From Zhouia spongiae (lineage in GTDB: Bacteria > Bacteroidota > Bacteroidia > Flavobacteriales > Flavobacteriaceae): a DNA stretch of 64,000 bases. Below, in pieces: positions 1-64,000 of this stretch. The notes under the pieces are model-generated. The model was not told where the DNA came from and did not search any database. It worked only from the letters and a program-made list of their open reading frames with translations. Each line of letters begins with the position of its first letter. Position 1 is the first letter of the stretch. Position numbers and translations under genes: made by a program. The stretch spans positions 1,910,804 to 1,974,803 of the forward strand of contig NZ_CP094326.1 of NCBI RefSeq assembly GCF_022760175.1, read 5' to 3'.

Positions 1-2
1 TA

Positions 3-1424
3 TTAATTTTTTAAGCTATTCAGGAATTCTTTCCAGTGATACGTTTCCTTATGGGCATTATTCCATTTCCCGACACGAGAAAGCATAGCATCAATTTTGT
101 TTCTGTCCACCCATTTACCATTCACAAAAACACCTGAAATTTCCTGTGTATTGCTGATGTTATCCAAAGGGTTCTGATCTAATAAAATTAAATCTGCAAA
201 CTTACCTGTTTCAATAGTTCCTATTTTGTCGTCAATTCCGAGCCATTCAGCGCCTAACCGGGTTGCAGAAGCCAGTGCTTCTTCATTTGTTAAGCCGGCA
301 TCTGCTAACAATTCAAGTTCGTTATGAAGTGAAAACCCCCAGACAATCCCGGAAGTTCCTGCATCTGTTCCGGCTACCATAGGAACCCCTTCCTTTTTAA
401 AAGCCTTAACGATCTTAACATGGAACTCAACGAGTTTATCGAAATAAGCAATACGTTTAGCACTGGTACCCTTATTATATTGATTAGAGACAATCCATTT
501 GCTTTGCATTAAGGGATGTACATATTTAAAGCTTTCAAGGTTCCGAACGCTATCTAGTGAGCGGGCCTGTTTGGCTATGTACACAAGATTGGATAAGTTC
601 GGAATTAACCAGGTGCCGTTCTTTTTACTCATTTTAGCAAACCTTTCAGCTTCTTTATCCGTATACTCATCTGTTTGCTTAGAGAATTCTTCTGCATGGG
701 CAACCAAATCAAAATGAGGCACAAAAGCTTCTTCCGTATGCCCTTCAAATGCATTTGGGATATGTCCGACGACTTTCATATTTTGCTTTTCAGCTTCATC
801 TACAATTGCTTTAAAGGTCTCCTTTTCAAGTTGTGAATATACTTTTACAAATTCATAACCCTCACCTTTTGCAAGCCTGACAGTCTGTCTTCCATCAGAT
901 GGTGTTGTTGCAGTCATATTAGCATTGCCTCCGTCTATTAATGCTGCCAAAGCGATTCTTGGCCCTATAACATTACCTCTTATTATTTCGTTTCGCTGCC
1001 CGATATGTTCTGCTCTTGCACTTAATTCAAATACAGTAGTAACCCCGTTTGCTACATACAGCGTCATAAAATTTTGTGTATCAAAATGCATTGCGGGACC
1101 TTTTGTAGGATACGATATATACGGCCCGTCCACCAGGTTATGGACGTGCATATCAATAAGCCCGGGAATGAGCCATTTTCCTTTTCCGTTTATGGTTTTT
1201 GCATTTGCTGGAATAGGACCATTAATAGACTGTATGATCTTGTCTTTAATTACAATTGTAGCATTTTCAATGACTTTATTATCCTTGGTCATCGGAATTA
1301 TATTCACCTTCTTTATGACATAAGTGTCATTTTCCGGATCGTTTTTTTCTAATTGTGTTTTGTTCTGCGCATTTAAATTTATACCGATAAATGCAAGTAG
1401 TGTCAGAAGTTTAAAGTATTTCAT
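3..1424 (-). CDS. Secreted metal-dependent amidohydrolase
   Basis: The 473 aa protein begins with a signal peptide ending in LNAQ at residue 20. It then has the amidohydrolase pattern: a small beta domain, the metal-binding DMHVH motif (H93, H95), a lysine in the FVKVYSQ strand, later histidines (GHIPNAFEGH, VAHAEE), and the GTDAG aspartate near residue 354. Family knowledge points to hydrolysis of C-N bonds in a periplasmic substrate, in the group often annotated as imidazolonepropionase-like; the substrate cannot be read from sequence. It lies outside the cassette array and appears to be ordinary chromosome. The stop is almost at the window edge, but the reading frame is complete. Confidence 0.85.
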   Translation of the reverse strand: MKYFKLLTLLAFIGINLNAQNKTQLEKNDPENDTYVIKKVNIIPMTKDNKVIENATIVIKDKIIQSINGPIPANAKTINGKGKWLIPGLIDMHVHNLVDGPYISYPTKGPAMHFDTQNFMTLYVANGVTTVFELSARAEHIGQRNEIIRGNVIGPRIALAALIDGGNANMTATTPSDGRQTVRLAKGEGYEFVKVYSQLEKETFKAIVDEAEKQNMKVVGHIPNAFEGHTEEAFVPHFDLVAHAEEFSKQTDEYTDKEAERFAKMSKKNGTWLIPNLSNLVYIAKQARSLDSVRNLESFKYVHPLMQSKWIVSNQYNKGTSAKRIAYFDKLVEFHVKIVKAFKKEGVPMVAGTDAGTSGIVWGFSLHNELELLADAGLTNEEALASATRLGAEWLGIDDKIGTIETGKFADLILLDQNPLDNISNTQEISGVFVNGKWVDRNKIDAMLSRVGKWNNAHKETYHWKEFLNSLKN

Positions 1425-1603
1425 TTTAATTTTTGATTGATGATTATTTTAATGATAAGACGACAATTTTGCGTATTGTTACAGTTTTCAGGACCGTGGT
1501 AAATACATGAAAAGAAATCGAAACTTATATAGATATGCCCATTTAACAGCTTTTTTTGACAAAACTAAGACTATAAAAAAGACAGAAATTGTAAAAAAAC
1601 GAA

Positions 1604-2404
1604 CTACTCCTTAAATGACAAGACATAATTATCCGGGTCGAATTTACCCGGAGTTATTTTAGAAAACTGATAAAAATTATTAATAAAATGTGATTGGTCG
1701 TTGTATCCGGACTTATAACCAACCGAAGTCAGCGAGTCTTTTTGTTCGTTAAAAGCTATTTCATCAACAGAGTTTCTGAACTGAATTATTTTTGAAAATT
1801 GTTTAGGTGTCAATCCTGTTGCTTTTTTAAAACTGGATTGAATCCACCGGTCTGAATAGCCACTGTTTTTTAGTATGGCAGCGATTTTGCAGTTTCCATT
1901 ATCAGCTATGATCTTTCTGCATATCACTTCAATCGCATTTTGCTCGCTGTTATGTTTTTCAAAGTTGAGAAAATAGTTTTCTGTTGTTTCAATAACATCT
2001 TCTAAAACAGATGAAGCATTGAGACTGATGTCTTTACCGAATAATTTGTTATTGGGGACACTTTCTGAAATGGTATCGACAAAATTTTTAAAATCACTTT
2101 GAGGGTGATAAGAAAAATACCAGGGGTTTAGTTGTACCAGAACCAGTTTGGAATTTTCTAAAAGAGTCAGGGTTATATATTCTGTAAGTTGAGAACAGAG
2201 ATAGATTCCCTGATTAAACCGATATTTTTCATTTTTTAGATATACCCGGGCCCCATTGCCAACAAGCAGAGCAAAATTGAAACAACCGTTAGGTAAAATG
2301 TTCAGGTTATGGATTTGAGTTTTTTCCAGGCTATTATCTAATGCCCATATTTTATTTACAAATCGGGATTTATGCTTTAATTGATGTTCAGAGTATAAGT
2401 TCAA
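1604..2404 (-). CDS. AraC-family transcriptional regulator
   Basis: This is a 266 aa protein with an N-terminal sensing domain and a C-terminal double helix-turn-helix. The C-terminus has the familiar AraC spacing: NSGYSDRWIQSSFKKATGLTPKQ in the first helix pair region and GYNDQSHFINNF in the second, followed by TPGKF. It is a cytoplasmic DNA-binding regulator; target and ligand are unknown. It is monocistronic and separated by about 180 bp from the amidohydrolase downstream. It is the last gene before the repeat at 2.43 kb that marks the edge of the cassette region. Confidence 0.85.
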   Translation of the reverse strand: MNLYSEHQLKHKSRFVNKIWALDNSLEKTQIHNLNILPNGCFNFALLVGNGARVYLKNEKYRFNQGIYLCSQLTEYITLTLLENSKLVLVQLNPWYFSYHPQSDFKNFVDTISESVPNNKLFGKDISLNASSVLEDVIETTENYFLNFEKHNSEQNAIEVICRKIIADNGNCKIAAILKNSGYSDRWIQSSFKKATGLTPKQFSKIIQFRNSVDEIAFNEQKDSLTSVGYKSGYNDQSHFINNFYQFSKITPGKFDPDNYVLSFKE

Positions 2405-2429
2405 AATATTTTACCCGATAATCGGGGTT

Positions 2430-2502
2430 TAATGCTCCGATGCTTGTTCTTATGAAATGTTCCTAAAGGAATTTCACAGGGCTTGCACCGAAATGTTTTT
2501 TA
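2430..2502. repeat. Edge repeat, left copy (inverted relative to 48.85 kb)
   Basis: About 65-70 bp here match, as reverse complement, the segment at 48850-48922. Shared blocks include a small palindrome GTTCCTAAAGGAA with flanking arms and the stretch around GCTTGCACCGAAATG. The two copies lie outside the two ends of the cassette array in opposite orientation. It may simply be a genome-wide interspersed palindromic repeat; only two copies can be seen here. Confidence 0.8.
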
Positions 2503-2589
2503 AGTTTTTCCTTTTAATGCCTCGTGAGCTTGCTCCATGGTCGTTTGCTGTGACTTTTAGCGATTGTACCCGACAGCACTTGGCACGTC

Positions 2590-2823
2590 TTAAATCAGAC
2601 GGAGTGCTTCTAATTCTTTTTTTAGGGTTTTATAGCTTTTCAGTTTTTGTTCAATTATATTTTCATTCACCATCATCGGTTTTATGTTCTCAGGTTTTGA
2701 ATTGTTTAAGACATCAACAACTTTTATACTAAACTCATCTCCTATATTTAATTCTTTTTTTGAAAACCATGTTAGTAGGTTATTGTTGTCTCTGTCATAT
2801 CCTGTAAAAATTAATTCTGCCAT
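2590..2823 (-). CDS. Small hypothetical protein (77 aa)
   Basis: Short acidic/basic soluble protein beginning MAELIFTGYDRDNNN and ending in a helical, lysine- and leucine-rich tail. No recognisable family, no signal peptide, no membrane segment. It lies between the left edge repeat and the first degenerate attC-like site, so it may be the terminal cassette or ordinary flank. AT content and codon use resemble the cassette genes. Real-gene status is moderate because the ORF is short. Confidence 0.5.
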   Translation of the reverse strand: MAELIFTGYDRDNNNLLTWFSKKELNIGDEFSIKVVDVLNNSKPENIKPMMVNENIIEQKLKSYKTLKKELEALRLI

Positions 2824-2978
2824 ATTTGATGTTTTTTTCCTGATATTTTATTTATAAGTATTTGCAGGCTACCGTTCTCTAAAGAGGTTGATATTGTTTG
2901 GTAATCTATTGTTAATTCAAGACCAATCATAGTTTTCATCTTTGCTTTAAATTGTTATTCTGATTCTGGTACGGCGGT

Positions 2979-3117
2979 TAACGACTCTATAAATACTACA
3001 TGGTGTTTATTTCCAATAATGTTTCTAAAATACCTTAAACAAATAAGAAAACAATAGAAAAGTTTAGAGGTGTCATATTCTTTAATTAACGGCTTGCGCA
3101 ACGATTACCACCTTTGT
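2979..3117 (-). other. Degenerate attC-like site (array distal end)
   Basis: On the minus strand the segment opens with TTAACAAAGGTGGTAATCG next to the stop of the 3117-4661 gene and closes with a CGTTAACC core. The opening matches the start of the clear attC sites further up. The stem is weak (GACTCTA against TAGAGGTGTC) and no IS or MITE is present. It is the most distal attC-like signal I can see. 2824-2978 holds nothing else recognisable. Confidence 0.4.
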
Positions 3118-4661
3118 TAATGACGGGCTTTATTTTTCAATTGTTTTAATCGGTTGATCGCATTTTGGTTTTCAGGATTCAATTCCAACGACTTTTTAAA
3201 GTTAGTGATTGCATTTCCAAAATCCTTTTGGATCAAATAGGCTTCAGCCAGGCTGTCATATAAATTTGCCGATTTCGGATAAATGTGAACAGCTAATAAA
3301 AACACGTTTATGCCTTGTTCGCTTCTTTCAGGATCAAACGACAATCTCAACCCAAGAGAATTTAACATGCCTTCTTCTAGTTTCAGGTTTGGATGCATTG
3401 CCAATGTTTCTTTATACAGCGGGATTAATTCTTTATAACCTTGGTGCAATGCCAGATCATTGAAGTCCTTATAATTAAACGCTGTTACAAGAGATTTCTT
3501 CATTTTTTTTGAAATCCTACTTTTAGGAAAACCATTTTTATCAGGACTGTTTTCAATAAATTCCTTTGCCCTCTCTTTATTTTTCAGGGTAGCATTTAAA
3601 AAATATAAGGTATGTTCAGACAGCTGTTTGTAAGAATCCATTATTTGATGGTCACTCTTGTCTTGTCTTTTATCCCGGTTACCAAATAAAACACCAAAAG
3701 AACTAAAATAAGAATGTGTAAGGTCGTGGAATTTATAACTATAAACATTACTATATTTTAAGGAATCGAAAAGCTGGAATTTAAAATTTAATTCTGCCGG
3801 AATCTTATCTTCCTTTAAAACAATCTCCGGGATGTTCTTTTGGGCAAAATGAGCATATGGGATATGCAGCTTGTTTAAATCAAAATAGGCCGATTTTTCC
3901 ATTACATCATACCTGTATCTTTCAGTACCATCTAAACTTACCAAAGCTTTAATTTTCGGATTTTTCATTACGGTAATGACATTAGACAATCCACCGAAAC
4001 TAAATCCCATCAATGCAACGTTACCCAAATCTATATTTTTGTATCTATGAATTTCTTTTAAAAGGAACTCCACATCCCTGGATTGTGTTTCCATATCTTT
4101 TGCAGTACCGCCTTCCAGCCATCTTGTATGTGTGCCTCTTGACGGACTTGATATAACCACAAAACCATTGCTGGCTAAATATTCGAATAAAGCAAAATTT
4201 TCAATTGACGACGCCTGGTAACTAGGTGCATAAACAACTACGGGAAATTTCCCCTCTAAAAAAGAAGCATCAGAAAAAGCAACTGCTTTTTCAGAAAGAT
4301 GGCCTTTGTTTTCGGGTGTATTCCATAAATAAGGGAACCAATCCAATAAAAATTCATTTGGGATGTTTTTCCATTCTTCCTCTTCTTTTAAAACCTCTAA
4401 ATATTCTAGAACAGTGAATTGCTTGCTGTCAGTGTTTTTTATGGAGGCAGGATACCAAATGCTAACAGGTATTGGCCTGTAGATAAATTGATTATTAAAC
4501 TCATTTCTAATTTGATAGGTTCTGGTACTATCGATAGTCGTATAGTGTCTGAATCCTACTTTATAGTCTCCGACAGCCAAGTTGATTTTTTTTAGCGATG
4601 TTTGCCCATCTATCGAACTTATTTGAAAGAATATTAAGATTACTAAAATTGTTGTGCGCAT
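3117..4661 (-). CDS. Secreted alpha/beta hydrolase with C-terminal TPR repeats
   Basis: The 514 aa protein has a signal peptide (residues 1-20). An alpha/beta hydrolase domain with nucleophile elbow GFSFGG (S221) follows, and the histidine in DLTHSYFSS is a plausible catalytic base. The C-terminal 120 residues contain a TPR-like repeat (SANLYDSLAEAYLIQKDFG, then NAITNFKKSLELNPENQNA). It resembles PAF-acetylhydrolase/dienelactone-type esterases of Bacteroidota; substrate unknown. It carries an attC-like end downstream, so it is probably a cassette gene. Its upstream cassette boundary (4.66-4.86 kb) is not resolved. Confidence 0.75.
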   Translation of the reverse strand: MRTTILVILIFFQISSIDGQTSLKKINLAVGDYKVGFRHYTTIDSTRTYQIRNEFNNQFIYRPIPVSIWYPASIKNTDSKQFTVLEYLEVLKEEEEWKNIPNEFLLDWFPYLWNTPENKGHLSEKAVAFSDASFLEGKFPVVVYAPSYQASSIENFALFEYLASNGFVVISSPSRGTHTRWLEGGTAKDMETQSRDVEFLLKEIHRYKNIDLGNVALMGFSFGGLSNVITVMKNPKIKALVSLDGTERYRYDVMEKSAYFDLNKLHIPYAHFAQKNIPEIVLKEDKIPAELNFKFQLFDSLKYSNVYSYKFHDLTHSYFSSFGVLFGNRDKRQDKSDHQIMDSYKQLSEHTLYFLNATLKNKERAKEFIENSPDKNGFPKSRISKKMKKSLVTAFNYKDFNDLALHQGYKELIPLYKETLAMHPNLKLEEGMLNSLGLRLSFDPERSEQGINVFLLAVHIYPKSANLYDSLAEAYLIQKDFGNAITNFKKSLELNPENQNAINRLKQLKNKARH

Positions 4662-4860
4662 TATTTCAAAATGTAAATTCTATTCTAAAGATTGGGTAAT
4701 TCAATGATTGTTACGGTTTTTAGCTTGCCGGTAAGCACCGGTAATATGTAAGTTAGCGAAAATTTTCGGTTTATCACAGGCGGTAGCGGGTGGGTTCAAA
4801 TACCGTGGTCTCTGGCTGCCGAAGGCGTCGGTAAATTGGCATCGGTTATTTTTAGTTGTG

Positions 4861-6066
4861 TTATTCACGCATCCACATAGCCGGCCAATGGTATTCTTTA
4901 GAAACAGCCCTGACAATTTCGTGAATTAACGGGAAGCCATTATCAGAATTAGTCATAATTACAACTCCACGTCCCCTATTGGCAAAAGAAACGGCATAGC
5001 ATCTGAATCCAACATTCCCGCCAGTATGCCTGAAACGAAAAGCATCCCCGTCTCCATCTATTCCAATTCCTGTTCCTCCGGCACCAGGAACCCTTTTCAT
5101 CATTAATTGAGCAGACTCCTGTTTTAATATTCCGCCGTCTTCACCCCTGTAAGACTTGCCCAGAGCTATCATAAACTGTGCTAAATCTGATGGGGTGCTC
5201 CATAATCCGGCTGCGGCTTTTTCAGGATATAAATAATAACCTCCGTCTATAACAATTCCATCGGGGTTATAACCATTTGTGGTTAGGTTGTTTAGTTTTT
5301 CAGGTAGCGGATCATCAAAAGAACTACTTTTCATTCCGGTCGGTTCAAAAATCAGGTCTTTTGTTAATTGAGAAAATTCTTGTCCGCTGACATCCTCTAT
5401 TAGCAGTTGTAATACCTGCATTCCTCCACCCGAATAAGATTCCGATTCGCCTGGTTCCCGGACCACCCTGACAGGTTCTGAGTTCGTTATATTGCTTCCT
5501 TGCAACACCTGCACTAAAGATGGAATACGGTTTTTTTTATTGTATCCTTGAAAACCAGATGTGCTCAATCCGGAAGTATGGCTCATAATTCTTCTTGGAG
5601 TCACTTTTTCTTTCTTAGTGAATTTGTTTTCAGGAACTTGCCATTTTTTCAGTTTTATATTAACATCTTCATCCAGTAAAATTTTTTCTTCTTCAATTAA
5701 TTTAAATGCCGTTACACTGGCAACGGGTTTAGAAATCGATGCAGCCTGGAAGATCGTATTTTCATGTACTCTTTCACCCGTTACTTTGTTTTTTATTCCA
5801 TATCCTTTTGCCCAGAGAATTTTATTGTTGTCAAAAACAGCGATGCTGACCCCCGGGATATTCAGCTCTTTCATTCGCGATTCAATAGTAATTGACAGAG
5901 AATCGCTTTTGCCGTTTTCATCGATGCGGTAAATGTTGTTTTCGACTTGATTTTGTAGTGTTATGGTTTCTGTATTTGTAGTATTGATCGTTTCTTTTTT
6001 CTTTTCTGATCGACACGATAATAAAGAGAATGTTATAATAACCAGGCTAATAATGACTTTGTTCAT
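4861..6066 (-). CDS. Serine beta-lactamase-like hydrolase (PF00144 type), lipoprotein
   Basis: 401 aa with a lipobox at LLSCR. The penicillin-binding/class C fold is signalled by SISK (S110-K113, the SxxK nucleophile pair), YSG at Y211, and a C-terminal RHTGGNVGF that replaces the KTG strand. Such proteins are usually D-aminopeptidase, esterase or PBP4*-like enzymes rather than true beta-lactamases, so antibiotic resistance should not be assumed. It lies in the distal part of the array. A degenerate attC-like site precedes it at 6.13-6.28 kb. Confidence 0.8.
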   Translation of the reverse strand: MNKVIISLVIITFSLLSCRSEKKKETINTTNTETITLQNQVENNIYRIDENGKSDSLSITIESRMKELNIPGVSIAVFDNNKILWAKGYGIKNKVTGERVHENTIFQAASISKPVASVTAFKLIEEEKILLDEDVNIKLKKWQVPENKFTKKEKVTPRRIMSHTSGLSTSGFQGYNKKNRIPSLVQVLQGSNITNSEPVRVVREPGESESYSGGGMQVLQLLIEDVSGQEFSQLTKDLIFEPTGMKSSSFDDPLPEKLNNLTTNGYNPDGIVIDGGYYLYPEKAAAGLWSTPSDLAQFMIALGKSYRGEDGGILKQESAQLMMKRVPGAGGTGIGIDGDGDAFRFRHTGGNVGFRCYAVSFANRGRGVVIMTNSDNGFPLIHEIVRAVSKEYHWPAMWMRE

Positions 6067-6133
6067 TTAAGATTTATTTAGTGTTCTTTATAAAGACGAT
6101 ATTTATTTTCGGATGTTACAATTAATTATTGTA

Positions 6134-6275
6134 GCAACGGTAAATGTTCAATAGTAGCCATGATGTCCGCTATATTGATACCTCTCCGGTATTGCCCTGA
6201 ATAAATAAGGAAAAACGATTAAATGCCTTGGTTATAGTGTGTTTTATATAATGACTTGTGTAATGAATACTGTTG
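6134..6275 (-). other. Degenerate attC-like site
   Basis: The interval between two minus-strand genes has the same end signals as the good attC sites: on the plus strand it starts with GCAACGG and ends with TTGTTAGCG. It is about 140 bp long and IS-free. I cannot match the core of the neighbouring cassettes to it, so it is a weak call. Confidence 0.4.
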
Positions 6276-6908
6276 TTAGCGAGGTGTTTTTGTTTTTCGT
6301 TCAAAGATTTCAACGTTTGTAACCTTTCCCTTGTTCAAGTCATAAATAAACCTACCGACAATGTCGTATGAGTTGTCTATAATTTCCCATTGATGGTTGT
6401 TTAGTTGACGAGTTTTAATCAATGAAGATGTAATGTTTGCCTTGGTATTGAAAACTGCCAGTTTAACGGCTCCTCTATTCCGTGAATAATATATGGTTTT
6501 AAATGTTGATACTTCCGTTATGGGGTCAATCCATAACAGTTTAGACAAAGGTACGTTTGCATCTAAGTTAAAATCATCCAGGTTATTGTTTATTTCGCTA
6601 AAGTCGACTTTCTCATATGCTGTAATATCGAATTTAAAGTCAGGATTATCTTCATAGCTTTCTAATATATGCTCCCGGTGTGTTTTAATTTTGCCTTTAT
6701 TTTCAGATATGAAATGGTCAATAAGTACTATGAGACTGTCATTTTTACTGAAATTTAATTTATAAATTTTCTCATCGTCATATTTTTCTAATTCATAATT
6801 CAGATTATAACGGAATTTGTTTAATTCTCGTTCAAATTCTTTTTCTTGTCCATAACTATAAAAAACTATGAATACGGATAATACAATAATTAAGTATGTT
6901 TTGTTCAT
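6276..6908 (-). CDS. Secreted hypothetical protein (210 aa)
   Basis: It starts with a signal peptide (MNKTYLIIVLSVFIVFYSYG) followed by a charged alpha/beta protein with no family I recognise. The start ATG lies at the edge of a 105 bp repeat that is duplicated in front of the next upstream gene (see 6906-7015). The leader and start region of the 7032-7970 protein (MNKTLALSI) are similar, which suggests that the repeat delivers the same translation-start context to two unrelated cassettes. Confidence 0.65.
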   Translation of the reverse strand: MNKTYLIIVLSVFIVFYSYGQEKEFERELNKFRYNLNYELEKYDDEKIYKLNFSKNDSLIVLIDHFISENKGKIKTHREHILESYEDNPDFKFDITAYEKVDFSEINNNLDDFNLDANVPLSKLLWIDPITEVSTFKTIYYSRNRGAVKLAVFNTKANITSSLIKTRQLNNHQWEIIDNSYDIVGRFIYDLNKGKVTNVEIFERKTKTPR

Positions 6909-7015
6909 TCAATTTGAGATAATAGCCCCAACAAGGGCATATGTTTTATGTTAACTATGCCTGTAATATTAATAGCTCTCCGAAAATACCCCAACCAAGT
7001 AAGAAAAACAATAAA
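6906..7015. repeat. 105 bp cassette-boundary repeat, copy 1
   Basis: This segment is nearly identical to 7968-8075: it contains the MNK start codon region of the downstream gene, the block AGCCCCAACAAGGG and a run rich in AATAGCTCTCCG. It occupies the position of an attC site between two cassettes but lacks the clear CGTT core. I read it as a degenerate or divergent attC subfamily, or a duplicated boundary. Confidence 0.75.
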
Positions 7016-7031
7016 CGGACTTAAAAGGTGT

Positions 7032-7970
7032 TTAATTTTTATCTTGTTCGTAACATTCGTAACTCGAATTAATTTTTCTAAAATAATCGTCTAAAGGTTC
7101 AAGTCCCATTTTTTCTCTTTCAGTCTCTGCTTTTTCACAATCACAAATTGTGATTTCTTTGTTACTTGATTTACGGTAGGACCCTAATACATAACAATTA
7201 TAAATAATGATTGAATTTCTTCTTTTCCGTTCTCCTATTTTCTGGGGATTTATATAATCTAAGGGATACGCTACATTGTATGGCGACAAATCTCCTTTTA
7301 GAATTGCAGAAATTAAAATAGGCTTTAAGTTGTTAACTTCTTCTTCTGAAAAATGATGTAACATAATAGTGATCTCACCAAATGCGTATTTTCCGTTTTC
7401 ATTTCCATCTCCAATGGTAAATCTACCTGGCCATTCGCCATTATTTTGTTCTATGATTTTTAAAAGATGTTTGTAATTTTCATTATCTGCCTTCTTCATT
7501 TTTTTAGTACTCCCAAAAACAGGGTGTCTTACGGCCTGGTCTTTTGCTACCATTTTAATAAGTTCTTCTCTTAGCCTTAGATCGAGTGAATTCAGATATT
7601 GTTCTCTTATCGATTCATATTCTTTTTTTAACTCTTTCCATTTTTTAGACTTTTTGAATGTAGAAAGACTTTTCTTAATCATCTTTTTAGTCAGACCAGC
7701 TAAAATTCCGTTTTTCAAGTATTCATAAGATTGCTGATTGTTATTTAACTTTTCCGAGTTTATAGAAGCTGACAAATAATCATCTTTAAATGGCTTCTCA
7801 ACAAGTCGAAATGCGATTTGATAAAGCGAATCTGATTTTTTAAAATTCTCGTCGAGATTTGCGATCTCAGCTTTGTTGATTGTTTTGTAATAATCCAAGT
7901 AATTTTGAGCAGGTATTTTCTGAATTACGAAGAGTAAAATTGTAATTGATAATGCTAATGTTTTGTTCAT
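7032..7970 (-). CDS. Secreted protein with DUF6624-like domain
   Basis: 312 aa. A signal peptide is followed by a helical region with TPR-like spacing (residues 30-130). The C-terminal half matches the pattern I associate with DUF6624: MVAKDQAVRHPVF, NGEWPG, and LHHFSEEEV. Function is unknown; related proteins are scattered in Bacteroidota and often sit in accessory regions. It is flanked on both sides by the 105 bp boundary repeat. Confidence 0.6.
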   Translation of the reverse strand: MNKTLALSITILLFVIQKIPAQNYLDYYKTINKAEIANLDENFKKSDSLYQIAFRLVEKPFKDDYLSASINSEKLNNNQQSYEYLKNGILAGLTKKMIKKSLSTFKKSKKWKELKKEYESIREQYLNSLDLRLREELIKMVAKDQAVRHPVFGSTKKMKKADNENYKHLLKIIEQNNGEWPGRFTIGDGNENGKYAFGEITIMLHHFSEEEVNNLKPILISAILKGDLSPYNVAYPLDYINPQKIGERKRRNSIIIYNCYVLGSYRKSSNKEITICDCEKAETEREKMGLEPLDDYFRKINSSYECYEQDKN

Positions 7971-7986
7971 TCAATTTGAGATAATA

Positions 7987-8144
7987 GCCCCAACAAGGGT
8001 ATATGTTTTATGTTAACTATGCCTGTAATATTAATAGCTCTCCGAAAATACCCCAACCAAGTAAGAAAAACAATAAGATAGATTCATTACAGGCTTTTTT
8101 GTATTATCGGTGGGTTGTGCAACAACTATCATTTTTGTTGGCAA
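7987..8144 (-). other. attC-like site with MITE right-end remnant (contains boundary repeat copy 2)
   Basis: The minus-strand start is TTGCCAACAAAAATG, and the upstream cassette opens with the complementary TTGGCAACAAGC near 8968, so the core pair is clear. Next to it is the right end of the attC-associated MITE (GGTTGTGCAAC at 8113-8123), without the rest of the element. The remainder (7968-8075) is the second copy of the 105 bp boundary repeat. Confidence 0.6.
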
Positions 8145-8152
8145 CTGACTTT

Positions 8153-8542
8153 TTATCCCTCATATTTATGATATTCGGTTATAGTCAAATAATATCCGTC
8201 CGGGTCTCGTAATGAAAATTCCTTTTTCGTCGAATTTGGGTTGATGTGTATTTCTTCTTCTATCGGATAGTCTATTTTTTCAATATTCGCCCGGATAATG
8301 TCCAACTTGTCCGTTTTGTAGTAAATAATAAGTCCGTTTCCTGGTGTAATGTTCGGGTTTGTCATCGTTGGATGTTCGTGTTCTCCCCATTTATGAAGGC
8401 AAATTAAAATTTCTCCATTTTCATCTTCGAGTACAGCAAATTCATTTCCTTCGTGCGTTCTCTTACAGTCAAATACTTTTTGATACCATTTTGCACTCTC
8501 ATTAACATCCTTCACGGCTAATATCGGGTCAATTTTAGTCAT
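8153..8542 (-). CDS. VOC/glyoxalase-fold protein
   Basis: 129 aa single-domain protein with the vicinal oxygen chelate pattern: DPILAVKDVNESAKWYQKVF at the start, an acidic strand with HEGNEFAVLED, and the ending RDPDGYYLTITEY, which supplies the usual metal-ligand glutamate. Relatives range from bleomycin-type binding proteins to dioxygenases. The start overlaps the stop of the upstream SnoaL-like gene by four bases (ATGA), so the two are translationally coupled and form a two-gene cassette. Confidence 0.8.
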   Translation of the reverse strand: MTKIDPILAVKDVNESAKWYQKVFDCKRTHEGNEFAVLEDENGEILICLHKWGEHEHPTMTNPNITPGNGLIIYYKTDKLDIIRANIEKIDYPIEEEIHINPNSTKKEFSLRDPDGYYLTITEYHKYEG

Positions 8543-8928
8543 TGTTCAATCTGGATTTCAATCACGTATGATGTTATTGAATTTATTTTTACGCCTTTTG
8601 CTCCTTTAAATCTGTAAAAGTCCGAAAAAGCATATTTCTTCCCGTTTTGCATTGTCATAATTCCGTTAGCGGCTCCTTCTTTTCCGTGTGATAAAACTTG
8701 GCTAATTGTTAACTCGGCCGCTTTTTCAGATTTCATTTGTTCTAATTCCCCGGTAAATTTTTCTTTTCCCTCTATTTTTTTGTCTCCAATTATATTCCAA
8801 ACAATTTCATCCGTTACGTTTTCAGTAATAAACTTCATGTCTCCTTTTGCAAAAGCAATATTGAAGTCTTTTAGAAATTCCATTTTCGGCGAGTTCCCAC
8901 AATTTGGACTTGAAATAATTTTTGTCAT
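8539..8928 (-). CDS. SnoaL/NTF2-like protein
   Basis: 129 aa. The middle has the NTF2-like cone-fold pattern FAKGDMKFITENVTDEIVW followed by IEGKEKFTGELE and the strand YAFSDFYRFKG. Members bind small hydrophobic ligands or isomerise them; no catalytic function is assigned. It overlaps the VOC gene downstream. The cassette boundary on its upstream side is TTGCCAAT at 8968, complementary to the boundary after the VOC gene. Confidence 0.75.
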   Translation of the reverse strand: MTKIISSPNCGNSPKMEFLKDFNIAFAKGDMKFITENVTDEIVWNIIGDKKIEGKEKFTGELEQMKSEKAAELTISQVLSHGKEGAANGIMTMQNGKKYAFSDFYRFKGAKGVKINSITSYVIEIQIEQ

Positions 8929-8967
8929 TTGCTAAATGTTTGATTTCTTCAGTTCGATTTTCAGCTT

Positions 8968-9418
8968 GTTGCCAATGTTAAATGTATAGAGTTATAAGGG
9001 GTTCGGACTTCAAATCTGTCGAGATATCACCCAGAGTTGACGCGAATGATACCACTCACAAACCATAGAAACCCTTATGTACTATCCCCATTGTGCCTGT
9101 TGCACAAGTTAGCAAAATTTGATACAGGGCAGATAATCTCCTTTCATTAGCTGCTTATAGTGTAGTATGTAAGGTAAAAAACAGTATCGGGAGAAGTTGT
9201 TCCATCATTTAAAAAGCACACTAAAAGTGGAGCGGCAAGTATGCAAGATGCGAGTTTTTCTTTAAAAGGGATCATACAACGTATTTTACTTCTTTTTAAA
9301 CCATTCGATGTTAGCTTACAACTAAATTATACCACAAAATAAAAGCCCTTAAAAGGGCTTATTTGGATCTTGTATTTATACAATTAATGGGCTGTGCAAC
9401 GGTTATCGGTGTTGTGAG
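8968..9418 (-). other. attC site split by MITE
   Basis: The minus-strand inverse core CTCACAAC at 9411-9418 pairs with the cassette opening GTTGTGAG at 10573. The other end is the core GTTGGCAAC for the next cassette (it is written GTTGCCAAT on the plus strand at 8968). The stem includes TTATAAGGGGTT (about 9000) against AACCCTTATG (about 9075). A 310 bp MITE separates the inverse core from this stem. Confidence 0.75.
9090..9402 (+). mobile_element. MITE-like deleted relative of the IS1182-like element
   Basis: It has the same ends as the full element (inverted GTTGCACAA on the left, TGTGCAAC on the right). It also has the first about 30 codons of the transposase region in decayed form, and the last about 45 codons joined directly to them. 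The hairpin AAGCCCTTAAAAGGGCTT is at 9343-9360. It sits in the same attC position and orientation as all the others. 8929-9421 holds no gene. Confidence 0.8.
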
Positions 9419-9421
9419 CTG

Positions 9422-10540
9422 TTATTTTTTTGATAAGTATTTTTCTAATCGGCCTATAATACTACCCTTTCCATAACCACTCCACTTGTCAATTATAATT
9501 CCTTCAGGGTTAATTAGCACAAAAGTTGGAATCCCTTGAATTCCATATTTTATGGACGTTTCACTATATCTGCCTTTCCCGTCCCAAATACTATTCCAAG
9601 TTACTTTGTCTCTCTCTAAGGATTTTAGCCAAACATCTTTTTTAGGGTCTTGGGTGAAACTGACTATTTTTAAAAAGTCAGAATACTTACTGTTGATTTC
9701 AATTAATTCATCTGCTGCTTGAATACAAGGGCCACAATAGGCAGCCGTAAAGTCAAGAAGGGTGTATTCACCTCTAATATTTGAAAACTTAACCTGTTCG
9801 CCCTTTTGATTTATTCCTTCAAAATCGTGAAATTTATCTCCAATTTTAGCAATATTCTCTCTAAGAAATACTTCAACGACTTTGGCATATTTGCTTTCTT
9901 TTATTTGAGTTGTATAATTTTCAAATATTTTCCGTATTGTGTCTTTTGGTAATTGATTTTTTAAATAGCCAAGTTCTATTACACTTGTATAAGTGTCAGG
10001 ATGTGATTTTATATAGTTAATTCGTGAAACCTGTGTAATACTATCTATTTTTCCAATTTCCCTCCAAATTTCTGCTCCTATTTCTTGTTGCTTATCTTGT
10101 GGAAGTTTCATAAATGATTTTACCAAAGAATCTCTTTTTATGTTGTTTTCTTTTGTAAGACTTTGAGAGTAGTTAAAATCCTCTTGAGTTTTTGAACCTT
10201 TAATTTTTACGTTCCAAGGAAAGTCAGATATATCTCCTTTAACTGTAATGTTGTCATTTCCAATCAGAAGATTTGTATATACGAATTTTTTGTCAACGGT
10301 AGTATTTAACCAAATCTGTTCAGGTGGACTAGATAGATAACCTTCAAATTTAAAACTGCCATTTTCTACTATTGTGCTATCAAAAACGGCATCAGTAGCC
10401 AAGTTTCTTAAATAAAATTTAGTTCCATCCGGAAATCCACTTACTTGTCCTAAAATTGTGAATTTGTTTTCTTTTTCATTACAAGCATTTATAAAAACAA
10501 TAAAGCTTGCAAATAAAATTAATTTGATTGATATTCTCAT
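9422..10540 (-). CDS. TlpA-like thiol-disulfide oxidoreductase with DUF4369-like N-terminus
   Basis: Choosing the ATG at 10540 gives a clean lipoprotein leader (MRISIKLILF... with lipobox NAC); the longer frame would start in the cassette boundary. An N-terminal DUF4369-type beta domain (FTILGQVSGFPDGTKFYLRN) precedes a thioredoxin fold with the redox motif CGPC in AAYCGPCIQAADEL and the cis-Pro loop GIPTFVL. It should act in the periplasm on protein disulfides. It is the sole gene of its cassette; both boundaries (GTTGTGAG/CTCACAAC) match. Confidence 0.85.
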   Translation of the reverse strand: MRISIKLILFASFIVFINACNEKENKFTILGQVSGFPDGTKFYLRNLATDAVFDSTIVENGSFKFEGYLSSPPEQIWLNTTVDKKFVYTNLLIGNDNITVKGDISDFPWNVKIKGSKTQEDFNYSQSLTKENNIKRDSLVKSFMKLPQDKQQEIGAEIWREIGKIDSITQVSRINYIKSHPDTYTSVIELGYLKNQLPKDTIRKIFENYTTQIKESKYAKVVEVFLRENIAKIGDKFHDFEGINQKGEQVKFSNIRGEYTLLDFTAAYCGPCIQAADELIEINSKYSDFLKIVSFTQDPKKDVWLKSLERDKVTWNSIWDGKGRYSETSIKYGIQGIPTFVLINPEGIIIDKWSGYGKGSIIGRLEKYLSKK

Positions 10541-10572
10541 TTTGTTTTGTTCGGGTTTGTATTCCATAATGG

Positions 10573-11026
10573 CTCACAACGGTTTGGCTATGATTTCGGC
10601 GTGGAATCGTCCGCAGGACTATTCAGCAGAGAAATCAGCTTAAATATATGTTTTACTTTTTGTTTTCGTACTGTCGCTGCGCTGAATTATCCCCATTCTA
10701 CCTGTTACGCAAGTTAGCAAAATTTGATACAGGGCTGATAATCTCCTTTCATTAGCTGCTTATAGTGTAGTATGTAAGGTAAAAAACAGTATCGGGAGAA
10801 GTTGTTCCATCATTTAAAAAGCACACTAAAAGTGGAGCGGCAAGTATGCAAGATGCGAGTTTTTCTTTAAAAGGGATCATACGACGTATTTTACTTCTTT
10901 TTAAACCATTCGATGTTAGCTTACAACTAAATTATACCACAAAATAAAAGCCCTTAAAAGGGCTTATTTGGATCTTGTTTTTATAAAATTAGGGATGTGT
11001 GCAACGGTTACCATCTTTGTTGGCAA
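10573..11026 (-). other. attC site split by MITE
   Basis: The inverse core TTGCCAAC (11019-11026, minus strand) pairs with the cassette opening GTTGGCAA at 12071. The low end has the core GTTGTGAG for the TlpA cassette. The outer stem includes GGCTATGATTTCGGCG near 10585. It belongs to the same subfamily as the site at 13.05 kb, sharing the TTCAGC..GAATTATCCCC portion. Confidence 0.8.
10695..11010 (+). mobile_element. MITE-like IS1182-derived element
   Basis: About 95 percent like the copy at 9.09 kb by eye, with left end CCTGTTACGCAAGTTAGC (two changes in the inverted repeat core) and right end TGTGCAACGG. The conserved hairpin lies at about 10937-10966. No coding capacity remains. Confidence 0.8.
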
Positions 11027-11035
11027 CTGCTATTT

Positions 11036-12037
11036 TTAGTAAATATTAATACTTCTGTAGCTATAAAATCCACTACTATTATCCAAAATAGATTCGGTTT
11101 TCGTGTTTACATTTATTTTATATAAAGTTCCAATGTCCACTAAAACTTCATTGGTTTCACTCAAATAAATAATTTCCGAGTCAGAAAAAGAGTTTAGATT
11201 ATCAAACTCTTTTAATATTTCTATTTCTTGTCCATTATTTATATTTACTTCAACGATTCCATAAAAAGTAAACTCTCCCAGATTTGGGTCATAGGTTCTC
11301 TTAACTGCAAATATTCGACCATTCCTACCAACAGTAATTGATTCATAATGATTAATATTCACGGTTTTTTTAGTCCCTGAATTAGCATTAATTTTTATTA
11401 ATTGGTCAATCGCATTAGAAACAAAAGAAGTTCTTCTGGGAATTAATAATTCATTTGTGTCGTATGAATATAATATTCCAGATATACCTGTTTTGTCATT
11501 ACTTGGAGCACTTTCTATTGCTTCAAATATTTCTATAGTTGACATTTTTGATGCGTTTTCTGGATCAATTTCCACTAAATTTATTGATTTAAGTTCAGTA
11601 TTATCAACAATGCGTTCAAAACCAAACAATTTTCCATTTCCAGCAATTATTGTACTATAATTTTCTGAACTAATGGTAATTTCTTCTCTAGTATCAATAT
11701 TGACTTTTATTATTTGAGGCCCAATCCCATTTTCATAAACATTTCTTCTGATGAACAATTGATTAGTTGTGTTAAAATATGTAAAATCGAAATCAACGCT
11801 AGCTTGCATTGGTTCAAAATCTAAAAATGTTGAAATTGATAATCCTCTATCAGGATTTACTTCAACGATTTTTAAATCACTACCCATTCCGTCAATTGCT
11901 AATAATTTGCTTTTCGATTGACTTGGGGTGTTTTCGTTTCCGTCGTCATTACTACAGTTGAATAGTAATAGAGATAATGTAATTAAGAGTGTGCTTTTAA
12001 GGTAAGATTTTAGTTTTTTTGATTCTGTTTGTTTCAT
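11036..12037 (-). CDS. Lipoprotein, beta-propeller-like hypothetical
   Basis: 333 aa with a charged N-terminus, a hydrophobic leader and lipobox LFNCSND, then a Ser/Asn/Asp-rich linker. The body consists of repeated short beta blocks (SKLLAIDGMGSD, TNQLFIRRNVYE, GKLFGFERIVD, GRIFAVKRTYD), spaced about 45-60 residues apart, suggesting a 6-bladed propeller. Surface- or periplasm-anchored; function unknown. Sole gene of an integron-type cassette whose two ends (GTTGGCAAC / GTTGCCAAC) are exact complements. Confidence 0.65.
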   Translation of the reverse strand: MKQTESKKLKSYLKSTLLITLSLLLFNCSNDDGNENTPSQSKSKLLAIDGMGSDLKIVEVNPDRGLSISTFLDFEPMQASVDFDFTYFNTTNQLFIRRNVYENGIGPQIIKVNIDTREEITISSENYSTIIAGNGKLFGFERIVDNTELKSINLVEIDPENASKMSTIEIFEAIESAPSNDKTGISGILYSYDTNELLIPRRTSFVSNAIDQLIKINANSGTKKTVNINHYESITVGRNGRIFAVKRTYDPNLGEFTFYGIVEVNINNGQEIEILKEFDNLNSFSDSEIIYLSETNEVLVDIGTLYKINVNTKTESILDNSSGFYSYRSINIY

Positions 12038-12070
12038 AATTTTATTTGGGTTTCAGTGAGGCATAGTTGT

Positions 12071-12140
12071 TGCCAACGTTGATGTATATGAAGCGTTGTG
12101 ACCGAATGGGAGCTATGATTTTATATACAATGTTGTAGGT
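12071..12140 (-). other. Short intact attC site (about 70 bp)
   Basis: Reading the minus strand, the inverse core ACCTACAAC (12132-12140) pairs with the opening of its own cassette at 13049 (GTTAGGT-type, read as TTGTAGGT). TTGTATATAAA then pairs with CTTCATATACA, and the site ends in CAACGTT. It is IS-free and about half the length of the other sites, like the short attC sites of mobile integron cassettes. Confidence 0.8.
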
Positions 12141-12145
12141 AGCTT

Positions 12146-13027
12146 CTATTTTAGCCATGAAGGTTGAGACCCATTATCAATAATTTTCTTTAATAATGAG
12201 CCATCCTTGTTCATCAAATAGAGATCAAAATACTTTTCTGTTTCCGATGCAAAAATGACTTTGGAGCCATCTGGAGACCAGCAAGGGTTCCAGTCGGCAA
12301 CCTCGTTGAATGTCAGCCGTTGTTGATTAGAACCATTTATATTCATAACATAAATTTCTTGATTCCCATCCCTGTCCGAAATAAAAACTATTTGCTTGCC
12401 ATTGGGAGAAGCCCTAGGTTCCCAATCTTCTGCAGTATTATTGGTTAACATCATGATTTTACTACCGTCACTATTGGCAATGCAAATTTCACTGTTTGGG
12501 CTTTTGGAGTGAAAAAGTATTCGTCCATCTTGCAAAAAACTTGGTGAAACACCGCTTAGTTCTTTTATTTGGGTTAATTGACTACCATCAGAATTTATAA
12601 CCCAGATTTCTTCATGCCAAACATTTTCTGAATCTTGATATTCTCTTGCGAAAGCTATTTTTGTTCCATCTGGAGACCATGCAGGAGAACTGTCCCATTT
12701 ATTTTTATCATTAGTTAATCGTTTCCGATTTGTACCATCAATATTCATAGTATGGATGGACCATGTTTTATTTTCATCGTATTTTGCATAGAAAGCGATC
12801 TGTTTTCCGTCAGGTGACCATTCAGGGTAGCCGTGATCACCTGAATAATTTGTAATATTAATTTTAGATTTTCCTTCGGTATCGGTCAGAAGAATTTCTC
12901 TATTATTTGATTCTTTCGATGAATAGGCAATCCTATGTTCTTTTTCGTTACAAGACGAAAGAATAGTAAATGAAACCAGTGGTAGAAACATTCTTAAAAT
13001 TCTAAATTTTGGTATCGGTATTTTCAT
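12146..13027 (-). CDS. TolB-like PD40 beta-propeller lipoprotein
   Basis: 293 aa with lipobox LSSCNEKE. At least five PD40 repeats are visible: YPEWSPDGKQIAFYAKY, SSPAWSPDGTKIAFARE, DWEPRASPNGKQIVFIS, DWNPCWSPDGSKVIFAS and the terminal QPSWLK. Each is followed by a line of the type (I/L)YVMNINGSNQQRLT. The fold is that of the TolB C-terminal propeller; here it is a stand-alone periplasmic lipoprotein of unknown ligand. Sole gene of its cassette, with a short intact attC downstream. Confidence 0.8.
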   Translation of the reverse strand: MKIPIPKFRILRMFLPLVSFTILSSCNEKEHRIAYSSKESNNREILLTDTEGKSKINITNYSGDHGYPEWSPDGKQIAFYAKYDENKTWSIHTMNIDGTNRKRLTNDKNKWDSSPAWSPDGTKIAFAREYQDSENVWHEEIWVINSDGSQLTQIKELSGVSPSFLQDGRILFHSKSPNSEICIANSDGSKIMMLTNNTAEDWEPRASPNGKQIVFISDRDGNQEIYVMNINGSNQQRLTFNEVADWNPCWSPDGSKVIFASETEKYFDLYLMNKDGSLLKKIIDNGSQPSWLK

Positions 13028-13048
13028 TTTATTTCTAGTTTAAAAATT

Positions 13049-13500
13049 ACCTACAATGGTTCGTGTATGGTTTGTTGCGTTGGTTTGGTCACTAATTTAG
13101 CAAATAAAACTGGCAATAGTTCAGCGCGAGGATTTTCCAAAAAGGAAAATCAGAAGCAATGAATTATCCCCATTGTACCTGTTACGCAAGTTAGCAAAAT
13201 TTGATACAGGGCTGATAATCTCCTTTCATTAGCTGCTTATAGTGTAGTATGCAAGGTAAAAACAGTATCGGGAAAAGTTGTTCCATCATTTAAAAAGCAC
13301 ACTAAAAGTGGAGCGGCAAGTATGCAAGATGCGAGTTTTTCTTTAAAAGGGATCATACAACGTATTTCACACCTTTTTAAGCCATTCAATGTTAGCTTAC
13401 AACTAGACGATACCACAAAGTAAAAGCCCTTAAAAGGGCTTGTTGAGATCCTGTTTTTATACAATTAATGGGCTGTGCAACGGTGACCGATATTGGCTGA
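13049..13500 (-). other. attC site split by MITE
   Basis: The core side is ACCTACAATGG at 13049; the other side (ATATTGGCTGA, about 13490-13500) is the expected place of the inverse core but has lost the AAC. The stem segment around TTGCGTTGG and the GAATTATCCCC block are shared with the site at 10.57 kb. The MITE fills most of it. Confidence 0.65.
13172..13488 (+). mobile_element. MITE-like IS1182-derived element
   Basis: Left end CCTGTTACGCAAGTTAGC, right end GGCTGTGCAACGGTGACCG, hairpin AAGCCCTTAAAAGGGCTT near 13424-13441. Same orientation and same attC position as its relatives. Confidence 0.8.
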
Positions 13501-13998
13501 CTTATTTTTTTCATTGAGATTTAGTTCAAGGATTTCTCCAGGCAGTCCATCAAAGTCTTTAAACTCTTTTGAATTGAAACCATTATTTGTCAAAATTTTC
13601 CTTGATGGTATGTTCTTGGGGTCGATTATTGCAAAAATTCGTTTTATAGAATTTTGCCTTCTACCTATTTCGATTAACTTTTTTCCGACTAATGTTGCAA
13701 TTCCCTTTCTCCAATATTCAGGCAAAACCATATATCCAAGTTCTGCCTCTTCATCGTTGGTTTCTTTTATTTCCAATTTTGCTAATCCCAAAAACTCATT
13801 TGTTTCTGCTTTGAGGATTTTGAAGTTTCCAAAGTTTGGTTGAAGTTTATTGTTTTCTAACAGTATTTTAAAATCTTTCTTGGCTTCTTTCAGCCCAATT
13901 GCTCTTTCGGTAATCATTTCCATTACCTTTTCATTGCTTACTAACTGAAAATACTTGTCAAAGTCTGATTTTGTGAATTTTTCTAATTTTATTTCCAT
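13465..13998 (-). CDS. GNAT-family N-acetyltransferase
   Basis: 177 aa with the Gcn5-related layout: an N-terminal helix-rich region, the central strand FGNFKILKAETNEFLGLAKL, and motif A as GYMVLPEYWRKGIATLVGKKLIE (acetyl-CoA pyrophosphate loop, R-K-G-I-A). The ending strand contains NIPSRKILTNNGF. Likely a RimJ/RimL or small-molecule acetyltransferase. The last about 15 residues (after LELNLNEKN) read into the attC/MITE end, so the native C-terminus was probably changed by the boundary. Confidence 0.85.
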   Translation of the reverse strand: MEIKLEKFTKSDFDKYFQLVSNEKVMEMITERAIGLKEAKKDFKILLENNKLQPNFGNFKILKAETNEFLGLAKLEIKETNDEEAELGYMVLPEYWRKGIATLVGKKLIEIGRRQNSIKRIFAIIDPKNIPSRKILTNNGFNSKEFKDFDGLPGEILELNLNEKNKSANIGHRCTAH

Positions 13999-14048
13999 AA
14001 ATTTTCTTCAATGTTTGTTTCCTGTATGGCCGTGTTATACAACGTTAT

Positions 14049-14447
14049 TTATTCATCATCAAGGATCATACTTGCAATTTGTACATTCATTTGATTTGAA
14101 CTGATTGTCCAGTTTAAAGAGCCATTGGTTAACACAATCACAATAACCTTTTCATTGGTTTGTTCATTCCAATAATACATGAAAGAGGAAATTCCAGCAC
14201 CGCCATGTCTAGCCGTTCTATAACCATCTTGAAGCTTATATGATTCCCAACCTAATCTAAAATAGCTATCTTTTCCGTTGTTTAACTTTACAGGTGTCCA
14301 AATTTCTTTGAGTTGTTTTTCTGTTAAGATCTTTTCTTTTTGAATGGCTTGGAACCACTTTATCAAATCTCCTATAGTGATATTTAATCCAGTATAAGCA
14401 GTAACTATCCGAGCCTTTCTCCTAACAAGAAGATCTTTTTCAACCAC
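14049..14447 (-). pseudogene. C-terminal fragment of a serine beta-lactamase-like protein
   Basis: Homology-like sequence starts only at TAYTGLNITIGDLIKWF (about 14400) and runs to the end. It shows the PF00144 C-terminal features YFRLGWESY, RHGGAGISSFMYYW and VIVLTNG; the SxxK and YxN parts are absent. The preceding residues come from the 3' end of the oxidoreductase gene in another frame (overlap 14405-14447). The fragment is therefore the residue of a deletion that joined two cassette genes. It has no clear own start. Confidence 0.7.
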
Positions 14448-14983
14448 TTTCCCCTGAAATCAGAACTCGAATTTTTAATAGGTGCAATATAAGTTAACTT
14501 AACTGGGTTTATTCCGCAAAATTGTAAAGTTCCTTTTTTTAATTGATTAATAGCCGGTCTTTTCATAATTAAAAAATCGTACCATTTTGGCGTGTCAGCT
14601 GTAATAATCAAATGTGCAGACTTTCCTTTCAAGAGTTTTTCTGGTAATGGTTTTCCTTCAACTGGTTGGTAGGTGATTCCGGGAAGAAATGTTCTGTCGA
14701 TAAAACCTTTCATTAGTGCAGGATATCCATACCACCATATTGGAAATAACCATACAATATGGTCTGCTTTTTTTATCTTGTCAATAGCATCAATCAAATC
14801 TGGTTCTAATTCCATTCTTTTTCGATAACCAAATGTTAGATTGGGATTAAACTTCAATTCAGAAATGTTAATTTGGGACAATGTTGCATTTGTTTTGTTG
14901 ACTCCCTTTATGTAAGCCTCTGATAATGCATGATTAAAACTTTCTTTATCAGGATGACCATTAATTATTAAAACCTGTTTCAT
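14405..14983 (-). CDS. Flavodoxin-like NAD(P)H-dependent oxidoreductase
   Basis: 192 aa matching the KefF/MdaB/NQO1-type family: IINGHPDKESFNHALSE at the N-terminus (flavin phosphate loop), WLFPIWWYGYPALMKGFIDR in the centre (typical quinone reductase signature), and the family's usual terminus FRGKWLKK..LGERLG. It should bind FMN/FAD and reduce quinones or related electrophiles. A Crp-type regulator lies 60 bp upstream in the same direction. Confidence 0.85.
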   Translation of the reverse strand: MKQVLIINGHPDKESFNHALSEAYIKGVNKTNATLSQINISELKFNPNLTFGYRKRMELEPDLIDAIDKIKKADHIVWLFPIWWYGYPALMKGFIDRTFLPGITYQPVEGKPLPEKLLKGKSAHLIITADTPKWYDFLIMKRPAINQLKKGTLQFCGINPVKLTYIAPIKNSSSDFRGKWLKKIFLLGERLG

Positions 14984-15043
14984 ATTTGTTCTCTGTTTTT
15001 CACAAAGAACTATACAATTAAACTTCTTTGGAAGGACATTTGT

Positions 15044-15607
15044 CTAATTCGAAATCAACCTTCTTATTCGACTCAAATGTCTTTGAGTAATGCCCAAATA
15101 AGAAGAAAGGAAATTGAGAGGAATTAATTGTAAAAATTCTGGATGGTTCGTAAGTAAATCACGATAACGTTTTTCAGCTGTTTCTTTTTGTAATAAAAAA
15201 ATTCTCTTTTCCATTTTGATATATTCCTGTTCCGCTATATGTTTAAAAAACCTTAACCAGTTAGTGCTTGATTGCTCTAATTCTAAAATCTCATTTCTTG
15301 ATATTATTAATATCTCAATATCCGTTAAAGCTTGAATATTCTCAACAGTTTCATTTTGCGATAGGAATGAAGAATAGGCACTCACAAATGAATTGGAAAA
15401 GGTAAAGCAGTACGTTACCTCTTCTTCCGATGATGAATGATAAAATGACCTGAATAAGCCGGAAGTTACAAACCCCACTTCTTTACAGATTTGACCTTTT
15501 TTGATGAAAAAATCTCCTTTTTTCAACGTTCTGTTAACAACCTTTTTTTCAAATGAATCAATTTCATCTTTTGTCAGTATGTCAAATGTTTCTAAAAAGT
15601 CCCTCAT
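15044..15607 (-). CDS. Crp/Fnr-family transcriptional regulator
   Basis: 187 aa. A cyclic-nucleotide-binding-like beta roll (LKKGDFFIKKGQICKEVGFV to YCFTFSNSF) is followed by a dimer helix and a short C-terminal helix-turn-helix (FLSSYLGITQRHLSRIRR). The binding pocket lacks the canonical cAMP motif RExG, as is usual for Bacteroidota members. It probably regulates the adjacent oxidoreductase, from which it is separated by 60 bp. Confidence 0.8.
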   Translation of the reverse strand: MRDFLETFDILTKDEIDSFEKKVVNRTLKKGDFFIKKGQICKEVGFVTSGLFRSFYHSSSEEEVTYCFTFSNSFVSAYSSFLSQNETVENIQALTDIEILIISRNEILELEQSSTNWLRFFKHIAEQEYIKMEKRIFLLQKETAEKRYRDLLTNHPEFLQLIPLNFLSSYLGITQRHLSRIRRLISN

Positions 15608-15630
15608 TTTTTAATTACTGTATAAGGTTC

Positions 15631-15861
15631 GTACAACCATCAGTTACGAGATTAAAGTTAATAATTTTTGGTGTGTAACAGGGGTATGTATATTGAAACT
15701 CCTTAACCTTCCGCAGGTTTTTTTTACATTCCCCAAAATAAATCATTAAAACTCAAAACTCCTTATGGAAATCCTCATTCAAAACTTATAACATTAAAAG
15801 GGCTTATTGAGATTTTGTTTTTATAAAATCAGGGGGGTGCAACGGTGACCATTGTTACCTG
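15631..15861 (-). other. Degenerate attC site with MITE remnant
   Basis: The inverse core GCAGGTAAC (15853-15861, minus) pairs approximately with the opening of its cassette near 18157 (GTTGCCTGC). The other side has TTCGTACAACC. The stem CATCAGTTACGAGATTAAAGTTAAT is the subfamily also seen at 25.8 kb. Only the right about 75 bp of the MITE (hairpin half and GGTGCAACGG) survive at 15783-15853. Confidence 0.6.
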
Positions 15862-15893
15862 CTGGCTTTTATCAGTTGTTATACTTTGTTAAT

Positions 15894-16337
15894 TTAATCG
15901 TTTAAGGAATTAATGCCTTGTTCTTTAAGTTTTTCAAGGTGTTCCTTCATTGTTTTAATTTGTTCCGCAGGATGTCCTTGCCAAACGGTAACCTCTCCCA
16001 CAACTCTAAACGGTTCTGTCGAGCGATAGGATTTTGTCGGATTGCCAGGAAATTTTTTATCTGTCAAGTCTGGGTCGTCTTCAATTTGTCCTAAAGGTTC
16101 TACCAAATAAATTCTTTCTGGTACATTGCCTAAGGCAAGTTCAGCTCCCCAAATTGCAGCATCTAAGGTTGCTGACAAAAAAATGTATTTAGCATTTTTT
16201 CGTTGTCCGTAATTAGAGTTGAAACCTGCTTCAATGAGGTCGCCAATTTTTAAATCGGCTTTTGTTCCGTGAAAATAAGTTTGTGCAAAAGCTGTTGCGC
16301 CTTGTCTGCTTACTTTTTCATTATTGTTTTTATTCAT
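15894..16337 (-). CDS. arr: Rifampin ADP-ribosyltransferase
   Basis: 147 aa when started at the ATG at 16337, which is preceded by AT-rich leader; the frame could extend 16 codons but these look non-coding. It follows the Arr pattern throughout: YFHGTKADLKIGDLIEAGF, YIFLSATLDAAIWGAELALG, IYLVEPLGQIEDDPDLTDK, FPGNPTKSYRS and the C-terminal VVGEVTVWQGHPAEQI. Arr enzymes move ADP-ribose from NAD+ to the C23 hydroxyl of rifamycins; known members are about 140-150 aa and several travel as integron cassettes. Activity here is inferred from the family. It shares a cassette with the DoxX, VOC and Crp genes upstream. Confidence 0.9.
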   Translation of the reverse strand: MNKNNNEKVSRQGATAFAQTYFHGTKADLKIGDLIEAGFNSNYGQRKNAKYIFLSATLDAAIWGAELALGNVPERIYLVEPLGQIEDDPDLTDKKFPGNPTKSYRSTEPFRVVGEVTVWQGHPAEQIKTMKEHLEKLKEQGINSLND

Positions 16338-16648
16338 TGTCAATTTTTTTATAATTAAGACCAGTGAGTGTTTCCCGCTAGTCAACTATTTCTTAGCTTC
16401 AAATCCTTTCTTTCTAAATTTCAAAATTCTTTTTTATTAAAGCTATGGACAAGGGTTTGCAGGGAGGAAATTGAATAGCGGACTTTGAAACCTTATAATT
16501 CTTCAATTCTACTTCAAATTCTTTCAGCATTGCTTCGCTCTAAGGACTTGATATTATCAAGTATTTTGAAAATGAACAATAGCAAATTAAGTGATAGTTG
16601 TCGCCTGTAAAAACTTTATGATATTCGGCAATTGTTTTGTAGTCTGTC

Positions 16649-17023
16649 TTAGCTATTCGTTTTAATTTTTAAGTTATAGATATACGAAATTGTAAGTATG
16701 CCACCGATTACTATAGGTGTTAAAATATAGCCGATGTTCCCGTCCACCACAATGTGGCTGATTACAGCAAATATCAGATTGAATGTCAAACCTGCATAAG
16801 CCCACTCTTTCAATTTGCTTGGTAATTTTGGTAACATTATCGCTGTTGCTCCTAAGACTTTGCAAATAATTAATGCATAAGCAAAATAGTCAGGATAGCC
16901 TAAAGGTTTTGTCCCTGCGTTAAAGTATTCGGGAGCAAACAGCAGGGTGCTTAACGGCATCAGACCTTCCCATAAAAAGATAATGCTTGTAGCAATCCAA
17001 AAAATTAGTCTATTCTTTTTCAT
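16649..17023 (-). CDS. DoxX-like small membrane protein
   Basis: 124 aa with four predicted transmembrane helices (about 8-28, 44-64, 72-92, 97-117) and DoxX-family motifs: an N-terminal helix with FLWEGLMPL, then ALIICKVLGATAIMLP and LKEWAYAGLTFNLI. Role unknown; DoxX-like proteins often sit beside VOC proteins and one-component regulators, as here. About 25 bp separate it from the VOC gene upstream, so the two are probably co-transcribed. Confidence 0.8.
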   Translation of the reverse strand: MKKNRLIFWIATSIIFLWEGLMPLSTLLFAPEYFNAGTKPLGYPDYFAYALIICKVLGATAIMLPKLPSKLKEWAYAGLTFNLIFAVISHIVVDGNIGYILTPIVIGGILTISYIYNLKIKTNS

Positions 17024-17048
17024 TTGTTTTGAGATTTAAAATTTCAGA

Positions 17049-17456
17049 TTATTCATTTGGAAATTGTGTGATGTCCATATATGCAAACTCCCATTGGTGT
17101 CCGTCCAAGTCTGCAAAACTGTGTTGATACATCCAACCGTGGTCCTGTGGTTCGCTGTATATGGTAGCGCCCAATGCTTGTGCTTTTGCAACAATTTGTT
17201 GCACTGTTTCTTTCGAATCAGCGTCTAATGCAATCAGAACTTCTGTGCTTTCTTTTGCATTGCTGATTGGTTTTTTCGTAAAAGTTTGGAAGTAGGTCTC
17301 TGTAAGCAGCATCACGAAAATAGTTTCGCTGACGACCATACAGGCTGCATTTTCATCAGTAAATTGCGGATTAACACTAAAACCTAAACTTTCAAAAAAT
17401 TTTTTTGATTTGTCAAGATTCTTAACGGGTAGGTTAATAAAAATTTTTGTTACCAT
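17049..17456 (-). CDS. VOC/glyoxalase-fold protein (extradiol dioxygenase-like)
   Basis: 135 aa, typical of the YP_001051499-like lactoylglutathione lyase group: KIFINLPVKNLDKSKKFFESLGF at the start, MLLTETYFQTF, and DHGWMYQHSFADLDGHQWEFAYM at the end. The latter holds candidate metal ligands His and Glu. It is commonly co-located with DoxX-like and AraC or Crp regulators. Function is unproven; small-molecule binding or detoxification is likely. Confidence 0.85.
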   Translation of the reverse strand: MVTKIFINLPVKNLDKSKKFFESLGFSVNPQFTDENAACMVVSETIFVMLLTETYFQTFTKKPISNAKESTEVLIALDADSKETVQQIVAKAQALGATIYSEPQDHGWMYQHSFADLDGHQWEFAYMDITQFPNE

Positions 17457-17550
17457 CTTTTTGTTTTTTTAATTGTTAGTAATGAATGGCACAAAGTTGT
17501 GGTAATTGTGTGACTAAAACTTTTACATATGTTGAGGAAACGAAAAAAAA

Positions 17551-18129
17551 CTACTTGTTCGCAAAAAATATTCTGCTCAATTGGGTGGGTGTAATGCCTA
17601 AATAGGAAGCAATATGATGTTTTTTGAGCCTTTTTATAAGATTTGGATACTTCTGGAGAAAATCGTCATATCTTTTAGCAGCAGTTTCTGTTCTATATGT
17701 AATTTCCAAGGGTTCTTTTTCGATGATCCAATGGAGGTCGTTGTAAGCTATATAGAAAAGAGCCAAATCGGGAAAATCGTCAAATAATTTTTTCCACTCA
17801 AAAAAATCATATTCAAGAACCCTTGTGTCTTCAAGTGCGGTAATGTAAAATACACTAGGTTTTTTTGCCAACATTGCACCTAACGAAGCAGCCATTCGCT
17901 GTTCGGGAAAAAAATATTTTATGACCACATCTCCATTGTCCCCAATGTAGTTTTGTGAAAGCAATCCATGTACAACAAAAGACACTTTTTTGGGATACTG
18001 TCCAATGTCGAGAATATTGTCACCTTTGTGATATTCTTTTAGCCGTAATAGCTTTTTCCAGGCCAATTCTGCCTGTTCAGAGATGTTATGGTAAGTTCTT
18101 ATTTTTTGAAAAAACAGGTAAGTATTCAT
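17551..18129 (-). CDS. Crp/Fnr-family transcriptional regulator
   Basis: 192 aa. A beta-roll effector domain (YHKGDNILDIGQYPKKVSFVV ... GDVVIKYFFPEQ) is followed by a C-terminal winged helix with HHIASYLGITPTQLSRIF. It resembles the second Crp-like protein at 15.04 kb in layout but not closely in sequence. It is the first gene of the four-gene cassette and probably controls the VOC/DoxX pair 95 bp downstream. Confidence 0.8.
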   Translation of the reverse strand: MNTYLFFQKIRTYHNISEQAELAWKKLLRLKEYHKGDNILDIGQYPKKVSFVVHGLLSQNYIGDNGDVVIKYFFPEQRMAASLGAMLAKKPSVFYITALEDTRVLEYDFFEWKKLFDDFPDLALFYIAYNDLHWIIEKEPLEITYRTETAAKRYDDFLQKYPNLIKRLKKHHIASYLGITPTQLSRIFFANK

Positions 18130-18156
18130 TTCATGATGTACAATTTTTTTCAGCTT

Positions 18157-18608
18157 GCAGGCAACGTATCAGGCTATGAGTGGTTGCGTTTTGGCTCGTG
18201 ATTTTTCCGCTTGTGATAAAGATTAAAAGTAAGAATAATTCTTCTTGTTAACCATCACAAGCAATTAATTTTATACGTTGTACTTGTTACACAAGTTAGC
18301 AAAAATTAAATACAGGGTTGATAATCTCCTTTCATTAGACGCTTACCTTGTAGTTATGCAAGGCAAAGAATAGTATCAGAAGAGGCTCTTCAATCATTTG
18401 AAAAACACATTAAAAGTGGGCCGGTAAGTATGCATTGTGCGAGTTTTTTTCTAAAAGGGATTATACAACGGATTTTACTCCTTTTTAAGCCATTCAATGT
18501 TGGCTTACAACGAAACGATACCACATATAAGCCCTTAAAAGGGCTTGTTCGGATCTTGTTTTATACCATTAGAAGCGGGTGCACGGTGACCGTCTTTGTT
18601 GTAGCCTG
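18157..18608 (-). other. attC site split by MITE
   Basis: The low end is GCAGGCAACGTATCAGGCTATGAGTGG (core plus stem of the GGCTATGAG subfamily), and the stem partner CACAAGCAATT lies at about 18256. The MITE follows, and the inverse-core end is CTTTGTTGTAGCCTG at 18594-18608. Confidence 0.75.
18276..18597 (+). mobile_element. MITE-like IS1182-derived element
   Basis: Ends GTTACACAAGTTAGC and GGGTGCACGG; internal arms as in the other copies, somewhat more diverged. A hairpin (AAGCCCTTAAAAGGGCTT) is at about 18529-18546. No gene lies between 18130 and 18611. Confidence 0.75.
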
Positions 18609-18611
18609 TTT

Positions 18612-19523
18612 TTATATCAATTCTGTTTTAATTCCCATATTATTCATTTCATCAACTACATTATCCTTTGCATAACCTAATTTAGCTTGTTTTAAGTTTG
18701 GAAATTGTTTTGCATCAATAGCAGTCTCAATGTCCCAATAGTCTTCCGATCCTTCTCCGAACCTTAAAAGTTGCATATAAATGTCATTTCCTCCATCTTG
18801 ATAGATTTCAGTTACTTCAGATGCATATTTTTTAGGTATAGGTAAATCTTTAAAATATTGGGTAACTTCCGGTATTAGATCATATCCTTCTTTTTCAATT
18901 TCTATTTTTCGTTTGTCGTACCAATCTACAAATTCAGATAAGTCAAATTTGGGTTTTAGAAGTTCTTTGTGATACATCAATTCCTGAATAATGGATAACT
19001 TAAAACCAAAATCTTTAAATTCAATTTGCTCTTCTTCTAATTTCTTGATGGTATACTTATCTTTTGTCAGTTTAGGTTTAACAAAATCTTTATCAAAAAT
19101 TTCATTGTATGAAATACTAATCAAGCAAGGCCTTTTTTTGCCTGGATATGTAAATTGTTTAATTTCATACTTACGCATTGTAATATTGTTACAATGTTGT
19201 TTTTTGACTTTAACACCATCAATAATTATAGTCCCGTTAAAATAAGGCTTTTGCTCCAATTTTGGTTTTGCCCATATTGGGTTATAATCAGTATGAAGTG
19301 TTATATGATTAGTTTTTCCATTTCCGTGAGGATTGGTACTTATCCCTATTTCTTTCCAATAAATTTCATTTCTTTTTATTTGAGATGGTTTTCCAAAATA
19401 TTTATTAAGCTCCTGCCAGTCAGTTGGTAATTTTATAATGTTATTGTTTATTGAAAGCTTGTTGGAATCAATTTTAAATGTAATGCTTGAAGATTTATTT
19501 TTTTTATTGATTAGATTTATCAT
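18612..19523 (-). CDS. Hypothetical protein (DUF6892/DUF7738-like)
   Basis: About 303 aa from the ATG at 19523; an upstream in-frame TTG lies inside a vestigial attC and is a poor start. No signal peptide. The N-terminal 120 residues (FKIDSNKLSINNN.. then YFGKPSQIKRNEIYWKE) and the C-terminal part (VTQYFKDLPIPKKYASEV, DGGNDIYMQLLRFGEGSEDYWDI) resemble proteins annotated as DUF7738 and DUF6892, which often occur in polymorphic-toxin immunity contexts. That link is from memory and unverified. No toxin gene is adjacent. Confidence 0.6.
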   Translation of the reverse strand: MINLINKKNKSSSITFKIDSNKLSINNNIIKLPTDWQELNKYFGKPSQIKRNEIYWKEIGISTNPHGNGKTNHITLHTDYNPIWAKPKLEQKPYFNGTIIIDGVKVKKQHCNNITMRKYEIKQFTYPGKKRPCLISISYNEIFDKDFVKPKLTKDKYTIKKLEEEQIEFKDFGFKLSIIQELMYHKELLKPKFDLSEFVDWYDKRKIEIEKEGYDLIPEVTQYFKDLPIPKKYASEVTEIYQDGGNDIYMQLLRFGEGSEDYWDIETAIDAKQFPNLKQAKLGYAKDNVVDEMNNMGIKTELI

Positions 19524-19548
19524 ACTTGATCTTTTTTCTTTCAAATAG

Positions 19549-19575
19549 TTGTGCAACGGAGCCCCTTGTTGACAG
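19549..19575 (-). other. Vestigial attC (deleted to about 30 bp)
   Basis: Only GTTGTGCAACGGAGCCCCTT-GTTGACAG remains between two genes. This is the MITE right end next to the inverse core CTGTCAAC, which pairs with the opening of its cassette (GTTGGCAGT at 20441). Everything between the MITE right end and the next gene's leader was lost. Confidence 0.7.
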
Positions 19576-19578
19576 TAG

Positions 19579-20430
19579 TTATTGCTTTATTAGATGAATG
19601 TATTTTTCTCCACAATCATATAATTTTACATAATAGTTCATTGCATTTCCATAATTTTGAATGATTATCTCTTCTGCGCTCCAATAACAATCAATCCCAA
19701 TTTGGCGCTTCCCAATCTTCCTTAGCTTTTCAAACTCTTTTCGTTTTGCTTCATTTTCTTCAGGTAAAGAAATGTCAAAGTAATCTTCTGCATACTCAAT
19801 ATTATCAAGAACAAGAAATAAATCCTCGTCTCTTGAAAAAATAACTTTTCCTTTTAGTTGTCGCTCGTCAGAAGAATAATTGTAATAATATTCTCCTTTT
19901 GATTTTGATATTTCAAGAGTTATATTACATACAGTGTCAAAATAAGTTCCTGTGACGTTATTGGGTAAGGCTTCAATTTTTTTGTTTGTTTTATTTAAAA
20001 TTAAAGGGTATTCTTTCTGGGTCTTAGAATTAATCCATTTTCCGTTGATAGAGGATTCTTTGATAATTCCTTTTAAAATAGCAAGTGTATCACTTTTAAA
20101 GTTTAATTCATAAGCTAACAATTCATTTTCAAAAACACCTCCAACCACTTTAATGTCTACACCTGTTTTTTCATAAAAATAAAATCCTGATATTTTACCT
20201 TCTGTATTCTCTAAATGAAATAGAACATTCAAATTGTCTCCAATCTTTCCTTCGTAATTTCCCAAAGATATTTTTTTATGAAGGTCAAGGGGCTTTTCCT
20301 CCTGATATTTTGAATTTTTATTCAGGTCCGTATTGGACTTTTCTAAATTAGAAGAACTTGGGTTTGATTTCTTATTAGAACAAGAAATCAAAAAGATTAA
20401 AATGAATATAAATTTTAATTGATGTGCCAT
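19579..20430 (-). CDS. Lipoprotein of unknown function
   Basis: 283 aa with lipobox at LISCSNK followed by a low-complexity Ser/Asn/Lys linker. The body has two similar beta halves: YEGKIGDNLNVLFHLENTEGKISGFYFYEK and later SKGEYYYNYSSDERQLKGKVIFSRD. The shape suggests a repeated beta-barrel or sandwich. Sole gene of its cassette. No recognised family. Confidence 0.6.
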   Translation of the reverse strand: MAHQLKFIFILIFLISCSNKKSNPSSSNLEKSNTDLNKNSKYQEEKPLDLHKKISLGNYEGKIGDNLNVLFHLENTEGKISGFYFYEKTGVDIKVVGGVFENELLAYELNFKSDTLAILKGIIKESSINGKWINSKTQKEYPLILNKTNKKIEALPNNVTGTYFDTVCNITLEISKSKGEYYYNYSSDERQLKGKVIFSRDEDLFLVLDNIEYAEDYFDISLPEENEAKRKEFEKLRKIGKRQIGIDCYWSAEEIIIQNYGNAMNYYVKLYDCGEKYIHLIKQ

Positions 20431-20440
20431 TTGTAATTAC

Positions 20441-20751
20441 TGCCAACGTATTAGGCTATGAGTATTTGCGTTTTAGGTTCGTGATTTATCCGCTTGTGGT
20501 AAAGATTAAAAGTAAGAATAATTCTTCTTGTTAACCAACACAAGCAATTACTTATAGCCATTGTGCCTGTTGCACAAGTTAGCAAAAAATTGACATAGCC
20601 TTGATATGCTCCTTTCATTAGCTGCTTATAGTATAGTAAGCAAGGTAAAAAATAGTATCGGGAAAAGCCACAAAAGTAAAAGCCCTTAAAAGGGCTTATT
20701 TGGATCTTGTTATTATACTATTGGGGGGGCACTCACTACCGGTGTTGGCAA
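20441..20751 (-). other. attC site split by short MITE
   Basis: The low end ACTGCCAACGTATTAGGCTATGAG is the GGCTATGAG subfamily; its stem partner CACAAGCAATTACTTATAGCC ends at about 20560. The inverse core ATTGCCAAC (20744-20751) approximately pairs with the upstream cassette opening GTTGGTAAC at 21601. Confidence 0.8.
20560..20742 (+). mobile_element. Shortest MITE-like copy
   Basis: It has the left end TGCCTGTTGCACAAGTTAGC and about 90 bp of the 5' region, then directly the terminal hairpin (AAAGCCCTTAAAAGGGCTT, about 20681-20699) and a damaged right end (GGGGGGCACTCACTACC). Confidence 0.75.
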
Positions 20752-20777
20752 TTGGATTTTAGATATTTATTATTGAA

Positions 20778-21590
20778 TTAATCAACTATTTTAAATGTCC
20801 ATTTGTTCGTTTCTATTTTCTTATTTTGTGTTTTAATTTTCAATGGTTTAATATCTATGTTTCCACTTTCCATAGCTTTACAAATAAAATATATGTAATA
20901 ATGTTCCATACCATTATCATAAATAGTTGACATTCCTGATTTTTCTACATTAAATTTTTTGCTTAAATTTTCTATATCTTCCATAGAAATAGAGGTTTTG
21001 TCAAAATCTAAATTGCTCTCAATGATGATTCTAAAACGGTCATTAATTTTTAGTATATTTTTATCTGTCCAAAGTAAAAAAACGCTTTTATTAATGTTCT
21101 TTGAAAGTCGAGATTCAATTTTACCTTCGAGTCTTGCTTTTTCAGATCCCTCATATTTCTTGATCTTACCAACATCTTCTTTTTCCACCATTTTTATTGA
21201 GTCAGTTTTGGAAAGTTTGATAGGTTTTTGTGGTTTTTTTAATATTACATATTCTTCAAGTGGGATTTTGTAAGACTTATTATTCGACCAGAGTTTTGCT
21301 GATGGTAGTTTGTAAGTTGTATCAACCTTTGCAGTAAATCGATATTCATAGTAAACCTTTTTGGGCGATAAATCCTTACCATTAATATCCAATTTTTTGA
21401 TTTGGATTTCAATAAGTTTAGTGTCAATCGGAAAGTTAATAGAATCTATTCCTTTGTCAAATCTTACAACTAAAGCAAATGTCTCAAAACTGTAAAACTT
21501 GGAAGCTAAAATAGATTTTGGTTCATCAGTTTGACAGAAAACATTAAATGTCAAAAATAGAGATAGCAATAATGTTATTCGGTTTTTCAT
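20778..21590 (-). CDS. Secreted BatD-like hypothetical protein
   Basis: About 270 aa from the ATG at 21590 (the frame upstream begins with a TTG inside the cassette boundary). A signal peptide ends at NVFCQ. The two beta domains resemble the Ig-like modules of BatD: QIKKLDINGKDLSPKKVYYEYRFTAK, and FRIIIESNLDFDKTSISMEDIENL. BatD proteins belong to aerotolerance operons, but no Bat genes are nearby. The family link is tentative. Confidence 0.55.
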   Translation of the reverse strand: MKNRITLLLSLFLTFNVFCQTDEPKSILASKFYSFETFALVVRFDKGIDSINFPIDTKLIEIQIKKLDINGKDLSPKKVYYEYRFTAKVDTTYKLPSAKLWSNNKSYKIPLEEYVILKKPQKPIKLSKTDSIKMVEKEDVGKIKKYEGSEKARLEGKIESRLSKNINKSVFLLWTDKNILKINDRFRIIIESNLDFDKTSISMEDIENLSKKFNVEKSGMSTIYDNGMEHYYIYFICKAMESGNIDIKPLKIKTQNKKIETNKWTFKIVD

Positions 21591-21599
21591 TTGTCTTGT

Positions 21600-21845
21600 T
21601 ACCAACAGCAGCCTGTCTCAAAACCACCAATTTAGATTTTAAAAATAGTTGGATTTCGAGTGTAAAACAAATTAACCACAAATAAGTTTGTCCTATAGTC
21701 GAGGATGCTTTGAAAGTTTGATTTTAAGTTTAATATTACAATAATAAAATGCAAACCAGTAGAAACCCGGTTCAGTCAACACGCCATTCATGTGTGGCCG
21801 TTCCGACCACACGAACGCTAGTTATTGTGTACCGTTTTTATTTTT
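21600..21845 (-). other. Gene-free spacer, possible degenerate attC
   Basis: It starts with TTACCAACAGC, which is the core partner of the boundary at 20.75 kb, and ends with CTAGTTATTGTGTACCG next to the 21849 gene. A small hairpin TGTGTGG-CCACACG lies near 21791. No IS or MITE and no reading frame are seen in about 240 bp. Confidence 0.4.
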
Positions 21846-21848
21846 CCG

Positions 21849-22208
21849 TTATCCTTTTCCAACAAATCTTGTTTTCATATAAATTTCACTCAAAATTATA
21901 AGTCCGATTAAAATTCCCATTATTAAAAAGGTTTTATTAAGTCGGTAAGCATTTTTTTTAATTAAAAAAGTCAGTTGAGAGAGGGCAAGTCCACATAAAA
22001 TCAGAGTCAAAATCAGGTTGTAAAATCCGTATTGTGTTTTAGTCAAATCATAATACGAATACATACTGCCCCAAAGTCCGCTTCTGTTCGACATTGTTGC
22101 AAAAAATATCCAAAAATAATTTGCAGAAAAGAGCAAAAAAATCGGAATCGTCAAAATCGGAATTATCCAATGATAAGATTTCAGTTTATTATGTTCTCCG
22201 ATTTTCAT
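21849..22208 (-). CDS. Small membrane protein (119 aa)
   Basis: Three hydrophobic helices (about residues 14-38, 59-79, 91-110) in a basic background. No recognised motif. About 40 bp downstream of the LysE-type transporter, so the two are probably co-transcribed and in the same cassette. Confidence 0.6.
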   Translation of the reverse strand: MKIGEHNKLKSYHWIIPILTIPIFLLFSANYFWIFFATMSNRSGLWGSMYSYYDLTKTQYGFYNLILTLILCGLALSQLTFLIKKNAYRLNKTFLIMGILIGLIILSEIYMKTRFVGKG

Positions 22209-22246
22209 TGAATTTCGTGACTTTTCTTAAATGGTGTTGACAAAAG

Positions 22247-22879
22247 TTATTTTTTCATCAATGCTAATTTTATTCCAAGAGTGACAAAAATTCCACCAGT
22301 TATTTTGTCCAACCACATTTTAATTTTATAATTTTTCCTAATTCGGTCAGATAGTTTCGAAGCAAATAATGCTAAAACTAAACACCAAATTGTTCCTGTA
22401 AGTAAAAATGTAACTCCAAGGATTAAAAAAGGAAGTGAACTTTGTCCATAATTTGGGGCAATAAATTGTGGTAAAAATGCAAGAAAGAATAATGCTACTT
22501 TCGGATTCAGAATATTGGTTAGAACCCCAGATAAGTAAATTTTTCTATAATTCACAATTTCACTTTCATTACTCAGTTCAAACTTTCCATCTTCTTTTTT
22601 TAATATTGTTTTGATTCCTAAAAATATCAAGTAAACTGCCCCCAAATATTTGACTATTTCAAAAGCTGTTGCAGATTTGGCAAGTATTATTGATAATCCT
22701 AAGGTTGCAAAAATGATATGAAAAATTGCTCCAGTCGATATTCCCAATGCAGATAAAATTCCCGCTTTTTTTCCTTGAGCAACACTTCTTCCAAGAATAT
22801 ATATCGTATCAGCTCCCGGTGTTAAATTCAAAATCAATCCAGCTATTAAAAAAGCCTCAAAGTTTATTATTCCGAACAT
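22247..22879 (-). CDS. LysE/RhtB-family amino-acid exporter
   Basis: About 210 aa from the ATG at 22879; the longer frame would begin in the attC. Six hydrophobic helices with the family's N-terminal LILNLTPGADTIYILGRSVAQGKKAG (the P-G-x-D/N motif) and FFLAFLPQFI in helix 4. These inner-membrane proteins export amino acids or homoserine lactones. Substrate not predictable. Confidence 0.85.
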   Translation of the reverse strand: MFGIINFEAFLIAGLILNLTPGADTIYILGRSVAQGKKAGILSALGISTGAIFHIIFATLGLSIILAKSATAFEIVKYLGAVYLIFLGIKTILKKEDGKFELSNESEIVNYRKIYLSGVLTNILNPKVALFFLAFLPQFIAPNYGQSSLPFLILGVTFLLTGTIWCLVLALFASKLSDRIRKNYKIKMWLDKITGGIFVTLGIKLALMKK

Positions 22880-22899
22880 ATTTTTTTGTTTTAATTTTT

Positions 22900-23264
22900 G
22901 CCCACGGGAAGTATAACCGTCAGTTGCGGTTATACATTGTGCCTGTTGCACAAGTTAGCAAAAAATTCACATAGCGTTGATAATCTCCTTTCATTAGATG
23001 CTTACCTTGTAGGTATGCAAGGCAAAAACAATATCAGGAGAAGCTCTTCCATCATTTAAAAAACACACTAAAAGTGGAGCGGAAAGCCTGCAAGGTGTTT
23101 GTTTTGAGCTAAAAGTGTTCCCACGACGAATTTTATTTCTTTATAAGCCTCTCAATTTTAGCTTGTAACGAAACTAAATCGCAAAATAAAAGCCCTTTTA
23201 AGGGCCTATTTGGATCTTGTATTTATAAAACTAATGGGTTTTTAACTCAGTTCTTTGTTGTGCG
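22900..23264 (-). other. Truncated attC with MITE and an IS110 end remnant
   Basis: The stem is reduced to the perfect hairpin GTATAACCG-tcagttg-CGGTTATAC (about 22911-22935). This looks like an internal deletion of the long subfamily seen at 25.78 kb, where the same two arms are about 100 bp apart. The MITE follows. Next come TTTTAACTCAGTTCT (identical to the right end of the IS110 copy at 47.19 kb) and the inverse-core side TTGTTGTGCG. Confidence 0.75.
22936..23240 (+). mobile_element. MITE-like IS1182-derived element
   Basis: Left end GTGCCTGTTGCACAAGTTAGC is perfect; the right terminal GTTGTGCAAC is missing and replaced by the IS110-type end sequence. Hairpin at about 23190-23207. Confidence 0.75.
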
Positions 23265-23275
23265 TTCGCTCTTTT

Positions 23276-23770
23276 TTAATTCGGTGAATGAAGTCCGATT
23301 TTATTTCCCTCCGAGTCGTGGAAAATGGCAAAAAATCCAATCTCGTCAGCGTGAGGTGTTTTAGGAATAATAATTTTTCCACCGTTGTTTTCCACTTTAT
23401 CAAGAATGGTTTGCAAATTATCTCCACCATTCAGGTAAATAGTAACTCCGTTGGCAGAAGGTTCGTAACCTTCACCTTTCATAATAACACCTGTTACCAT
23501 CTGGTCTTGGTATGGGAACAGACCCATTTCCATTTCTGGGAATTCTAATTTTTCAATATCCACTCCTAAAATTTCTTTGTAAAAGTTGATGGCTCGTGAA
23601 ATGTCCGTTGCAGGAATTTCAAAAATTGAGATGTAACTGTTCATATTATTTATGCTTTTTGTATATGTTTCTTTAGTTGGGCTTTGTTTGAGAGTTGAAG
23701 AATCTTTGTTTTTACAAGACACAATACCGAATGTTAGGGCAATAATTGCGATAAAAATTTTTTCTTTCAT
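23276..23770 (-). CDS. VOC/glyoxalase-fold lipoprotein
   Basis: 164 aa; lipobox GIVSCKNK followed by a linker, then a VOC domain beginning ISIFEIPATDISRAINFYKEIL and ending FFAIFHDSEGNKIGLHSP, with the usual His/Glu ligand positions partly conserved. A lipoprotein leader on a VOC domain is unusual; the internal Met at NNMNSY could be the start of a shorter cytosolic form. It lies 70 bp after an AraC regulator in the same cassette. Confidence 0.8.
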   Translation of the reverse strand: MKEKIFIAIIALTFGIVSCKNKDSSTLKQSPTKETYTKSINNMNSYISIFEIPATDISRAINFYKEILGVDIEKLEFPEMEMGLFPYQDQMVTGVIMKGEGYEPSANGVTIYLNGGDNLQTILDKVENNGGKIIIPKTPHADEIGFFAIFHDSEGNKIGLHSPN

Positions 23771-23843
23771 TTCTAGTTTGTTATTAACGGAACAAAACTA
23801 ATAGCTGAAAGTCGGTTGAAATTGTAAAAATGCGACACCTGAA

Positions 23844-24659
23844 TTATTTATAAAAAAGGGCTGAAAGAGCCAAACTTTCGTGAGCTATAAACTCTTTGGG
23901 GTTTATTCCTGTAAACTCTCTAAAGTCTTTTATAAAGTGTGCTTGGTCAAAATATTCACTGTTATAGGCAATGTCGGTCAGGTTTCCCGACTGTTGGTTG
24001 AGTAACATTTTTAAAGCAGTTTGTAGGCGAATTAGCTTTCCTAATTGTTTAGGGCTTAAACCAATTTGTTTTCTGAAGTTTCTTTCGAGTTGTCTTCGTT
24101 TTGAAGGTTCATCTTTAAAGATTGAAGTTATTGAAGCACTTCCGTTTGTAGATAACAAGGAGTCTACGGTGTTTTTTACAATTGCATTAATTGTTTTTTT
24201 GTCATTTAACCTGTCCAAAAGAAATTTCTCGATAATGTCTATTCGCTCTTCCGTGTTTTTTGCTTTGATTATTTTTTGCTCTAAATCAGTTGCTGTTTCT
24301 ACTTCAAAAAGCTGATTTATTGGTGTTTCTTTATTTACTAAATTTTTGATTGGTTTATATACAAAGTTGGCAAATCCATAAGGATAAAATCGGATAGCAA
24401 ATGTTTTAACAAATCCTGTTGGCTCAATGAAAAAAGGTTCAATTGTTTGACCGAGCACCATTGCACGAGGTTGTAGTATAAATTTATTTTCGGAAGTGTA
24501 CCGCTTTATATCGTCTCCGAGAATAAATGCCATTTCAATACAGCCGTCTGGTACGATTCGTTGTTTTTGAGGTTCGTTTTGCATTGGTACTTCCAAAGTC
24601 CAATAACAACTAACAAGCGATTTTAAGTCTGTATGTGGTTCGTATGTTTGATAATCCAT
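23844..24659 (-). CDS. AraC-family regulator
   Basis: 271 aa. An N-terminal DUF6597-type domain (YEPHTDLKSLVSCYWTLEVP, RIVPDGCIEMAFILGDD) is followed by a C-terminal AraC helix-turn-helix (RQLERNFRKQIGLSPKQLGKLIRL and YFDQAHFIKDFREFTGINPKEF). In other Bacteroidota this class often sits next to a VOC gene; here they form a two-gene cassette whose ends GTTGTGTG and CGCACAAC are near complements. Confidence 0.85.
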   Translation of the reverse strand: MDYQTYEPHTDLKSLVSCYWTLEVPMQNEPQKQRIVPDGCIEMAFILGDDIKRYTSENKFILQPRAMVLGQTIEPFFIEPTGFVKTFAIRFYPYGFANFVYKPIKNLVNKETPINQLFEVETATDLEQKIIKAKNTEERIDIIEKFLLDRLNDKKTINAIVKNTVDSLLSTNGSASITSIFKDEPSKRRQLERNFRKQIGLSPKQLGKLIRLQTALKMLLNQQSGNLTDIAYNSEYFDQAHFIKDFREFTGINPKEFIAHESLALSALFYK

Positions 24660-24686
24660 TATCGTTCGGAAGTTTTTTCAGATTGA

Positions 24687-25137
24687 CACACAACGGTTGG
24701 GCTATGAGTAGTTGCGTGGTTTGGCACTAAACTTTGCAACTACACACCAAACTGAAAATCCTTGCGGATTTTCAGAAGTAGGCGAGAACAAGCAATTACT
24801 TATAGCCATTGTGCCTGTTGCACAAGTTAGCAAAAAATTGACATAGGGTTGATATTTTCCTCTCACAAGACGCTTACCTTGTAGTTATGCAAGGCAAAAA
24901 TAATATCAGGAGAAGCTCCTCCATTATTTAAAAACCACACAAAAAGAGGAGTAGCAAGCATGCAAAGTATTTACTTTTCTTTAAAAGCTATCATACAATA
25001 CATTTTACGCCTTTTTAAGCCTTTCAATTTTAGTTTACAGCTAAACTATACCACAAAATAAAAGCCCATAAAAGGGCTTATTTGTATCTTGTTTTTATAT
25101 AATTAGTGGGTTGTGCAACGGCTACCATTGTTGGCAT
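24687..25137 (-). other. attC site split by MITE
   Basis: Core side CACACAACGGTTGGGCTATGAGTAG; stem partner GAACAAGCAATTACTTATAGCC ends at about 24808. The internal arm CCTTGCGGATTTTCAG is shared only with the site at 37.69 kb. The inverse core ATGCCAAC (25130-25137) is the exact complement of its cassette opening at 25773. Confidence 0.85.
24808..25128 (+). mobile_element. MITE-like copy, closest to the full elements
   Basis: The 5' part (left end to the start-codon region) and the 3' part (AACCACACAAAAAGAGGAGTAGCAAGC to the AAGCCCATAAAAGGGCTT hairpin and GGGTTGTGCAAC) match the 29.0 kb full IS copy more closely than the other MITEs do. It is therefore a recent internal deletion of a full element. 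Confidence 0.85.
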
Positions 25138-25144
25138 TAGTATT

Positions 25145-25747
25145 TTATTCCACATTGTCTTTTACAACTTTGGTTTTCGATAAAAAGTCGTGAATTCCGT
25201 TTTTTACAAATAGAAACGAAAGTCGATCAAATGGAATTAGTCGGCAAAAAGTCCGAGTGATTATATCTCCATCAGTTGGTTTTTCTCCGTTCATTTTCAC
25301 AACTTTTGTTTTGGTTACAAATTTCCCAACTGTTTTTTGGAATTTGATTTCCATTATCGCATAGTAAGCTATAAAAGACCCAAAGAATAGAATGTAAACG
25401 AATAGTGTTAAAATTCCTTGATTTTCAGCTGTTAAAGGGATGAAAAGTCCGATTATAAAACTAATGATAAATGCTAAAATTAACCATACAATAAAGTCAA
25501 TTAGAAAATTCACAAACCGAATTCCCAAACCGACAACATTCGAGTCCACTTTTTCTTTTTGTTCTTTTTCCGCTGTCGCTCTTTCTCGGATTTTTTCGAA
25601 TTCAGATGTGTCGATATTCCGCTTTTCAACTTCCGCATCTGCTGCTTCAATTGCAGTCGGATTGTATCTTTCTCTTTCGACTGTTACAATTTTTATTAAT
25701 TCTTCATCTGTCCTCTCGGACATTACTTTTGCAAATTCGTTTTCCAT
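25145..25747 (-). CDS. RDD-family membrane protein
   Basis: 200 aa. A cytosolic N-terminal region of about 70 residues rich in Glu/Arg (TDEELIKIVTVERERYNPTAIEAAD) precedes an RDD domain: GIRFVNFLIDFIVWLIL, two more hydrophobic helices, then KFQKTVGKFVTKTKVV and RTFCRLIPFDRLSFL. Function unknown; the family includes proposed transporters. Sole gene of a cassette with exact complementary ends. Confidence 0.85.
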   Translation of the reverse strand: MENEFAKVMSERTDEELIKIVTVERERYNPTAIEAADAEVEKRNIDTSEFEKIRERATAEKEQKEKVDSNVVGLGIRFVNFLIDFIVWLILAFIISFIIGLFIPLTAENQGILTLFVYILFFGSFIAYYAIMEIKFQKTVGKFVTKTKVVKMNGEKPTDGDIITRTFCRLIPFDRLSFLFVKNGIHDFLSKTKVVKDNVE

Positions 25748-25893
25748 TAGTTTGATGGTCAGTTTATATTAATGCCAACGGCTCGTATAACCGTCAGTTA
25801 CGGGATTAAAGTTAATGTTTTTCGGTTTGGTACTGACGTTGGCAATTCCGAGTGGATTCGGACGTAGTCGAATCCGCCGTAATTGCGGTTATA

Positions 25894-27620
25894 CATTGTG
25901 CCTGTTGCACAAGTTAGCAAAAAATTGACATAGGGTTGATATTATCTTTTGATAAGAGGCTTACCTTGTAGTTATGCAAGGAAAAAAGAAGTATCAGGAG
26001 AAGTTGTTCAATCAGTTTCAGTTAAGTGAGCGCGTACCTATAGACAATTTCTATCGGCGGTTAAAAGAGGTGTTGGATTTAGATTACTTATACCCACTTA
26101 CCAAACGATATTATGGTAGTAGCGGACAAAAGAGCATCGACCCGGTGGTGTTCTTTAAACTTTGTTTGGTAGGTTATTTAGAAAACATTATCAGTGATCG
26201 AAAGCTCATAACGCATTGCAGTATGCGATTGGATATTTTGTTCTTTTTGGATTATGATATCGATGAAGAACTTCCCTGGCATTCTACCATTAGCCGCACC
26301 CGTCAGTTATTTCCTGAGGCTGTATTTGAAGAGGTCTTTACCAAGGTGTTTGAACTATGTGTATCGGTCGGGATGTTCAGTGGCCATACTCAGGCTATCG
26401 ATAGCGCCCCTGTAAAAGCCAATGCTTCTATGGATAGTTTGGAACTGAAAGTTCCTGAAGCCGATTTAGAAACGCATCTTCGAGAAATTCGTCACATTAG
26501 TAAAGGTGATAAAGACAAACCACTACGTCAAGCCAAAGGGAATAAAGCAGACAAAGATCAGCAAACCTTATCGGCCAGTAAAAAGGAGCTACAGGGCATA
26601 AAGAGCAGGAACAGTAAATGGGCAAAAGATCAGGATCAGCGCCCGGGAGCAGGCAATAAAGGCTCGAGATATACCAGCAACAAAACCCATTACAGTCCTA
26701 CCGATCCCGATGCCCGTATCAGTGTAAAACCGGGCAAGGCCAGGAAACTCAATTACCTATCTCAATTAACCGTAGACACCTCCAATCATGTGATAACCGA
26801 TATTAAAGCTTATCATGCCGATGGCAAAGACAACCAACAACTGCCAGACATAGTGAAAAGGGTACAACGCCGATTGTGGAACTCAGGACTGCTATGGGAG
26901 AACTGTGTAGCCGATACAGGATATAGCAGTGGGGAGAACTATGCCTTTTTAGAAAAGAATCAGATCAAGAGTTTTATCCCTCCCCATGGTACTTACAAAG
27001 GAGGGCCGGCAGGATTTACATATATTGAGGCAGGCAACTATTGGTTATGCCCTCAGGGCAAGAAAGTTACTTTCCGCAAACAAAAATTAGAGAAAGGGAC
27101 TCTAAAAGATCAGTACTTTACCAAACGGAGTGATTGTAAAGGCTGCCCGATAAAACAACAATGTATTGGTAAAAGTTATGAGAAACGCATAAACATTACT
27201 GCTTATCGCAAAGAATACGAACGTAATATAGCAAGAGTGAATAGTCCGCAGGGACGGTATATGAAAGCCAAGCGGCAAAGCACGGTAGAACCGGTGTTTG
27301 GAACATTAACACAGTTTATGGGACTTAGAAAAGTGAATACCCTAGGCATTAAGCAGGCAAACAAATGTATGCAGCTCTCGGCCATAGCCTACAACTTGAA
27401 GAAGTACCTGAAATTCATTGAAAACCACACAAAAAGTGGAGCAGCAAGTATGCAAAGTATTTACTTTTCTTTAAAAGCTATCATACAATACATTTTACGC
27501 CTTTTTAAGCCTTTCAATTTTAGTTTACAGCTAAACTATACCACAAAATAAAAGCCCATAAAAGGGCTTATTTGTATCTTGTTTTTATATAATTAGTGGG
27601 TTGTGCAACATCTACCATCT
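25894..27620 (+). mobile_element. IS1182-like element, full copy 1
   Basis: About 1.73 kb. Imperfect inverted ends share GTTGCACAA. One ORF fills it, and a hairpin AAGCCC-ATAAAA-GGGCTT follows the stop, with T-rich flanks on both strands. I cannot define a target duplication with confidence. Confidence 0.85.
25974..27551 (+). CDS. IS1182-family-like DDE transposase, copy 1
   Basis: 525 aa. An N-terminal DUF772-type domain (YYGSSGQKSIDPVVFFKLCLVGYL, then LPWHSTISRTR) leads into a DDE catalytic domain with D143 (AIDSAPVKAN), D314 (VADTGYSSGE) and E439 (STVEPVFG). A long basic insert lies between the first two acids, and a Cys cluster (C359, C388, C391, C397) precedes the last. It is transcribed opposite to the cassette genes. 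This copy has the VPIDN/DYLYPL 5' variant, GMFSG and CPQGKK. Confidence 0.9.
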   Translation: MQGKKKYQEKLFNQFQLSERVPIDNFYRRLKEVLDLDYLYPLTKRYYGSSGQKSIDPVVFFKLCLVGYLENIISDRKLITHCSMRLDILFFLDYDIDEELPWHSTISRTRQLFPEAVFEEVFTKVFELCVSVGMFSGHTQAIDSAPVKANASMDSLELKVPEADLETHLREIRHISKGDKDKPLRQAKGNKADKDQQTLSASKKELQGIKSRNSKWAKDQDQRPGAGNKGSRYTSNKTHYSPTDPDARISVKPGKARKLNYLSQLTVDTSNHVITDIKAYHADGKDNQQLPDIVKRVQRRLWNSGLLWENCVADTGYSSGENYAFLEKNQIKSFIPPHGTYKGGPAGFTYIEAGNYWLCPQGKKVTFRKQKLEKGTLKDQYFTKRSDCKGCPIKQQCIGKSYEKRINITAYRKEYERNIARVNSPQGRYMKAKRQSTVEPVFGTLTQFMGLRKVNTLGIKQANKCMQLSAIAYNLKKYLKFIENHTKSGAASMQSIYFSLKAIIQYILRLFKPFNFSLQLNYTTK

Positions 27621-27633
27621 TTGTTAGGCAACG

Positions 27634-28320
27634 TTATTTTTTATTAATAAATTCATTCGATTGAGCAATCACAAGTGGTTTCAAAGCTCCGTGATATTCC
27701 ATTGTACACAAAAATCCAATAGCGTCTTCAATATTTTCTCCGTCATAAAACATATCATCCTCTCCTGGAATCATTGCCTTAAGTTTATATTTAAAGACAG
27801 TAGGATGTCCAATATGGCTCCAATCAGTTTCGAAGTCAATAAATTCTCGGAAATACCCATTTACTTTTTGTAGTTTCTCGTTTTCTTCGTCTCCTTCTGC
27901 AATTATTTTAATTTGATATTCATCTGATATTTGCTGCCCATATTTTGCATAAAATAACCCCTTGAAATTTTTAATGTGTAATTTTTCAATGTCGTTATAA
28001 CTGAAACTAACTTCAAAAGATTTTCCTTCATCAATACTGAAAACTCTTTCTTTCCAATTACTTCTTCTCATTATTGAACGTACAGCTTTAGCCGTCATTT
28101 CATTTTTCAAATCATCATTTTCATTTAAAACTCCAATAGCGTCTCTTATCTCTTGGTCAATTTTCGAATAAAGTCCAATGTTGCAATCATAACAAGCAGG
28201 AACTGTCAATAAATTAACTTTGTATTCTGGCGGATATGTACTAAATAAATTCTTGGCAGGAATATGTTCAACGTGGTTAGTTTCGTCTGTCAATTCAATT
28301 CCGCAATTGTAACAATTCAT
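27634..28320 (-). CDS. HNH-type nuclease-like protein
   Basis: 228 aa. The first 60 residues look like a zinc-bound HNH core: CYNCGIELTDETNHVEHIPAKN, then VPACYDCN, i.e. two CxxC knuckles around the His-rich segment, with HVEHIP in place of the usual D/E-H-x-x-P. The C-terminal 160 residues are unfamiliar. It may be a DNA endonuclease or a non-catalytic HNH-fold protein. It is the sole gene of its cassette. A defence role is possible but unsupported. Confidence 0.65.
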   Translation of the reverse strand: MNCYNCGIELTDETNHVEHIPAKNLFSTYPPEYKVNLLTVPACYDCNIGLYSKIDQEIRDAIGVLNENDDLKNEMTAKAVRSIMRRSNWKERVFSIDEGKSFEVSFSYNDIEKLHIKNFKGLFYAKYGQQISDEYQIKIIAEGDEENEKLQKVNGYFREFIDFETDWSHIGHPTVFKYKLKAMIPGEDDMFYDGENIEDAIGFLCTMEYHGALKPLVIAQSNEFINKK

Positions 28321-28339
28321 ACTGTTTGGTTTTAATGTT

Positions 28340-28472
28340 GCCTAACGGTTTAGTATAACGTTTCGTTGCGGAGAAATCATTATTGATTAGTCCGCTGATT
28401 GTAAATATAGAAAATATGCGTGATTTTTCCACGGGAAAAATCGCGGCAATGAACGGTATGCATTGTTAGCAT
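28340..28472 (-). other. Intact attC site (133 bp)
   Basis: On the minus strand the inverse core ATGCTAAC (28465-28472) pairs with the opening GTTAGCAT at 28775. GCATACCGTTCATTGC pairs with GCAACGAAACGTTATAC, with a second inner pairing around the GATTTTTCC / GGAGAAATC segment. The site ends CCGTTAGGC, the opening of the HNH cassette. No IS is present. The same subfamily occurs at 47.85 and 41.49 kb. Confidence 0.9.
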
Positions 28473-28781
28473 TTGTAGCGACCCATCCGAGTAAGTACGA
28501 GCAGTAACCGTTCCGAGTCAAATCCAATCTAAATTTTGTCGGTTAGGAGCGAAATTATTATGTAGTCAAAAGGATAATTTTAAAATCCGTTTAATTTTGG
28601 CAGATCAGTTCAATTATAGATCCGTTTTTAGTCGTTGTCAAGTCCGCAAACTTGCTCAAAAATCCGTTGCTACATTTTTTAGTCACATATGAGTGATAAA
28701 TCCGCGTTTTGTCAAAACTAAATGTTTAATCTATGGATGAATGATCCAATGGAATTCAAGTCCGGAGCTATACATGCTAAC
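28465..28781. other. Gene-less integron cassette 2
   Basis: A unit of about 315 bp bounded by matched core sites but with no reading frame over about 25 codons. Its first about 60 bp (CTCCGGACTTGA.TTCCATTGGA and TTAAACATT.AG.TTTGAC) and last about 35 bp match the other gene-less cassette at 47.98-48.31 kb. The middle differs. It may carry a promoter or RNA, or be a decayed gene. Confidence 0.75.
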
Positions 28782-28893
28782 GTATTAGGCTATGAGTGGT
28801 TGCGTTTTAGGTTCGTGATTTATCCGCTTGTGGTAAAGATTAAAAGTAAGAAAAATTCTTCTTGTTAACCATCACAAGCAATTACTTATAGCC

Positions 28894-30614
28894 ATTGTGC
28901 CTGTTGCACAAGTTAGCAAAAAATTGACATAGGGTTGATATTTTCCTCTCACAAGACGCTTACCTTGTAGTTATGCAAGGCAAAAAACAATATCAGGAAA
29001 AGTTATTCAACCAGTTTCAGTTAAGTGAACGCGTACCCAAAGACAATTTCTACCGCCGGTTAAAAGAGGTGTTGGACTTAGAATATTTGTATTCGTTTAC
29101 CAAAGGATATTACGGTAGTAGCGGACAAAAGAGCATCGACCCGGTGGTGTTCTTTAAACTTTGTTTGGTAGGTTATTTAGAAAACATTATCAGTGATCGA
29201 AAGCTCATAACGCATTGCAGTATGCGATTGGATATTTTGTTCTTTTTGGATTATGATATCGATGAAGAACTGCCATGGCATTCTACCATTAGCCGCACCC
29301 GTCAGTTATTTCCTGAGTCAGTGTTTGAAGAGGTCTTTACCAAGGTGTTTGAACTATGTGTATCGATCGGGATGGTCAGTGGCCATACTCAGGCTATCGA
29401 TAGCGCCCCTGTAAAAGCCAATGCTTCTATGGATAGTTTGGAACTGAAAGTTCCTGAAGCCGATTTAGAAACGCATCTTCGAGAAATTCGTCACATTAGT
29501 AAAGGTGATAAAGACAAACCACTACGTCAAGCCAAAGGGAATAAAGCAGACAAAGATCAGCAAACCTTATCGGCCAGTAAAAAGGAGCTACAGGGCATAA
29601 AGAGCAGGAACAGTAAATGGGCAAAAGATCAGGATCAGCGTCCGGGAGCAGGCAATAAAGGCTCGAGATATACCAGCAACAAAACCCATTACAGTCCTAC
29701 CGATCCCGATGCCCGTATCAGTGTCAAACCGGGCAAGGCCAGGAAACTCAATTACCTATCTCAATTAACAGTAGATACCTCCAATCATGTGATAACCGAT
29801 ATCAAAGCTTACCATGCCGATGGCAAAGACAACCAACAACTGCCCGACATAGTGAAAAGGGTACAACGCCGATTGTGGAACTCAGGACTGCTATGGGAGA
29901 ACTGTGTAGCCGATACAGGATATAGCAGTGGGGAGAACTATGCCTTTTTAGAAAAGAATCAGATCAAGAGTTTTATCCCTCCCCATGGTACTTACAAAGG
30001 AGGGCCGGGAGGATTTACATATATTGAGGCAGGCAGCTATTGGTTATGCCCTCAGGGCAAGAAAGTTACTTTCCGCAAACAAAAATTAGAGAAAGGGACT
30101 CTAAAAGATCAGTACTTTACCAAACGGAGTGATTGTAAAGGCTGCCCGATAAAACAACAATGTATTGGTAAAAGTTATGAGAAACGCATAAACATTACTG
30201 CTTATCGCAAAGAATACGAACGTAATATAGTAAGAGTGAATAGTCCGCAGGGACGGTATATGAAAGCCAAGCGGCAAAGTACCGTAGAACCGGTGTTTGG
30301 AACATTAACACAGTTTATGGGACTTAGAAAAGTGAATACCCTAGGCATTAAACAGGCTAATAAATGTATGCAGCTCTCGGCCATTGCCTACATGAAGAAG
30401 TACCTGAAATTCATTGAAAACCACACAAAAAGAGGAGTAGCAAGCATGCAAAGTATTTACTTTTCTTTAAAAGTTATCATACAACACATTTTACGCCTTT
30501 TTAAGCCTTTCAATTTTAGTTTACAGCTAAACTATACCACAAAATAAAAGCCCATAAAAGGGCTTATTTGTATCTTGTTTTTAGAAAATTAAGGGCTTGT
30601 GCAACGGCTACCAT
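28894..30614 (+). mobile_element. IS1182-like element, full copy 2
   Basis: Same ends and organisation as copy 1. The 5' flank (TTTTCCTCTCACAAGACGC) is the variant shared with the MITE at 24.8 kb, not with the other full copies. Confidence 0.85.
28973..30547 (+). CDS. IS1182-family-like transposase, copy 2
   Basis: 524 aa: a three-base in-frame loss near the C-terminus turns AYNLKKYL into AYMKKYL. The catalytic D, D and E are kept. Other differences are KEYLYSFTKGYYG-type changes near residues 38-47 and SIGMVSG. The middle block (ADLETHLREIRHISKGD) is the type found in copy 1. Confidence 0.9.
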   Translation: MQGKKQYQEKLFNQFQLSERVPKDNFYRRLKEVLDLEYLYSFTKGYYGSSGQKSIDPVVFFKLCLVGYLENIISDRKLITHCSMRLDILFFLDYDIDEELPWHSTISRTRQLFPESVFEEVFTKVFELCVSIGMVSGHTQAIDSAPVKANASMDSLELKVPEADLETHLREIRHISKGDKDKPLRQAKGNKADKDQQTLSASKKELQGIKSRNSKWAKDQDQRPGAGNKGSRYTSNKTHYSPTDPDARISVKPGKARKLNYLSQLTVDTSNHVITDIKAYHADGKDNQQLPDIVKRVQRRLWNSGLLWENCVADTGYSSGENYAFLEKNQIKSFIPPHGTYKGGPGGFTYIEAGSYWLCPQGKKVTFRKQKLEKGTLKDQYFTKRSDCKGCPIKQQCIGKSYEKRINITAYRKEYERNIVRVNSPQGRYMKAKRQSTVEPVFGTLTQFMGLRKVNTLGIKQANKCMQLSAIAYMKKYLKFIENHTKRGVASMQSIYFSLKVIIQHILRLFKPFNFSLQLNYTTK

Positions 30615-30629
30615 TGTTACAAAACGTTT

Positions 30630-31247
30630 TTAATATTTAGGGCTTACCTTTTTCATTGTCAAAATCACATATTCAGCAACTTTAGGATTATCTTGAAAAA
30701 TATGTAATGAGTTTGATAAATTCAGATTGTTGGTAAAAGCTTCTCCTGTTCCGCCAAAAGAGCCTCTGATATAATATATTTCACCGTCTTTTGCATTGAT
30801 TTCAATAATGTCCTTTTTAGAGTTTTTTTGATTGTATTTATGTACTTCTCCAGCTTTTACTTTGTGTAGATAATAACTATGAGTTTTGATGTTAATAAAA
30901 GGCATTCCATTATATTCCACTTTACAAGCTAATGCAGAACCTGTATAAACATAAGGTCTATAAAAATAAACGTGGGCATAACCAGACTCTGGTTTTTCAA
31001 TTTCAATGTTTAATGGGTTTTGAATTATTGATGCGTCAGCAAAATGTACATCTGCAAATTTGAATATATTTTTTTTCTTTTTTCCTTTTTCACCTTTTAT
31101 AATGTAGCTTACTTTTTTATTTTTTAATTCGAGAATTTTACAATAAATGGTATCATTTTGAACGGTAACTAAATAATCCGAATCATTTGATTGAGAATAA
31201 GTCCAAGCGGAAATTAAAATCAGAGTAAGAGTAATTATTTTTTTCAT
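30630..31247 (-). CDS. Secreted DUF2846-like protein
   Basis: About 205 aa from the ATG at 31247 (the frame upstream runs into the attC). A signal peptide ends at WTYSQ. After a short beta segment comes the DUF2846-type block AHVYFYRPYVYTGSALACKVEYNG and later SYYLHKVKAGEV and IYYIRGSFG. The family is of unknown function and is usually periplasmic or lipoprotein. Sole gene of its cassette. Confidence 0.7.
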   Translation of the reverse strand: MKKIITLTLILISAWTYSQSNDSDYLVTVQNDTIYCKILELKNKKVSYIIKGEKGKKKKNIFKFADVHFADASIIQNPLNIEIEKPESGYAHVYFYRPYVYTGSALACKVEYNGMPFINIKTHSYYLHKVKAGEVHKYNQKNSKKDIIEINAKDGEIYYIRGSFGGTGEAFTNNLNLSNSLHIFQDNPKVAEYVILTMKKVSPKY

Positions 31248-31277
31248 TCTTCTATAGTTAAATATTTGGTTTAAATG

Positions 31278-31410
31278 TTTTGTAACGATCACGTATATGA
31301 AAAGTAGGCGGTTACGAAGCACCAAATTTTGCTTAAGCACAAAGCTTGAAACGAGCTAAAACCCTTGATTTTACTACTATATTGCCTGTTTTTTATATAC
31401 ATTGTTGTGC
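31278..31410 (-). other. Intact attC site (about 130 bp)
   Basis: Minus strand: inverse core CGCACAAC, then AATGTATATAAAAAACAGGC pairing with GCCTACTTTTCATATACGTG, ending GATCGTTAC. IS-free. The inverse core pairs with the opening of the three-gene cassette at 34351. Confidence 0.85.
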
Positions 31411-31435
31411 GTTCATATTTATTTTTATGTTTACA

Positions 31436-32004
31436 TTATACAATGTTCAGTTTATATTTATAAAGTAAACCTTCAAGTTGTAATGCAGAAAACTTTGCAT
31501 TTTTCATTTTGTTAAATTCGGGGTCTATGGCAAAATTCAAAGCGCTGCTAAAATCAACTCTCTCAAGATTAGTGCTTGAGAATATAGCGCCTGTCAAATC
31601 AGATTCTTTGAATATGGATGATGTCAAATCCGATTCAGAGAAATCAACTTCTTTGAGAGAGCATTCTAAAAAGTGTATTTTTTTTAGTTTTGTTCCAAAA
31701 AATGTGCAATAGTCCATAATGCAATTGTTAAACCTAAAAGAAAACATAAGTTTATTACATCTAGTAAAATTAACTCCAAGAATTTTACATCTTATAAAGG
31801 TGATATTTCTAAATCCAACGCCCTCTATTTCTGCCATTGTTGAAAAATACAATCTTCAAAAATATTACCTCTCAAGTCGCTTTTTGTAAAGTTGCACCTT
31901 ACAAAATTACAATGAAAAAACTCTCTATTTCTCAATGTTTTGCCAGAATAGTTGATATTCTTAAATTCTTTGTTTTCGTGTATAGTTGTTAGTTGGTTTG
32001 ACAT
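31436..32004 (-). pseudogene. Pentapeptide-repeat protein, frameshifted
   Basis: Two overlapping frames together make one pentapeptide-repeat protein of about 185 aa. Frame one starts MSNQLTTIHE at 32004 and carries REFFHCNFVRCNFTKSDLRGNIFEDCIF before a stop at 31825. Frame two contains GVGFRNITFIRCKILGVNF through SDLTSSIFKESDLTGAIFSSTNLERVDFSS to 31436. The repeats with central Phe/Leu are typical of the family that includes Qnr. A single-base change near 31840 would restore one frame. It is likely inactive unless this is a sequencing error. Confidence 0.8.
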
Positions 32005-32015
32005 TTTTTTGTATG

Positions 32016-32561
32016 TTAATACGCTTGAATAAAATTAAACAATAATTCTTGTAAATTTTTTGCATTACCGTTTGCTTTTTTATACGCAACATTGTCTAGC
32101 TTCCAGCCATTTTCGTTTAATAGTGTAATCTTATCAGTCCATACAGTTTCAAACATGTCATTAGAAAATTTAACTAGTACAGTAGCTTTGTTTCCTTGAA
32201 TTGATATTTTAAGAATTGAATAGGAGGTATATCCTTCACTAACACTTACAAAAACAGATCCTTCTAAAAGGTAAGGTTTTATATTGTTTTGTTCGTTTTT
32301 GGAAATGCTTTCTCTAGATTTTTTTTCAACCTCTTTAGCTTCTAAAATTAAGGCATATAGTTTTTTTGAAAAGACATTATCTTTTAGTTTACTATTTGTG
32401 TAAGGACTATTAGAGGCAAAGGGACTTTCAGGTTTGTATATTTGGTTGATTATATTTTTAATTTGAACTTCTTCCTTAGTCTTATTGCAGGATAGGAGGA
32501 ATACGAAAATGAATGTTACCATTAATAGGAATTTCCAGTTTGAATATTTGATTTTTTTCAT
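32016..32561 (-). CDS. Lipoprotein of unknown function
   Basis: 181 aa, signal peptide with lipobox LLSCNKTK. The remainder looks NTF2-like or DUF-type (IKNIINQIYKPESPFAS, then SVSEGYTSYSILKISIQGNKATVLVKF and WTDKITLLNENGWKLDNVAY). It could be a secreted SnoaL-like fold. It sits in one cassette between the MATE gene and the pentapeptide-repeat gene. Confidence 0.65.
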   Translation of the reverse strand: MKKIKYSNWKFLLMVTFIFVFLLSCNKTKEEVQIKNIINQIYKPESPFASNSPYTNSKLKDNVFSKKLYALILEAKEVEKKSRESISKNEQNNIKPYLLEGSVFVSVSEGYTSYSILKISIQGNKATVLVKFSNDMFETVWTDKITLLNENGWKLDNVAYKKANGNAKNLQELLFNFIQAY

Positions 32562-32789
32562 TTGTTTATTTTTTTAAGATTGATGATTATTGTTTTAATC
32601 ATAAGAAGTGTTAATTATCTCTTAAATGCCCATGGTGTGCTTTCATAATTATATTTCCTCGACTAATCGATTTGTTGTATATCACAAGACGTGCCAAAAT
32701 TGTTATTGGATTTTCTTTTAACAAAAAGGGGATGATATTTTTATGCGGTGTGGCTAGTGTAGTCAGTTGTTTTTTAATGTGAAGTATTT

Positions 32790-34145
32790 TTATATTTCAA
32801 TTGCTGATAGTTGTTTGTTTTTGTAAACTAAAAAATAAACTGAGAATATTAAGGTAAGTACTTCTGCTAACGGTAAAGCAATCCAAACACCGTTGATTCC
32901 TAAAAATTTCGATAACACAGTAACACCGAGTATAACAAATAAGATGCCTCTTAATACTGAAATAATAATAGAAGTTCTTGCATCTTCTAAGGAAGTAAAA
33001 AAACTCGTGGCTAATATATTTAATCCATTTACCAAGAAAACAAAAGAATAAATAGATAAACCTAGTGTAGCAATTCTAATAACTTTAGAATTACTGCTTT
33101 CAAAAAAAAGTTGGAGAATAGAACTTCCCCAAACTTGAACGATAGTTAAGAAAAGTAATCCGATAATAATATTAATTTTTACTGCAAATCTCAATATGGC
33201 TTTAACCCTATTGTAATTCTTAGCACCAAAATTATAGCTCAAAACAGGAACCAACCCCTCAGAAATTCCTATAAATATCAGTACACCAATTAGGTTAACA
33301 TAATTTATAGCTGTAAAAGCGGCAACTCCATCAGATCCAGAGAATTTAACGACTGTATAGTTGATGATTAAAACGGTAATTGCTGTACCCAGTTCTGAAA
33401 CACCTTCCGAAGAGCCATTGTATATTATTTTACCAAGTAAATTTTGTCTGAATTTGCCTTTGTACATTGCGTACTTTTGTTTTGGATTAAAGGAGATATA
33501 CCCAGAGATGATGAGTCCAATTGTAAATGATATACCTGTAGCCAAACTAGCCCCCATAACACCCAACTTTAAGAAAATCACAAAGACGGGGCTCAATATT
33601 AAGTTAATCAAAGTAGTTATTAACATGGAGGTCATAGAAAAATTTGGGTGACCAGTTGCTCTTAAAATAGATCCAGAATAAAATCCAAGCGTTATGGGGA
33701 TGATAAAAGGAAAAAGCCCATTTAAATAGCTTAAGGCAAAAGGAAGTAATTCTTTATTTGCTCCAAGTAATAAAGCAAAGTCCTTAGCATAAAAAAATAA
33801 GATTACCGTTATTACTGATGCTGTTACCAATAAAGCCCAAAAGCCCGTACTGATAGCGTCTTGTGATTTATTAATGTTGTTTTCTCCAGCACCAATACTC
33901 ACTATGGTTAGACTGCCAACTCCAATAACAAATGAAATGACAATTAGAATACTATAGAAAGGTAAAATAATGTTCACGCCCCCAAGCGCATCAGAACTAA
34001 GGTGTTTTCCTACAATTATTCCATCGATGATATTTTGAACCCCAAAAAATAAAAGAGCAATAACACTAGGGATAGCATATTTGACAAAGACTTCGCTAAT
34101 TGGACTTGTACCTAGAAGGTTTTTATTATCTAAGTTACTTTTCAT
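32790..34145 (-). CDS. MATE-family multidrug efflux transporter
   Basis: 451 aa, twelve hydrophobic helices in two halves, with the typical start GTSPISEVFVKYAIPSVIALL and IIDGIIVGKHLSSDALGG. The second half begins GSSEGVSELGTAITVL, with FTAINYVNLIGVLIFIGISEGLVPVLSYNFGAKNYNRV. These transporters export cationic drugs using Na+ or H+. In this cassette it stands first, with about 230 bp of gene-free DNA (32562-32789) before the lipoprotein gene. Confidence 0.9.
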   Translation of the reverse strand: MKSNLDNKNLLGTSPISEVFVKYAIPSVIALLFFGVQNIIDGIIVGKHLSSDALGGVNIILPFYSILIVISFVIGVGSLTIVSIGAGENNINKSQDAISTGFWALLVTASVITVILFFYAKDFALLLGANKELLPFALSYLNGLFPFIIPITLGFYSGSILRATGHPNFSMTSMLITTLINLILSPVFVIFLKLGVMGASLATGISFTIGLIISGYISFNPKQKYAMYKGKFRQNLLGKIIYNGSSEGVSELGTAITVLIINYTVVKFSGSDGVAAFTAINYVNLIGVLIFIGISEGLVPVLSYNFGAKNYNRVKAILRFAVKINIIIGLLFLTIVQVWGSSILQLFFESSNSKVIRIATLGLSIYSFVFLVNGLNILATSFFTSLEDARTSIIISVLRGILFVILGVTVLSKFLGINGVWIALPLAEVLTLIFSVYFLVYKNKQLSAIEI

Positions 34146-34350
34146 TATTTATGTGTAATACTGTAAGATTTTGTTGCTTATGTAGGCTGTAAATTTAGCA
34201 AAAAAGCGTTTTAAATGCCATAGATTTGTATAACTATTATAGATGTTATTTTTCGGTTTGCAAAGTTATGAATACCGTCTGATGGCTTTGTCGTTTTTGT
34301 ACATAATGTTTAAAATTATGTAGCCTTTATTCAGGACAGGTCATTATGAC

Positions 34351-34480
34351 GCACAACGTCCCGGCTAAGAAACGTAGGACTTTCAGAGCGATTATCTGTG
34401 CATCAAACCGAAGTTTGCTAAGTGAACGAACCTTTCAGAAAGCCTTGTCTGCCCTATGTTTTCTTAGCCATTGTTGGGCT
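34351..34480 (-). other. Intact attC site (130 bp)
   Basis: The clearest uninterrupted site. Minus strand: inverse core AAGCCCAAC, then AATGGCTAAGAAAACATAGGG pairing with CCTACGTTTCTTAGCCGG, then CGTTGTGCG. AGCCCAAC is the exact complement of the opening of the DUF2071 cassette at 35214. It shows what an IS-free site looks like: the position just after AACAATGG is where the IS lies in the others. Confidence 0.9.
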
Positions 34481-35201
34481 TAGTGTTTTTTATTCCTTTC
34501 AAACTTTTCCATTCGTGTTCAATGCTTTTCATTAGTAGTGCATTGTCAAATTTGACTGTCCCTTTCGGAAAAACTGTCTCGTTTTCGAAAAAACTAGACC
34601 TTACTTCTAAAACTGTTAATGGCTTCACTTTCCATTCATAAGTTTTCAATTCAAGTCCGTCAAATGTCTCTCCGATTTTGTCAGGCGAATAACCTACTGC
34701 ACCTTTCTCAAAAAAGTCCGATGCACAATCCAAACTGTCAAAAATGCTGTCATTGTTCCAATCAGTTGTCTCTTTGGCTTTTATTGATAGAAAAGTCTCA
34801 TCGTCACTTTTGAACTCCACAGAATAGCTTCCTTCTTTTTCGTCTACCGAGAATTCAGCAAGGTGATGAACACCTGGAAAAATTCGTCCACCTGCTAATG
34901 AGTTCAATTTTGATGAAGTGTCTCGCCTTGGAATGAAAACACCTTCTTTAGTTTCTCCGTTTTCAGTCCATTCAACAGCAATGCGATGAGCGCCATTCTC
35001 AGAAGATATCCCAACAGTTTTCGGAAGTCCTTTTGGTCGGATGTTTTTTAGTCTAATCAGGCAAATTCCAACAACACCTTTGTCATTTATAAGTTTTGGT
35101 CGAAATGGCTCAGGCAAATATTTAGTCAGCACGTATTTGTCAACTTGATAGTTGATTAAAATTCGTCTGTCTATTGTTCCTATTATTGTCGGAATTTTCA
35201 T
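34464..35201 (-). CDS. DUF2071-family protein
   Basis: 245 aa soluble protein matching the DUF2071 (YqjF-like) layout: DRRILINYQVDKYVLTKYLPEPFRPKL, GVVGICLIRLKNIRPKGLP and GYSPDKIGETFDGLELKTYEWKVKPL. It is related in fold to acetoacetate decarboxylase-like domains; function unknown. Sole gene of its cassette; the stop lies 11 bp from the inverse core. Confidence 0.8.
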   Translation of the reverse strand: MKIPTIIGTIDRRILINYQVDKYVLTKYLPEPFRPKLINDKGVVGICLIRLKNIRPKGLPKTVGISSENGAHRIAVEWTENGETKEGVFIPRRDTSSKLNSLAGGRIFPGVHHLAEFSVDEKEGSYSVEFKSDDETFLSIKAKETTDWNNDSIFDSLDCASDFFEKGAVGYSPDKIGETFDGLELKTYEWKVKPLTVLEVRSSFFENETVFPKGTVKFDNALLMKSIEHEWKSLKGIKNTKPNNG

Positions 35202-35333
35202 TTTTTCACATTAAGCCCAACGTATTAGGCTATGGGTATTTGCGTTTTAGTTTCGTGATTTATCCGCTTGTGGTAAAGATTAAAAGTAAGAAAAATTCTT
35301 CTTGTTAACCCTCACAAGCAATTATTTATAGCC

Positions 35334-37057
35334 ATTGTGCCTGTTGCACAAGTTAGCAAAAAATTGACATAGGGTTGATATTATCTTTTGATAAGAAGCT
35401 TACCTTGTAGTTATGCAAGGAAAAAAGAAGTATCAGGAGAAGTTATTCAACCAGTTTCAGTTAAGTGAACGCGTACCCAAAGACAATTTCTACCGCCGGT
35501 TAAAAGAGGTGTTGGACTTAGAATATTTGTATGCGCTTACCAAACGATATTACGGTAGTAGCGGACAAAAGAGCATCGATCCGGTGGTGTTCTTTAAACT
35601 TTGTTTGGTAGGTTATTTAGAAAACATTATCAGTGATCGAAAGCTCATAACGCATTGCAGTATGCGATTGGATATTTTGTTCTTTTTGGATTATGATATC
35701 GATGAAGAACTGCCCTGGCATTCTACCATTAGCCGCACCCGTCAGTTATTTCCTGAGTCAGTGTTTGAAGAGGTCTTTACCAAGGTGTTTGAACTATGTG
35801 TATCGGTCGGGATGGTCAGTGGCCATACTCAGGCTATCGATAGCGCCCCTGTAAAAGCCAATGCCTCGATGGACAGTCTGGAGCTCAAAGTACCTGAGGA
35901 AGATTTAGAGTCCTACCTCCGTAAGGTGCGCCATATCAGCAAACGGGACAAGGATAAACCATTACGTCAAGCTAAAGAGAATAAAGCGGGAAAGGATCAG
36001 CAAACCTTATCGGCCAGTAAAAAGGAGCTACAGGCCATAAAGAGCAGGAACAGTAAATGGGCAAAAGATCAGGATCAGCGTCCGGGAGCAGGCAATAAAG
36101 GCTCGAGATATACCAGCAATAAGACCCATTACAGTCCTACCGATCCCGATGCCCGTATCAGTGTCAAACCGGGCAAGGCCAGGAAACTCAATTACCTATC
36201 TCAATTAACCGTAGACACCTCCAATCATGTGATAACCGATATCAAAGCCTACCATGCCGATGGCAAAGACAACCAACAACTGCCCGACATAGTGAAAAGG
36301 GTACAACGACGCTTGTGGAACTCAGGACTGCTATGGGAGAACTGTGTAGCCGATACAGGATATAGCAGTGGGGAGAACTATGCCTTTTTAGAAAAGAATC
36401 AGATCAAGAGTTTTATCCCTCCCCATGGTACTTACAAAGGAGGGCCGGCAGGATTTACATATATTGAGGCAGGCAACTATTGGTTATGCCCTCAGGTCAA
36501 GAAAGTTACTTTCCGCAAACAAAAATTAGAGAAAGGGACTCTAAAAGATCAGTACTTTACCAAACGGAGTGATTGTAAAGGCTGCCCGATAAAACAACAA
36601 TGTATTGGTAAAAGTTATGAGAAACGCATAAACATTACTGCTTATCGCAAAGAATACGAACGTAATATAGCAAGAGTGAATAGTCCGCAGGGACGGTATA
36701 TGAAAGCCAAGCGGCAAAGCACGGTAGAACCGGTGTTTGGAACATTAACACAGTTTATGGGACTTAGAAAAGTGAATACCCTAGGCATTAAACAGGCAAA
36801 CAAATGTATGCAGCTCTCGGCCATAGCCTACAACTTGAAGAAGTACCTGAAATTCATTGAAAACCACACAAAAAGTGGAGTAGCAAGCATGCAAAGTATT
36901 TACTTTTCTTTAAAAGCTATCATACAATACATTTTACGCCTTTTTAAGCCTTTCAATTTTAGTTTACAGCTAAACTATACCACAAAATAAAAGCCCATAA
37001 AAGGGCTTATTTGTATCTTGTTTTTATATAATTAGTGGGTTGTGCAACATCTACCAT
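35334..37057 (+). mobile_element. IS1182-like element, full copy 3
   Basis: Same ends and hairpin as copy 1, with the TATCTTTTGATAAGAAGC 5' variant. Apparently identical to copy 4. Confidence 0.85.
35413..36990 (+). CDS. IS1182-family-like transposase, copy 3
   Basis: 525 aa, intact D, D, E. VPKDN and EYLYALTKR near the N-terminus; middle block EEDLESYLRKVRHISKRD, CPQVKK. The protein is identical to copy 4. Confidence 0.9.
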   Translation: MQGKKKYQEKLFNQFQLSERVPKDNFYRRLKEVLDLEYLYALTKRYYGSSGQKSIDPVVFFKLCLVGYLENIISDRKLITHCSMRLDILFFLDYDIDEELPWHSTISRTRQLFPESVFEEVFTKVFELCVSVGMVSGHTQAIDSAPVKANASMDSLELKVPEEDLESYLRKVRHISKRDKDKPLRQAKENKAGKDQQTLSASKKELQAIKSRNSKWAKDQDQRPGAGNKGSRYTSNKTHYSPTDPDARISVKPGKARKLNYLSQLTVDTSNHVITDIKAYHADGKDNQQLPDIVKRVQRRLWNSGLLWENCVADTGYSSGENYAFLEKNQIKSFIPPHGTYKGGPAGFTYIEAGNYWLCPQVKKVTFRKQKLEKGTLKDQYFTKRSDCKGCPIKQQCIGKSYEKRINITAYRKEYERNIARVNSPQGRYMKAKRQSTVEPVFGTLTQFMGLRKVNTLGIKQANKCMQLSAIAYNLKKYLKFIENHTKSGVASMQSIYFSLKAIIQYILRLFKPFNFSLQLNYTTK

Positions 37058-37073
37058 TGTTGTAGTACGTTTT

Positions 37074-37676
37074 TTATTTGTTTTTTGATAATAATTTTAC
37101 AATATTCGATCGATATTCTTCGTTCTTTTCATTCAGTTCAACTGTTCCGTTTTTCAAGTCAGGATTCAGGAATATTTCTGCGTATAGATTTCGTTCGTCA
37201 TTCTCGTCAAAGAATAGTTTAAAATGAAATCTTCCATTTTCCAAAACAGCATTCTCTTTATTTAATGGAAAAGCCGTAAAAGTCAATTTTTCGCTTGTAA
37301 ATTTCAATGTTTTTGGCTGTCCATAAAATTTAGAAATGACTTCGATTAATTTGTCACTCTCTTTTCCGATTGAATGAATTTCAACTCCATTTGGCTTAAA
37401 ACTTGTGTTGTCAATCTCTTCGTTCACAATTCCTGCTGGGATTCCGTCAGCGATATTGATTTTCAGTCCGACAATTTGATTCTCATATTTCGCTTTACAA
37501 GTTAAGCTCCAAAATCCGTTGTCTAATTTTTCCTTTTCCGTTATAGAGAAAACTAAATCTTGCCAACCTTCTTCAGCGTCTTGTTTGGCAGTCAATTCAA
37601 TCAGATTATTATTTTGACCAAATCCGAAAACGCTACTTAAAAATCCCATTATTAATATTATTCTTTTAATTTTCAT
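37074..37676 (-). CDS. Secreted hypothetical protein (about 200 aa)
   Basis: Started at the ATG at 37676 (MKIKRIILIMGFL), giving a signal peptide ending at FGFGQ; the longer frame would begin within the attC. The body is beta-rich and acidic (FWSLTCKAKYENQIVGLKINIADGIP; RFHKLF-type strands). No recognised family. Sole gene of its cassette; boundary signals match on both sides. Confidence 0.6.
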   Translation of the reverse strand: MKIKRIILIMGFLSSVFGFGQNNNLIELTAKQDAEEGWQDLVFSITEKEKLDNGFWSLTCKAKYENQIVGLKINIADGIPAGIVNEEIDNTSFKPNGVEIHSIGKESDKLIEVISKFYGQPKTLKFTSEKLTFTAFPLNKENAVLENGRFHFKLFFDENDERNLYAEIFLNPDLKNGTVELNEKNEEYRSNIVKLLSKNK

Positions 37677-37813
37677 TGGTTGCTCAAAATGCACTACAAC
37701 GGCTCGGCTATGAGTAGTTGCGTGGTTTAGCACTTAACTTTGCAAGTACACACCAAACTGAAAATCCGAGAGGATTTTCAGAAGTAGGCGAGCACAAGCA
37801 ATTACTTATAGCT

Positions 37814-39537
37814 ATTGTGCCTGTTGCACAAGTTAGCAAAAAATTGACATAGGGTTGATATTATCTTTTGATAAGAAGCTTACCTTGTAGTTATGCAAGG
37901 AAAAAAGAAGTATCAGGAGAAGTTATTCAACCAGTTTCAGTTAAGTGAACGCGTACCCAAAGACAATTTCTACCGCCGGTTAAAAGAGGTGTTGGACTTA
38001 GAATATTTGTATGCGCTTACCAAACGATATTACGGTAGTAGCGGACAAAAGAGCATCGATCCGGTGGTGTTCTTTAAACTTTGTTTGGTAGGTTATTTAG
38101 AAAACATTATCAGTGATCGAAAGCTCATAACGCATTGCAGTATGCGATTGGATATTTTGTTCTTTTTGGATTATGATATCGATGAAGAACTGCCCTGGCA
38201 TTCTACCATTAGCCGCACCCGTCAGTTATTTCCTGAGTCAGTGTTTGAAGAGGTCTTTACCAAGGTGTTTGAACTATGTGTATCGGTCGGGATGGTCAGT
38301 GGCCATACTCAGGCTATCGATAGCGCCCCTGTAAAAGCCAATGCCTCGATGGACAGTCTGGAGCTCAAAGTACCTGAGGAAGATTTAGAGTCCTACCTCC
38401 GTAAGGTGCGCCATATCAGCAAACGGGACAAGGATAAACCATTACGTCAAGCTAAAGAGAATAAAGCGGGAAAGGATCAGCAAACCTTATCGGCCAGTAA
38501 AAAGGAGCTACAGGCCATAAAGAGCAGGAACAGTAAATGGGCAAAAGATCAGGATCAGCGTCCGGGAGCAGGCAATAAAGGCTCGAGATATACCAGCAAT
38601 AAGACCCATTACAGTCCTACCGATCCCGATGCCCGTATCAGTGTCAAACCGGGCAAGGCCAGGAAACTCAATTACCTATCTCAATTAACCGTAGACACCT
38701 CCAATCATGTGATAACCGATATCAAAGCCTACCATGCCGATGGCAAAGACAACCAACAACTGCCCGACATAGTGAAAAGGGTACAACGACGCTTGTGGAA
38801 CTCAGGACTGCTATGGGAGAACTGTGTAGCCGATACAGGATATAGCAGTGGGGAGAACTATGCCTTTTTAGAAAAGAATCAGATCAAGAGTTTTATCCCT
38901 CCCCATGGTACTTACAAAGGAGGGCCGGCAGGATTTACATATATTGAGGCAGGCAACTATTGGTTATGCCCTCAGGTCAAGAAAGTTACTTTCCGCAAAC
39001 AAAAATTAGAGAAAGGGACTCTAAAAGATCAGTACTTTACCAAACGGAGTGATTGTAAAGGCTGCCCGATAAAACAACAATGTATTGGTAAAAGTTATGA
39101 GAAACGCATAAACATTACTGCTTATCGCAAAGAATACGAACGTAATATAGCAAGAGTGAATAGTCCGCAGGGACGGTATATGAAAGCCAAGCGGCAAAGC
39201 ACGGTAGAACCGGTGTTTGGAACATTAACACAGTTTATGGGACTTAGAAAAGTGAATACCCTAGGCATTAAACAGGCAAACAAATGTATGCAGCTCTCGG
39301 CCATAGCCTACAACTTGAAGAAGTACCTGAAATTCATTGAAAACCACACAAAAAGTGGAGTAGCAAGCATGCAAAGTATTTACTTTTCTTTAAAAGCTAT
39401 CATACAATACATTTTACGCCTTTTTAAGCCTTTCAATTTTAGTTTACAGCTAAACTATACCACAAAATAAAAGCCCATAAAAGGGCTTATTTGTATCTTG
39501 TTTTTATATAATTAGTGGGTTGTGCAACATCTACCAA
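37814..39537 (+). mobile_element. IS1182-like element, full copy 4
   Basis: Ends and internal sequence as copy 3; I see no difference from it over the coding region. It lies only about 0.75 kb downstream of copy 3, in the same orientation. Confidence 0.85.
37893..39470 (+). CDS. IS1182-family-like transposase, copy 4
   Basis: 525 aa, protein identical to copy 3. The pair indicates recent duplication or gene conversion between two adjacent attC sites. Confidence 0.9.
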   Translation: MQGKKKYQEKLFNQFQLSERVPKDNFYRRLKEVLDLEYLYALTKRYYGSSGQKSIDPVVFFKLCLVGYLENIISDRKLITHCSMRLDILFFLDYDIDEELPWHSTISRTRQLFPESVFEEVFTKVFELCVSVGMVSGHTQAIDSAPVKANASMDSLELKVPEEDLESYLRKVRHISKRDKDKPLRQAKENKAGKDQQTLSASKKELQAIKSRNSKWAKDQDQRPGAGNKGSRYTSNKTHYSPTDPDARISVKPGKARKLNYLSQLTVDTSNHVITDIKAYHADGKDNQQLPDIVKRVQRRLWNSGLLWENCVADTGYSSGENYAFLEKNQIKSFIPPHGTYKGGPAGFTYIEAGNYWLCPQVKKVTFRKQKLEKGTLKDQYFTKRSDCKGCPIKQQCIGKSYEKRINITAYRKEYERNIARVNSPQGRYMKAKRQSTVEPVFGTLTQFMGLRKVNTLGIKQANKCMQLSAIAYNLKKYLKFIENHTKSGVASMQSIYFSLKAIIQYILRLFKPFNFSLQLNYTTK

Positions 39538-39543
39538 TGTTAG

Positions 39544-41463
39544 CTACCGTTTTTTCTTCGGTTTTTTTCCTCCTTTTTGGAAATATTCGTCTATTTCTCG
39601 ACTAGTCTTATTTAAAGAATAATTGTCCACTTTCTTTAGAAGTTTATCGTCAACCAGTTTATCATTTTCGAGATAATATCCTAAAAGGTCAATTTCATCG
39701 TTCACTCGGATTTTTGGATTCGTGAATAATGGAATTCTTTGTTCTAAATAATCTATAAAATCATCTTCATTCTCTAAAATTTCCGAAAATATCATTAAAT
39801 CAAATAGACTACAATTCCAAGCAAAGTCAACTTCTGGCTTTACAATTCCCAGTTTTTTTAATTCGTGTAGGTTTGATATGAATCCCGACAAGTGTTCAAG
39901 TGTAATTGTTATTCTAAATGTTTTCTTCTTGTTGTCAACTGTAATTGTTAATCCTTGATTATCATAGAATGAATTATCGTCATTTTCTTTGATATATTTA
40001 TATGCACGGTGACTTTGGTAGGCACCATAACCTACAGTTTCAGATAATTGACCTGTTAAACTTTTTAATGCACCTCTTCTAGAAGGTGCGGACAAACCTC
40101 CTGCTTTTATCTCAACTATATAATTGGCTTTATCCGAAATAATAAGTAGGTCTAATTCTGTTTCAATTGGATTTTTATTTTCATCCAAAATCCCTGGTTT
40201 ATACTTCAAGTTTAGATATGACTTTGAACCCTTTATGAAATTATCAAGTAATTCTGCTGTTTTGTTTTCTAGATAGTTATCTCTTGATTGCGAGTATTTA
40301 TTACCTAAATATTTCTCTTTGTAGTACTTTTTGTTTGCATTTTCAATCAAAAATTCTCCAATTTCAAAAAGGTTTCTTGTTAGAATATTAAATGCAAAAA
40401 GATAGTATTCATTATCATATTTGATGATTGGTTTTCGCGTCATTAAGCTCTCATTTAAAGGTAATCCTTGAAATTCTGGATTAAGAAAATCTTTATTATC
40501 TCCAAATTTTTGGCTAATAACTTCAACTACTTTTTTATGCAATTCTTTCCTAAATCTTATTTTGTGCAATTCTTGAAATTGTTCTGGGTCATTTACTAAA
40601 TATCCATTTGGTTTGTTATCTTTTGATACAAAGTCAGGATTGTCAGCTAAAAAATCAATCATTGGTTTTTGGTCATCAGCTCTAAACATTGTAATGCCTT
40701 TTGCTTTTTGCCATTTTTCAAATCGCTCAAATGATTTAGGGTGAGGCATACCATTTGGCAGTATTAATCTACAATACCAAGAATCCTCTAATTGAATAAA
40801 TGTTTCTAAAATATCTTTTGAATCAAATCCGTAATTATCGATATAAAACTGGTCGTGCCCAGAAAACATTTCTTTAAACACATCATATATGTGATTCATA
40901 TAACCGTCTCCTCTCATATGAAGAGCTTCCAAAACCGTTGAAAATCTTAAGTGACTTTCTTGTTCAGAGTAAGCTCCAGTTAATGCTTCTGTCATTATGT
41001 AAGCATTGTAAGACATACGGATGTTAGTAAGTAAATCCTTTAACTCTTCAAAAATTTCAACGGATGGTGACTCTGTTGGATTGTTTTCTAAAGCTGTCGC
41101 AAAACTTGAGGCATATTCTAATGAAACTTCTGCCATTCCATCATCTTCGGGATTGTTATGATTTAGAAAATGATTGTAGGATAGAAAGCCCAATAATTTG
41201 AAATTATCATATGTTTTAAAAATTTCTATAACTCTGTTAATCGAATTTTCTATAAACTCCAGAGTTTTGGGCCTATTTGAAATTATTTGTTGCACATACT
41301 CTTCGTGCTGTTTTTTTGTCCGCTTATTTTTTACTGTAAGGTTCTTTCCTTCAAGTTTTAGTTCAATCCCATTAACTAGCTCCCTTTTAATTTTAGAAGC
41401 TTTACCGTAGACTCTATTTTTCTTTTTATTTTTTTTCTTCTTTCTTCCTCTACTTTTTGGCAT
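39544..41463 (-). CDS. Large protein with PD-(D/E)xK-like motif (639 aa)
   Basis: It begins with a very basic segment (residues 3-18 almost all Lys/Arg), followed by about 370 residues of mixed helical sequence with no family I know. Near residues 420-445 there is an E-(x)-E-L-D-L-L-I-I..YIVEIKAG pattern, which fits the D-(x)n-(D/E)xK core of restriction-type nucleases; EIKAG is the lysine end. The C-terminus is again basic (KKPKKKR). It is the longest cassette gene. A nuclease or defence role is plausible but rests on one motif. Confidence 0.6.
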   Translation of the reverse strand: MPKSRGRKKKKNKKKNRVYGKASKIKRELVNGIELKLEGKNLTVKNKRTKKQHEEYVQQIISNRPKTLEFIENSINRVIEIFKTYDNFKLLGFLSYNHFLNHNNPEDDGMAEVSLEYASSFATALENNPTESPSVEIFEELKDLLTNIRMSYNAYIMTEALTGAYSEQESHLRFSTVLEALHMRGDGYMNHIYDVFKEMFSGHDQFYIDNYGFDSKDILETFIQLEDSWYCRLILPNGMPHPKSFERFEKWQKAKGITMFRADDQKPMIDFLADNPDFVSKDNKPNGYLVNDPEQFQELHKIRFRKELHKKVVEVISQKFGDNKDFLNPEFQGLPLNESLMTRKPIIKYDNEYYLFAFNILTRNLFEIGEFLIENANKKYYKEKYLGNKYSQSRDNYLENKTAELLDNFIKGSKSYLNLKYKPGILDENKNPIETELDLLIISDKANYIVEIKAGGLSAPSRRGALKSLTGQLSETVGYGAYQSHRAYKYIKENDDNSFYDNQGLTITVDNKKKTFRITITLEHLSGFISNLHELKKLGIVKPEVDFAWNCSLFDLMIFSEILENEDDFIDYLEQRIPLFTNPKIRVNDEIDLLGYYLENDKLVDDKLLKKVDNYSLNKTSREIDEYFQKGGKKPKKKR

Positions 41464-41609
41464 AGTTCGATTTTTGGGTTAAATGGTAGCTAACGGTTTA
41501 GTATAACGTTTCGTTGCGGAGAAATCGTTTTTGATTTTTCCGCTGATTGTAAATATAGAAAATATGCGTGATTTTTCCACAGGAAAAACCGTAGCAATGA
41601 AGGTTATAC

Positions 41610-43333
41610 ATTGTGCCTGTTGCACAAGTTAGCAAAAAATTGACATAGGGTTGATATTATCTTTTGATAAGAGGCTTACCTTGTAGTTATGCAAGGAAAA
41701 AAGAAGTATCAGGAGAAGTTGTTCAATCAGTTTCAGTTAAGTGAACGCGTACCTATAGACAATTTCTATCGGCGGTTAAAAGAGGTGTTGGATTTAGATT
41801 ACTTATACCCACTTACCAAACGATATTATGGTAGTAGCGGACAAAAGAGTATCGATCCGGTGGTATTCTTTAAGTTATGTCTGGTTGGGTATTTAGAAAA
41901 TATCACCAGCGACCGTAAACTGATAACCCATTGCAGTATGCGATTGGACATTTTGTTCTTTTTGGGTTATGATATCGATGAAGAACTTCCCTGGCATTCT
42001 ACCATTAGCCGCACCCGTCAGTTATTTCCTGAGTCAGTGTTTGAAGAGGTCTTTACCAAGGTGTTTGAACTATGTGTATCGGTCGGGATGGTCAGTGGCC
42101 ATACTCAGGCTATCGATAGCGCCCCTGTAAAAGCCAATGCCTCGATGGACAGTCTGGAGCTCAAAGTACCTGAGGAAGATTTAGAGTCCTACCTCCGTAA
42201 GGTGCGCCATATCAGCAAACGGGACAAGGATAAACCATTACGTCAAGCTAAAGAGAATAAAGCGGGAAAGGATCAGCAAACCTTATCGGCCAGTAAAAAG
42301 GAGCTACAGGCCATAAAGAGCAGGAACAGTAAATGGGCAAAAGATCAGGATCAGCGTCCGGGAGCAGGCAATAAAGGCTCGAGATATACCAGCAATAAGA
42401 CCCATTACAGTCCTACCGATCCCGATGCCCGTATCAGTGTCAAACCGGGCAAGGCCAGGAAACTCAATTACCTATCTCAATTAACCGTAGACACCTCCAA
42501 TCATGTGATAACCGATATCAAAGCCTACCATGCCGATGGCAAAGACAACCAACAACTGCCCGACATAGTGAAAAGGGTACAACGACGCTTGTGGAACTCA
42601 GGACTGCTATGGGAGAACTGTGTAGCCGATACAGGATATAGCAGTGGGGAGAACTATGCCTTTTTAGAAAAGAATCAGATCAAGAGTTTTATCCCTCCCC
42701 ATGGTACTTACAAAGGAGGGCCGGCAGGATTTACATATATTGAGGCAGGCAACTATTGGTTATGCCCTCAGGTCAAGAAAGTTACTTTCCGCAAACAAAA
42801 ATTAGAGAAAGGGACTCTAAAAGATCAGTACTTTACCAAACGGAGTGATTGTAAAGGCTGCCCGATAAAACAACAATGTATTGGTAAAAGTTATGAGAAA
42901 CGCATAAACATTACTGCTTATCGCAAAGAATACGAACGTAATATAGCAAGAGTGAATAGTCCGCAGGGACGGTATATGAAAGCCAAGCGGCAAAGCACGG
43001 TAGAACCGGTGTTTGGAACATTAACACAGTTTATGGGACTTAGAAAAGTGAATACCCTAGGCATTAAACAGGCAAACAAATGTATGCAGCTCTCGGCCAT
43101 AGCCTACAACTTGAAGAAGTACCTGAAATTCATTGAAAACCACACAAAAAGTGGAGTAGCAAGCATGCAAAGTATTTACTTTTCTTTAAAAGCTATCATA
43201 CAATACATTTTACGCCTTTTTAAGCCTTTCAATTTTAGTTTACAGCTAAACTATACCACAAAATAAAAGCCCATAAAAGGGCTTATTTGTATCTTGTTTT
43301 TATATAATTAGTGGGTTGTGCAACATCTACTAT
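41610..43333 (+). mobile_element. IS1182-like element, full copy 5
   Basis: Same ends as copy 1; inserted in a different attC subfamily from copies 2, 3, 4 and 6 but at the equivalent position. Confidence 0.85.
41689..43266 (+). CDS. IS1182-family-like transposase, copy 5
   Basis: 525 aa, catalytic residues intact. It is mosaic: the first about 65 residues are like copy 1 (VPIDN, DYLYPL), the segment at residues 70-95 is unique to copies 5 and 6 (NITSDRK, FFLGYD), and the rest equals copies 3 and 4. Confidence 0.9.
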   Translation: MQGKKKYQEKLFNQFQLSERVPIDNFYRRLKEVLDLDYLYPLTKRYYGSSGQKSIDPVVFFKLCLVGYLENITSDRKLITHCSMRLDILFFLGYDIDEELPWHSTISRTRQLFPESVFEEVFTKVFELCVSVGMVSGHTQAIDSAPVKANASMDSLELKVPEEDLESYLRKVRHISKRDKDKPLRQAKENKAGKDQQTLSASKKELQAIKSRNSKWAKDQDQRPGAGNKGSRYTSNKTHYSPTDPDARISVKPGKARKLNYLSQLTVDTSNHVITDIKAYHADGKDNQQLPDIVKRVQRRLWNSGLLWENCVADTGYSSGENYAFLEKNQIKSFIPPHGTYKGGPAGFTYIEAGNYWLCPQVKKVTFRKQKLEKGTLKDQYFTKRSDCKGCPIKQQCIGKSYEKRINITAYRKEYERNIARVNSPQGRYMKAKRQSTVEPVFGTLTQFMGLRKVNTLGIKQANKCMQLSAIAYNLKKYLKFIENHTKSGVASMQSIYFSLKAIIQYILRLFKPFNFSLQLNYTTK

Positions 43334-43348
43334 TGTTGTAAACAGTTT

Positions 43349-43789
43349 TTATTCTTTTTTAAATTTATAGTCAAGCCAATAATTTGTAGATATTCGCATA
43401 TCATTTTCTTTATCAAGTATTTTTTTTAAAGTCAGTTTGTCCCAATAAACACAACCAGAGCAAACTGAAACAATCCCATTAGATTTATATATTTCCGAAA
43501 TTTTTTCTTTCAGTTCTTTTGTCAGAGTGAGTTTGTTTAATTCAGTTAGTTTTTCACAAACAACTACAGCTAGATATTTTTCAGCATTATTCTCCGAATC
43601 AAGAAGTTTAATAATGGAATTGTATTTTTCTTTGTCAATTAGTTTGGAAACTTTCTGAACTGGCTTTGATTGACTTCCGTCCTCGTAGCAACCAAATCCA
43701 ACCATTTCATTAACATCTACATTTGATTGAGCAATTCCGTTAATTGGAATACTAATTATAAAAGTTAAGGTAAATATTATTTGCTTCAT
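43349..43789 (-). CDS. Secreted hypothetical protein (146 aa)
   Basis: Signal peptide ending near NGIAQS. The mature part has three cysteines (GFGCYEDG and SVCSGCVYW) in a mostly helical sequence (KEKISEIYKSN). No recognised family. It is second in a two-gene cassette, 30 bp after the 106 aa gene. Confidence 0.65.
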   Translation of the reverse strand: MKQIIFTLTFIISIPINGIAQSNVDVNEMVGFGCYEDGSQSKPVQKVSKLIDKEKYNSIIKLLDSENNAEKYLAVVVCEKLTELNKLTLTKELKEKISEIYKSNGIVSVCSGCVYWDKLTLKKILDKENDMRISTNYWLDYKFKKE

Positions 43790-43818
43790 TTATTAACTAT
43801 GTCTAACATTAAAACTAG

Positions 43819-44139
43819 TTACTTTGCCGTTTTTGTCAAATGCCCTGTGTCAATTCCGTGTTTAGCCATTCCTAAATAGTAACCAAATTCGGATTCGTTT
43901 TTAGTTTCTGGAATTCCCAACAATTCAATTATTTCAGTCTTGGATTTTCCTTTCAGTTCGTGATTATTCCTCAAACTGTTCATCATATCCCAACGCAATG
44001 ACCATTCAGATTCTGATTCCGTCCAGTTTTTCCACTTTTCAGAGTCAAATTTTTCGTGAGTGATATTTCCTTTCAGTGCAAAACCGATTAGAATTAGCAT
44101 TCCGAAAATCAGAAATCCGTATTTTAATGCTTTTTTCAA
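43819..44139 (-). CDS. Small membrane-anchored hypothetical (106 aa)
   Basis: One N-terminal membrane segment (YGFLIFGMLILIGFAL) and a soluble tail with WTESESEWSLRWDMMNSLRNNHELKGKSKTEIIELLGIP. The tail resembles the anchor-type SmpA/OmlA pattern in which a K-x-E-I-(x)-x-L-L-G-x-P loop is followed by YxLG, here as YYLG. First gene of a two-gene cassette. Confidence 0.65.
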   Translation of the reverse strand: MKKALKYGFLIFGMLILIGFALKGNITHEKFDSEKWKNWTESESEWSLRWDMMNSLRNNHELKGKSKTEIIELLGIPETKNESEFGYYLGMAKHGIDTGHLTKTAK

Positions 44140-44275
44140 TTTTTGTCTTAAATTGTTTACAACGCATTAGGCTATGAGTGGTTGCGTTTTAGGTTCGTGA
44201 TTTATCCGCTTGTGATAAAGATTAAAAGTAGGAATAAATCCTCATGTTAACCACCACAAGCAATTACTTATAGCC

Positions 44276-46000
44276 ATTGTGCCTGTTGCACAAGTTAGCA
44301 AAAAATTGACATAGGGTTGATATTATCTTTTGATAAGAGGCTTACCTTGTAGTTATGCAAGGAAAAAAGAAGTATCAGGAGAAGTTGTTCAATCAGTTTC
44401 AGTTAAGTGAACGCGTACCTATAGACAATTTCTATCGGCGGTTAAAAGAGGTGTTGGATTTAGATTACTTATACCCACTTACCAAACGATATTATGGTAG
44501 TAGCGGACAAAAGAGTATCGATCCGGTGGTATTCTTTAAGTTATGTCTGGTTGGGTATTTAGAAAATATCACCAGCGACCGTAAACTGATAACCCATTGC
44601 AGTATGCGATTGGACATTTTGTTCTTTTTGGGTTATGATATCGATGAAGAACTTCCCTGGCATTCTACCATTAGCCGCACCCGTCAGTTATTTCCTGAGT
44701 CAGTGTTTGAAGAGGTCTTTACCAAGGTGTTTGAACTATGTGTATCGGTCGGGATGGTCAGTGGCCATACTCAGGCTATCGATAGCGCCCCTGTAAAAGC
44801 CAATGCCTCGATGGACAGTCTGGAGCTCAAAGTACCTGAGGAAGATTTAGAGTCCTACCTCCGTAAGGTGCGCCATATCAGCAAACGGGACAAGGATAAA
44901 CCATTACGTCAAGCTAAAGAGAATAAAGCGGGAAAGGATCAGCAAACCTTATCGGCCAGTAAAAAGGAGCTACAGGCCATAAAGAGCAGGAACAGTAAAT
45001 GGGCAAAAGATCAGGATCAGCGTCCGGGAGCAGGCAATAAAGGCTCGAGATATACCAGCAATAAGACCCATTACAGTCCTACCGATCCCGATGCCCGTAT
45101 CAGTGTCAAACCGGGCAAGGCCAGGAAACTCAATTACCTATCTCAATTAACCGTAGACACCTCCAATCATGTGATAACCGATATCAAAGCCTACCATGCC
45201 GATGGCAAAGACAACCAACAACTGCCCGACATAGTGAAAAGGGTACAACGACGCTTGTGGAACTCAGGACTGCTATGGGAGAACTGTGTAGCCGATACAG
45301 GATATAGCAGTGGGGAGAACTATGCCTTTTTAGAAAAGAATCAGATCAAGAGTTTTATCCCTCCCCATGGTACTTACAAAGGAGGGCCGGCAGGATTTAC
45401 ATATATTGAGGCAGGCAACTATTGGTTATGCCCTCAGGTCAAGAAAGTTACTTTCCGCAAACAAAAATTAGAGAAAGGGACTCTAAAAGATCAGTACTTT
45501 ACCAAACGGAGTGATTGTAAAGGCTGCCCGATAAAACAACAATGTATTGGTAAAAGTTATGAGAAACGCATAAACATTACTGCTTATCGCAAAGAATACG
45601 AACGTAATATAGCAAGAGTGAATAGTCCGCAGGGACGGTATATGAAAGCCAAGCGGCAAAGCACGGTAGAACCGGTGTTTGGAACATTAACACAGTTTAT
45701 GGGACTTAGAAAAGTGAATACCCTAGGCATTAAACAGGCAAACAAATGTATGCAGCTCTCGGCCATAGCCTACAACTTGAAGAAGTACCTGAAATTCATT
45801 GAAAACCACACAAAAAGTGGAGTAGCAAGCATGCAAAGTATTTACTTTTCTTTAAAAGCTATCATACAATACATTTTACGCCTTTTTAAGCCTTTCAATT
45901 TTAGTTTACAGCTAAACTATACCACAAAATAAAAGCCCATAAAAGGGCTTATTTGTATCTTGTTTTTATATAATTAGTGGGTTGTGCAACATCTACCATC
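44276..46000 (+). mobile_element. IS1182-like element, full copy 6
   Basis: Same ends and hairpin as the others. It is followed directly by the IS110 element, whose left end replaces the last bases of the usual CTACCATCTTTGTT junction. Confidence 0.85.
44355..45932 (+). CDS. IS1182-family-like transposase, copy 6
   Basis: 525 aa, protein identical to copy 5, including the mosaic N-terminal segment. Catalytic residues intact. Confidence 0.9.
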   Translation: MQGKKKYQEKLFNQFQLSERVPIDNFYRRLKEVLDLDYLYPLTKRYYGSSGQKSIDPVVFFKLCLVGYLENITSDRKLITHCSMRLDILFFLGYDIDEELPWHSTISRTRQLFPESVFEEVFTKVFELCVSVGMVSGHTQAIDSAPVKANASMDSLELKVPEEDLESYLRKVRHISKRDKDKPLRQAKENKAGKDQQTLSASKKELQAIKSRNSKWAKDQDQRPGAGNKGSRYTSNKTHYSPTDPDARISVKPGKARKLNYLSQLTVDTSNHVITDIKAYHADGKDNQQLPDIVKRVQRRLWNSGLLWENCVADTGYSSGENYAFLEKNQIKSFIPPHGTYKGGPAGFTYIEAGNYWLCPQVKKVTFRKQKLEKGTLKDQYFTKRSDCKGCPIKQQCIGKSYEKRINITAYRKEYERNIARVNSPQGRYMKAKRQSTVEPVFGTLTQFMGLRKVNTLGIKQANKCMQLSAIAYNLKKYLKFIENHTKSGVASMQSIYFSLKAIIQYILRLFKPFNFSLQLNYTTK

Positions 46001-47202
46001 TTAAGTTTACAATCTATTAATTTAGAGGTATTAACCAGAAAGAACAAAAAGAGCGGAATAAGGTTAGGTCTACCGTAGGAACTTTTGATTCCGTCAACAT
46101 TGATAATCCCCGCTCTTTTCTACTTAAATCCGTTCAGTTCTGTGAGACTTTGATCTCGATTTTAAGTTGGTGGAATATAAGTAGTGGCGTTCTTCCCTTA
46201 ATTCAATTATTATGAATAAATATAATGAAATTTATGGTGTGGATATCAGCAAAGATGTCTTTGATGTTATTGGAAGTCAAGGAAGTTATTATCAATTTGA
46301 AAACAATCCCAAAGGTTTTAAGTCCTTTATGAAAGTATTGAAAATGGATAGTTTGGTAGTCATGGAAGCTACAGGTTATTACCATTATCGTCTGGCCCAA
46401 TTCTTAAACCATAACGGCTTTACAGTATCAATAGTAAACCCTTTGTCTGTAAAGCGGTTTATACAGATGAAACTGTCTAAGGTTAAAACGGATAAAAGCG
46501 ACGCTAAGGCCATATGTGAGTATGCTCAGGTGAACCCGGTACCGATATATTCTTCTTTAGATGATACTCAAGCAGAATGTCTCCAGTTGTTTCGTCTTTT
46601 AGATATCTATCTTAAGCAACGTTCTGCCATTAAAAATAAGCTTCACGGGGAAACTGTTTTAGGAGTTCCTTCCAAAATGGTTTATCGTTCTTTAGAACAA
46701 AGTTTAAAGCACTTTAACAAACATATAGAAGCTCTTGAGCAACGATTATTGGAACTAGTGAAAAAGGAACAACAACAGCAACTAACCAATTTAAAAAGTA
46801 TCCCTGGTTTAGGTACTAAAACAGCCTTATTCCTGATTGTAATAACAGATGGATTTTCCAAATTTGAAAGAGCCTCTCAACTTTGCAGTTATGTAGGAAT
46901 CACACCCATTATACGGATATCGGGTAGTAGTGTCAGAGGCAAAAGCCGAATCAGTAAGGTTGGCAATAGAAAATTAAGAAACTTGCTGTTCTTGTGTAGT
47001 TTTTCAGCCTGCAAGCATAATAAAGCATGTAGGGAACTCTACAATCGATTATTAGCCCAAGGAAAAACTAAAAAACAAGCTCTGATAGCAGTCTCCAATA
47101 AGCTATTAAAACAAGCCTTTGCAATAGCTAAATCAGGGATTCCATATAATGAAAATTATGTATCAAAATTAGTCTAAAAATACTTGATTTTTAACTCAGT
47201 TC
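46001..47202 (+). mobile_element. IS110-family insertion at an attC inverse core
   Basis: The element lies between CTACCATC and TTTGTTGTGCAT; together these make the usual attC junction CTACCATCTTTGTT. It is therefore inserted at a precise site next to the inverse core. The 5' non-coding 210 bp carry the upstream region typical of IS110. No inverted ends are obvious, as is usual for the family. Confidence 0.8.
46212..47177 (+). CDS. IS110-family transposase
   Basis: 321 aa. The N-terminal RuvC-like DEDD domain shows YGVDISKDVFDV, VVMEATGYYH and KVKTDKSDAKAI, and the C-terminal transposase_20 part starts LKSIPGLGTKTALFLI, followed by LCSYVGITP and VRGKSRISKVGNRKLRNLLF. Family members make a dsDNA circle and recognise targets through the non-coding ends; some (the IS1111-attC group) insert in attC sites. 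Complete and apparently intact. Confidence 0.9.
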   Translation: MNKYNEIYGVDISKDVFDVIGSQGSYYQFENNPKGFKSFMKVLKMDSLVVMEATGYYHYRLAQFLNHNGFTVSIVNPLSVKRFIQMKLSKVKTDKSDAKAICEYAQVNPVPIYSSLDDTQAECLQLFRLLDIYLKQRSAIKNKLHGETVLGVPSKMVYRSLEQSLKHFNKHIEALEQRLLELVKKEQQQQLTNLKSIPGLGTKTALFLIVITDGFSKFERASQLCSYVGITPIIRISGSSVRGKSRISKVGNRKLRNLLFLCSFSACKHNKACRELYNRLLAQGKTKKQALIAVSNKLLKQAFAIAKSGIPYNENYVSKLV

Positions 47203-47222
47203 TTTGTTGTGCATAGTGTTTT

Positions 47223-47822
47223 TTATTCAGCTTTGATTTCATATGGTTTTTCTGGAAATCCGAATAGAATAGCTTTTTTCTCATCTATTTCCTTTATTCC
47301 GATTAGCTTTTCTCGTTCCTCGTTGTCAAAAATTGATGCAAAATAAGTTCCTTGTAAATTTTCTAAAACTAATTTGCGTCCGCTTCTTTTCATTCTTTTG
47401 TTCATTTCTTGAATAACTGGACTGTCCAAAATTTCGTTGAATTTTAAAGGTATTTTTTCATTTTTCCACTCTGCTTTGAATTCAAGCGTTTCAATTTTTT
47501 TAGATTCAAGTTCCGTTTTTGTTGGTTCGATTTTTTCGTAATCAGTCCAAAATTCAGTGTCCTCTGTTATGGATTCAGTTTCGCTCAAAACAGTGTGAGT
47601 TTTACCCATTCTAAATATTCTTATTCGATTGTCATTTATGAATTCATATTTAGATTCAGAGAGTTTTTCGATCCATTCAGTTCGGACTTTTGATAATTCA
47701 TTTCCGCTTTTTAATTCAAGTTCAAAATGGATGATTTGGTCGTTATTGAATTCAATAAATTCCGGTCGACAATAGTCATCTCCTGTTTTAATTTTTAACC
47801 AAGTTCCATTCAGATTTTCCAT
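47223..47822 (-). CDS. Hypothetical protein (199 aa)
   Basis: Soluble acidic protein starting MENLNGTWLKIKTGDDYC, a lipocalin-like opening, with further strands (FIEFNNDQIIHFELELK; RIRIFRMGKTH). No recognised family. First coding cassette after the recombinase remnant, a position that favours expression in other integrons. It lies between matched boundaries ATGCACAAC and GTTGTGCAT. Confidence 0.6.
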   Translation of the reverse strand: MENLNGTWLKIKTGDDYCRPEFIEFNNDQIIHFELELKSGNELSKVRTEWIEKLSESKYEFINDNRIRIFRMGKTHTVLSETESITEDTEFWTDYEKIEPTKTELESKKIETLEFKAEWKNEKIPLKFNEILDSPVIQEMNKRMKRSGRKLVLENLQGTYFASIFDNEEREKLIGIKEIDEKKAILFGFPEKPYEIKAE

Positions 47823-47850
47823 TTATTTTCTGCAGTTTTGGGACATTATG

Positions 47851-47981
47851 CACAACGGTCTAGTATAACGTTTCGTTGCGGGGAAATCACTATTGATTTA
47901 TCCGCTGAATTGTAAATATAGAAAATATGCGTGATTTTTCCACGGGAAAAATCGTAGCAATGAACGATATGCATTGTTGCC
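47851..47981 (-). other. Intact attC site (about 132 bp), array-proximal
   Basis: Inverse core AAAGGGCAAC pairs with the opening GTTGCCCTTT at 48300. GCATATCGTTCATTGC pairs with GCAACGAAACGTTATAC, and the site ends in CGTTGTGCAT. Same subfamily as the sites at 28.34 and 41.49 kb, IS-free. Confidence 0.9.
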
Positions 47982-48307
47982 CTTTGTGACGACAAGTTTG
48001 AGTAAGCACGAACTGTATCCGTTCAGTGATCAATCAAAAGTAGGATAGTAGCAGGAATTATCCACTTATTTAAAGCTTAAAAGAATCCAGGGAAAGGAGT
48101 CATAAATTTGATTTAATAACAGATTTAGATCGATTTTAAAGAGTCACGTATGAGTGAGTTGTTAATCCACAAGCTTTTCACGAATATGATCTGTTATTGT
48201 TTTTCAATCACGCAAGAATTGTCAAATCTGTTTTAAAGTCAAATCTGAATGTTTAATGTTTGGACGAATTGTCCAATGGAAATCAAGTCCGGAGACATAA
48301 AGGGCAA
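47976..48307. other. Gene-less integron cassette 1 (first in array)
   Basis: About 330 bp with matched core sites and no convincing ORF. The outer 60 bp and 35 bp match the gene-less cassette at 28.47-28.78 kb. Being first in the array, it is a candidate carrier of a promoter or a small RNA; I see no clear TAnnTTTG box. Confidence 0.75.
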
Positions 48308-48380
48308 CATGTGTATAAACACACTAGTGTGTTTATTTTTATTATATATACACCCAAATATACATAAATACTTATAGGTC
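48308..48380. other. Candidate attI region with palindrome
   Basis: Lies between the recombinase remnant and the first cassette. It contains the perfect 20 bp palindrome centred at 48325 (TAAACACACT/AGTGTGTTTA) followed on the plus strand by a T-run, so it can also act as a terminator. The junction is CATGTTGCCC. The assignment as attI rests on position only. Confidence 0.45.
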
Positions 48381-48640
48381 TAACGGGTTTTTTATAGGGC
48401 TGGAGCTGTTTTTTCAACGTGGGTATACATCTCGGTTGTTTTAGTAGAGTTATGGCCTCATAAAAGTTAAATATATCTTATGCCTGTTCCGGCTTCTAAA
48501 AGGTGAGTTGTAAAACTATGACGTAAGGTGTGAGCCGTTACAGGTATTTTAATACCTGCTTGCATAGCACTCTTTTTCGAACACTCGGGGCACTCCATTG
48601 TAATCCCCCCGATTTACATACCGCTATTAAACCGGAATTA
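48380..48640 (-). pseudogene. Decayed tyrosine recombinase C-terminus (possible intI remnant)
   Basis: Reading 48598 downward gives [14 protein letters not shown], then [21 protein letters not shown], two in-frame stops, and GHNSTKTTEMYTHVEK. These are the box II residues of a tyrosine recombinase: H and R of HTLRHS, H of GHNS, and the nucleophile Y of MYTHV. A further frameshift upstream joins it to [12 protein letters not shown]. It is transcribed in the same direction as the cassettes. IntI versus XerD-like origin cannot be decided from this fragment. Confidence 0.7.
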
Positions 48641-48849
48641 TAGCTGAACTTTAATAAATAGATCTTACTCCCTCTATGTATGATGCTAATTACTTGTATT
48701 TTGGTTAGCGGGGTCAATAATAGACAAATGTTTTTCGATTTGTTTATTTATGCCTTATAGTAAACTACCTCGTGACAAGCCAACGAGAGGGCCAAGCGTA
48801 AAGAAAAGGTCTGGTAGACCTTTTTAACGATGGAGCCAGCTGGTGCATG

Positions 48850-48922
48850 GCAAAACATTTCGATGTAAGCCCTATGAAATTCCTTTAGGAACATTTCACA
48901 AGGGCAAGCGTTGGAGCATTTA
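48850..48922. repeat. Edge repeat, right copy
   Basis: Inverted partner of 2430-2502, sharing the GAAATTCCTTTAGGAACATTTC palindrome region. It lies between the recombinase remnant and the first ordinary gene on this side. 48641-48919 holds no convincing gene. Confidence 0.8.
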
Positions 48923-49678
48923 AATCTCGATGACCGAGTCAATAAGCTTCAATGCATAACTGTCTTTCCCGTTTAAAGAATAGAATAAACCCTCTAATTC
49001 CATTATTTCGGAACAGTGTAAAAAGATAAAGTGAGAACGTCCTGGGTTTTTAACAGGTTTGCACTTCAATACAACCTTATCGATAGTTTGAGAGCTTTTC
49101 AATAAACGAGTAATTTTACTATACGATAAACTAGCCTTAAGGCTGTCCAGGTCAATAGAAAGAATCGCAGCACGTAAGCTCAAATGTGTTGCCTGATTTC
49201 TACGATTGGGATAAAACCTGAAGTCTTTTAAAATAATGCTGTTTTTGTCTGCGTCAAAACTTGTATCCGCTGTCAGCAGACGGTCGAGATCACAATTCTT
49301 ATTTAGTTTAAAGTTCTTTAATAAATAATTCCCCATCGGAGTACTTAAACCCCTGGAAATAGTGCGTTCGCCCGGTTCAGAAATCCCATCCTGTTTTATG
49401 ATACAGGTAAATAATCCGGTTAAGTCTGCATACAACCTGCCCATCGATTTCTTTTGACTAATGAGTTTAATAGCATTATATATGGATTTGGCAGTTAATG
49501 AAGCGCTTCCAAACTCAGAATTGTTTTGTCTTACCACCCGCATGGTTGGACTTTTCATGATCATTTCCTTATCGACAGTAATGGTTTTTTCCCGGGCATA
49601 ATTTTTACCATTACTAGAATAGAATGTTATGTTTCCTGTGCTGCCTGAAAATGAAACTGGACCTTTTACTCGCGCCAT
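48920..49678 (-). CDS. Conserved hypothetical protein (252 aa)
   Basis: Starts MARVKGPVSFSGSTGNITFYSSNGKNYAREK, an opening I recognise from Bacteroidota-specific hypotheticals. The remainder alternates helical and short beta stretches. Ends close to the right edge repeat, and its codon use is less AT-rich than the cassettes. Probably an ordinary chromosomal gene; function unknown. Confidence 0.65.
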   Translation of the reverse strand: MARVKGPVSFSGSTGNITFYSSNGKNYAREKTITVDKEMIMKSPTMRVVRQNNSEFGSASLTAKSIYNAIKLISQKKSMGRLYADLTGLFTCIIKQDGISEPGERTISRGLSTPMGNYLLKNFKLNKNCDLDRLLTADTSFDADKNSIILKDFRFYPNRRNQATHLSLRAAILSIDLDSLKASLSYSKITRLLKSSQTIDKVVLKCKPVKNPGRSHFIFLHCSEIMELEGLFYSLNGKDSYALKLIDSVIEI

Positions 49679-49832
49679 AATTGTTGTTTTTTGATGGTTA
49701 CTGGAGCATTCAAAATAGAAGTAAAAATTTAAAAAGCTATAGTAAAACCAATATTTTCGATGAAAAACACCATGATAAAATAAGGTTTAATCTTACAATA
49801 AGACAAGGCTTATATATCATTGACTCGCTTTA

Positions 49833-49875
49833 GGCCCGGTCTTGATCCGGTTTTGGCCCGGTTTTGGCCCGGTTT
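49833..49875. repeat. 11 bp tandem repeat in gene-free stretch
   Basis: About four units of GCCCGGTTTTG (with small changes) stand out as GC-rich in an AT-rich, gene-free interval (49679-50066). The rest of this interval shows only a Gly/Cys-rich ORF that I do not believe. Confidence 0.8.
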
Positions 49876-50066
49876 ATCAGTATGCCTAAAACAGTTTATA
49901 TACATGGTAATTACAGATCTGGCATATTTGGAGTTTTGTTTGGGGAGATTACTACAGCCATTCTTTTGTCATGGCTTTGCAAAGATGTATGTTTCTATAG
50001 GACTTTGTATGATTATTATGGAGATTGCTTCGGTGGTTTTTCCCTCGTAAAGACGGATGGGGACGT

Positions 50067-50918
50067 CTAAAATAACTTTCGCTTTACATTTTGAAAACGA
50101 TAGTTCCTGATAAAAGCGCCTTCTTCTTCATTAACTATATAATCGAGCTTGTTTTTCTTTGCTTGAAAGAACCCTTGCAGGTTGTGTACAAACAACTTCG
50201 GCTTTTTTTGCTTGGCAGCCATCTTCGCAGATGCTATGGCGGTAAGCCAAAAACCATAACGCATTTTGTACATGGCTTCACCTTGTAACAGCCTGGCTTT
50301 TTTATTGTATCCTTTACCGGTAGGACGCAGGTGCTTTACCTTCATCGAATCGATGGTAATGATATCGTACCCGTGATAGCGACATAGAAGTTCATCGACG
50401 GTATCCCAACCCATACTGCTTCGCAAACCGCCTATGGCTTTAAAACAGGCCTTGGTATAGGCTTTAAAGGCGCCTCTTATGTGGTCTTTGTTCATAGGAT
50501 GGTTTAATAGCCATTGCCCGTTATTGTTTTCTTCATAAATAAAACCACCGGCCATTCCCGCAGTACTGTGTTGCTTAAAGGTAGTAGCGATGGTTTCGAA
50601 GTATGTTTTCGGGAGTATGAGGTCTGCATCGAGCTTTACAATAAAATCGTAAGCATCGTCTACCGTTTCAAATCCTTTCTTAAAGGCATTCACCACTTTG
50701 CTGCCCGGCATATGCAGGGTAGAGGAGGTGGTGTTTAGTTTGTGTATATAGCTGTAACTGTTTGTATATTGATCGATAATAGCTTCTGTAGCATCGGTTG
50801 AATGATCGTTTACAACAACTACTTTTTTAGGCAACAGCGTTTGCTTTACAACCGAATCGAGCGTCAGTTTTAAGAAGGCTTCTTCATTATGCGCCGGAAT
50901 AATAAGGTAGTAGTTCAT
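50067..50918 (-). CDS. Glycosyltransferase family 2
   Basis: 283 aa GT-A fold: YYLIIPAHNEEAFLKLTLDSV at the N-terminus, VVVNDHSTDAT, and the DxD-type site FIVKLDADLILP. The later acceptor region contains GGLRSSMGWDTVDELLCRYHG. It transfers a sugar from a nucleotide sugar to an unknown acceptor at the membrane or cytosol. The stop lies close to the gene-free interval, and the start is 12 bp downstream of the methyltransferase stop, so both form an operon. Confidence 0.85.
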   Translation of the reverse strand: MNYYLIIPAHNEEAFLKLTLDSVVKQTLLPKKVVVVNDHSTDATEAIIDQYTNSYSYIHKLNTTSSTLHMPGSKVVNAFKKGFETVDDAYDFIVKLDADLILPKTYFETIATTFKQHSTAGMAGGFIYEENNNGQWLLNHPMNKDHIRGAFKAYTKACFKAIGGLRSSMGWDTVDELLCRYHGYDIITIDSMKVKHLRPTGKGYNKKARLLQGEAMYKMRYGFWLTAIASAKMAAKQKKPKLFVHNLQGFFQAKKNKLDYIVNEEEGAFIRNYRFQNVKRKLF

Positions 50919-50930
50919 CGGGACTGCTTC

Positions 50931-51455
50931 TTATTTTTTACGTTCGGCATATACCATATAATACCGTGGGGTAAAGCTCCTTAATAAAGGACGGATACCA
51001 AGCTTCTTCACCGGATTGGTGAACTTTTCCCTGGCCTTTATTTCCCAGCCCGATTTTTCTAACAGCCAATCGAATTGCCAGTCTTCAAATTCGTGGTAAT
51101 GACGATCCCACATGTCTGTTTTACTCCTGTAGGCAGGAGCAAACCATAGTTTAAGCGGAATGCTGGCTACGAGCTTACCGGCTTTTATGTCTTTTAAGAT
51201 ATTGAACGGAGCTAGTAAATGCTCAAAGATTTCAAAGGCAGTAACCACATCGTAATCGGAAGTGGTAACGACCGAAGTGTCAAGGTCCAGATCCTCACCC
51301 GTTGTGTTTGTTACCTGGTAACCTTGTTGTTTCATGAGTTCTGAAAACGGATTGGTAACGCCCAGGTCAAGTATTTTGTCTGAGGTGTTTACATGCTCCT
51401 TCAAGAACAACATGGTATGTTTATAGCGTTTGTTCGGAAAACTATTTTCGTACAT
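50931..51455 (-). CDS. Class I SAM-dependent methyltransferase
   Basis: 174 aa with the Rossmann start SDKILDLGVTNPFSELM, the acidic loop TTGEDLDLDTS, and motif IV-like YDVVTAFEIFEHLLAPF, followed by LVASIPLKLWFAPAYRSK. Similar to methyltransferases that lie beside glycosyltransferases in cell-surface polysaccharide loci. Upstream gene of the two-gene operon. Confidence 0.85.
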   Translation of the reverse strand: MYENSFPNKRYKHTMLFLKEHVNTSDKILDLGVTNPFSELMKQQGYQVTNTTGEDLDLDTSVVTTSDYDVVTAFEIFEHLLAPFNILKDIKAGKLVASIPLKLWFAPAYRSKTDMWDRHYHEFEDWQFDWLLEKSGWEIKAREKFTNPVKKLGIRPLLRSFTPRYYMVYAERKK

Positions 51456-51533
51456 AGGTTTATTTACGTAAGGGTTACAAACTTATGTATTTTTTTTGGT
51501 TATGCTCCGGCATTAGGAGACTTCCTGTGGTAA

Positions 51534-52946
51534 TTACTTGTCAGGTTGTTGTAACGGATACTTTACATCGTAAAGGTGTACTTGTCTTTTTCTCCATTGC
51601 GGCCCTTCAAGAAATACCGGATGAGGTAATCGTACATCCCAGTCGCCAAGCTTTTTTAAGAGCTCCCTGGTTTTGTCGAGACGTTCCAGAGCCAGGTCTT
51701 TTTGTTCCGATACGTCCGTCGGCAGATGGTATAGCTGCGGTAATCGGTTCGGCAGGCGTATAAGTTTCCAGTCGCCCTCCCTGATAGCGGCACTAATGGT
51801 AAATCGCCATTTAAGGTCTTTGTGAGGTTGTGCGTTTGTATTGTCTGTTAAAAACGGAAGGAGGTTTACACCGCTGAAAGTATCTTCTTTTATGGTATCT
51901 GCACCTCCTGCCAAAGCCACAAAAGTAGGAGCAAGGTCGAGTGCCGATACAGGATTGGTGTAGGTAATGTTCTTGCTTAGTAGCTTCGGATAGCTGATAA
52001 TAAACGGAACGTGAATGCCACCCTCGAGTAATATTCCTTTTTGCCCGCGGTACGGCGCATTAATAGAAGCGTTGCTGTCTACAGGTCCGCCGTTATCGCT
52101 AAGAAAAACAACGATAGTGTTCCGTTCTAGTTTTTCTTCTTTTAATGTTTTCATAATCCTTCCTATATTCACATCGAGTCGATGTACCATAGCGGCATAA
52201 GTTCTCCTTTTGGTGTCGGAAATATGTTTGTATAGTTGAAGGTCTTCTTCGGCGGCTTGCATCGGTGTGTGTGGCGCATTAAATGCAGCATACAAAAAGA
52301 AAGGTTTGTCGCTGTGTCGCTTTATAAAGCCGATACATTCGTCGCCTTTATCGTCGGTAAGATAGGTAATGGGTTGCGGGGTTTTAAAGTTGCTTTCGAG
52401 GGGTTCTTTATAACCTTTGCCATTGGGAAGTGACTCAAAGTAATCGTGCCCCCCGCCGGTATATCCCCAGAACTCATCGAAGCCTCTTTGTAAAGGATGA
52501 AACTGGGGGAGTTTGCCTAAATGCCATTTGCCAATAAGTCCGGTTACATATCCGAGGTTCTTTAGCCTCCTGGCAATGGTGGTTTGCGTAAGGGGCATTC
52601 CGTTGTATTCCGGATCGAAGCCCGGCTGTACACCCGAAAGATTGTTGTCGTGCCCGAATTCAACCTGGTTCACTCCGGTTAGTAATCCGGCTCTTGACGG
52701 ACTGCAAACAGGGGCAGAAACATATCCTTCGGTAAAACGAATACCGTTTTTGGCAAGCCGGTCTATATGAGGGGTCTTAAGCTGCTTGCTACCGTTAATA
52801 CTCAGATCTCCATACCCGAGATCGTCGGCCACAATAAGTATAATATTGGGTTGTTTTTGTTGCTTCACGGAAACTCCTTTTTGAGGAAAGGCCGCCTGAA
52901 AACAAAGGAATAGGACGCAAACAACTAGATGTCGGTGAATTATCAT
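51534..52946 (-). CDS. Secreted S1-type sulfatase
   Basis: About 470 aa from the ATG at 52946, giving a signal peptide ending near QAAFPQKG; the longer frame has no credible leader. The type I sulfatase motifs are clear: NIILIVADDLGYGDLS (metal Asp pair), APVCSPSRAGLLTG with the Cys to be converted to formylglycine, GLIGKWHLGKLP, and SDNGGPVDSN. It cleaves sulfate esters from glycans. It lies with a second sulfatase and a GH20 enzyme, though not in one operon. Confidence 0.9.
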   Translation of the reverse strand: MIIHRHLVVCVLFLCFQAAFPQKGVSVKQQKQPNIILIVADDLGYGDLSINGSKQLKTPHIDRLAKNGIRFTEGYVSAPVCSPSRAGLLTGVNQVEFGHDNNLSGVQPGFDPEYNGMPLTQTTIARRLKNLGYVTGLIGKWHLGKLPQFHPLQRGFDEFWGYTGGGHDYFESLPNGKGYKEPLESNFKTPQPITYLTDDKGDECIGFIKRHSDKPFFLYAAFNAPHTPMQAAEEDLQLYKHISDTKRRTYAAMVHRLDVNIGRIMKTLKEEKLERNTIVVFLSDNGGPVDSNASINAPYRGQKGILLEGGIHVPFIISYPKLLSKNITYTNPVSALDLAPTFVALAGGADTIKEDTFSGVNLLPFLTDNTNAQPHKDLKWRFTISAAIREGDWKLIRLPNRLPQLYHLPTDVSEQKDLALERLDKTRELLKKLGDWDVRLPHPVFLEGPQWRKRQVHLYDVKYPLQQPDK

Positions 52947-53149
52947 AATTAAAAGGTCTGATGTACTGGTTAATAATAGTAAACTACCTCTGAACTCCCG
53001 ATCGCTACACGGGATATATCTCGGTTGTCTGGTAAACATACCAATCTCATATTGAAGTTCCTATCAGAACCCACCAGTTTGATGCCCAACCTTAAAAACA
53101 CCCTTTAAGACTGTTTTTGTAAATATCTTTTAGATAGTTGTAAAATGAT

Positions 53150-53911
53150 TTATTTTTTTCGGGGACGTGGTTTTTTCTTATTGGTTTCTTTGTTCTTTAC
53201 ATATATAAGTTTGTGTCTGCTTTTAGAAGTTTCCCGTTCTTCTATATCGAAAGCCTCCATAGATTTAATAAGGGGCGTAAGTTTTTGAAAACCATAGTTT
53301 CTGGAATCAAAACTGGGTCTCTTTTTCTGAATAAGGTTTCCTACATCGCCTAGAAAAGCCCAGCCGCTCTCATCAGATAAGTCTTCAATAGAAGAAGCAA
53401 TTAAGCTGATTTCTTTTTGGGTTATCTGGTCGAAGTTACTTTTAGTTTGGTTCTTTTCATCTTCGGCTTCCGCTTTGTTATTTGTCTTTAATACCTCGAC
53501 GTAGATAAATTTGTCGCAGGCAACAATAAAAGGATCCGGTGTTTTCTTCTCGCCAATACCGATTACATTCATTCCTGCTTCGCGGAGCCTGGTAGCCAAC
53601 CTGGTAAAATCGCTGTCGCTTGATACTAGGCAAAAGCCGTTTACCTTGCCCGAATACAGTATATCCATGGCGTCGATAATCATGGCAGAATCGGTTGCAT
53701 TTTTTCCGGTGGTATATCCGTATTGCTGAATAGGGGTGATGGCGTTTTCTAACAGGATATGCTTCCATTTATTAAGTCGAGGGTTTGTCCAGTCGCCATA
53801 AATACGTTTAATGGTCGGGTTGCCGTATTTGGCAATTTCTTCTATCATTTCTTTTACGTATGCAGAAGGTATGTTGTCTCCGTCTATAAGAACGGCTATG
53901 TTTAAATCCAT
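53150..53911 (-). CDS. NYN-domain ribonuclease with OST-HTH/LOTUS-like C-terminus
   Basis: 253 aa. The NYN (PIN-like) domain has the acidic sites AVLIDGDNIPSAYV, DSAMIIDAMDILY and LVSSDSDFTRLA. The second half (DQITQKEISLIASSIEDLSDESGWAFLGDVGNLIQKKRPSFDSRNYG) is OST-HTH/LOTUS-like, an RNA-binding winged helix. The C-terminus is Lys/Arg-rich. Predicted to cut or bind RNA in the cytosol. Confidence 0.85.
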   Translation of the reverse strand: MDLNIAVLIDGDNIPSAYVKEMIEEIAKYGNPTIKRIYGDWTNPRLNKWKHILLENAITPIQQYGYTTGKNATDSAMIIDAMDILYSGKVNGFCLVSSDSDFTRLATRLREAGMNVIGIGEKKTPDPFIVACDKFIYVEVLKTNNKAEAEDEKNQTKSNFDQITQKEISLIASSIEDLSDESGWAFLGDVGNLIQKKRPSFDSRNYGFQKLTPLIKSMEAFDIEERETSKSRHKLIYVKNKETNKKKPRPRKK

Positions 53912-54064
53912 ATATGATAAGTTGATGATTCATACATGCCGGTGTAAAGACATGTATTTGTTCTAAGATACTAATTTATTAACGGTTTGACAGTCATTTT
54001 GTGAAAGCAGTTCTAACCGGATTCATTACCGATGATGTGCACTTTGTATTTTTGTTTCTGACGG

Positions 54065-54466
54065 CTAGTGTAAAAACTGACTTTTAGTACCGTTTACAAA
54101 AGCAAAGGCATCGTTTAGTTCTGATACGTCAAAATAACGCTCCTGTCTGCCTTTGCCGGCTCTCTGAAAAAACAGCTTGTCGATGGGTACCAGTGCTTTT
54201 AATATTTTAGAGTGGGCAACAATGGCAATATGTCCCATGTGACGATAGTTTCTAAGCGACCAGAGGGTGTCTTCAAAAAAGGCCCTGGCACTGCTGTTAG
54301 AGAGTTTCATTTCATCGAGCTTGATCAGTACATTAATAATGTCGAAGCCTTCAGCTCTTTTCTGTTCAAAGAACTTCTGACAGAGTTTCTCGTCATTTTC
54401 AGTAAATCCGTCAATAACCTCTAATGCCAATACATTATTACTGAATGTTTTTAGCTGTTCTACCAT
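54065..54466 (-). CDS. SpoIIAA-like STAS-family protein
   Basis: 133 aa matching the SpoIIAA-like/STAS pattern: FSNNVLALEVIDGFTENDEKL, GFDIINVLIKLDEMKLS, and HMGHIAIVAHSKILKALVPIDKLFF. Family members bind lipids or act as anti-anti-sigma-like partners; role unknown. Single gene. Confidence 0.75.
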   Translation of the reverse strand: MVEQLKTFSNNVLALEVIDGFTENDEKLCQKFFEQKRAEGFDIINVLIKLDEMKLSNSSARAFFEDTLWSLRNYRHMGHIAIVAHSKILKALVPIDKLFFQRAGKGRQERYFDVSELNDAFAFVNGTKSQFLH

Positions 54467-54573
54467 CGTGAGGAGTATTTAAATAAGACTATAAATTGTT
54501 ATACCTCTACAAGGTAGTATAAAAATACTGGATAACAAATGCGACGAGCCATTGAATGTTTGTCGGCATGTTG

Positions 54574-54607
54574 CCCTGTAAAATATTCCCCGGGAGATTT
54601 TACAGGG
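54574..54607. terminator. Strong hairpin after sulfatase 2
   Basis: An 11 bp stem CCCTGTAAAAT / ATTTTACAGGG with a 12-base loop containing TCCCCGGGA. It follows the stop of the minus-strand sulfatase at 54624; the clearer T-run is on the plus side. Confidence 0.7.
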
Positions 54608-54623
54608 TTTGTTCTTTGTTGTA

Positions 54624-56471
54624 TTAAAGCAGGTATTTCAGTCTCCTGTTGACCTCCTGATCCTTTACTACTGCCGGATTGATGAGGTCTTTGTTAATCT
54701 TGAATTTAAAATTATAGGGAGCATCGTGCATTAAAGCAATGGAATTTAGTATTAATAATGCCTCAACAGGATCTGGACAGTTATAAAGAGCTTGTGTCAT
54801 AACCGCCGAAGGGTCTTCCGTTTTGGTGATGCCCATAAACTCCGCCGCACGTACTTTATTGATCGGCAAACTGTCATTCTGCATAATGGTAGCGATAGCA
54901 GGCTTTAATGGTAAAGCCTCTTTCCCGAATATACTGCAACTAATCAGTGCCCAGTAGCGCTGCCACGGATCAGAGCTATGGAGCGCTTTTTCCAGTGTCG
55001 ATCCGACAGTACTGAAATCCTTAAGACTGAGATCGGCTATTTCTACATATGACGATATATTGTTTTTGTGTTGAGTCCCGAACCCCGCCGGATTATCGAA
55101 GGCAACTCCCTTTAAATGGAATTCCGGATAAAAAGAAAGATCCGGCAGATTGATTATCCACTCTTTAAGTCGACTTCTGAGTGACAATAAAACCTTTTGA
55201 TATTCCGGGTTGTCTGCGAGGTTTGTGGTTTCATATGGATCGTTTTCAATATCGAATAATAGTTCCGTCGGACGTGTTTTAAAGAATGCTGCCTGAATGT
55301 CATTAAGTGTGTCTGCTTCAAATCCGTCTTTCCATTGCCGATACCCTGGCTGTCGATAGCGGTATTCGTTGTAAAGTCCGTCGTAATTAAAAGGCTGATA
55401 GCTTCTGATGTATTTATATTTTCCTTTTCTGAGTGATCTTACCAGGTCGTATTTTTCATCAAAGCGATCTGCATAGGCAAAAGCTTCGTCTCTGCTGTTT
55501 ATCTCGCTTAGTTTAATGTCTTTGCCTAAAAAAGGTGTCCCGTCTATTTGTTCTGGAATATCTGCTCCGGCAAGATGGAGTACCGTTGGTGCCAGGTCGA
55601 TAAAGTTGATAAAGCCGTCGATACGGGTTCCTCTTTCAGCAGGAACCAGGTGTTTGTACTTTTCAGGAACGTATACAACCAGAGGCACATGTAATCCTGT
55701 TTCGTATAAGTAACCTTTACTGCCGGGTAGTACACCGCCATGATCTCCAAAGTAGAAAACAAAGGTGTTTTCTAATAAACCGTCTTTTTCCAGTTGATGA
55801 ATTACATTCCCGACAAGTGTGTCTAGTTTTATGATATGGTCTCTGTATCGTGCGTTTGTATATTTAAATAAATCTGTTTGCGGATGGTTGGGGAATACAA
55901 ATACACTGTCGGGATCTGTAACAGTAGATTTTCTTTTTCTGAAGTGTAAACTGCCTTCGTGTGTGTTTGCTATATTCTGAACATGAAAGAAGGGTTGGTT
56001 CGCCTGCCTGTTTTTCCAGGTGGCTTTTTTAGAAGAATCGTCCCAAACGGAATCGCTTTTAATGAAGTTGTAGTCTTCTTTATTATTATTGCTGGTGTAA
56101 TACCCCCCGGCTTTAAGATATGCGGGAAACATTTCGAGTCCTTCGGGTAATGGAACCTGTTCCATTCGTCTGTGAAACTGCGATCCGGTTGCCGGAGCAT
56201 AGCATCCGCTGATGATGGTAGAACGTGCAACACTACAGACAGGAGCATTCGAAAATGCATTGTTGAAAGTAAGACCTCCACTAGCCAGCCGCTCGATGTT
56301 CGGGGTGTTGACTCCGTGTTCATCAAACAATTTCATATAGTGTTTTGAGTTGTCTTCTGAAGTAATCCAGACAATATTGGGAGGCGTGATTAATTCTTCG
56401 TGCTGACTATTACATGAGAGCAGATTCAGGATGATGAAAAGACAGGTGATGAAAGCGGCTGTTTTTTTCAT
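54624..56471 (-). CDS. Lipoprotein sulfatase (S1-type) with C-terminal repeat-like domain
   Basis: About 615 aa from the ATG at 56471, giving lipobox LLSCNSQ. Motifs: NIVWITSEDNSKHYM, APVCSVARSTIISG (Cys for formylglycine; the third position is Val instead of the usual Pro/Ala), and VFYFGDHGGVLPGSKGYLYETG. The last about 110 residues contain HEAT-like segments (IMQNDSLPINKVRAAEFMGI). It resembles N-sulfoglucosamine/heparan-type sulfatases; the substrate is not proven. Confidence 0.85.
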   Translation of the reverse strand: MKKTAAFITCLFIILNLLSCNSQHEELITPPNIVWITSEDNSKHYMKLFDEHGVNTPNIERLASGGLTFNNAFSNAPVCSVARSTIISGCYAPATGSQFHRRMEQVPLPEGLEMFPAYLKAGGYYTSNNNKEDYNFIKSDSVWDDSSKKATWKNRQANQPFFHVQNIANTHEGSLHFRKRKSTVTDPDSVFVFPNHPQTDLFKYTNARYRDHIIKLDTLVGNVIHQLEKDGLLENTFVFYFGDHGGVLPGSKGYLYETGLHVPLVVYVPEKYKHLVPAERGTRIDGFINFIDLAPTVLHLAGADIPEQIDGTPFLGKDIKLSEINSRDEAFAYADRFDEKYDLVRSLRKGKYKYIRSYQPFNYDGLYNEYRYRQPGYRQWKDGFEADTLNDIQAAFFKTRPTELLFDIENDPYETTNLADNPEYQKVLLSLRSRLKEWIINLPDLSFYPEFHLKGVAFDNPAGFGTQHKNNISSYVEIADLSLKDFSTVGSTLEKALHSSDPWQRYWALISCSIFGKEALPLKPAIATIMQNDSLPINKVRAAEFMGITKTEDPSAVMTQALYNCPDPVEALLILNSIALMHDAPYNFKFKINKDLINPAVVKDQEVNRRLKYLL

Positions 56472-56509
56472 AATGATACAGTGATGGTTTTGGAGAATAA
56501 TGTATAAAA

Positions 56510-56545
56510 AAACTGTGACAGGATATGGAGACCCTACCACAGTTT
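56510..56545 (-). terminator. Rho-independent terminator of GH20 gene
   Basis: Read on the minus strand, AAACTGTG pairs with CACAGTTT with an inner TAGG/CCT pairing, and a T-run follows. It lies 22 bp after the GH20 stop, between this gene and the sulfatase. Confidence 0.8.
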
Positions 56546-56566
56546 ATTTATAGTGTTTGAAAAAAC

Positions 56567-58633
56567 TTACCGGTTTAGTTTTTCTGAAAGTTTTTCAAGG
56601 AATAAAATCTCAGCATAGAACTGCCAGTCAAAGTTAAGCGACTGATTAGCCAGATGTACATGATGATCCTGATCTAAAATGTAATTGTCAGGCTTGTTCA
56701 GTACACGGGTTTTGCCGTACACTTCTTCTAATTGATCTCTTGTGTCTTTAAACTCGTCGGCTAACTTTAAAAGTGCTTCTTTGGCAGTTGCTTTGTCCTG
56801 TTCTGAAGTAGCCTGATCGTAATTTTTCAATTTTAATAGGGCGCCACAAGTATATTGTACCAGGTTATTTACCTGTTCGTATACTTCGAGGGTGTATTTG
56901 TTTCTGATGGCAGTCTCTTTTGACTTTTCTATTTGTTGTGCTACTTTTTCTGTAGTGGCATATGCCTTGGCGGCCTTGTCCAGCCGTTCTTTGTTGGCTT
57001 TAGTCCACTCGCCGGGCTTGTCGGCATCAGGTAAACTTATTACTGCTTCTGCCTTGGCGTTTTTGTTGCCTTTAAGGTAATTACGTGCATTTCCGTTTAA
57101 CAGCGCATTTTTCCAGAATGCTACCGGACCTTCTAATGAGTCTATAAAGGCATAAGATTCGTCGGCCATCTTATTAGAATACGCTCTGCGTCTGTATAAC
57201 GATTTTACTTCGTCTTTTGATAGGTTGTCGCCACTCCAGGTGTATTCAGCGAAAGCCAGGATACCACGATTGTATAGTTCGAAATGCGGTGAGTCATCAT
57301 CCCATAAAGTAAGCAATAAACGACCTAAATTATTGTCGATAGATGAAATGGCAAAAGACCTGATCGCCTCAATATTGCTTTCCTCCTGCGGCATAAGTAC
57401 CCATCTGGTCTGGCCTGCCGTGGCTCCCATAACTTGCATTCCGTTGTCTGTAAACCACTTCATGGCTTTTTTATTACCATACAGATCCGGCTTGAAATAA
57501 CTCCATCTCATATAGATACAGTTTTTAGGGAATTGCTCCAGAAAAGTTTCAAGCTTTGGCCCGTTTGCTTCCCAGATGGAATCTGTCTTCTTTTCAGAAA
57601 ATTGATCACTGTGGGTAGGGGCATATACCCCTGCATTTTTTAATGGCATATCATCCCAGAAAATAGGAATTCTGCCATGTTCTTCTGCAAACTGTGTTAC
57701 TTTGTTTAACCAGATAAGCTGTAATTCTAAAGCCGATTTACCGCTGTTTCTGCCATTGGTGTGTACTTCGTCGCCACCGATATGTAAATATTTTCCGTGT
57801 GGGGTCGCCTTCATGGCATCTTCGTACAGATCGAATTGTACCTTGTAGGTCTCCTCGTCCAGCGGGTTAAAAGCCCAGTCACTTTCAGGGTTGTCTCTCA
57901 GGTTTTTGTACTCATCGTGCTTTAAAATGAATGAAGCGTGACCAAGACCCTGTACCAGCGGGCTGATCTCTATATGCCTTTCTTTGGCATAGTCGCTCAG
58001 GTCTTTCCATTCTTCAATGGTAAGGGCATCGTCTGATCCTACAACAGGTTGCTGCTCAAACTTCAGTTTGTCTTCCAGCTCGACAATGATCCCGTTTATT
58101 TTATAATGTGCTAACTTGTCGATGAGTTTATAGTAGTATTCTTTTGTCTCCCTGTGGTGCTTAATATCCAGATGGATTGCTCTGTAGGCAAGTAGCGGAT
58201 AGTCTTTTATTGAACATACCGGAAGGTTTACTTCTTGTTCTGATGCATCCATGATAAGTTGCTCCAGGCTCTGAAAAGCATACAACAACCCGGCCTGATC
58301 TTTTGCGGTAATATCTATTTGTTGTTCATTTACCTGTAAGGTATACCCTCCCGGGTTAACATCCAGCTCAGTATCAATGCTTAATAAAAGTGAGGCTTTG
58401 CTTTGATCTTTTATCGGGCTTATCTTATTTGATAAATGTGTTTTAGGCAATTCAACCCCTTCTCCTGCATAAAAAGAATGGATGGCTGAAGGACTTATAT
58501 CACTGGCCCCAGAAGTGGTATATTCCTGAGGTGTGGGGAGTAGTTGAAAATCGCCTAGCTTGTTTTCTTTCTTTGCACAGCTATTCAGAAGCAATAACAG
58601 TGAAAGACTGATCCTGAAAAATGTTTTTTTCAT
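56567..58633 (-). CDS. Beta-N-acetylhexosaminidase-like GH20 lipoprotein
   Basis: 688 aa with lipobox LLNSCAKKE. A GH20b-type N-terminal domain (FQLLPTPQEYTTSG, GYTLQVNEQQIDITAKDQAGLLYAFQSL) precedes a GH20 barrel with the catalytic acid pair D288-E289 in HIGGDEVHTNG and an aromatic sugar-binding stretch YMRWSYFKPDLYGN. A roughly 200-residue helical C-terminus follows. It should remove terminal GlcNAc/GalNAc-type residues, fitting the nearby sulfatases. Confidence 0.85.
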   Translation of the reverse strand: MKKTFFRISLSLLLLLNSCAKKENKLGDFQLLPTPQEYTTSGASDISPSAIHSFYAGEGVELPKTHLSNKISPIKDQSKASLLLSIDTELDVNPGGYTLQVNEQQIDITAKDQAGLLYAFQSLEQLIMDASEQEVNLPVCSIKDYPLLAYRAIHLDIKHHRETKEYYYKLIDKLAHYKINGIIVELEDKLKFEQQPVVGSDDALTIEEWKDLSDYAKERHIEISPLVQGLGHASFILKHDEYKNLRDNPESDWAFNPLDEETYKVQFDLYEDAMKATPHGKYLHIGGDEVHTNGRNSGKSALELQLIWLNKVTQFAEEHGRIPIFWDDMPLKNAGVYAPTHSDQFSEKKTDSIWEANGPKLETFLEQFPKNCIYMRWSYFKPDLYGNKKAMKWFTDNGMQVMGATAGQTRWVLMPQEESNIEAIRSFAISSIDNNLGRLLLTLWDDDSPHFELYNRGILAFAEYTWSGDNLSKDEVKSLYRRRAYSNKMADESYAFIDSLEGPVAFWKNALLNGNARNYLKGNKNAKAEAVISLPDADKPGEWTKANKERLDKAAKAYATTEKVAQQIEKSKETAIRNKYTLEVYEQVNNLVQYTCGALLKLKNYDQATSEQDKATAKEALLKLADEFKDTRDQLEEVYGKTRVLNKPDNYILDQDHHVHLANQSLNFDWQFYAEILFLEKLSEKLNR

Positions 58634-58772
58634 AATAAATATTCGATGATGTTTTCGTAAATGTAAAATGATTTTACTTATAATAAAAACAAAACGAATA
58701 ATTTAACTTTTAAACAAAATTAAACGAAAGTTTAGTTCAGGCAATTAAGAAACGATATGAAAGACTAACTGT

Positions 58773-59854
58773 TTAGTATTCGTATACAAAAGCATTGATG
58801 TTCATTCCGGCACCTACGCTGGCAAACATAATCTTATCTCCTTTTTCCAGACTTTGGTTAGCGATCAGGTTCTTTCTGACCATATCGAAAAGGGTAGGGA
58901 TGGTAGCCACGGAACTGTTTCCCAGTGTGTGGATGTTCATAGGCATTACGTGTTCGGGAACCTGCATTTTATACGTCCGGTAGAAACGCTTGATAATGGC
59001 TTCGTCCATTTTTTCATTGGCCTGGTGAATAAAGACCTTTTTCAGGTCTTTTATATCGATACCGCTCTTGTCGAGACAGCTCTTCATGGCTAAAGGAACC
59101 TGGGTAACGGCAAATTCGTATATTTTTCTGCCGTGCATTTTAATATAGCGGGTGTCGTCATCGAGTTCCTGGTTATACGATTTGCCGTAGTAGAGGTAAT
59201 AGGCTTCGTCTGCGGCAAAGGTAGCTGATTCGTGACTTAAGATTCCGCCGGGTTCGTCTGTACGTTCTATAACGGCCGCACCGGCACCATCTGAGTAGAT
59301 CATCGAATCCCGGTCGTGTTTGTCAACAATTCTAGACAGTGTTTCTGCGCCTATCACGAGACACTTTTTAGCAATGCCAGCTCTTATAAATGCCTGTGCC
59401 TGTATAACGCCTTCGATCCAGCCAGGACAACCAAAAATAAGATCGTAAGCTACACATTTCGGGTTTTTAATCCCGAGCGAGTGTTTAACCCGAACGGACA
59501 GGCTGGGCAGGGTATCGCTTTGTATGGTTCCGTACTTTACATCACCGAAATTATGAGCTACAATAATATAGTCTAATGTTTCCGGGTCGATTCCCGCATT
59601 TTCAATGGCCCTTTCGGCAGCAAAGTATGCTAGGTCTGAAGTGTTTAAATGTGTTTTGGCATATCTTCTTTCAGCTATACCGGTAATATCCTTGAATTTT
59701 TCGATGATGACATCATTAGTGAATTCAAATTTTGATCCGTTCTTGTCTAGAAATTCATGTTGAACAAAGCTGCTGTTACATGAAACTTCCGACGGAATAT
59801 AACTTCCGGTGCCACTTATTTTGAACCCAAATTTGCTGCTGTTATAAAGGTCAT
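58773..59854 (-). CDS. 3-oxoacyl-ACP synthase III-like (KASIII/FabH), start uncertain
   Basis: The frame is open from about 59895 to 58773 and encodes an entire thiolase-fold protein. It contains SGTGSYIPSE, NDVIIEKFKDITGIAERRYA, catalytic Cys in DLIFGCPGW, His in FIHQANEKM and Asn in TLGNSSVATIP. In frame there is no ATG before the GTG at 59357, which would delete the Cys. The only nearby ATG (59852-59854) is out of frame, so either a small indel lies near 59845 or an unusual start is used. It condenses acyl-CoA and malonyl-ACP; the exact substrate is open. Confidence 0.75.
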
Positions 59855-59944
59855 AATATAATTCCGATTTATTATGCCTGCATAATAATTTATACGATGT
59901 TCAAAATCATTTTTTTATTTGGTATGATAAGTAAGGGTGATAAA

Positions 59945-59976
59945 AAAGGCTCTTCCGTTTTCCGGGAAGAGCCTTT
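59945..59976. terminator. Terminator between gcvP and KASIII
   Basis: A 12 bp stem AAAGGCTCTTCC / GGAAGAGCCTTT with an 8-base loop; the minus strand continues into TTTTTTA, so it ends the gcvP transcript. Confidence 0.9.
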
Positions 59977-60000
59977 GTTTATAGAGGTATAGGCTTGTTG

Positions 60001-62844
60001 CTATGCTTCGATATAAGTTTCGATCGGAGCACAAGTACAAATTAAATTACGGTCTCCAAAAGCATCGTCAACCCTTCTTACCGATGGCCAGAATTTATTT
60101 TCTGAGATGTACTCTAACGGGAAAGCGGCTTTTTGCCTGCTGTATGGATGGTTCCACTCGTCAGAGGTTAACATCTGAAGCGTATGCGGCGCATTTTTTA
60201 ATACATTGTCTTCGCTGTCAGCTAAAGTGTCAATTTCCTCCCGGATAGATAATAAAGCATCACAGAAACGGTCTAGCTCTTCCTTACTTTCACTCTCTGT
60301 CGGTTCAACCATAATGGTTCCGGCAACCGGGAAAGAAACTGTTGGAGCGTGGAAACCATAATCGATTAAACGCTTTGCAATATCAGTAACCTCGATCCCG
60401 TTTTTCTTAAACGGACGGCAGTCAACGATCATTTCGTGGGCAGCTCTCCCGCATTCGCCTGTATAAAGGATGTCGAACTTTTCAGAAAGACGGGCCTTAA
60501 TGTAGTTGGCATTTAAAATGGCATGAATGGTAGATTGTTTCAATCCCTGAGCTCCAAGCATTTTAATGTATCCGTAAGAGATCAGGCAAACAAGAGCACT
60601 TCCCCAGGGAGCTGCTGATATGGCTTCGATAGCATTGGTGCCACCTGTTTTTATAACAGGGTTTGAAGGTAAAAATTCAACCAGATGTTCGGCAACACAA
60701 ATAGGTCCGACACCCGGTCCGCCGCCACCGTGAGGGATCGCAAATGTTTTATGCAGGTTCAGGTGACAGACATCTGCCCCTATCGTAGCAGGATTTGTAA
60801 GTCCCACCTGGGCATTCATGTTAGCCCCGTCCATATATACCTGTCCGCCGTTATCGTGAATAATCTGAGTAATCTCTTTTATAGACGATTCGAATACTCC
60901 GTGGGTAGAAGGATAGGTCACCATTAATGCTGCAAGGCTGTCTTTGTATTTTTCCGCTTTTTCACGTACATCTTCTACATCAATATTTCCTTTTTCGTCT
61001 GTTTTGGTAACAACAACCTTCATGCCTGCAAGTACTGCCGAAGCCGGGTTTGTACCGTGGGCAGAAGCAGGAATCAAACAGATGTTTCTGTGTCCTTCTC
61101 CTTTTGATTCAAGATACGCCTGAATCGTCATAAGTCCTGCATATTCCCCCTGAGCTCCTGAATTAGGCTGCAATGAAGTTCCTGCAAAACCAGTGATTAC
61201 ATTTAGCTGTTGTTCGAGTGTTTTAAGAACCGTCTGATAGCCTTCGGCCTGGTCTACAGGTGCAAAAGGGTGTATGTTAGCCCATTGAGCCATGCTTAAT
61301 GGGAGCATCTCCGTGGCAGCGTTAAGCTTCATTGTACATGAGCCAAGGGAGATCATGGAATGGTTAAGCGAAAGATCCTTACGCTCTAACTTCCTGATAT
61401 AACGCATCATTTCTGTTTCAGAGTGATACGAGTTAAATACGGCTTCCTGTAAAAAGGCAGAGGTTCTTTTTGTGCCGTTTATAGTTGAGGTAGCTGAAAG
61501 CACAGTGATCGGATCGAATTCTTTTCCGGCTGCTTCAGCAAATATTTTAACGATTACATTCAGGTCGTCAATATTTGTGGCTTCGTTTAAAGACAGAGCC
61601 ACATGGTTTTCGTCTACTGACAAAAAGTTTACTTCATTGGCCTGAGCGATTACCTGTATCTTGGCAGCGTCTGCTTTAACCAATAAGGTGTCGAAATAAG
61701 ATTTGTTTACTTGTTCGTACCCGAGTTCTTTTAGCTTTTGCTCTAAAGTAGCAGCAGAAAAATGAACCTTGTTGGCGATGTATTTAAGTCCTTCCGGGCC
61801 GTGATAAACAGCATACATTCCTGCCATTACAGCCAGTAAAACCTGTGCTGTACAGATATTGGAAGTGGCTTTATCCCTTTTGATATGTTGTTCTCTGGTC
61901 TGAAGCGCCATTCGAAGCGCACGATTTCCGTCTTTATCTTTGGAAACCCCGATAATTCTCCCGGGAATATTACGCTTGTATTCTTCTTTGGTTGCAAAAT
62001 ATCCGGCGTGAGGTCCGCCGTATCCTAAAGGAATTCCAAAACGTTGGGTGGTGCCGACAACCACGTCTGCACCAAATTCTCCCGGAGGAGTTAATACTAC
62101 AAGACTTAAAATGTCGGCGGCAACGGCTACTTTAATTCCGGCAGCATTAGCATTAGCTACAAAATCTTCGTAATTAAACACCTCGCCATATTTTGCAGGG
62201 TATTGAAGCAGTGCCCCGTAATAAGTTTCAGAGAACTCAAAAGTTCTGTGATCTCCGACTTCTACTTCTATACCTAAAGGTTTCGCCTTCGTATTAAGAA
62301 CGGCCAGAGTTTGTGGTAAAATTTCTTCTGAAACGAAAAACTTATTAACGTCTTGTTTTTTCTGATCTCTGCTACGCAGGCTGTGTAGCATGGTCATAGC
62401 CTCAGCTGCTGCTGTAGATTCATCGAGTAAAGATGCGTTTGCCAATTCCATTCCGGTAAGATCGCAGATCATGGTCTGGAAGTTAAGCAATGCCTCTAAA
62501 CGTCCCTGAGCGATCTCTGCCTGATAAGGTGTGTAAGCGGTATACCATCCCGGGTTTTCAAGGATATTTCTTTTAATTACCGAAGGGGTAAAAGCTTCGT
62601 GGTAGCCAAGGCCAATGTATGACTTATATAATTTGTTCTTTGCTGCCAGTTGTAAAATATGAGAAGTATACTCACTTTCACTTAAACCTTCCGGCAGATC
62701 AAGATCATCTTTTAACCTGATTCCGTCCGGTAAAGTTTCATAGATGAGTTGATCTATGCTGTCTGCGCCAATCGTTTTCAGCATTTGGTCGATATCCGTT
62801 GCTCGGGGGCCAATATGACGTAATGCAAAAGAATCTGTTTTCAT
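60001..62844 (-). CDS. gcvP: Glycine dehydrogenase (aminomethyl-transferring), P protein
   Basis: 947 aa, the length of fused single-chain P proteins. Opens with [18 protein letters not shown]; the N-terminal half contains [14 protein letters not shown] and the C-terminal half the PLP lysine in [18 protein letters not shown] plus [13 protein letters not shown]. It decarboxylates glycine and passes the methylamine group to H-protein lipoate in the glycine cleavage system; other components are not in the window. Monocistronic, with its own promoter and terminator. Confidence 0.97.
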
Positions 62845-62970
62845 GTGTTTTTTATTTATGCTTTAATAAGAACGGAAACCCGAACAATCATTTCTGTCTT
62901 TAGTTTTTACCAAAAGAGCCTTAGATTCTATTGGTTTCATTTCCTTATTATTTGTGTTGTTTTTGTGGCG

Positions 62971-62978
62971 CAAAAGTA
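62971..62978 (-). promoter_or_regulatory. Bacteroidota-type -7 box for gcvP
   Basis: On the minus strand the box reads TACTTTTG, matching the TAnnTTTG consensus. No strong -33 TTTG is seen, only a T-rich run. It leaves a leader of about 120 nt, in which an ATG-started 25-codon frame occurs; no riboswitch fold is evident to me. Confidence 0.55.
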
Positions 62979-63075
62979 CGTATTAAAATGGTAAAAAAAA
63001 CCATTTTAGTAATCTTGTAACATAAAGTTATAAACCACTGGTTAAGGATATTAACAGTTTCTTTATTTTTGTTGA

Positions 63076-63888
63076 ATGCAATGGCTAAAAACTCTTTTTA
63101 ACTTCTATATTGATGCTAGTGTACATGTTGCTCTGGCTGTATATGCATTAATTCAGGTTACTTGTATTAATTATCAGATTCCTTTTGAGGATCATCTGAG
63201 CCTGGCTATTTTTTTTGGGGTCATTGTATCGTATAACTTTCTTAAGTATGCCGAAGGTGCAGAAAAGTACCTTATAGTAAAGGCAAAATACACAAAGATC
63301 ATTCAGTTTTTCAGCTTTGGCTGTGCTGGGGCGGCGATCTATTTTATGTTGAAACTCCCGTTAAGAACATGGATTTTGCTGGGGATCCTTACAGTTGTTT
63401 CCGCCTTGTATATGATCCCAGTCAGCAGGTTTGGAAAAAATATCAGGAGTCTGACCGGGGCTAAAGTATTTATTGTTGCGCTGGTATGGGCTTTGGTTAC
63501 TGTAGTGTTGCCTGTGCTTGACAATAAGTTGGAAATGACAGGGGATCTGATAGTAGAAACTATTCAACGGTTTTTGTATGTGGTTGCTGTTATGGTTCCT
63601 TTTGAATTAAGAGACCTGGCAAGAGATTCGAAGTCTCTTAAAACGATACCCCAGTTGTTGGGAGTTGGAAAGGCAAAGATGTTTGGTATCCTGATCGTAC
63701 TGTTGTTGTATCTGTTAGATTTTATAAAAGAGAATATTCAGCTTGCACAACATCTTGTGTTGTCGTTAATAACCATATTGGTTATTGTTTTTATTGCCTT
63801 CTCGAAAGAGGACCAGAAAAAATATTATAGTGCCTTTTGGGTAGAAGGAATTCCCGTTATTTGGTGGTTGTTATTGTTTGCCGGGTAA
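63076..63888 (+). CDS. Polytopic membrane protein, UbiA-like
   Basis: 270 aa with about eight hydrophobic helices. The loop VIVSYNFLKYAEGAEKY after helix 2 and FELRDLARDSKSLKTIPQLLGVGKA after helix 5 take the positions of the two Asp-rich loops of UbiA prenyltransferases, though only the second keeps D-x-x-x-D. Common next to core genes in Flavobacteriaceae. Divergent from gcvP. The -7-like TATTTTTG lies immediately before the start. Confidence 0.7.
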   Translation: MQWLKTLFNFYIDASVHVALAVYALIQVTCINYQIPFEDHLSLAIFFGVIVSYNFLKYAEGAEKYLIVKAKYTKIIQFFSFGCAGAAIYFMLKLPLRTWILLGILTVVSALYMIPVSRFGKNIRSLTGAKVFIVALVWALVTVVLPVLDNKLEMTGDLIVETIQRFLYVVAVMVPFELRDLARDSKSLKTIPQLLGVGKAKMFGILIVLLLYLLDFIKENIQLAQHLVLSLITILVIVFIAFSKEDQKKYYSAFWVEGIPVIWWLLLFAG

Positions 63889-63960
63889 TTCGGGTTGAAT
63901 ATTTCGAAGCCTGTCCGTGCGGGAGCTTCAGATGTGTACGATACATATGCTCCGCAGAAC

Positions 63961-64000
63961 TTACTTGGCACTTTCAGATTCAATGACTTTTTTCATGGCT
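63961..64000 (-). CDS. 3' end of an unidentified gene (partial)
   Basis: The minus strand reads AMKKVIESESAK followed by a TAA stop at 63961-63963. The rest lies beyond the window. Product not identifiable. Confidence 0.5.
   Translation of the reverse strand, partial: AMKKVIESESAK

Follow-up and report, generated by a model that had tools for sequence, protein, structure and literature searches.

An IS1182-family insertion sequence found almost only at one position of integron attC sites in Flavobacteriaceae and related bacteria

We describe an insertion sequence (IS) family of Flavobacteriaceae and related bacteria which inserts almost only at one spot of the integron attC site and nearly always in one orientation; this makes it a parasite specialised on the arrays in which bacteria capture genes. 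The insertion position, the orientation and the ends of the element are directly observed, as are independent insertions and, for roughly half of the copies, target duplications. Our main reading is that the transposase of this IS1182-family DDE element directs insertion to attC; we give it a probability of roughly 85%, in the absence of a transposition experiment.

The element and its copies in Zhouia spongiae

The window, the whole stretch of DNA analysed, comprises 64,000 nucleotides of the Zhouia spongiae genome. It contains six full copies of the element, all on the plus strand, each about 1715-1718 bp long with a single ORF of 524-525 aa. The transposase passes the IS1182-family profile NF033551 (341.5 bits, cut-off 270) and has domain matches to PF13751, PF05598 and PF01609. 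The likely ends of the element are GTGCCTGTTGCACAAG...CTTGTGCAACGGTTAC, with 16-bp terminal inverted repeats (GTGCCTGTTGCACAAG and, as reverse complement, GTAACCGTTGCACAAG), which together with the single long ORF represent a trait of the IS1182 family. Residues D143, D314 and E439 are invariant across 30 aligned transposases and are presumably the catalytic DDE triad. By its profile match, the element found in attC is an IS1182-family DDE insertion sequence. A PDB sequence search returned no relative, and the sole match of an Rfam search, SNORD36 (E 0.82), was regarded as chance.

A covariance model of attC (R1), built from 22 sites including three of the six occupied sites of the window, detects 16 attCs in the window, all on the minus strand, so that the signs of a cassette array (R'' and R' cores around an imperfect hairpin, recurring between genes in one direction) are present; an exact-stem attC finder recovered few sites. 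The attCs with and without the IS are closely alike. An uninterrupted attC at 34351-34479 (minus strand, AACAATGGCTAAG...CTTAGCC...CGTT) served as the empty-site reference. The recombinase of the window array is present only as a fragment with stops. Beside a second array in the genome lies a 376-aa recombinase, which stays below the integron-integrase threshold of TIGR02249 (209 bits, cut-off 265) and passes NF040815 (232 bits, cut-off 220), a profile named site-specific tyrosine recombinase/integron integrase.

All six full copies adjoin a model attC on the minus strand, on its inverse-core side and antisense to the cassettes, as the preliminary description had stated. Copy 1 (25898-27615, transposase gene 25974-27551) cuts the attC at 25773-25903, and three extra bases separate its right end from a normal-looking R'' (by eye). 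Copy 2 (28897-30611, transposase gene 28973-30547; attC 28775-28902) and copy 3 (35337-37054, transposase gene 35413-36990; attC 35215-35342) are each flanked by the 4-bp duplication CATT/CATT. The flanking bases of copy 4 (37817-39534; attC 37694-37822) are mismatched, TATT/CAAT, and those of copy 5 (41613-43330; attC 41488-41618) read CATT/TATT. The sites of copies 2, 4 and 5 are those included in the model set. Copy 6 (44279-45996; attC 44157-44284) had been placed between inverse core and stem as well; a model attC does adjoin it, but its right flank is an IS110-family element in place of R'' (45997-47201, plus strand, transposase gene 46212-47177, outer limit approximate and set by eye), beyond which R''-like sequence resumes by eye.

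Seven shortened, MITE-like relatives lie in the window, all on the plus strand. Five of them share a joint of IS positions 128/1529, namely those at 9088-9400, 10693-11020 (attC 10574-10703), 13170-13481 (attC 13051-13180), 18278-18572 (attC 18159-18286) and 22935-23240. The others are a still shorter relative at 20555-20728 (attC 20441-20568) and an internally deleted one at 24803-25149 (attC 24688-24816). The earlier claim that all of them lie in attC holds for five of the seven, one of these, at 10693, with a weak match (E 0.18). The relatives at 9088 and 22935 have no model attC at E≤1; by eye their flanks are degenerate or truncated, with a short truncated hairpin flank at 22935.

The genome holds nine full copies, three of them in the second array (1.336-1.362 Mb), and all nine are mosaics. 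Copies 3 and 4 are 100% identical over 1718 bp, yet they lie in different attCs beside different genes. Outside both arrays there are four partial copies: L028 (6053-6181) adjoins a model attC, the flank of L027 resembles an attC only by eye, and L029 and L030 are fragments without ends.

Insertion point and census among relatives

On one side of the element stands the L'' stem, here the outermost pair and a short spacer, and on the other the GTT of R''; the duplication consists of the 4 bp directly 5' of this GTT. A six-base duplication (CATTGT) was considered and rejected. The two readings differ by a GT common to element and target, and the 4-bp one is preferred because gapless 16-bp repeats result only if GT are the first and AC the last two bases of the element. 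In L131 a homologous uninterrupted attC (84.5%) reads CATT-GTT across the insertion point.

Exact 4-bp duplications flank 30 of the 58 foreign copies; for attC-located foreign copies the count is 26 of 54, the other 28 being inexact. When CATT is excluded, 11 of 34 attC-located foreign copies have exact duplications, against a mean of 2.8 and a maximum of 9 in 20,000 shufflings. Among the nine copies of Z. spongiae itself the duplication is inexact in seven.

For the census, 80 copies were evaluable, nine from Z. spongiae and 71 from foreign loci, which were the closest 79 of 144 relatives found, in many genera. A model attC adjoins 59 of the 80, and 51 of the 71 foreign copies where about 0.3 would be expected; the covariance model was built partly from rows it then counts. 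Five more of the 80 pass the stem test, 12 show a whole or cut attC by eye, and four lie outside attC. The automatic stem score has a control 99% quantile of 9.3 (800 positions) and is weak below 9. Since several evident attCs scored lower, sites were also assessed with the covariance model and by eye. The attC matches run opposite to the transposase in 133 of 133 cases, in 77 of the 79 foreign loci (three are double-counted, as L074 and L081 overlap). To the right of the IS, 73 rows have an ORF; in 67 of them the nearest one is antisense, with its stop at a median of 19 bp from the IS. Of 2687 records from a plasmid collection, the 50 listed were 21-35% identical, with the exception of one Arenibacter record.

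Origin of the pattern and what may be recognised

The pattern might have arisen without targeting, if the integron had copied a single IS-bearing attC and carried it about together with its cassettes. Mismatched duplications in about half of the copies would fit this, as would the IS110 right flank that three copies in the Z. spongiae genome share and the attC type common to some pairs in the window (88-95%). However, relatives occur in many genera, and near-identical elements sit in unrelated attCs beside unrelated genes, each with its own exact duplication (L078 and L120, 99.9%; L074 and L081, 99.8%). These pairs exclude passive copying as a general account, and we regard it as extremely improbable. 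It was one of two outcomes that the preliminary description had named as refuting; the other, many copies elsewhere, was likewise looked for, with four of 80 copies outside attC and 12 more in attC by eye only. The claim of at least three attC subfamilies stands as far as more than one attC type is occupied, with several near-identical pairs giving no attC-side BLAST match at E≤1e-5. Nearly random insertion, after which only the harmless copies in attC persist, is very unlikely: attC is intergenic and the four off-target copies exist, but survival alone does not agree with a single base position and a single orientation in nearly all copies. Within the Z. spongiae genome only, the mosaic patterns show that duplications have been repaired by exchange between copies. 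Recombination between copies of one array would scramble the duplications and could reassort attCs and genes.

In the main reading, transposase-directed insertion places the element at the junction of the L'' stem with the R'' inverse core, facing against the cassettes, and the 4 bp 5' of the R'' GTT are duplicated. We infer that the transposase may read the core A-N2-[N4]-GTT, which is a less strict version of the palindrome AAC-N4-GTT, and that the central spacer of the folded attC would fall within the 4 bp at this core. The R' side appears to be unused because few of its mirror sites have the A at -7 (8 of 35) or the T at -1 (1 of 35), and because its spacer is longer.

Whether sequence or fold is recognised remains undecided. 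The transposase of the Flavobacteriaceae clade could plausibly read about 29 bp of conserved L''/R'' as double-stranded sequence, with no need for folded DNA. The targets share 21.6 bits over these 29 bp; in 64 kb of background from the Z. spongiae genome no position reaches the lowest of five occupied sites of that genome (15.0); and over 35 attCs the R'' sites score a median of 27.0 on a profile made from R'' sites, against a median of -15.5 and a maximum of 2.6 for their R' mirrors. On the other hand, four off-target insertions of the same clade score only -8.9 to 5.4 on the 29-bp profile, seven sites of a second clade -3.4 to 14.8, and two of the 53 sites from which the profile was made fall below 10. 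A short consensus (eight fixed bases and a purine) was rejected as an explanation of the specificity, as the genome contains 152 matches to it, against 154 to its reversed control, and six model attCs coincide among the 100 consensus matches listed. The earlier statement that attC position rather than primary sequence is shared is supported by the second-clade profile scores, with the limit that a left hairpin exceeds the control in only five of 11 sites of that clade, and is not established for the Flavobacteriaceae clade, given its 21.6 bits over 29 bp.

It is equally conceivable that an extruded attC hairpin or cruciform is required and cut beside its central spacer, as in other IS1182 elements. 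Sister IS1182 elements lie at palindrome centres where the target is readable (L055, L056, L166, L172), L166 having duplicated TAGC, the centre of a palindrome whose 14-bp arms contain one bulged base. In the off-target copy L076 the duplication is the 4-nt centre of an inverted repeat of 7 bp, and IS1272 and TnSha1 target hairpins according to the available parts of PMC5678879 and PMC4923244. Against a need for folding, cuts 4 bp apart are required in both strands, the sequence of attC might be enough by itself, and the predicted unpairing is modest (mean probability 0.40-0.57 at -3 to -1, higher at +5 to +7); moreover, the off-target copy L080 shows no inverted repeat by eye. In the second transposase clade, which comes from other families, all 11 of 11 sites have GTT on the right, but the left hairpin exceeds the control in only five (L151, L158, L162, L169 and L173, in a test without the AAC anchor), and the automatic stem score passes two (L151 and L173). 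L150, L159, L160, L163, L176 and L181, first taken as attC by eye, were not above control in the hairpin test, which weakens the reading of a lineage that recognises folded attC.

The tree combined 17 chosen rows of a first tree, which lacked several distant rows because of a motif filter, with 21 distant rows; L152 and L173 were left out, and the labels of the second group were assigned by eye ahead of the hairpin test. Since the tree does not resolve how the palindrome group and the two attC groups branched (support 82/46), one or two origins of attC targeting are both possible.

Known systems and meaning

In the open-access literature searched we found no attC-specific IS1182 element. The novelty claimed earlier for a DDE element is thereby upheld in part, as structured targets were already known for this family: IS1272 and TnSha1 insert at inverted repeats or hairpins, and a review by Siguier, as cited in both papers, reports that some IS1182 members target palindromes (PMC5678879, PMC4923244, as far as available). 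In the available parts of these two papers no mention of attC was found. Both elements share the family and the inverted-repeat or hairpin insertion with ours. IS1272, however, is described there as replacing or deleting the hairpin without duplication, whereas the element here keeps attC, duplicates 4 bp and uses one position and orientation; with attC retained and 4-bp duplications present, it does not meet the description of IS1272-like hairpin replacement. The novelty lies in the almost exclusive use of attC, at a fixed position and in a fixed orientation, and not in hairpin targets of IS1182 as such.

The IS1111-attC group (ISKpn4, ISPst6) likewise targets one attC end (available part of PMC11187229, citing Tetu & Holmes 2008 and Post & Hall 2009), but it has an RNA-guided DEDD transposase of IS1111/IS110 type, of another chemistry and family; the protein here belongs to IS1182 and is no such transposase. 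Group IIC-attC introns insert into the attC bottom strand opposite to the cassettes, mostly at TTGT/T (PMC7923331, seen in part). Their point lies at most 2 nt from that of the IS1182-family element, although they are retroelements and not DDE transposons.

As far as the partly available sources of the open-access literature searched go, attC-directed insertion was previously known from RNA-guided DEDD elements and group II introns. The attC targeting described here seems to be a specialised form of the way in which sister IS1182 elements use palindromes. A DDE transposon that makes a short duplication, keeps one orientation and has palindrome-using sisters provides a natural series for the step from palindrome to attC. 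More speculatively, palindrome targeting may have given rise to folded-attC recognition in one lineage of IS1182 transposons, Bacteroidota integrons would be parasitised at about the same bond as by an IS110-type element and group IIC-attC introns, and integrons would gain, through recombination between copies, a second means of exchanging attCs among genes that does not depend on the integrase; we consider this combined picture rather unlikely at present. The IS can serve to mark cassette arrays in Bacteroidota, and it may also be a source of integrase-independent cassette rearrangement.

The elements and their copies in the genome

The six full IS1182-family elements of the window are each about 1.72 kb long and 93-100% identical to one another, and each carries a single ORF of 524-525 amino acids on the plus strand. 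With a score of 341.5 bits the transposase exceeds the cut-off of 270 set for the NCBIfam IS1182 transposase model, and it contains the domains DDE_Tnp_1_6, DUF772 and DDE_Tnp_1. Three further full copies are located in the same genome at 1,335,732, 1,357,927 and 1,360,452, and partial copies are also found elsewhere in it. Inspection by eye of 92 informative columns shows these nine own copies to be mosaics of each other. The left end reads GTGCCTGTTGCACAAG and the right end CTTGTGCAACGGTTAC in most relatives, with GGTTGTGCAACATCTAC in 8 of the 9 own copies. Matches at E<=1e-40 were obtained in 32 of 299 sampled genomes of the family.

Seven shorter relatives in the window retain portions of both ends. 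Five of them (window 9088-23240) share an internal joint at IS positions 128/1529, suggesting a MITE family, and because the joint is shared although their parts are only 75-86% identical to the IS, these five are, from sequence alone, probably an old non-autonomous family.

Position and orientation in attC sites

Using the copy 3 transposase (window 35337-37054, +) as query against a collection of one genome per species, we kept the best 79 distinct loci of 144 relatives, mostly from Flavobacteriaceae. Together with the own copies this gave 88 rows, of which 80 had a usable left flank (seven lacked the left end and one had a 3 bp flank). The attC covariance model was built from 22 aligned sites with the element removed, three of them from the window. 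A model attC adjoins 59 of the 80 evaluable copies: 8 of the 9 own ones and 51 of 71 foreign ones, for which chance predicts about 0.3. Five further rows reach a stem score of at least 9 (control 99% quantile 9.3 over 800 positions). Among the 16 rows with neither, we assign 12 to attC by eye, some being truncated on the far side (L073, L108, L128, L130) or uncertain (L119, L144), and place L076, L080, L088 and L137 outside attC. Insertions outside attC, whose existence the preliminary description had left to be checked, are rare, at four of 80 evaluable copies. The figure of 59 is not independent of the model, which was partly trained on the same rows and also rewards sequence, as several training sites have loop sequence in common; stem score and gene orientation are independent.

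In the window the model finds 16 attCs, all on the minus strand. Eleven adjoin a full or short element, and the five uninterrupted ones are at 12071, 28340, 31280, 34351 and 47850. Genome-wide, at least 19 places reach E<=1, and the two arrays account for 17 of these; the total is a lower bound, since only 150 of 1726 candidates were scored and weaker matches from the preceding model run were missed. The foreign loci (77 of 79, without L116 and L138) contain 133 matches at E<=0.01, all of them opposite in strand to the transposase (three matches are double-counted, L074 and L081 overlapping).

An ORF lies near the right end in 73 of the 75 rows possessing one, and in 67 of these 73 it is antisense, with its stop codon at a median of 19 bp from the element. 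The six exceptions are three own copies with an IS110 element behind them, the off-target L076 and L088, and L100. The element therefore occupies the inverse-core (R'') side and is oriented antisense to the cassette, in agreement with the earlier claim that the transposase runs opposite to the cassettes.

Independent insertion and target recognition

The alternative that a single IS-bearing attC spread passively together with its cassettes, raised earlier as a possible refutation, is excluded as a general account by near-identical elements in different attCs. In Formosa, L078 and L120 carry elements 99.9% identical with duplications CATT/CATT and CGGT/CGGT, and BLAST gave no match between their attC sides or genes. 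The Mesonia aquimarina pair L074/L081 (99.8%) has CATT/CATT and CGTT/CGTT, and window copies 3 and 4 (copy 4, 37817-39534, +), identical along their 1718 bp, occupy different attCs. Moreover, locus L131 of Cellulophaga baltica holds an uninterrupted attC which shares 84.5% identity with the L074 attC and in which CATT-GTT runs through the insertion point.

Among the 68 rows having both ends, 32 show identical 4-bp sequences immediately outside the left and right ends: 2 of 9 own copies and 30 of 58-59 foreign rows, the latter including all four off-target copies. For attC-located foreign copies the count is 26 of 54, and without the common CATT 11 of 34 (20,000 shuffles averaged 2.8 and reached at most 9). 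GTT follows the right-hand duplication copy in 61 of 68 rows. Mismatched duplications in the own genome can readily be explained by the mosaic nature of the nine copies; for foreign elements, exchange between copies is only inferred.

Whether target sequence or attC structure is recognised remains unsettled, and we regard both as about equally plausible. A at -7 is present in nearly all attC sites and in all four off-target sites, three of which have GTT at +1 to +3 (the fourth, L137, has GAT); the motif is AAC-N4-GTT in two and AAC-N4-GAT in L137. This pattern is compatible with a dimeric transposase bound to a relaxed palindrome. The relaxed core is too common for specificity (773 occurrences in the window), and a longer consensus was rejected as its basis (152 in the genome vs 154 for the reversed control). 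A 29-bp profile is selective for attC, with 0 matches in 64 kb of background, but scores only -8.9 to 5.4 on off-target sites and -3.4 to 14.8 on seven second-clade sites; the first-clade rows L164, L168 and L171 score 9.4, 23.8 and 23.9. Regarding structure, the predicted unpaired probability on the transposase strand (35 sites) is 0.40-0.57 at -3 to -1 vs 0.14-0.20 at -8 to -4, with a second increase up to 0.76 at +7, where the folded stretch ends.

Of 74 occupied R'' sites, 73 carry A at -7 and every one carries T at -1. Read in mirror, the R' side has these in 8 and 1 of 35 attCs, its GTT being present by construction. Set against 62 unoccupied attCs, the occupied ones diverge most at -3 (p 0.002) and -4 (p 0.004), values not corrected for the 20 positions tested, and are otherwise alike.

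Neighbouring elements and distant relatives

An IS110-family element (window 45997-47201; L183, L184, L185) has three genome copies with 100% identical protein, each directly behind an IS1182 copy, and in the window an R''-like sequence follows it. A relative in L106 (about 5320) is found at the end of an attC that lacks the IS1182 element. In the IS110-family element the longer non-coding stretch lies upstream of tnp, the arrangement given for IS110 in PMC11187229. Beside the second array, a recombinase (L036 2635-3765; 1.3676 Mb in the own genome) passes NF040815 (XerA/integron integrase), fails TIGR02249 and is possibly an unusual integron integrase. A recombinase fragment with stops (48375-48571) ends the window array, and partial or full relatives occur in L090, L091, L110, L120, L130 and L161. 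Elsewhere in the window, a 119-bp direct repeat (6896-7014 and 7958-8076, 99% identity) flanks an ORF at 7032-7970.

Among the open-access matches listed, no report of IS1182 elements in attC was found; ISfinder and most subscription journals were outside this scope, so a prior note there is possible. ISKpn4 and ISPst6 target attC (PMC11187229), group IIC-attC introns insert at TTGT/T opposite to cassettes (PMC7923331), IS1272 and TnSha1 insert in hairpins with deletion and without duplication, and some IS1182 members target palindromes per a review cited there (both PMC5678879, PMC4923244). Related literature includes PMC8618304 and PMC9137128.

Distant-transposase searches found matches in 8 of 395 phylum genomes and, at the class level, in 18 of 395. 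A palindrome group (L055, L056, L166, L145, L146, L154, L157; outside it L172 and L178) has ends GTGGCTGTTGCA, and its targets, where readable, are palindrome centres: TAGC between 14-bp arms with one bulged base (L166), AAAC-GGCC-GTTT (L056) and AAAAC-CAAG-GTTTT (L055). The target of L172 is CATAAG-CTNG-CTTATG. In the tree, the label of L145, L146, L154 and L157 (targets unreadable) and of L178 (unclear) was taken from the clade. L178 contains a long hairpin (2919-3004) flanked on both sides by IS1182-like element ends, one per arm. The Flavobacteriaceae, second and palindrome groups are each supported at 100/99, with their branching order unresolved.

The second group (L150, L151, L158-L163, L169) comes from other families, and its L151 transposase is 42-43% identical to the own copies. 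A left hairpin is above control at five of 11 sites with sufficient flank (L151, L158, L162, L169, L173), borderline in L150 (8% of controls as high) and not above control at five; the left flank of L161 is only 4 bp. GTT follows the right end at all 11 readable sites (L150, L151, L158-L163, L169, L176, L181). We consider this group to be attC users as well, less firmly than the Flavobacteriaceae group.
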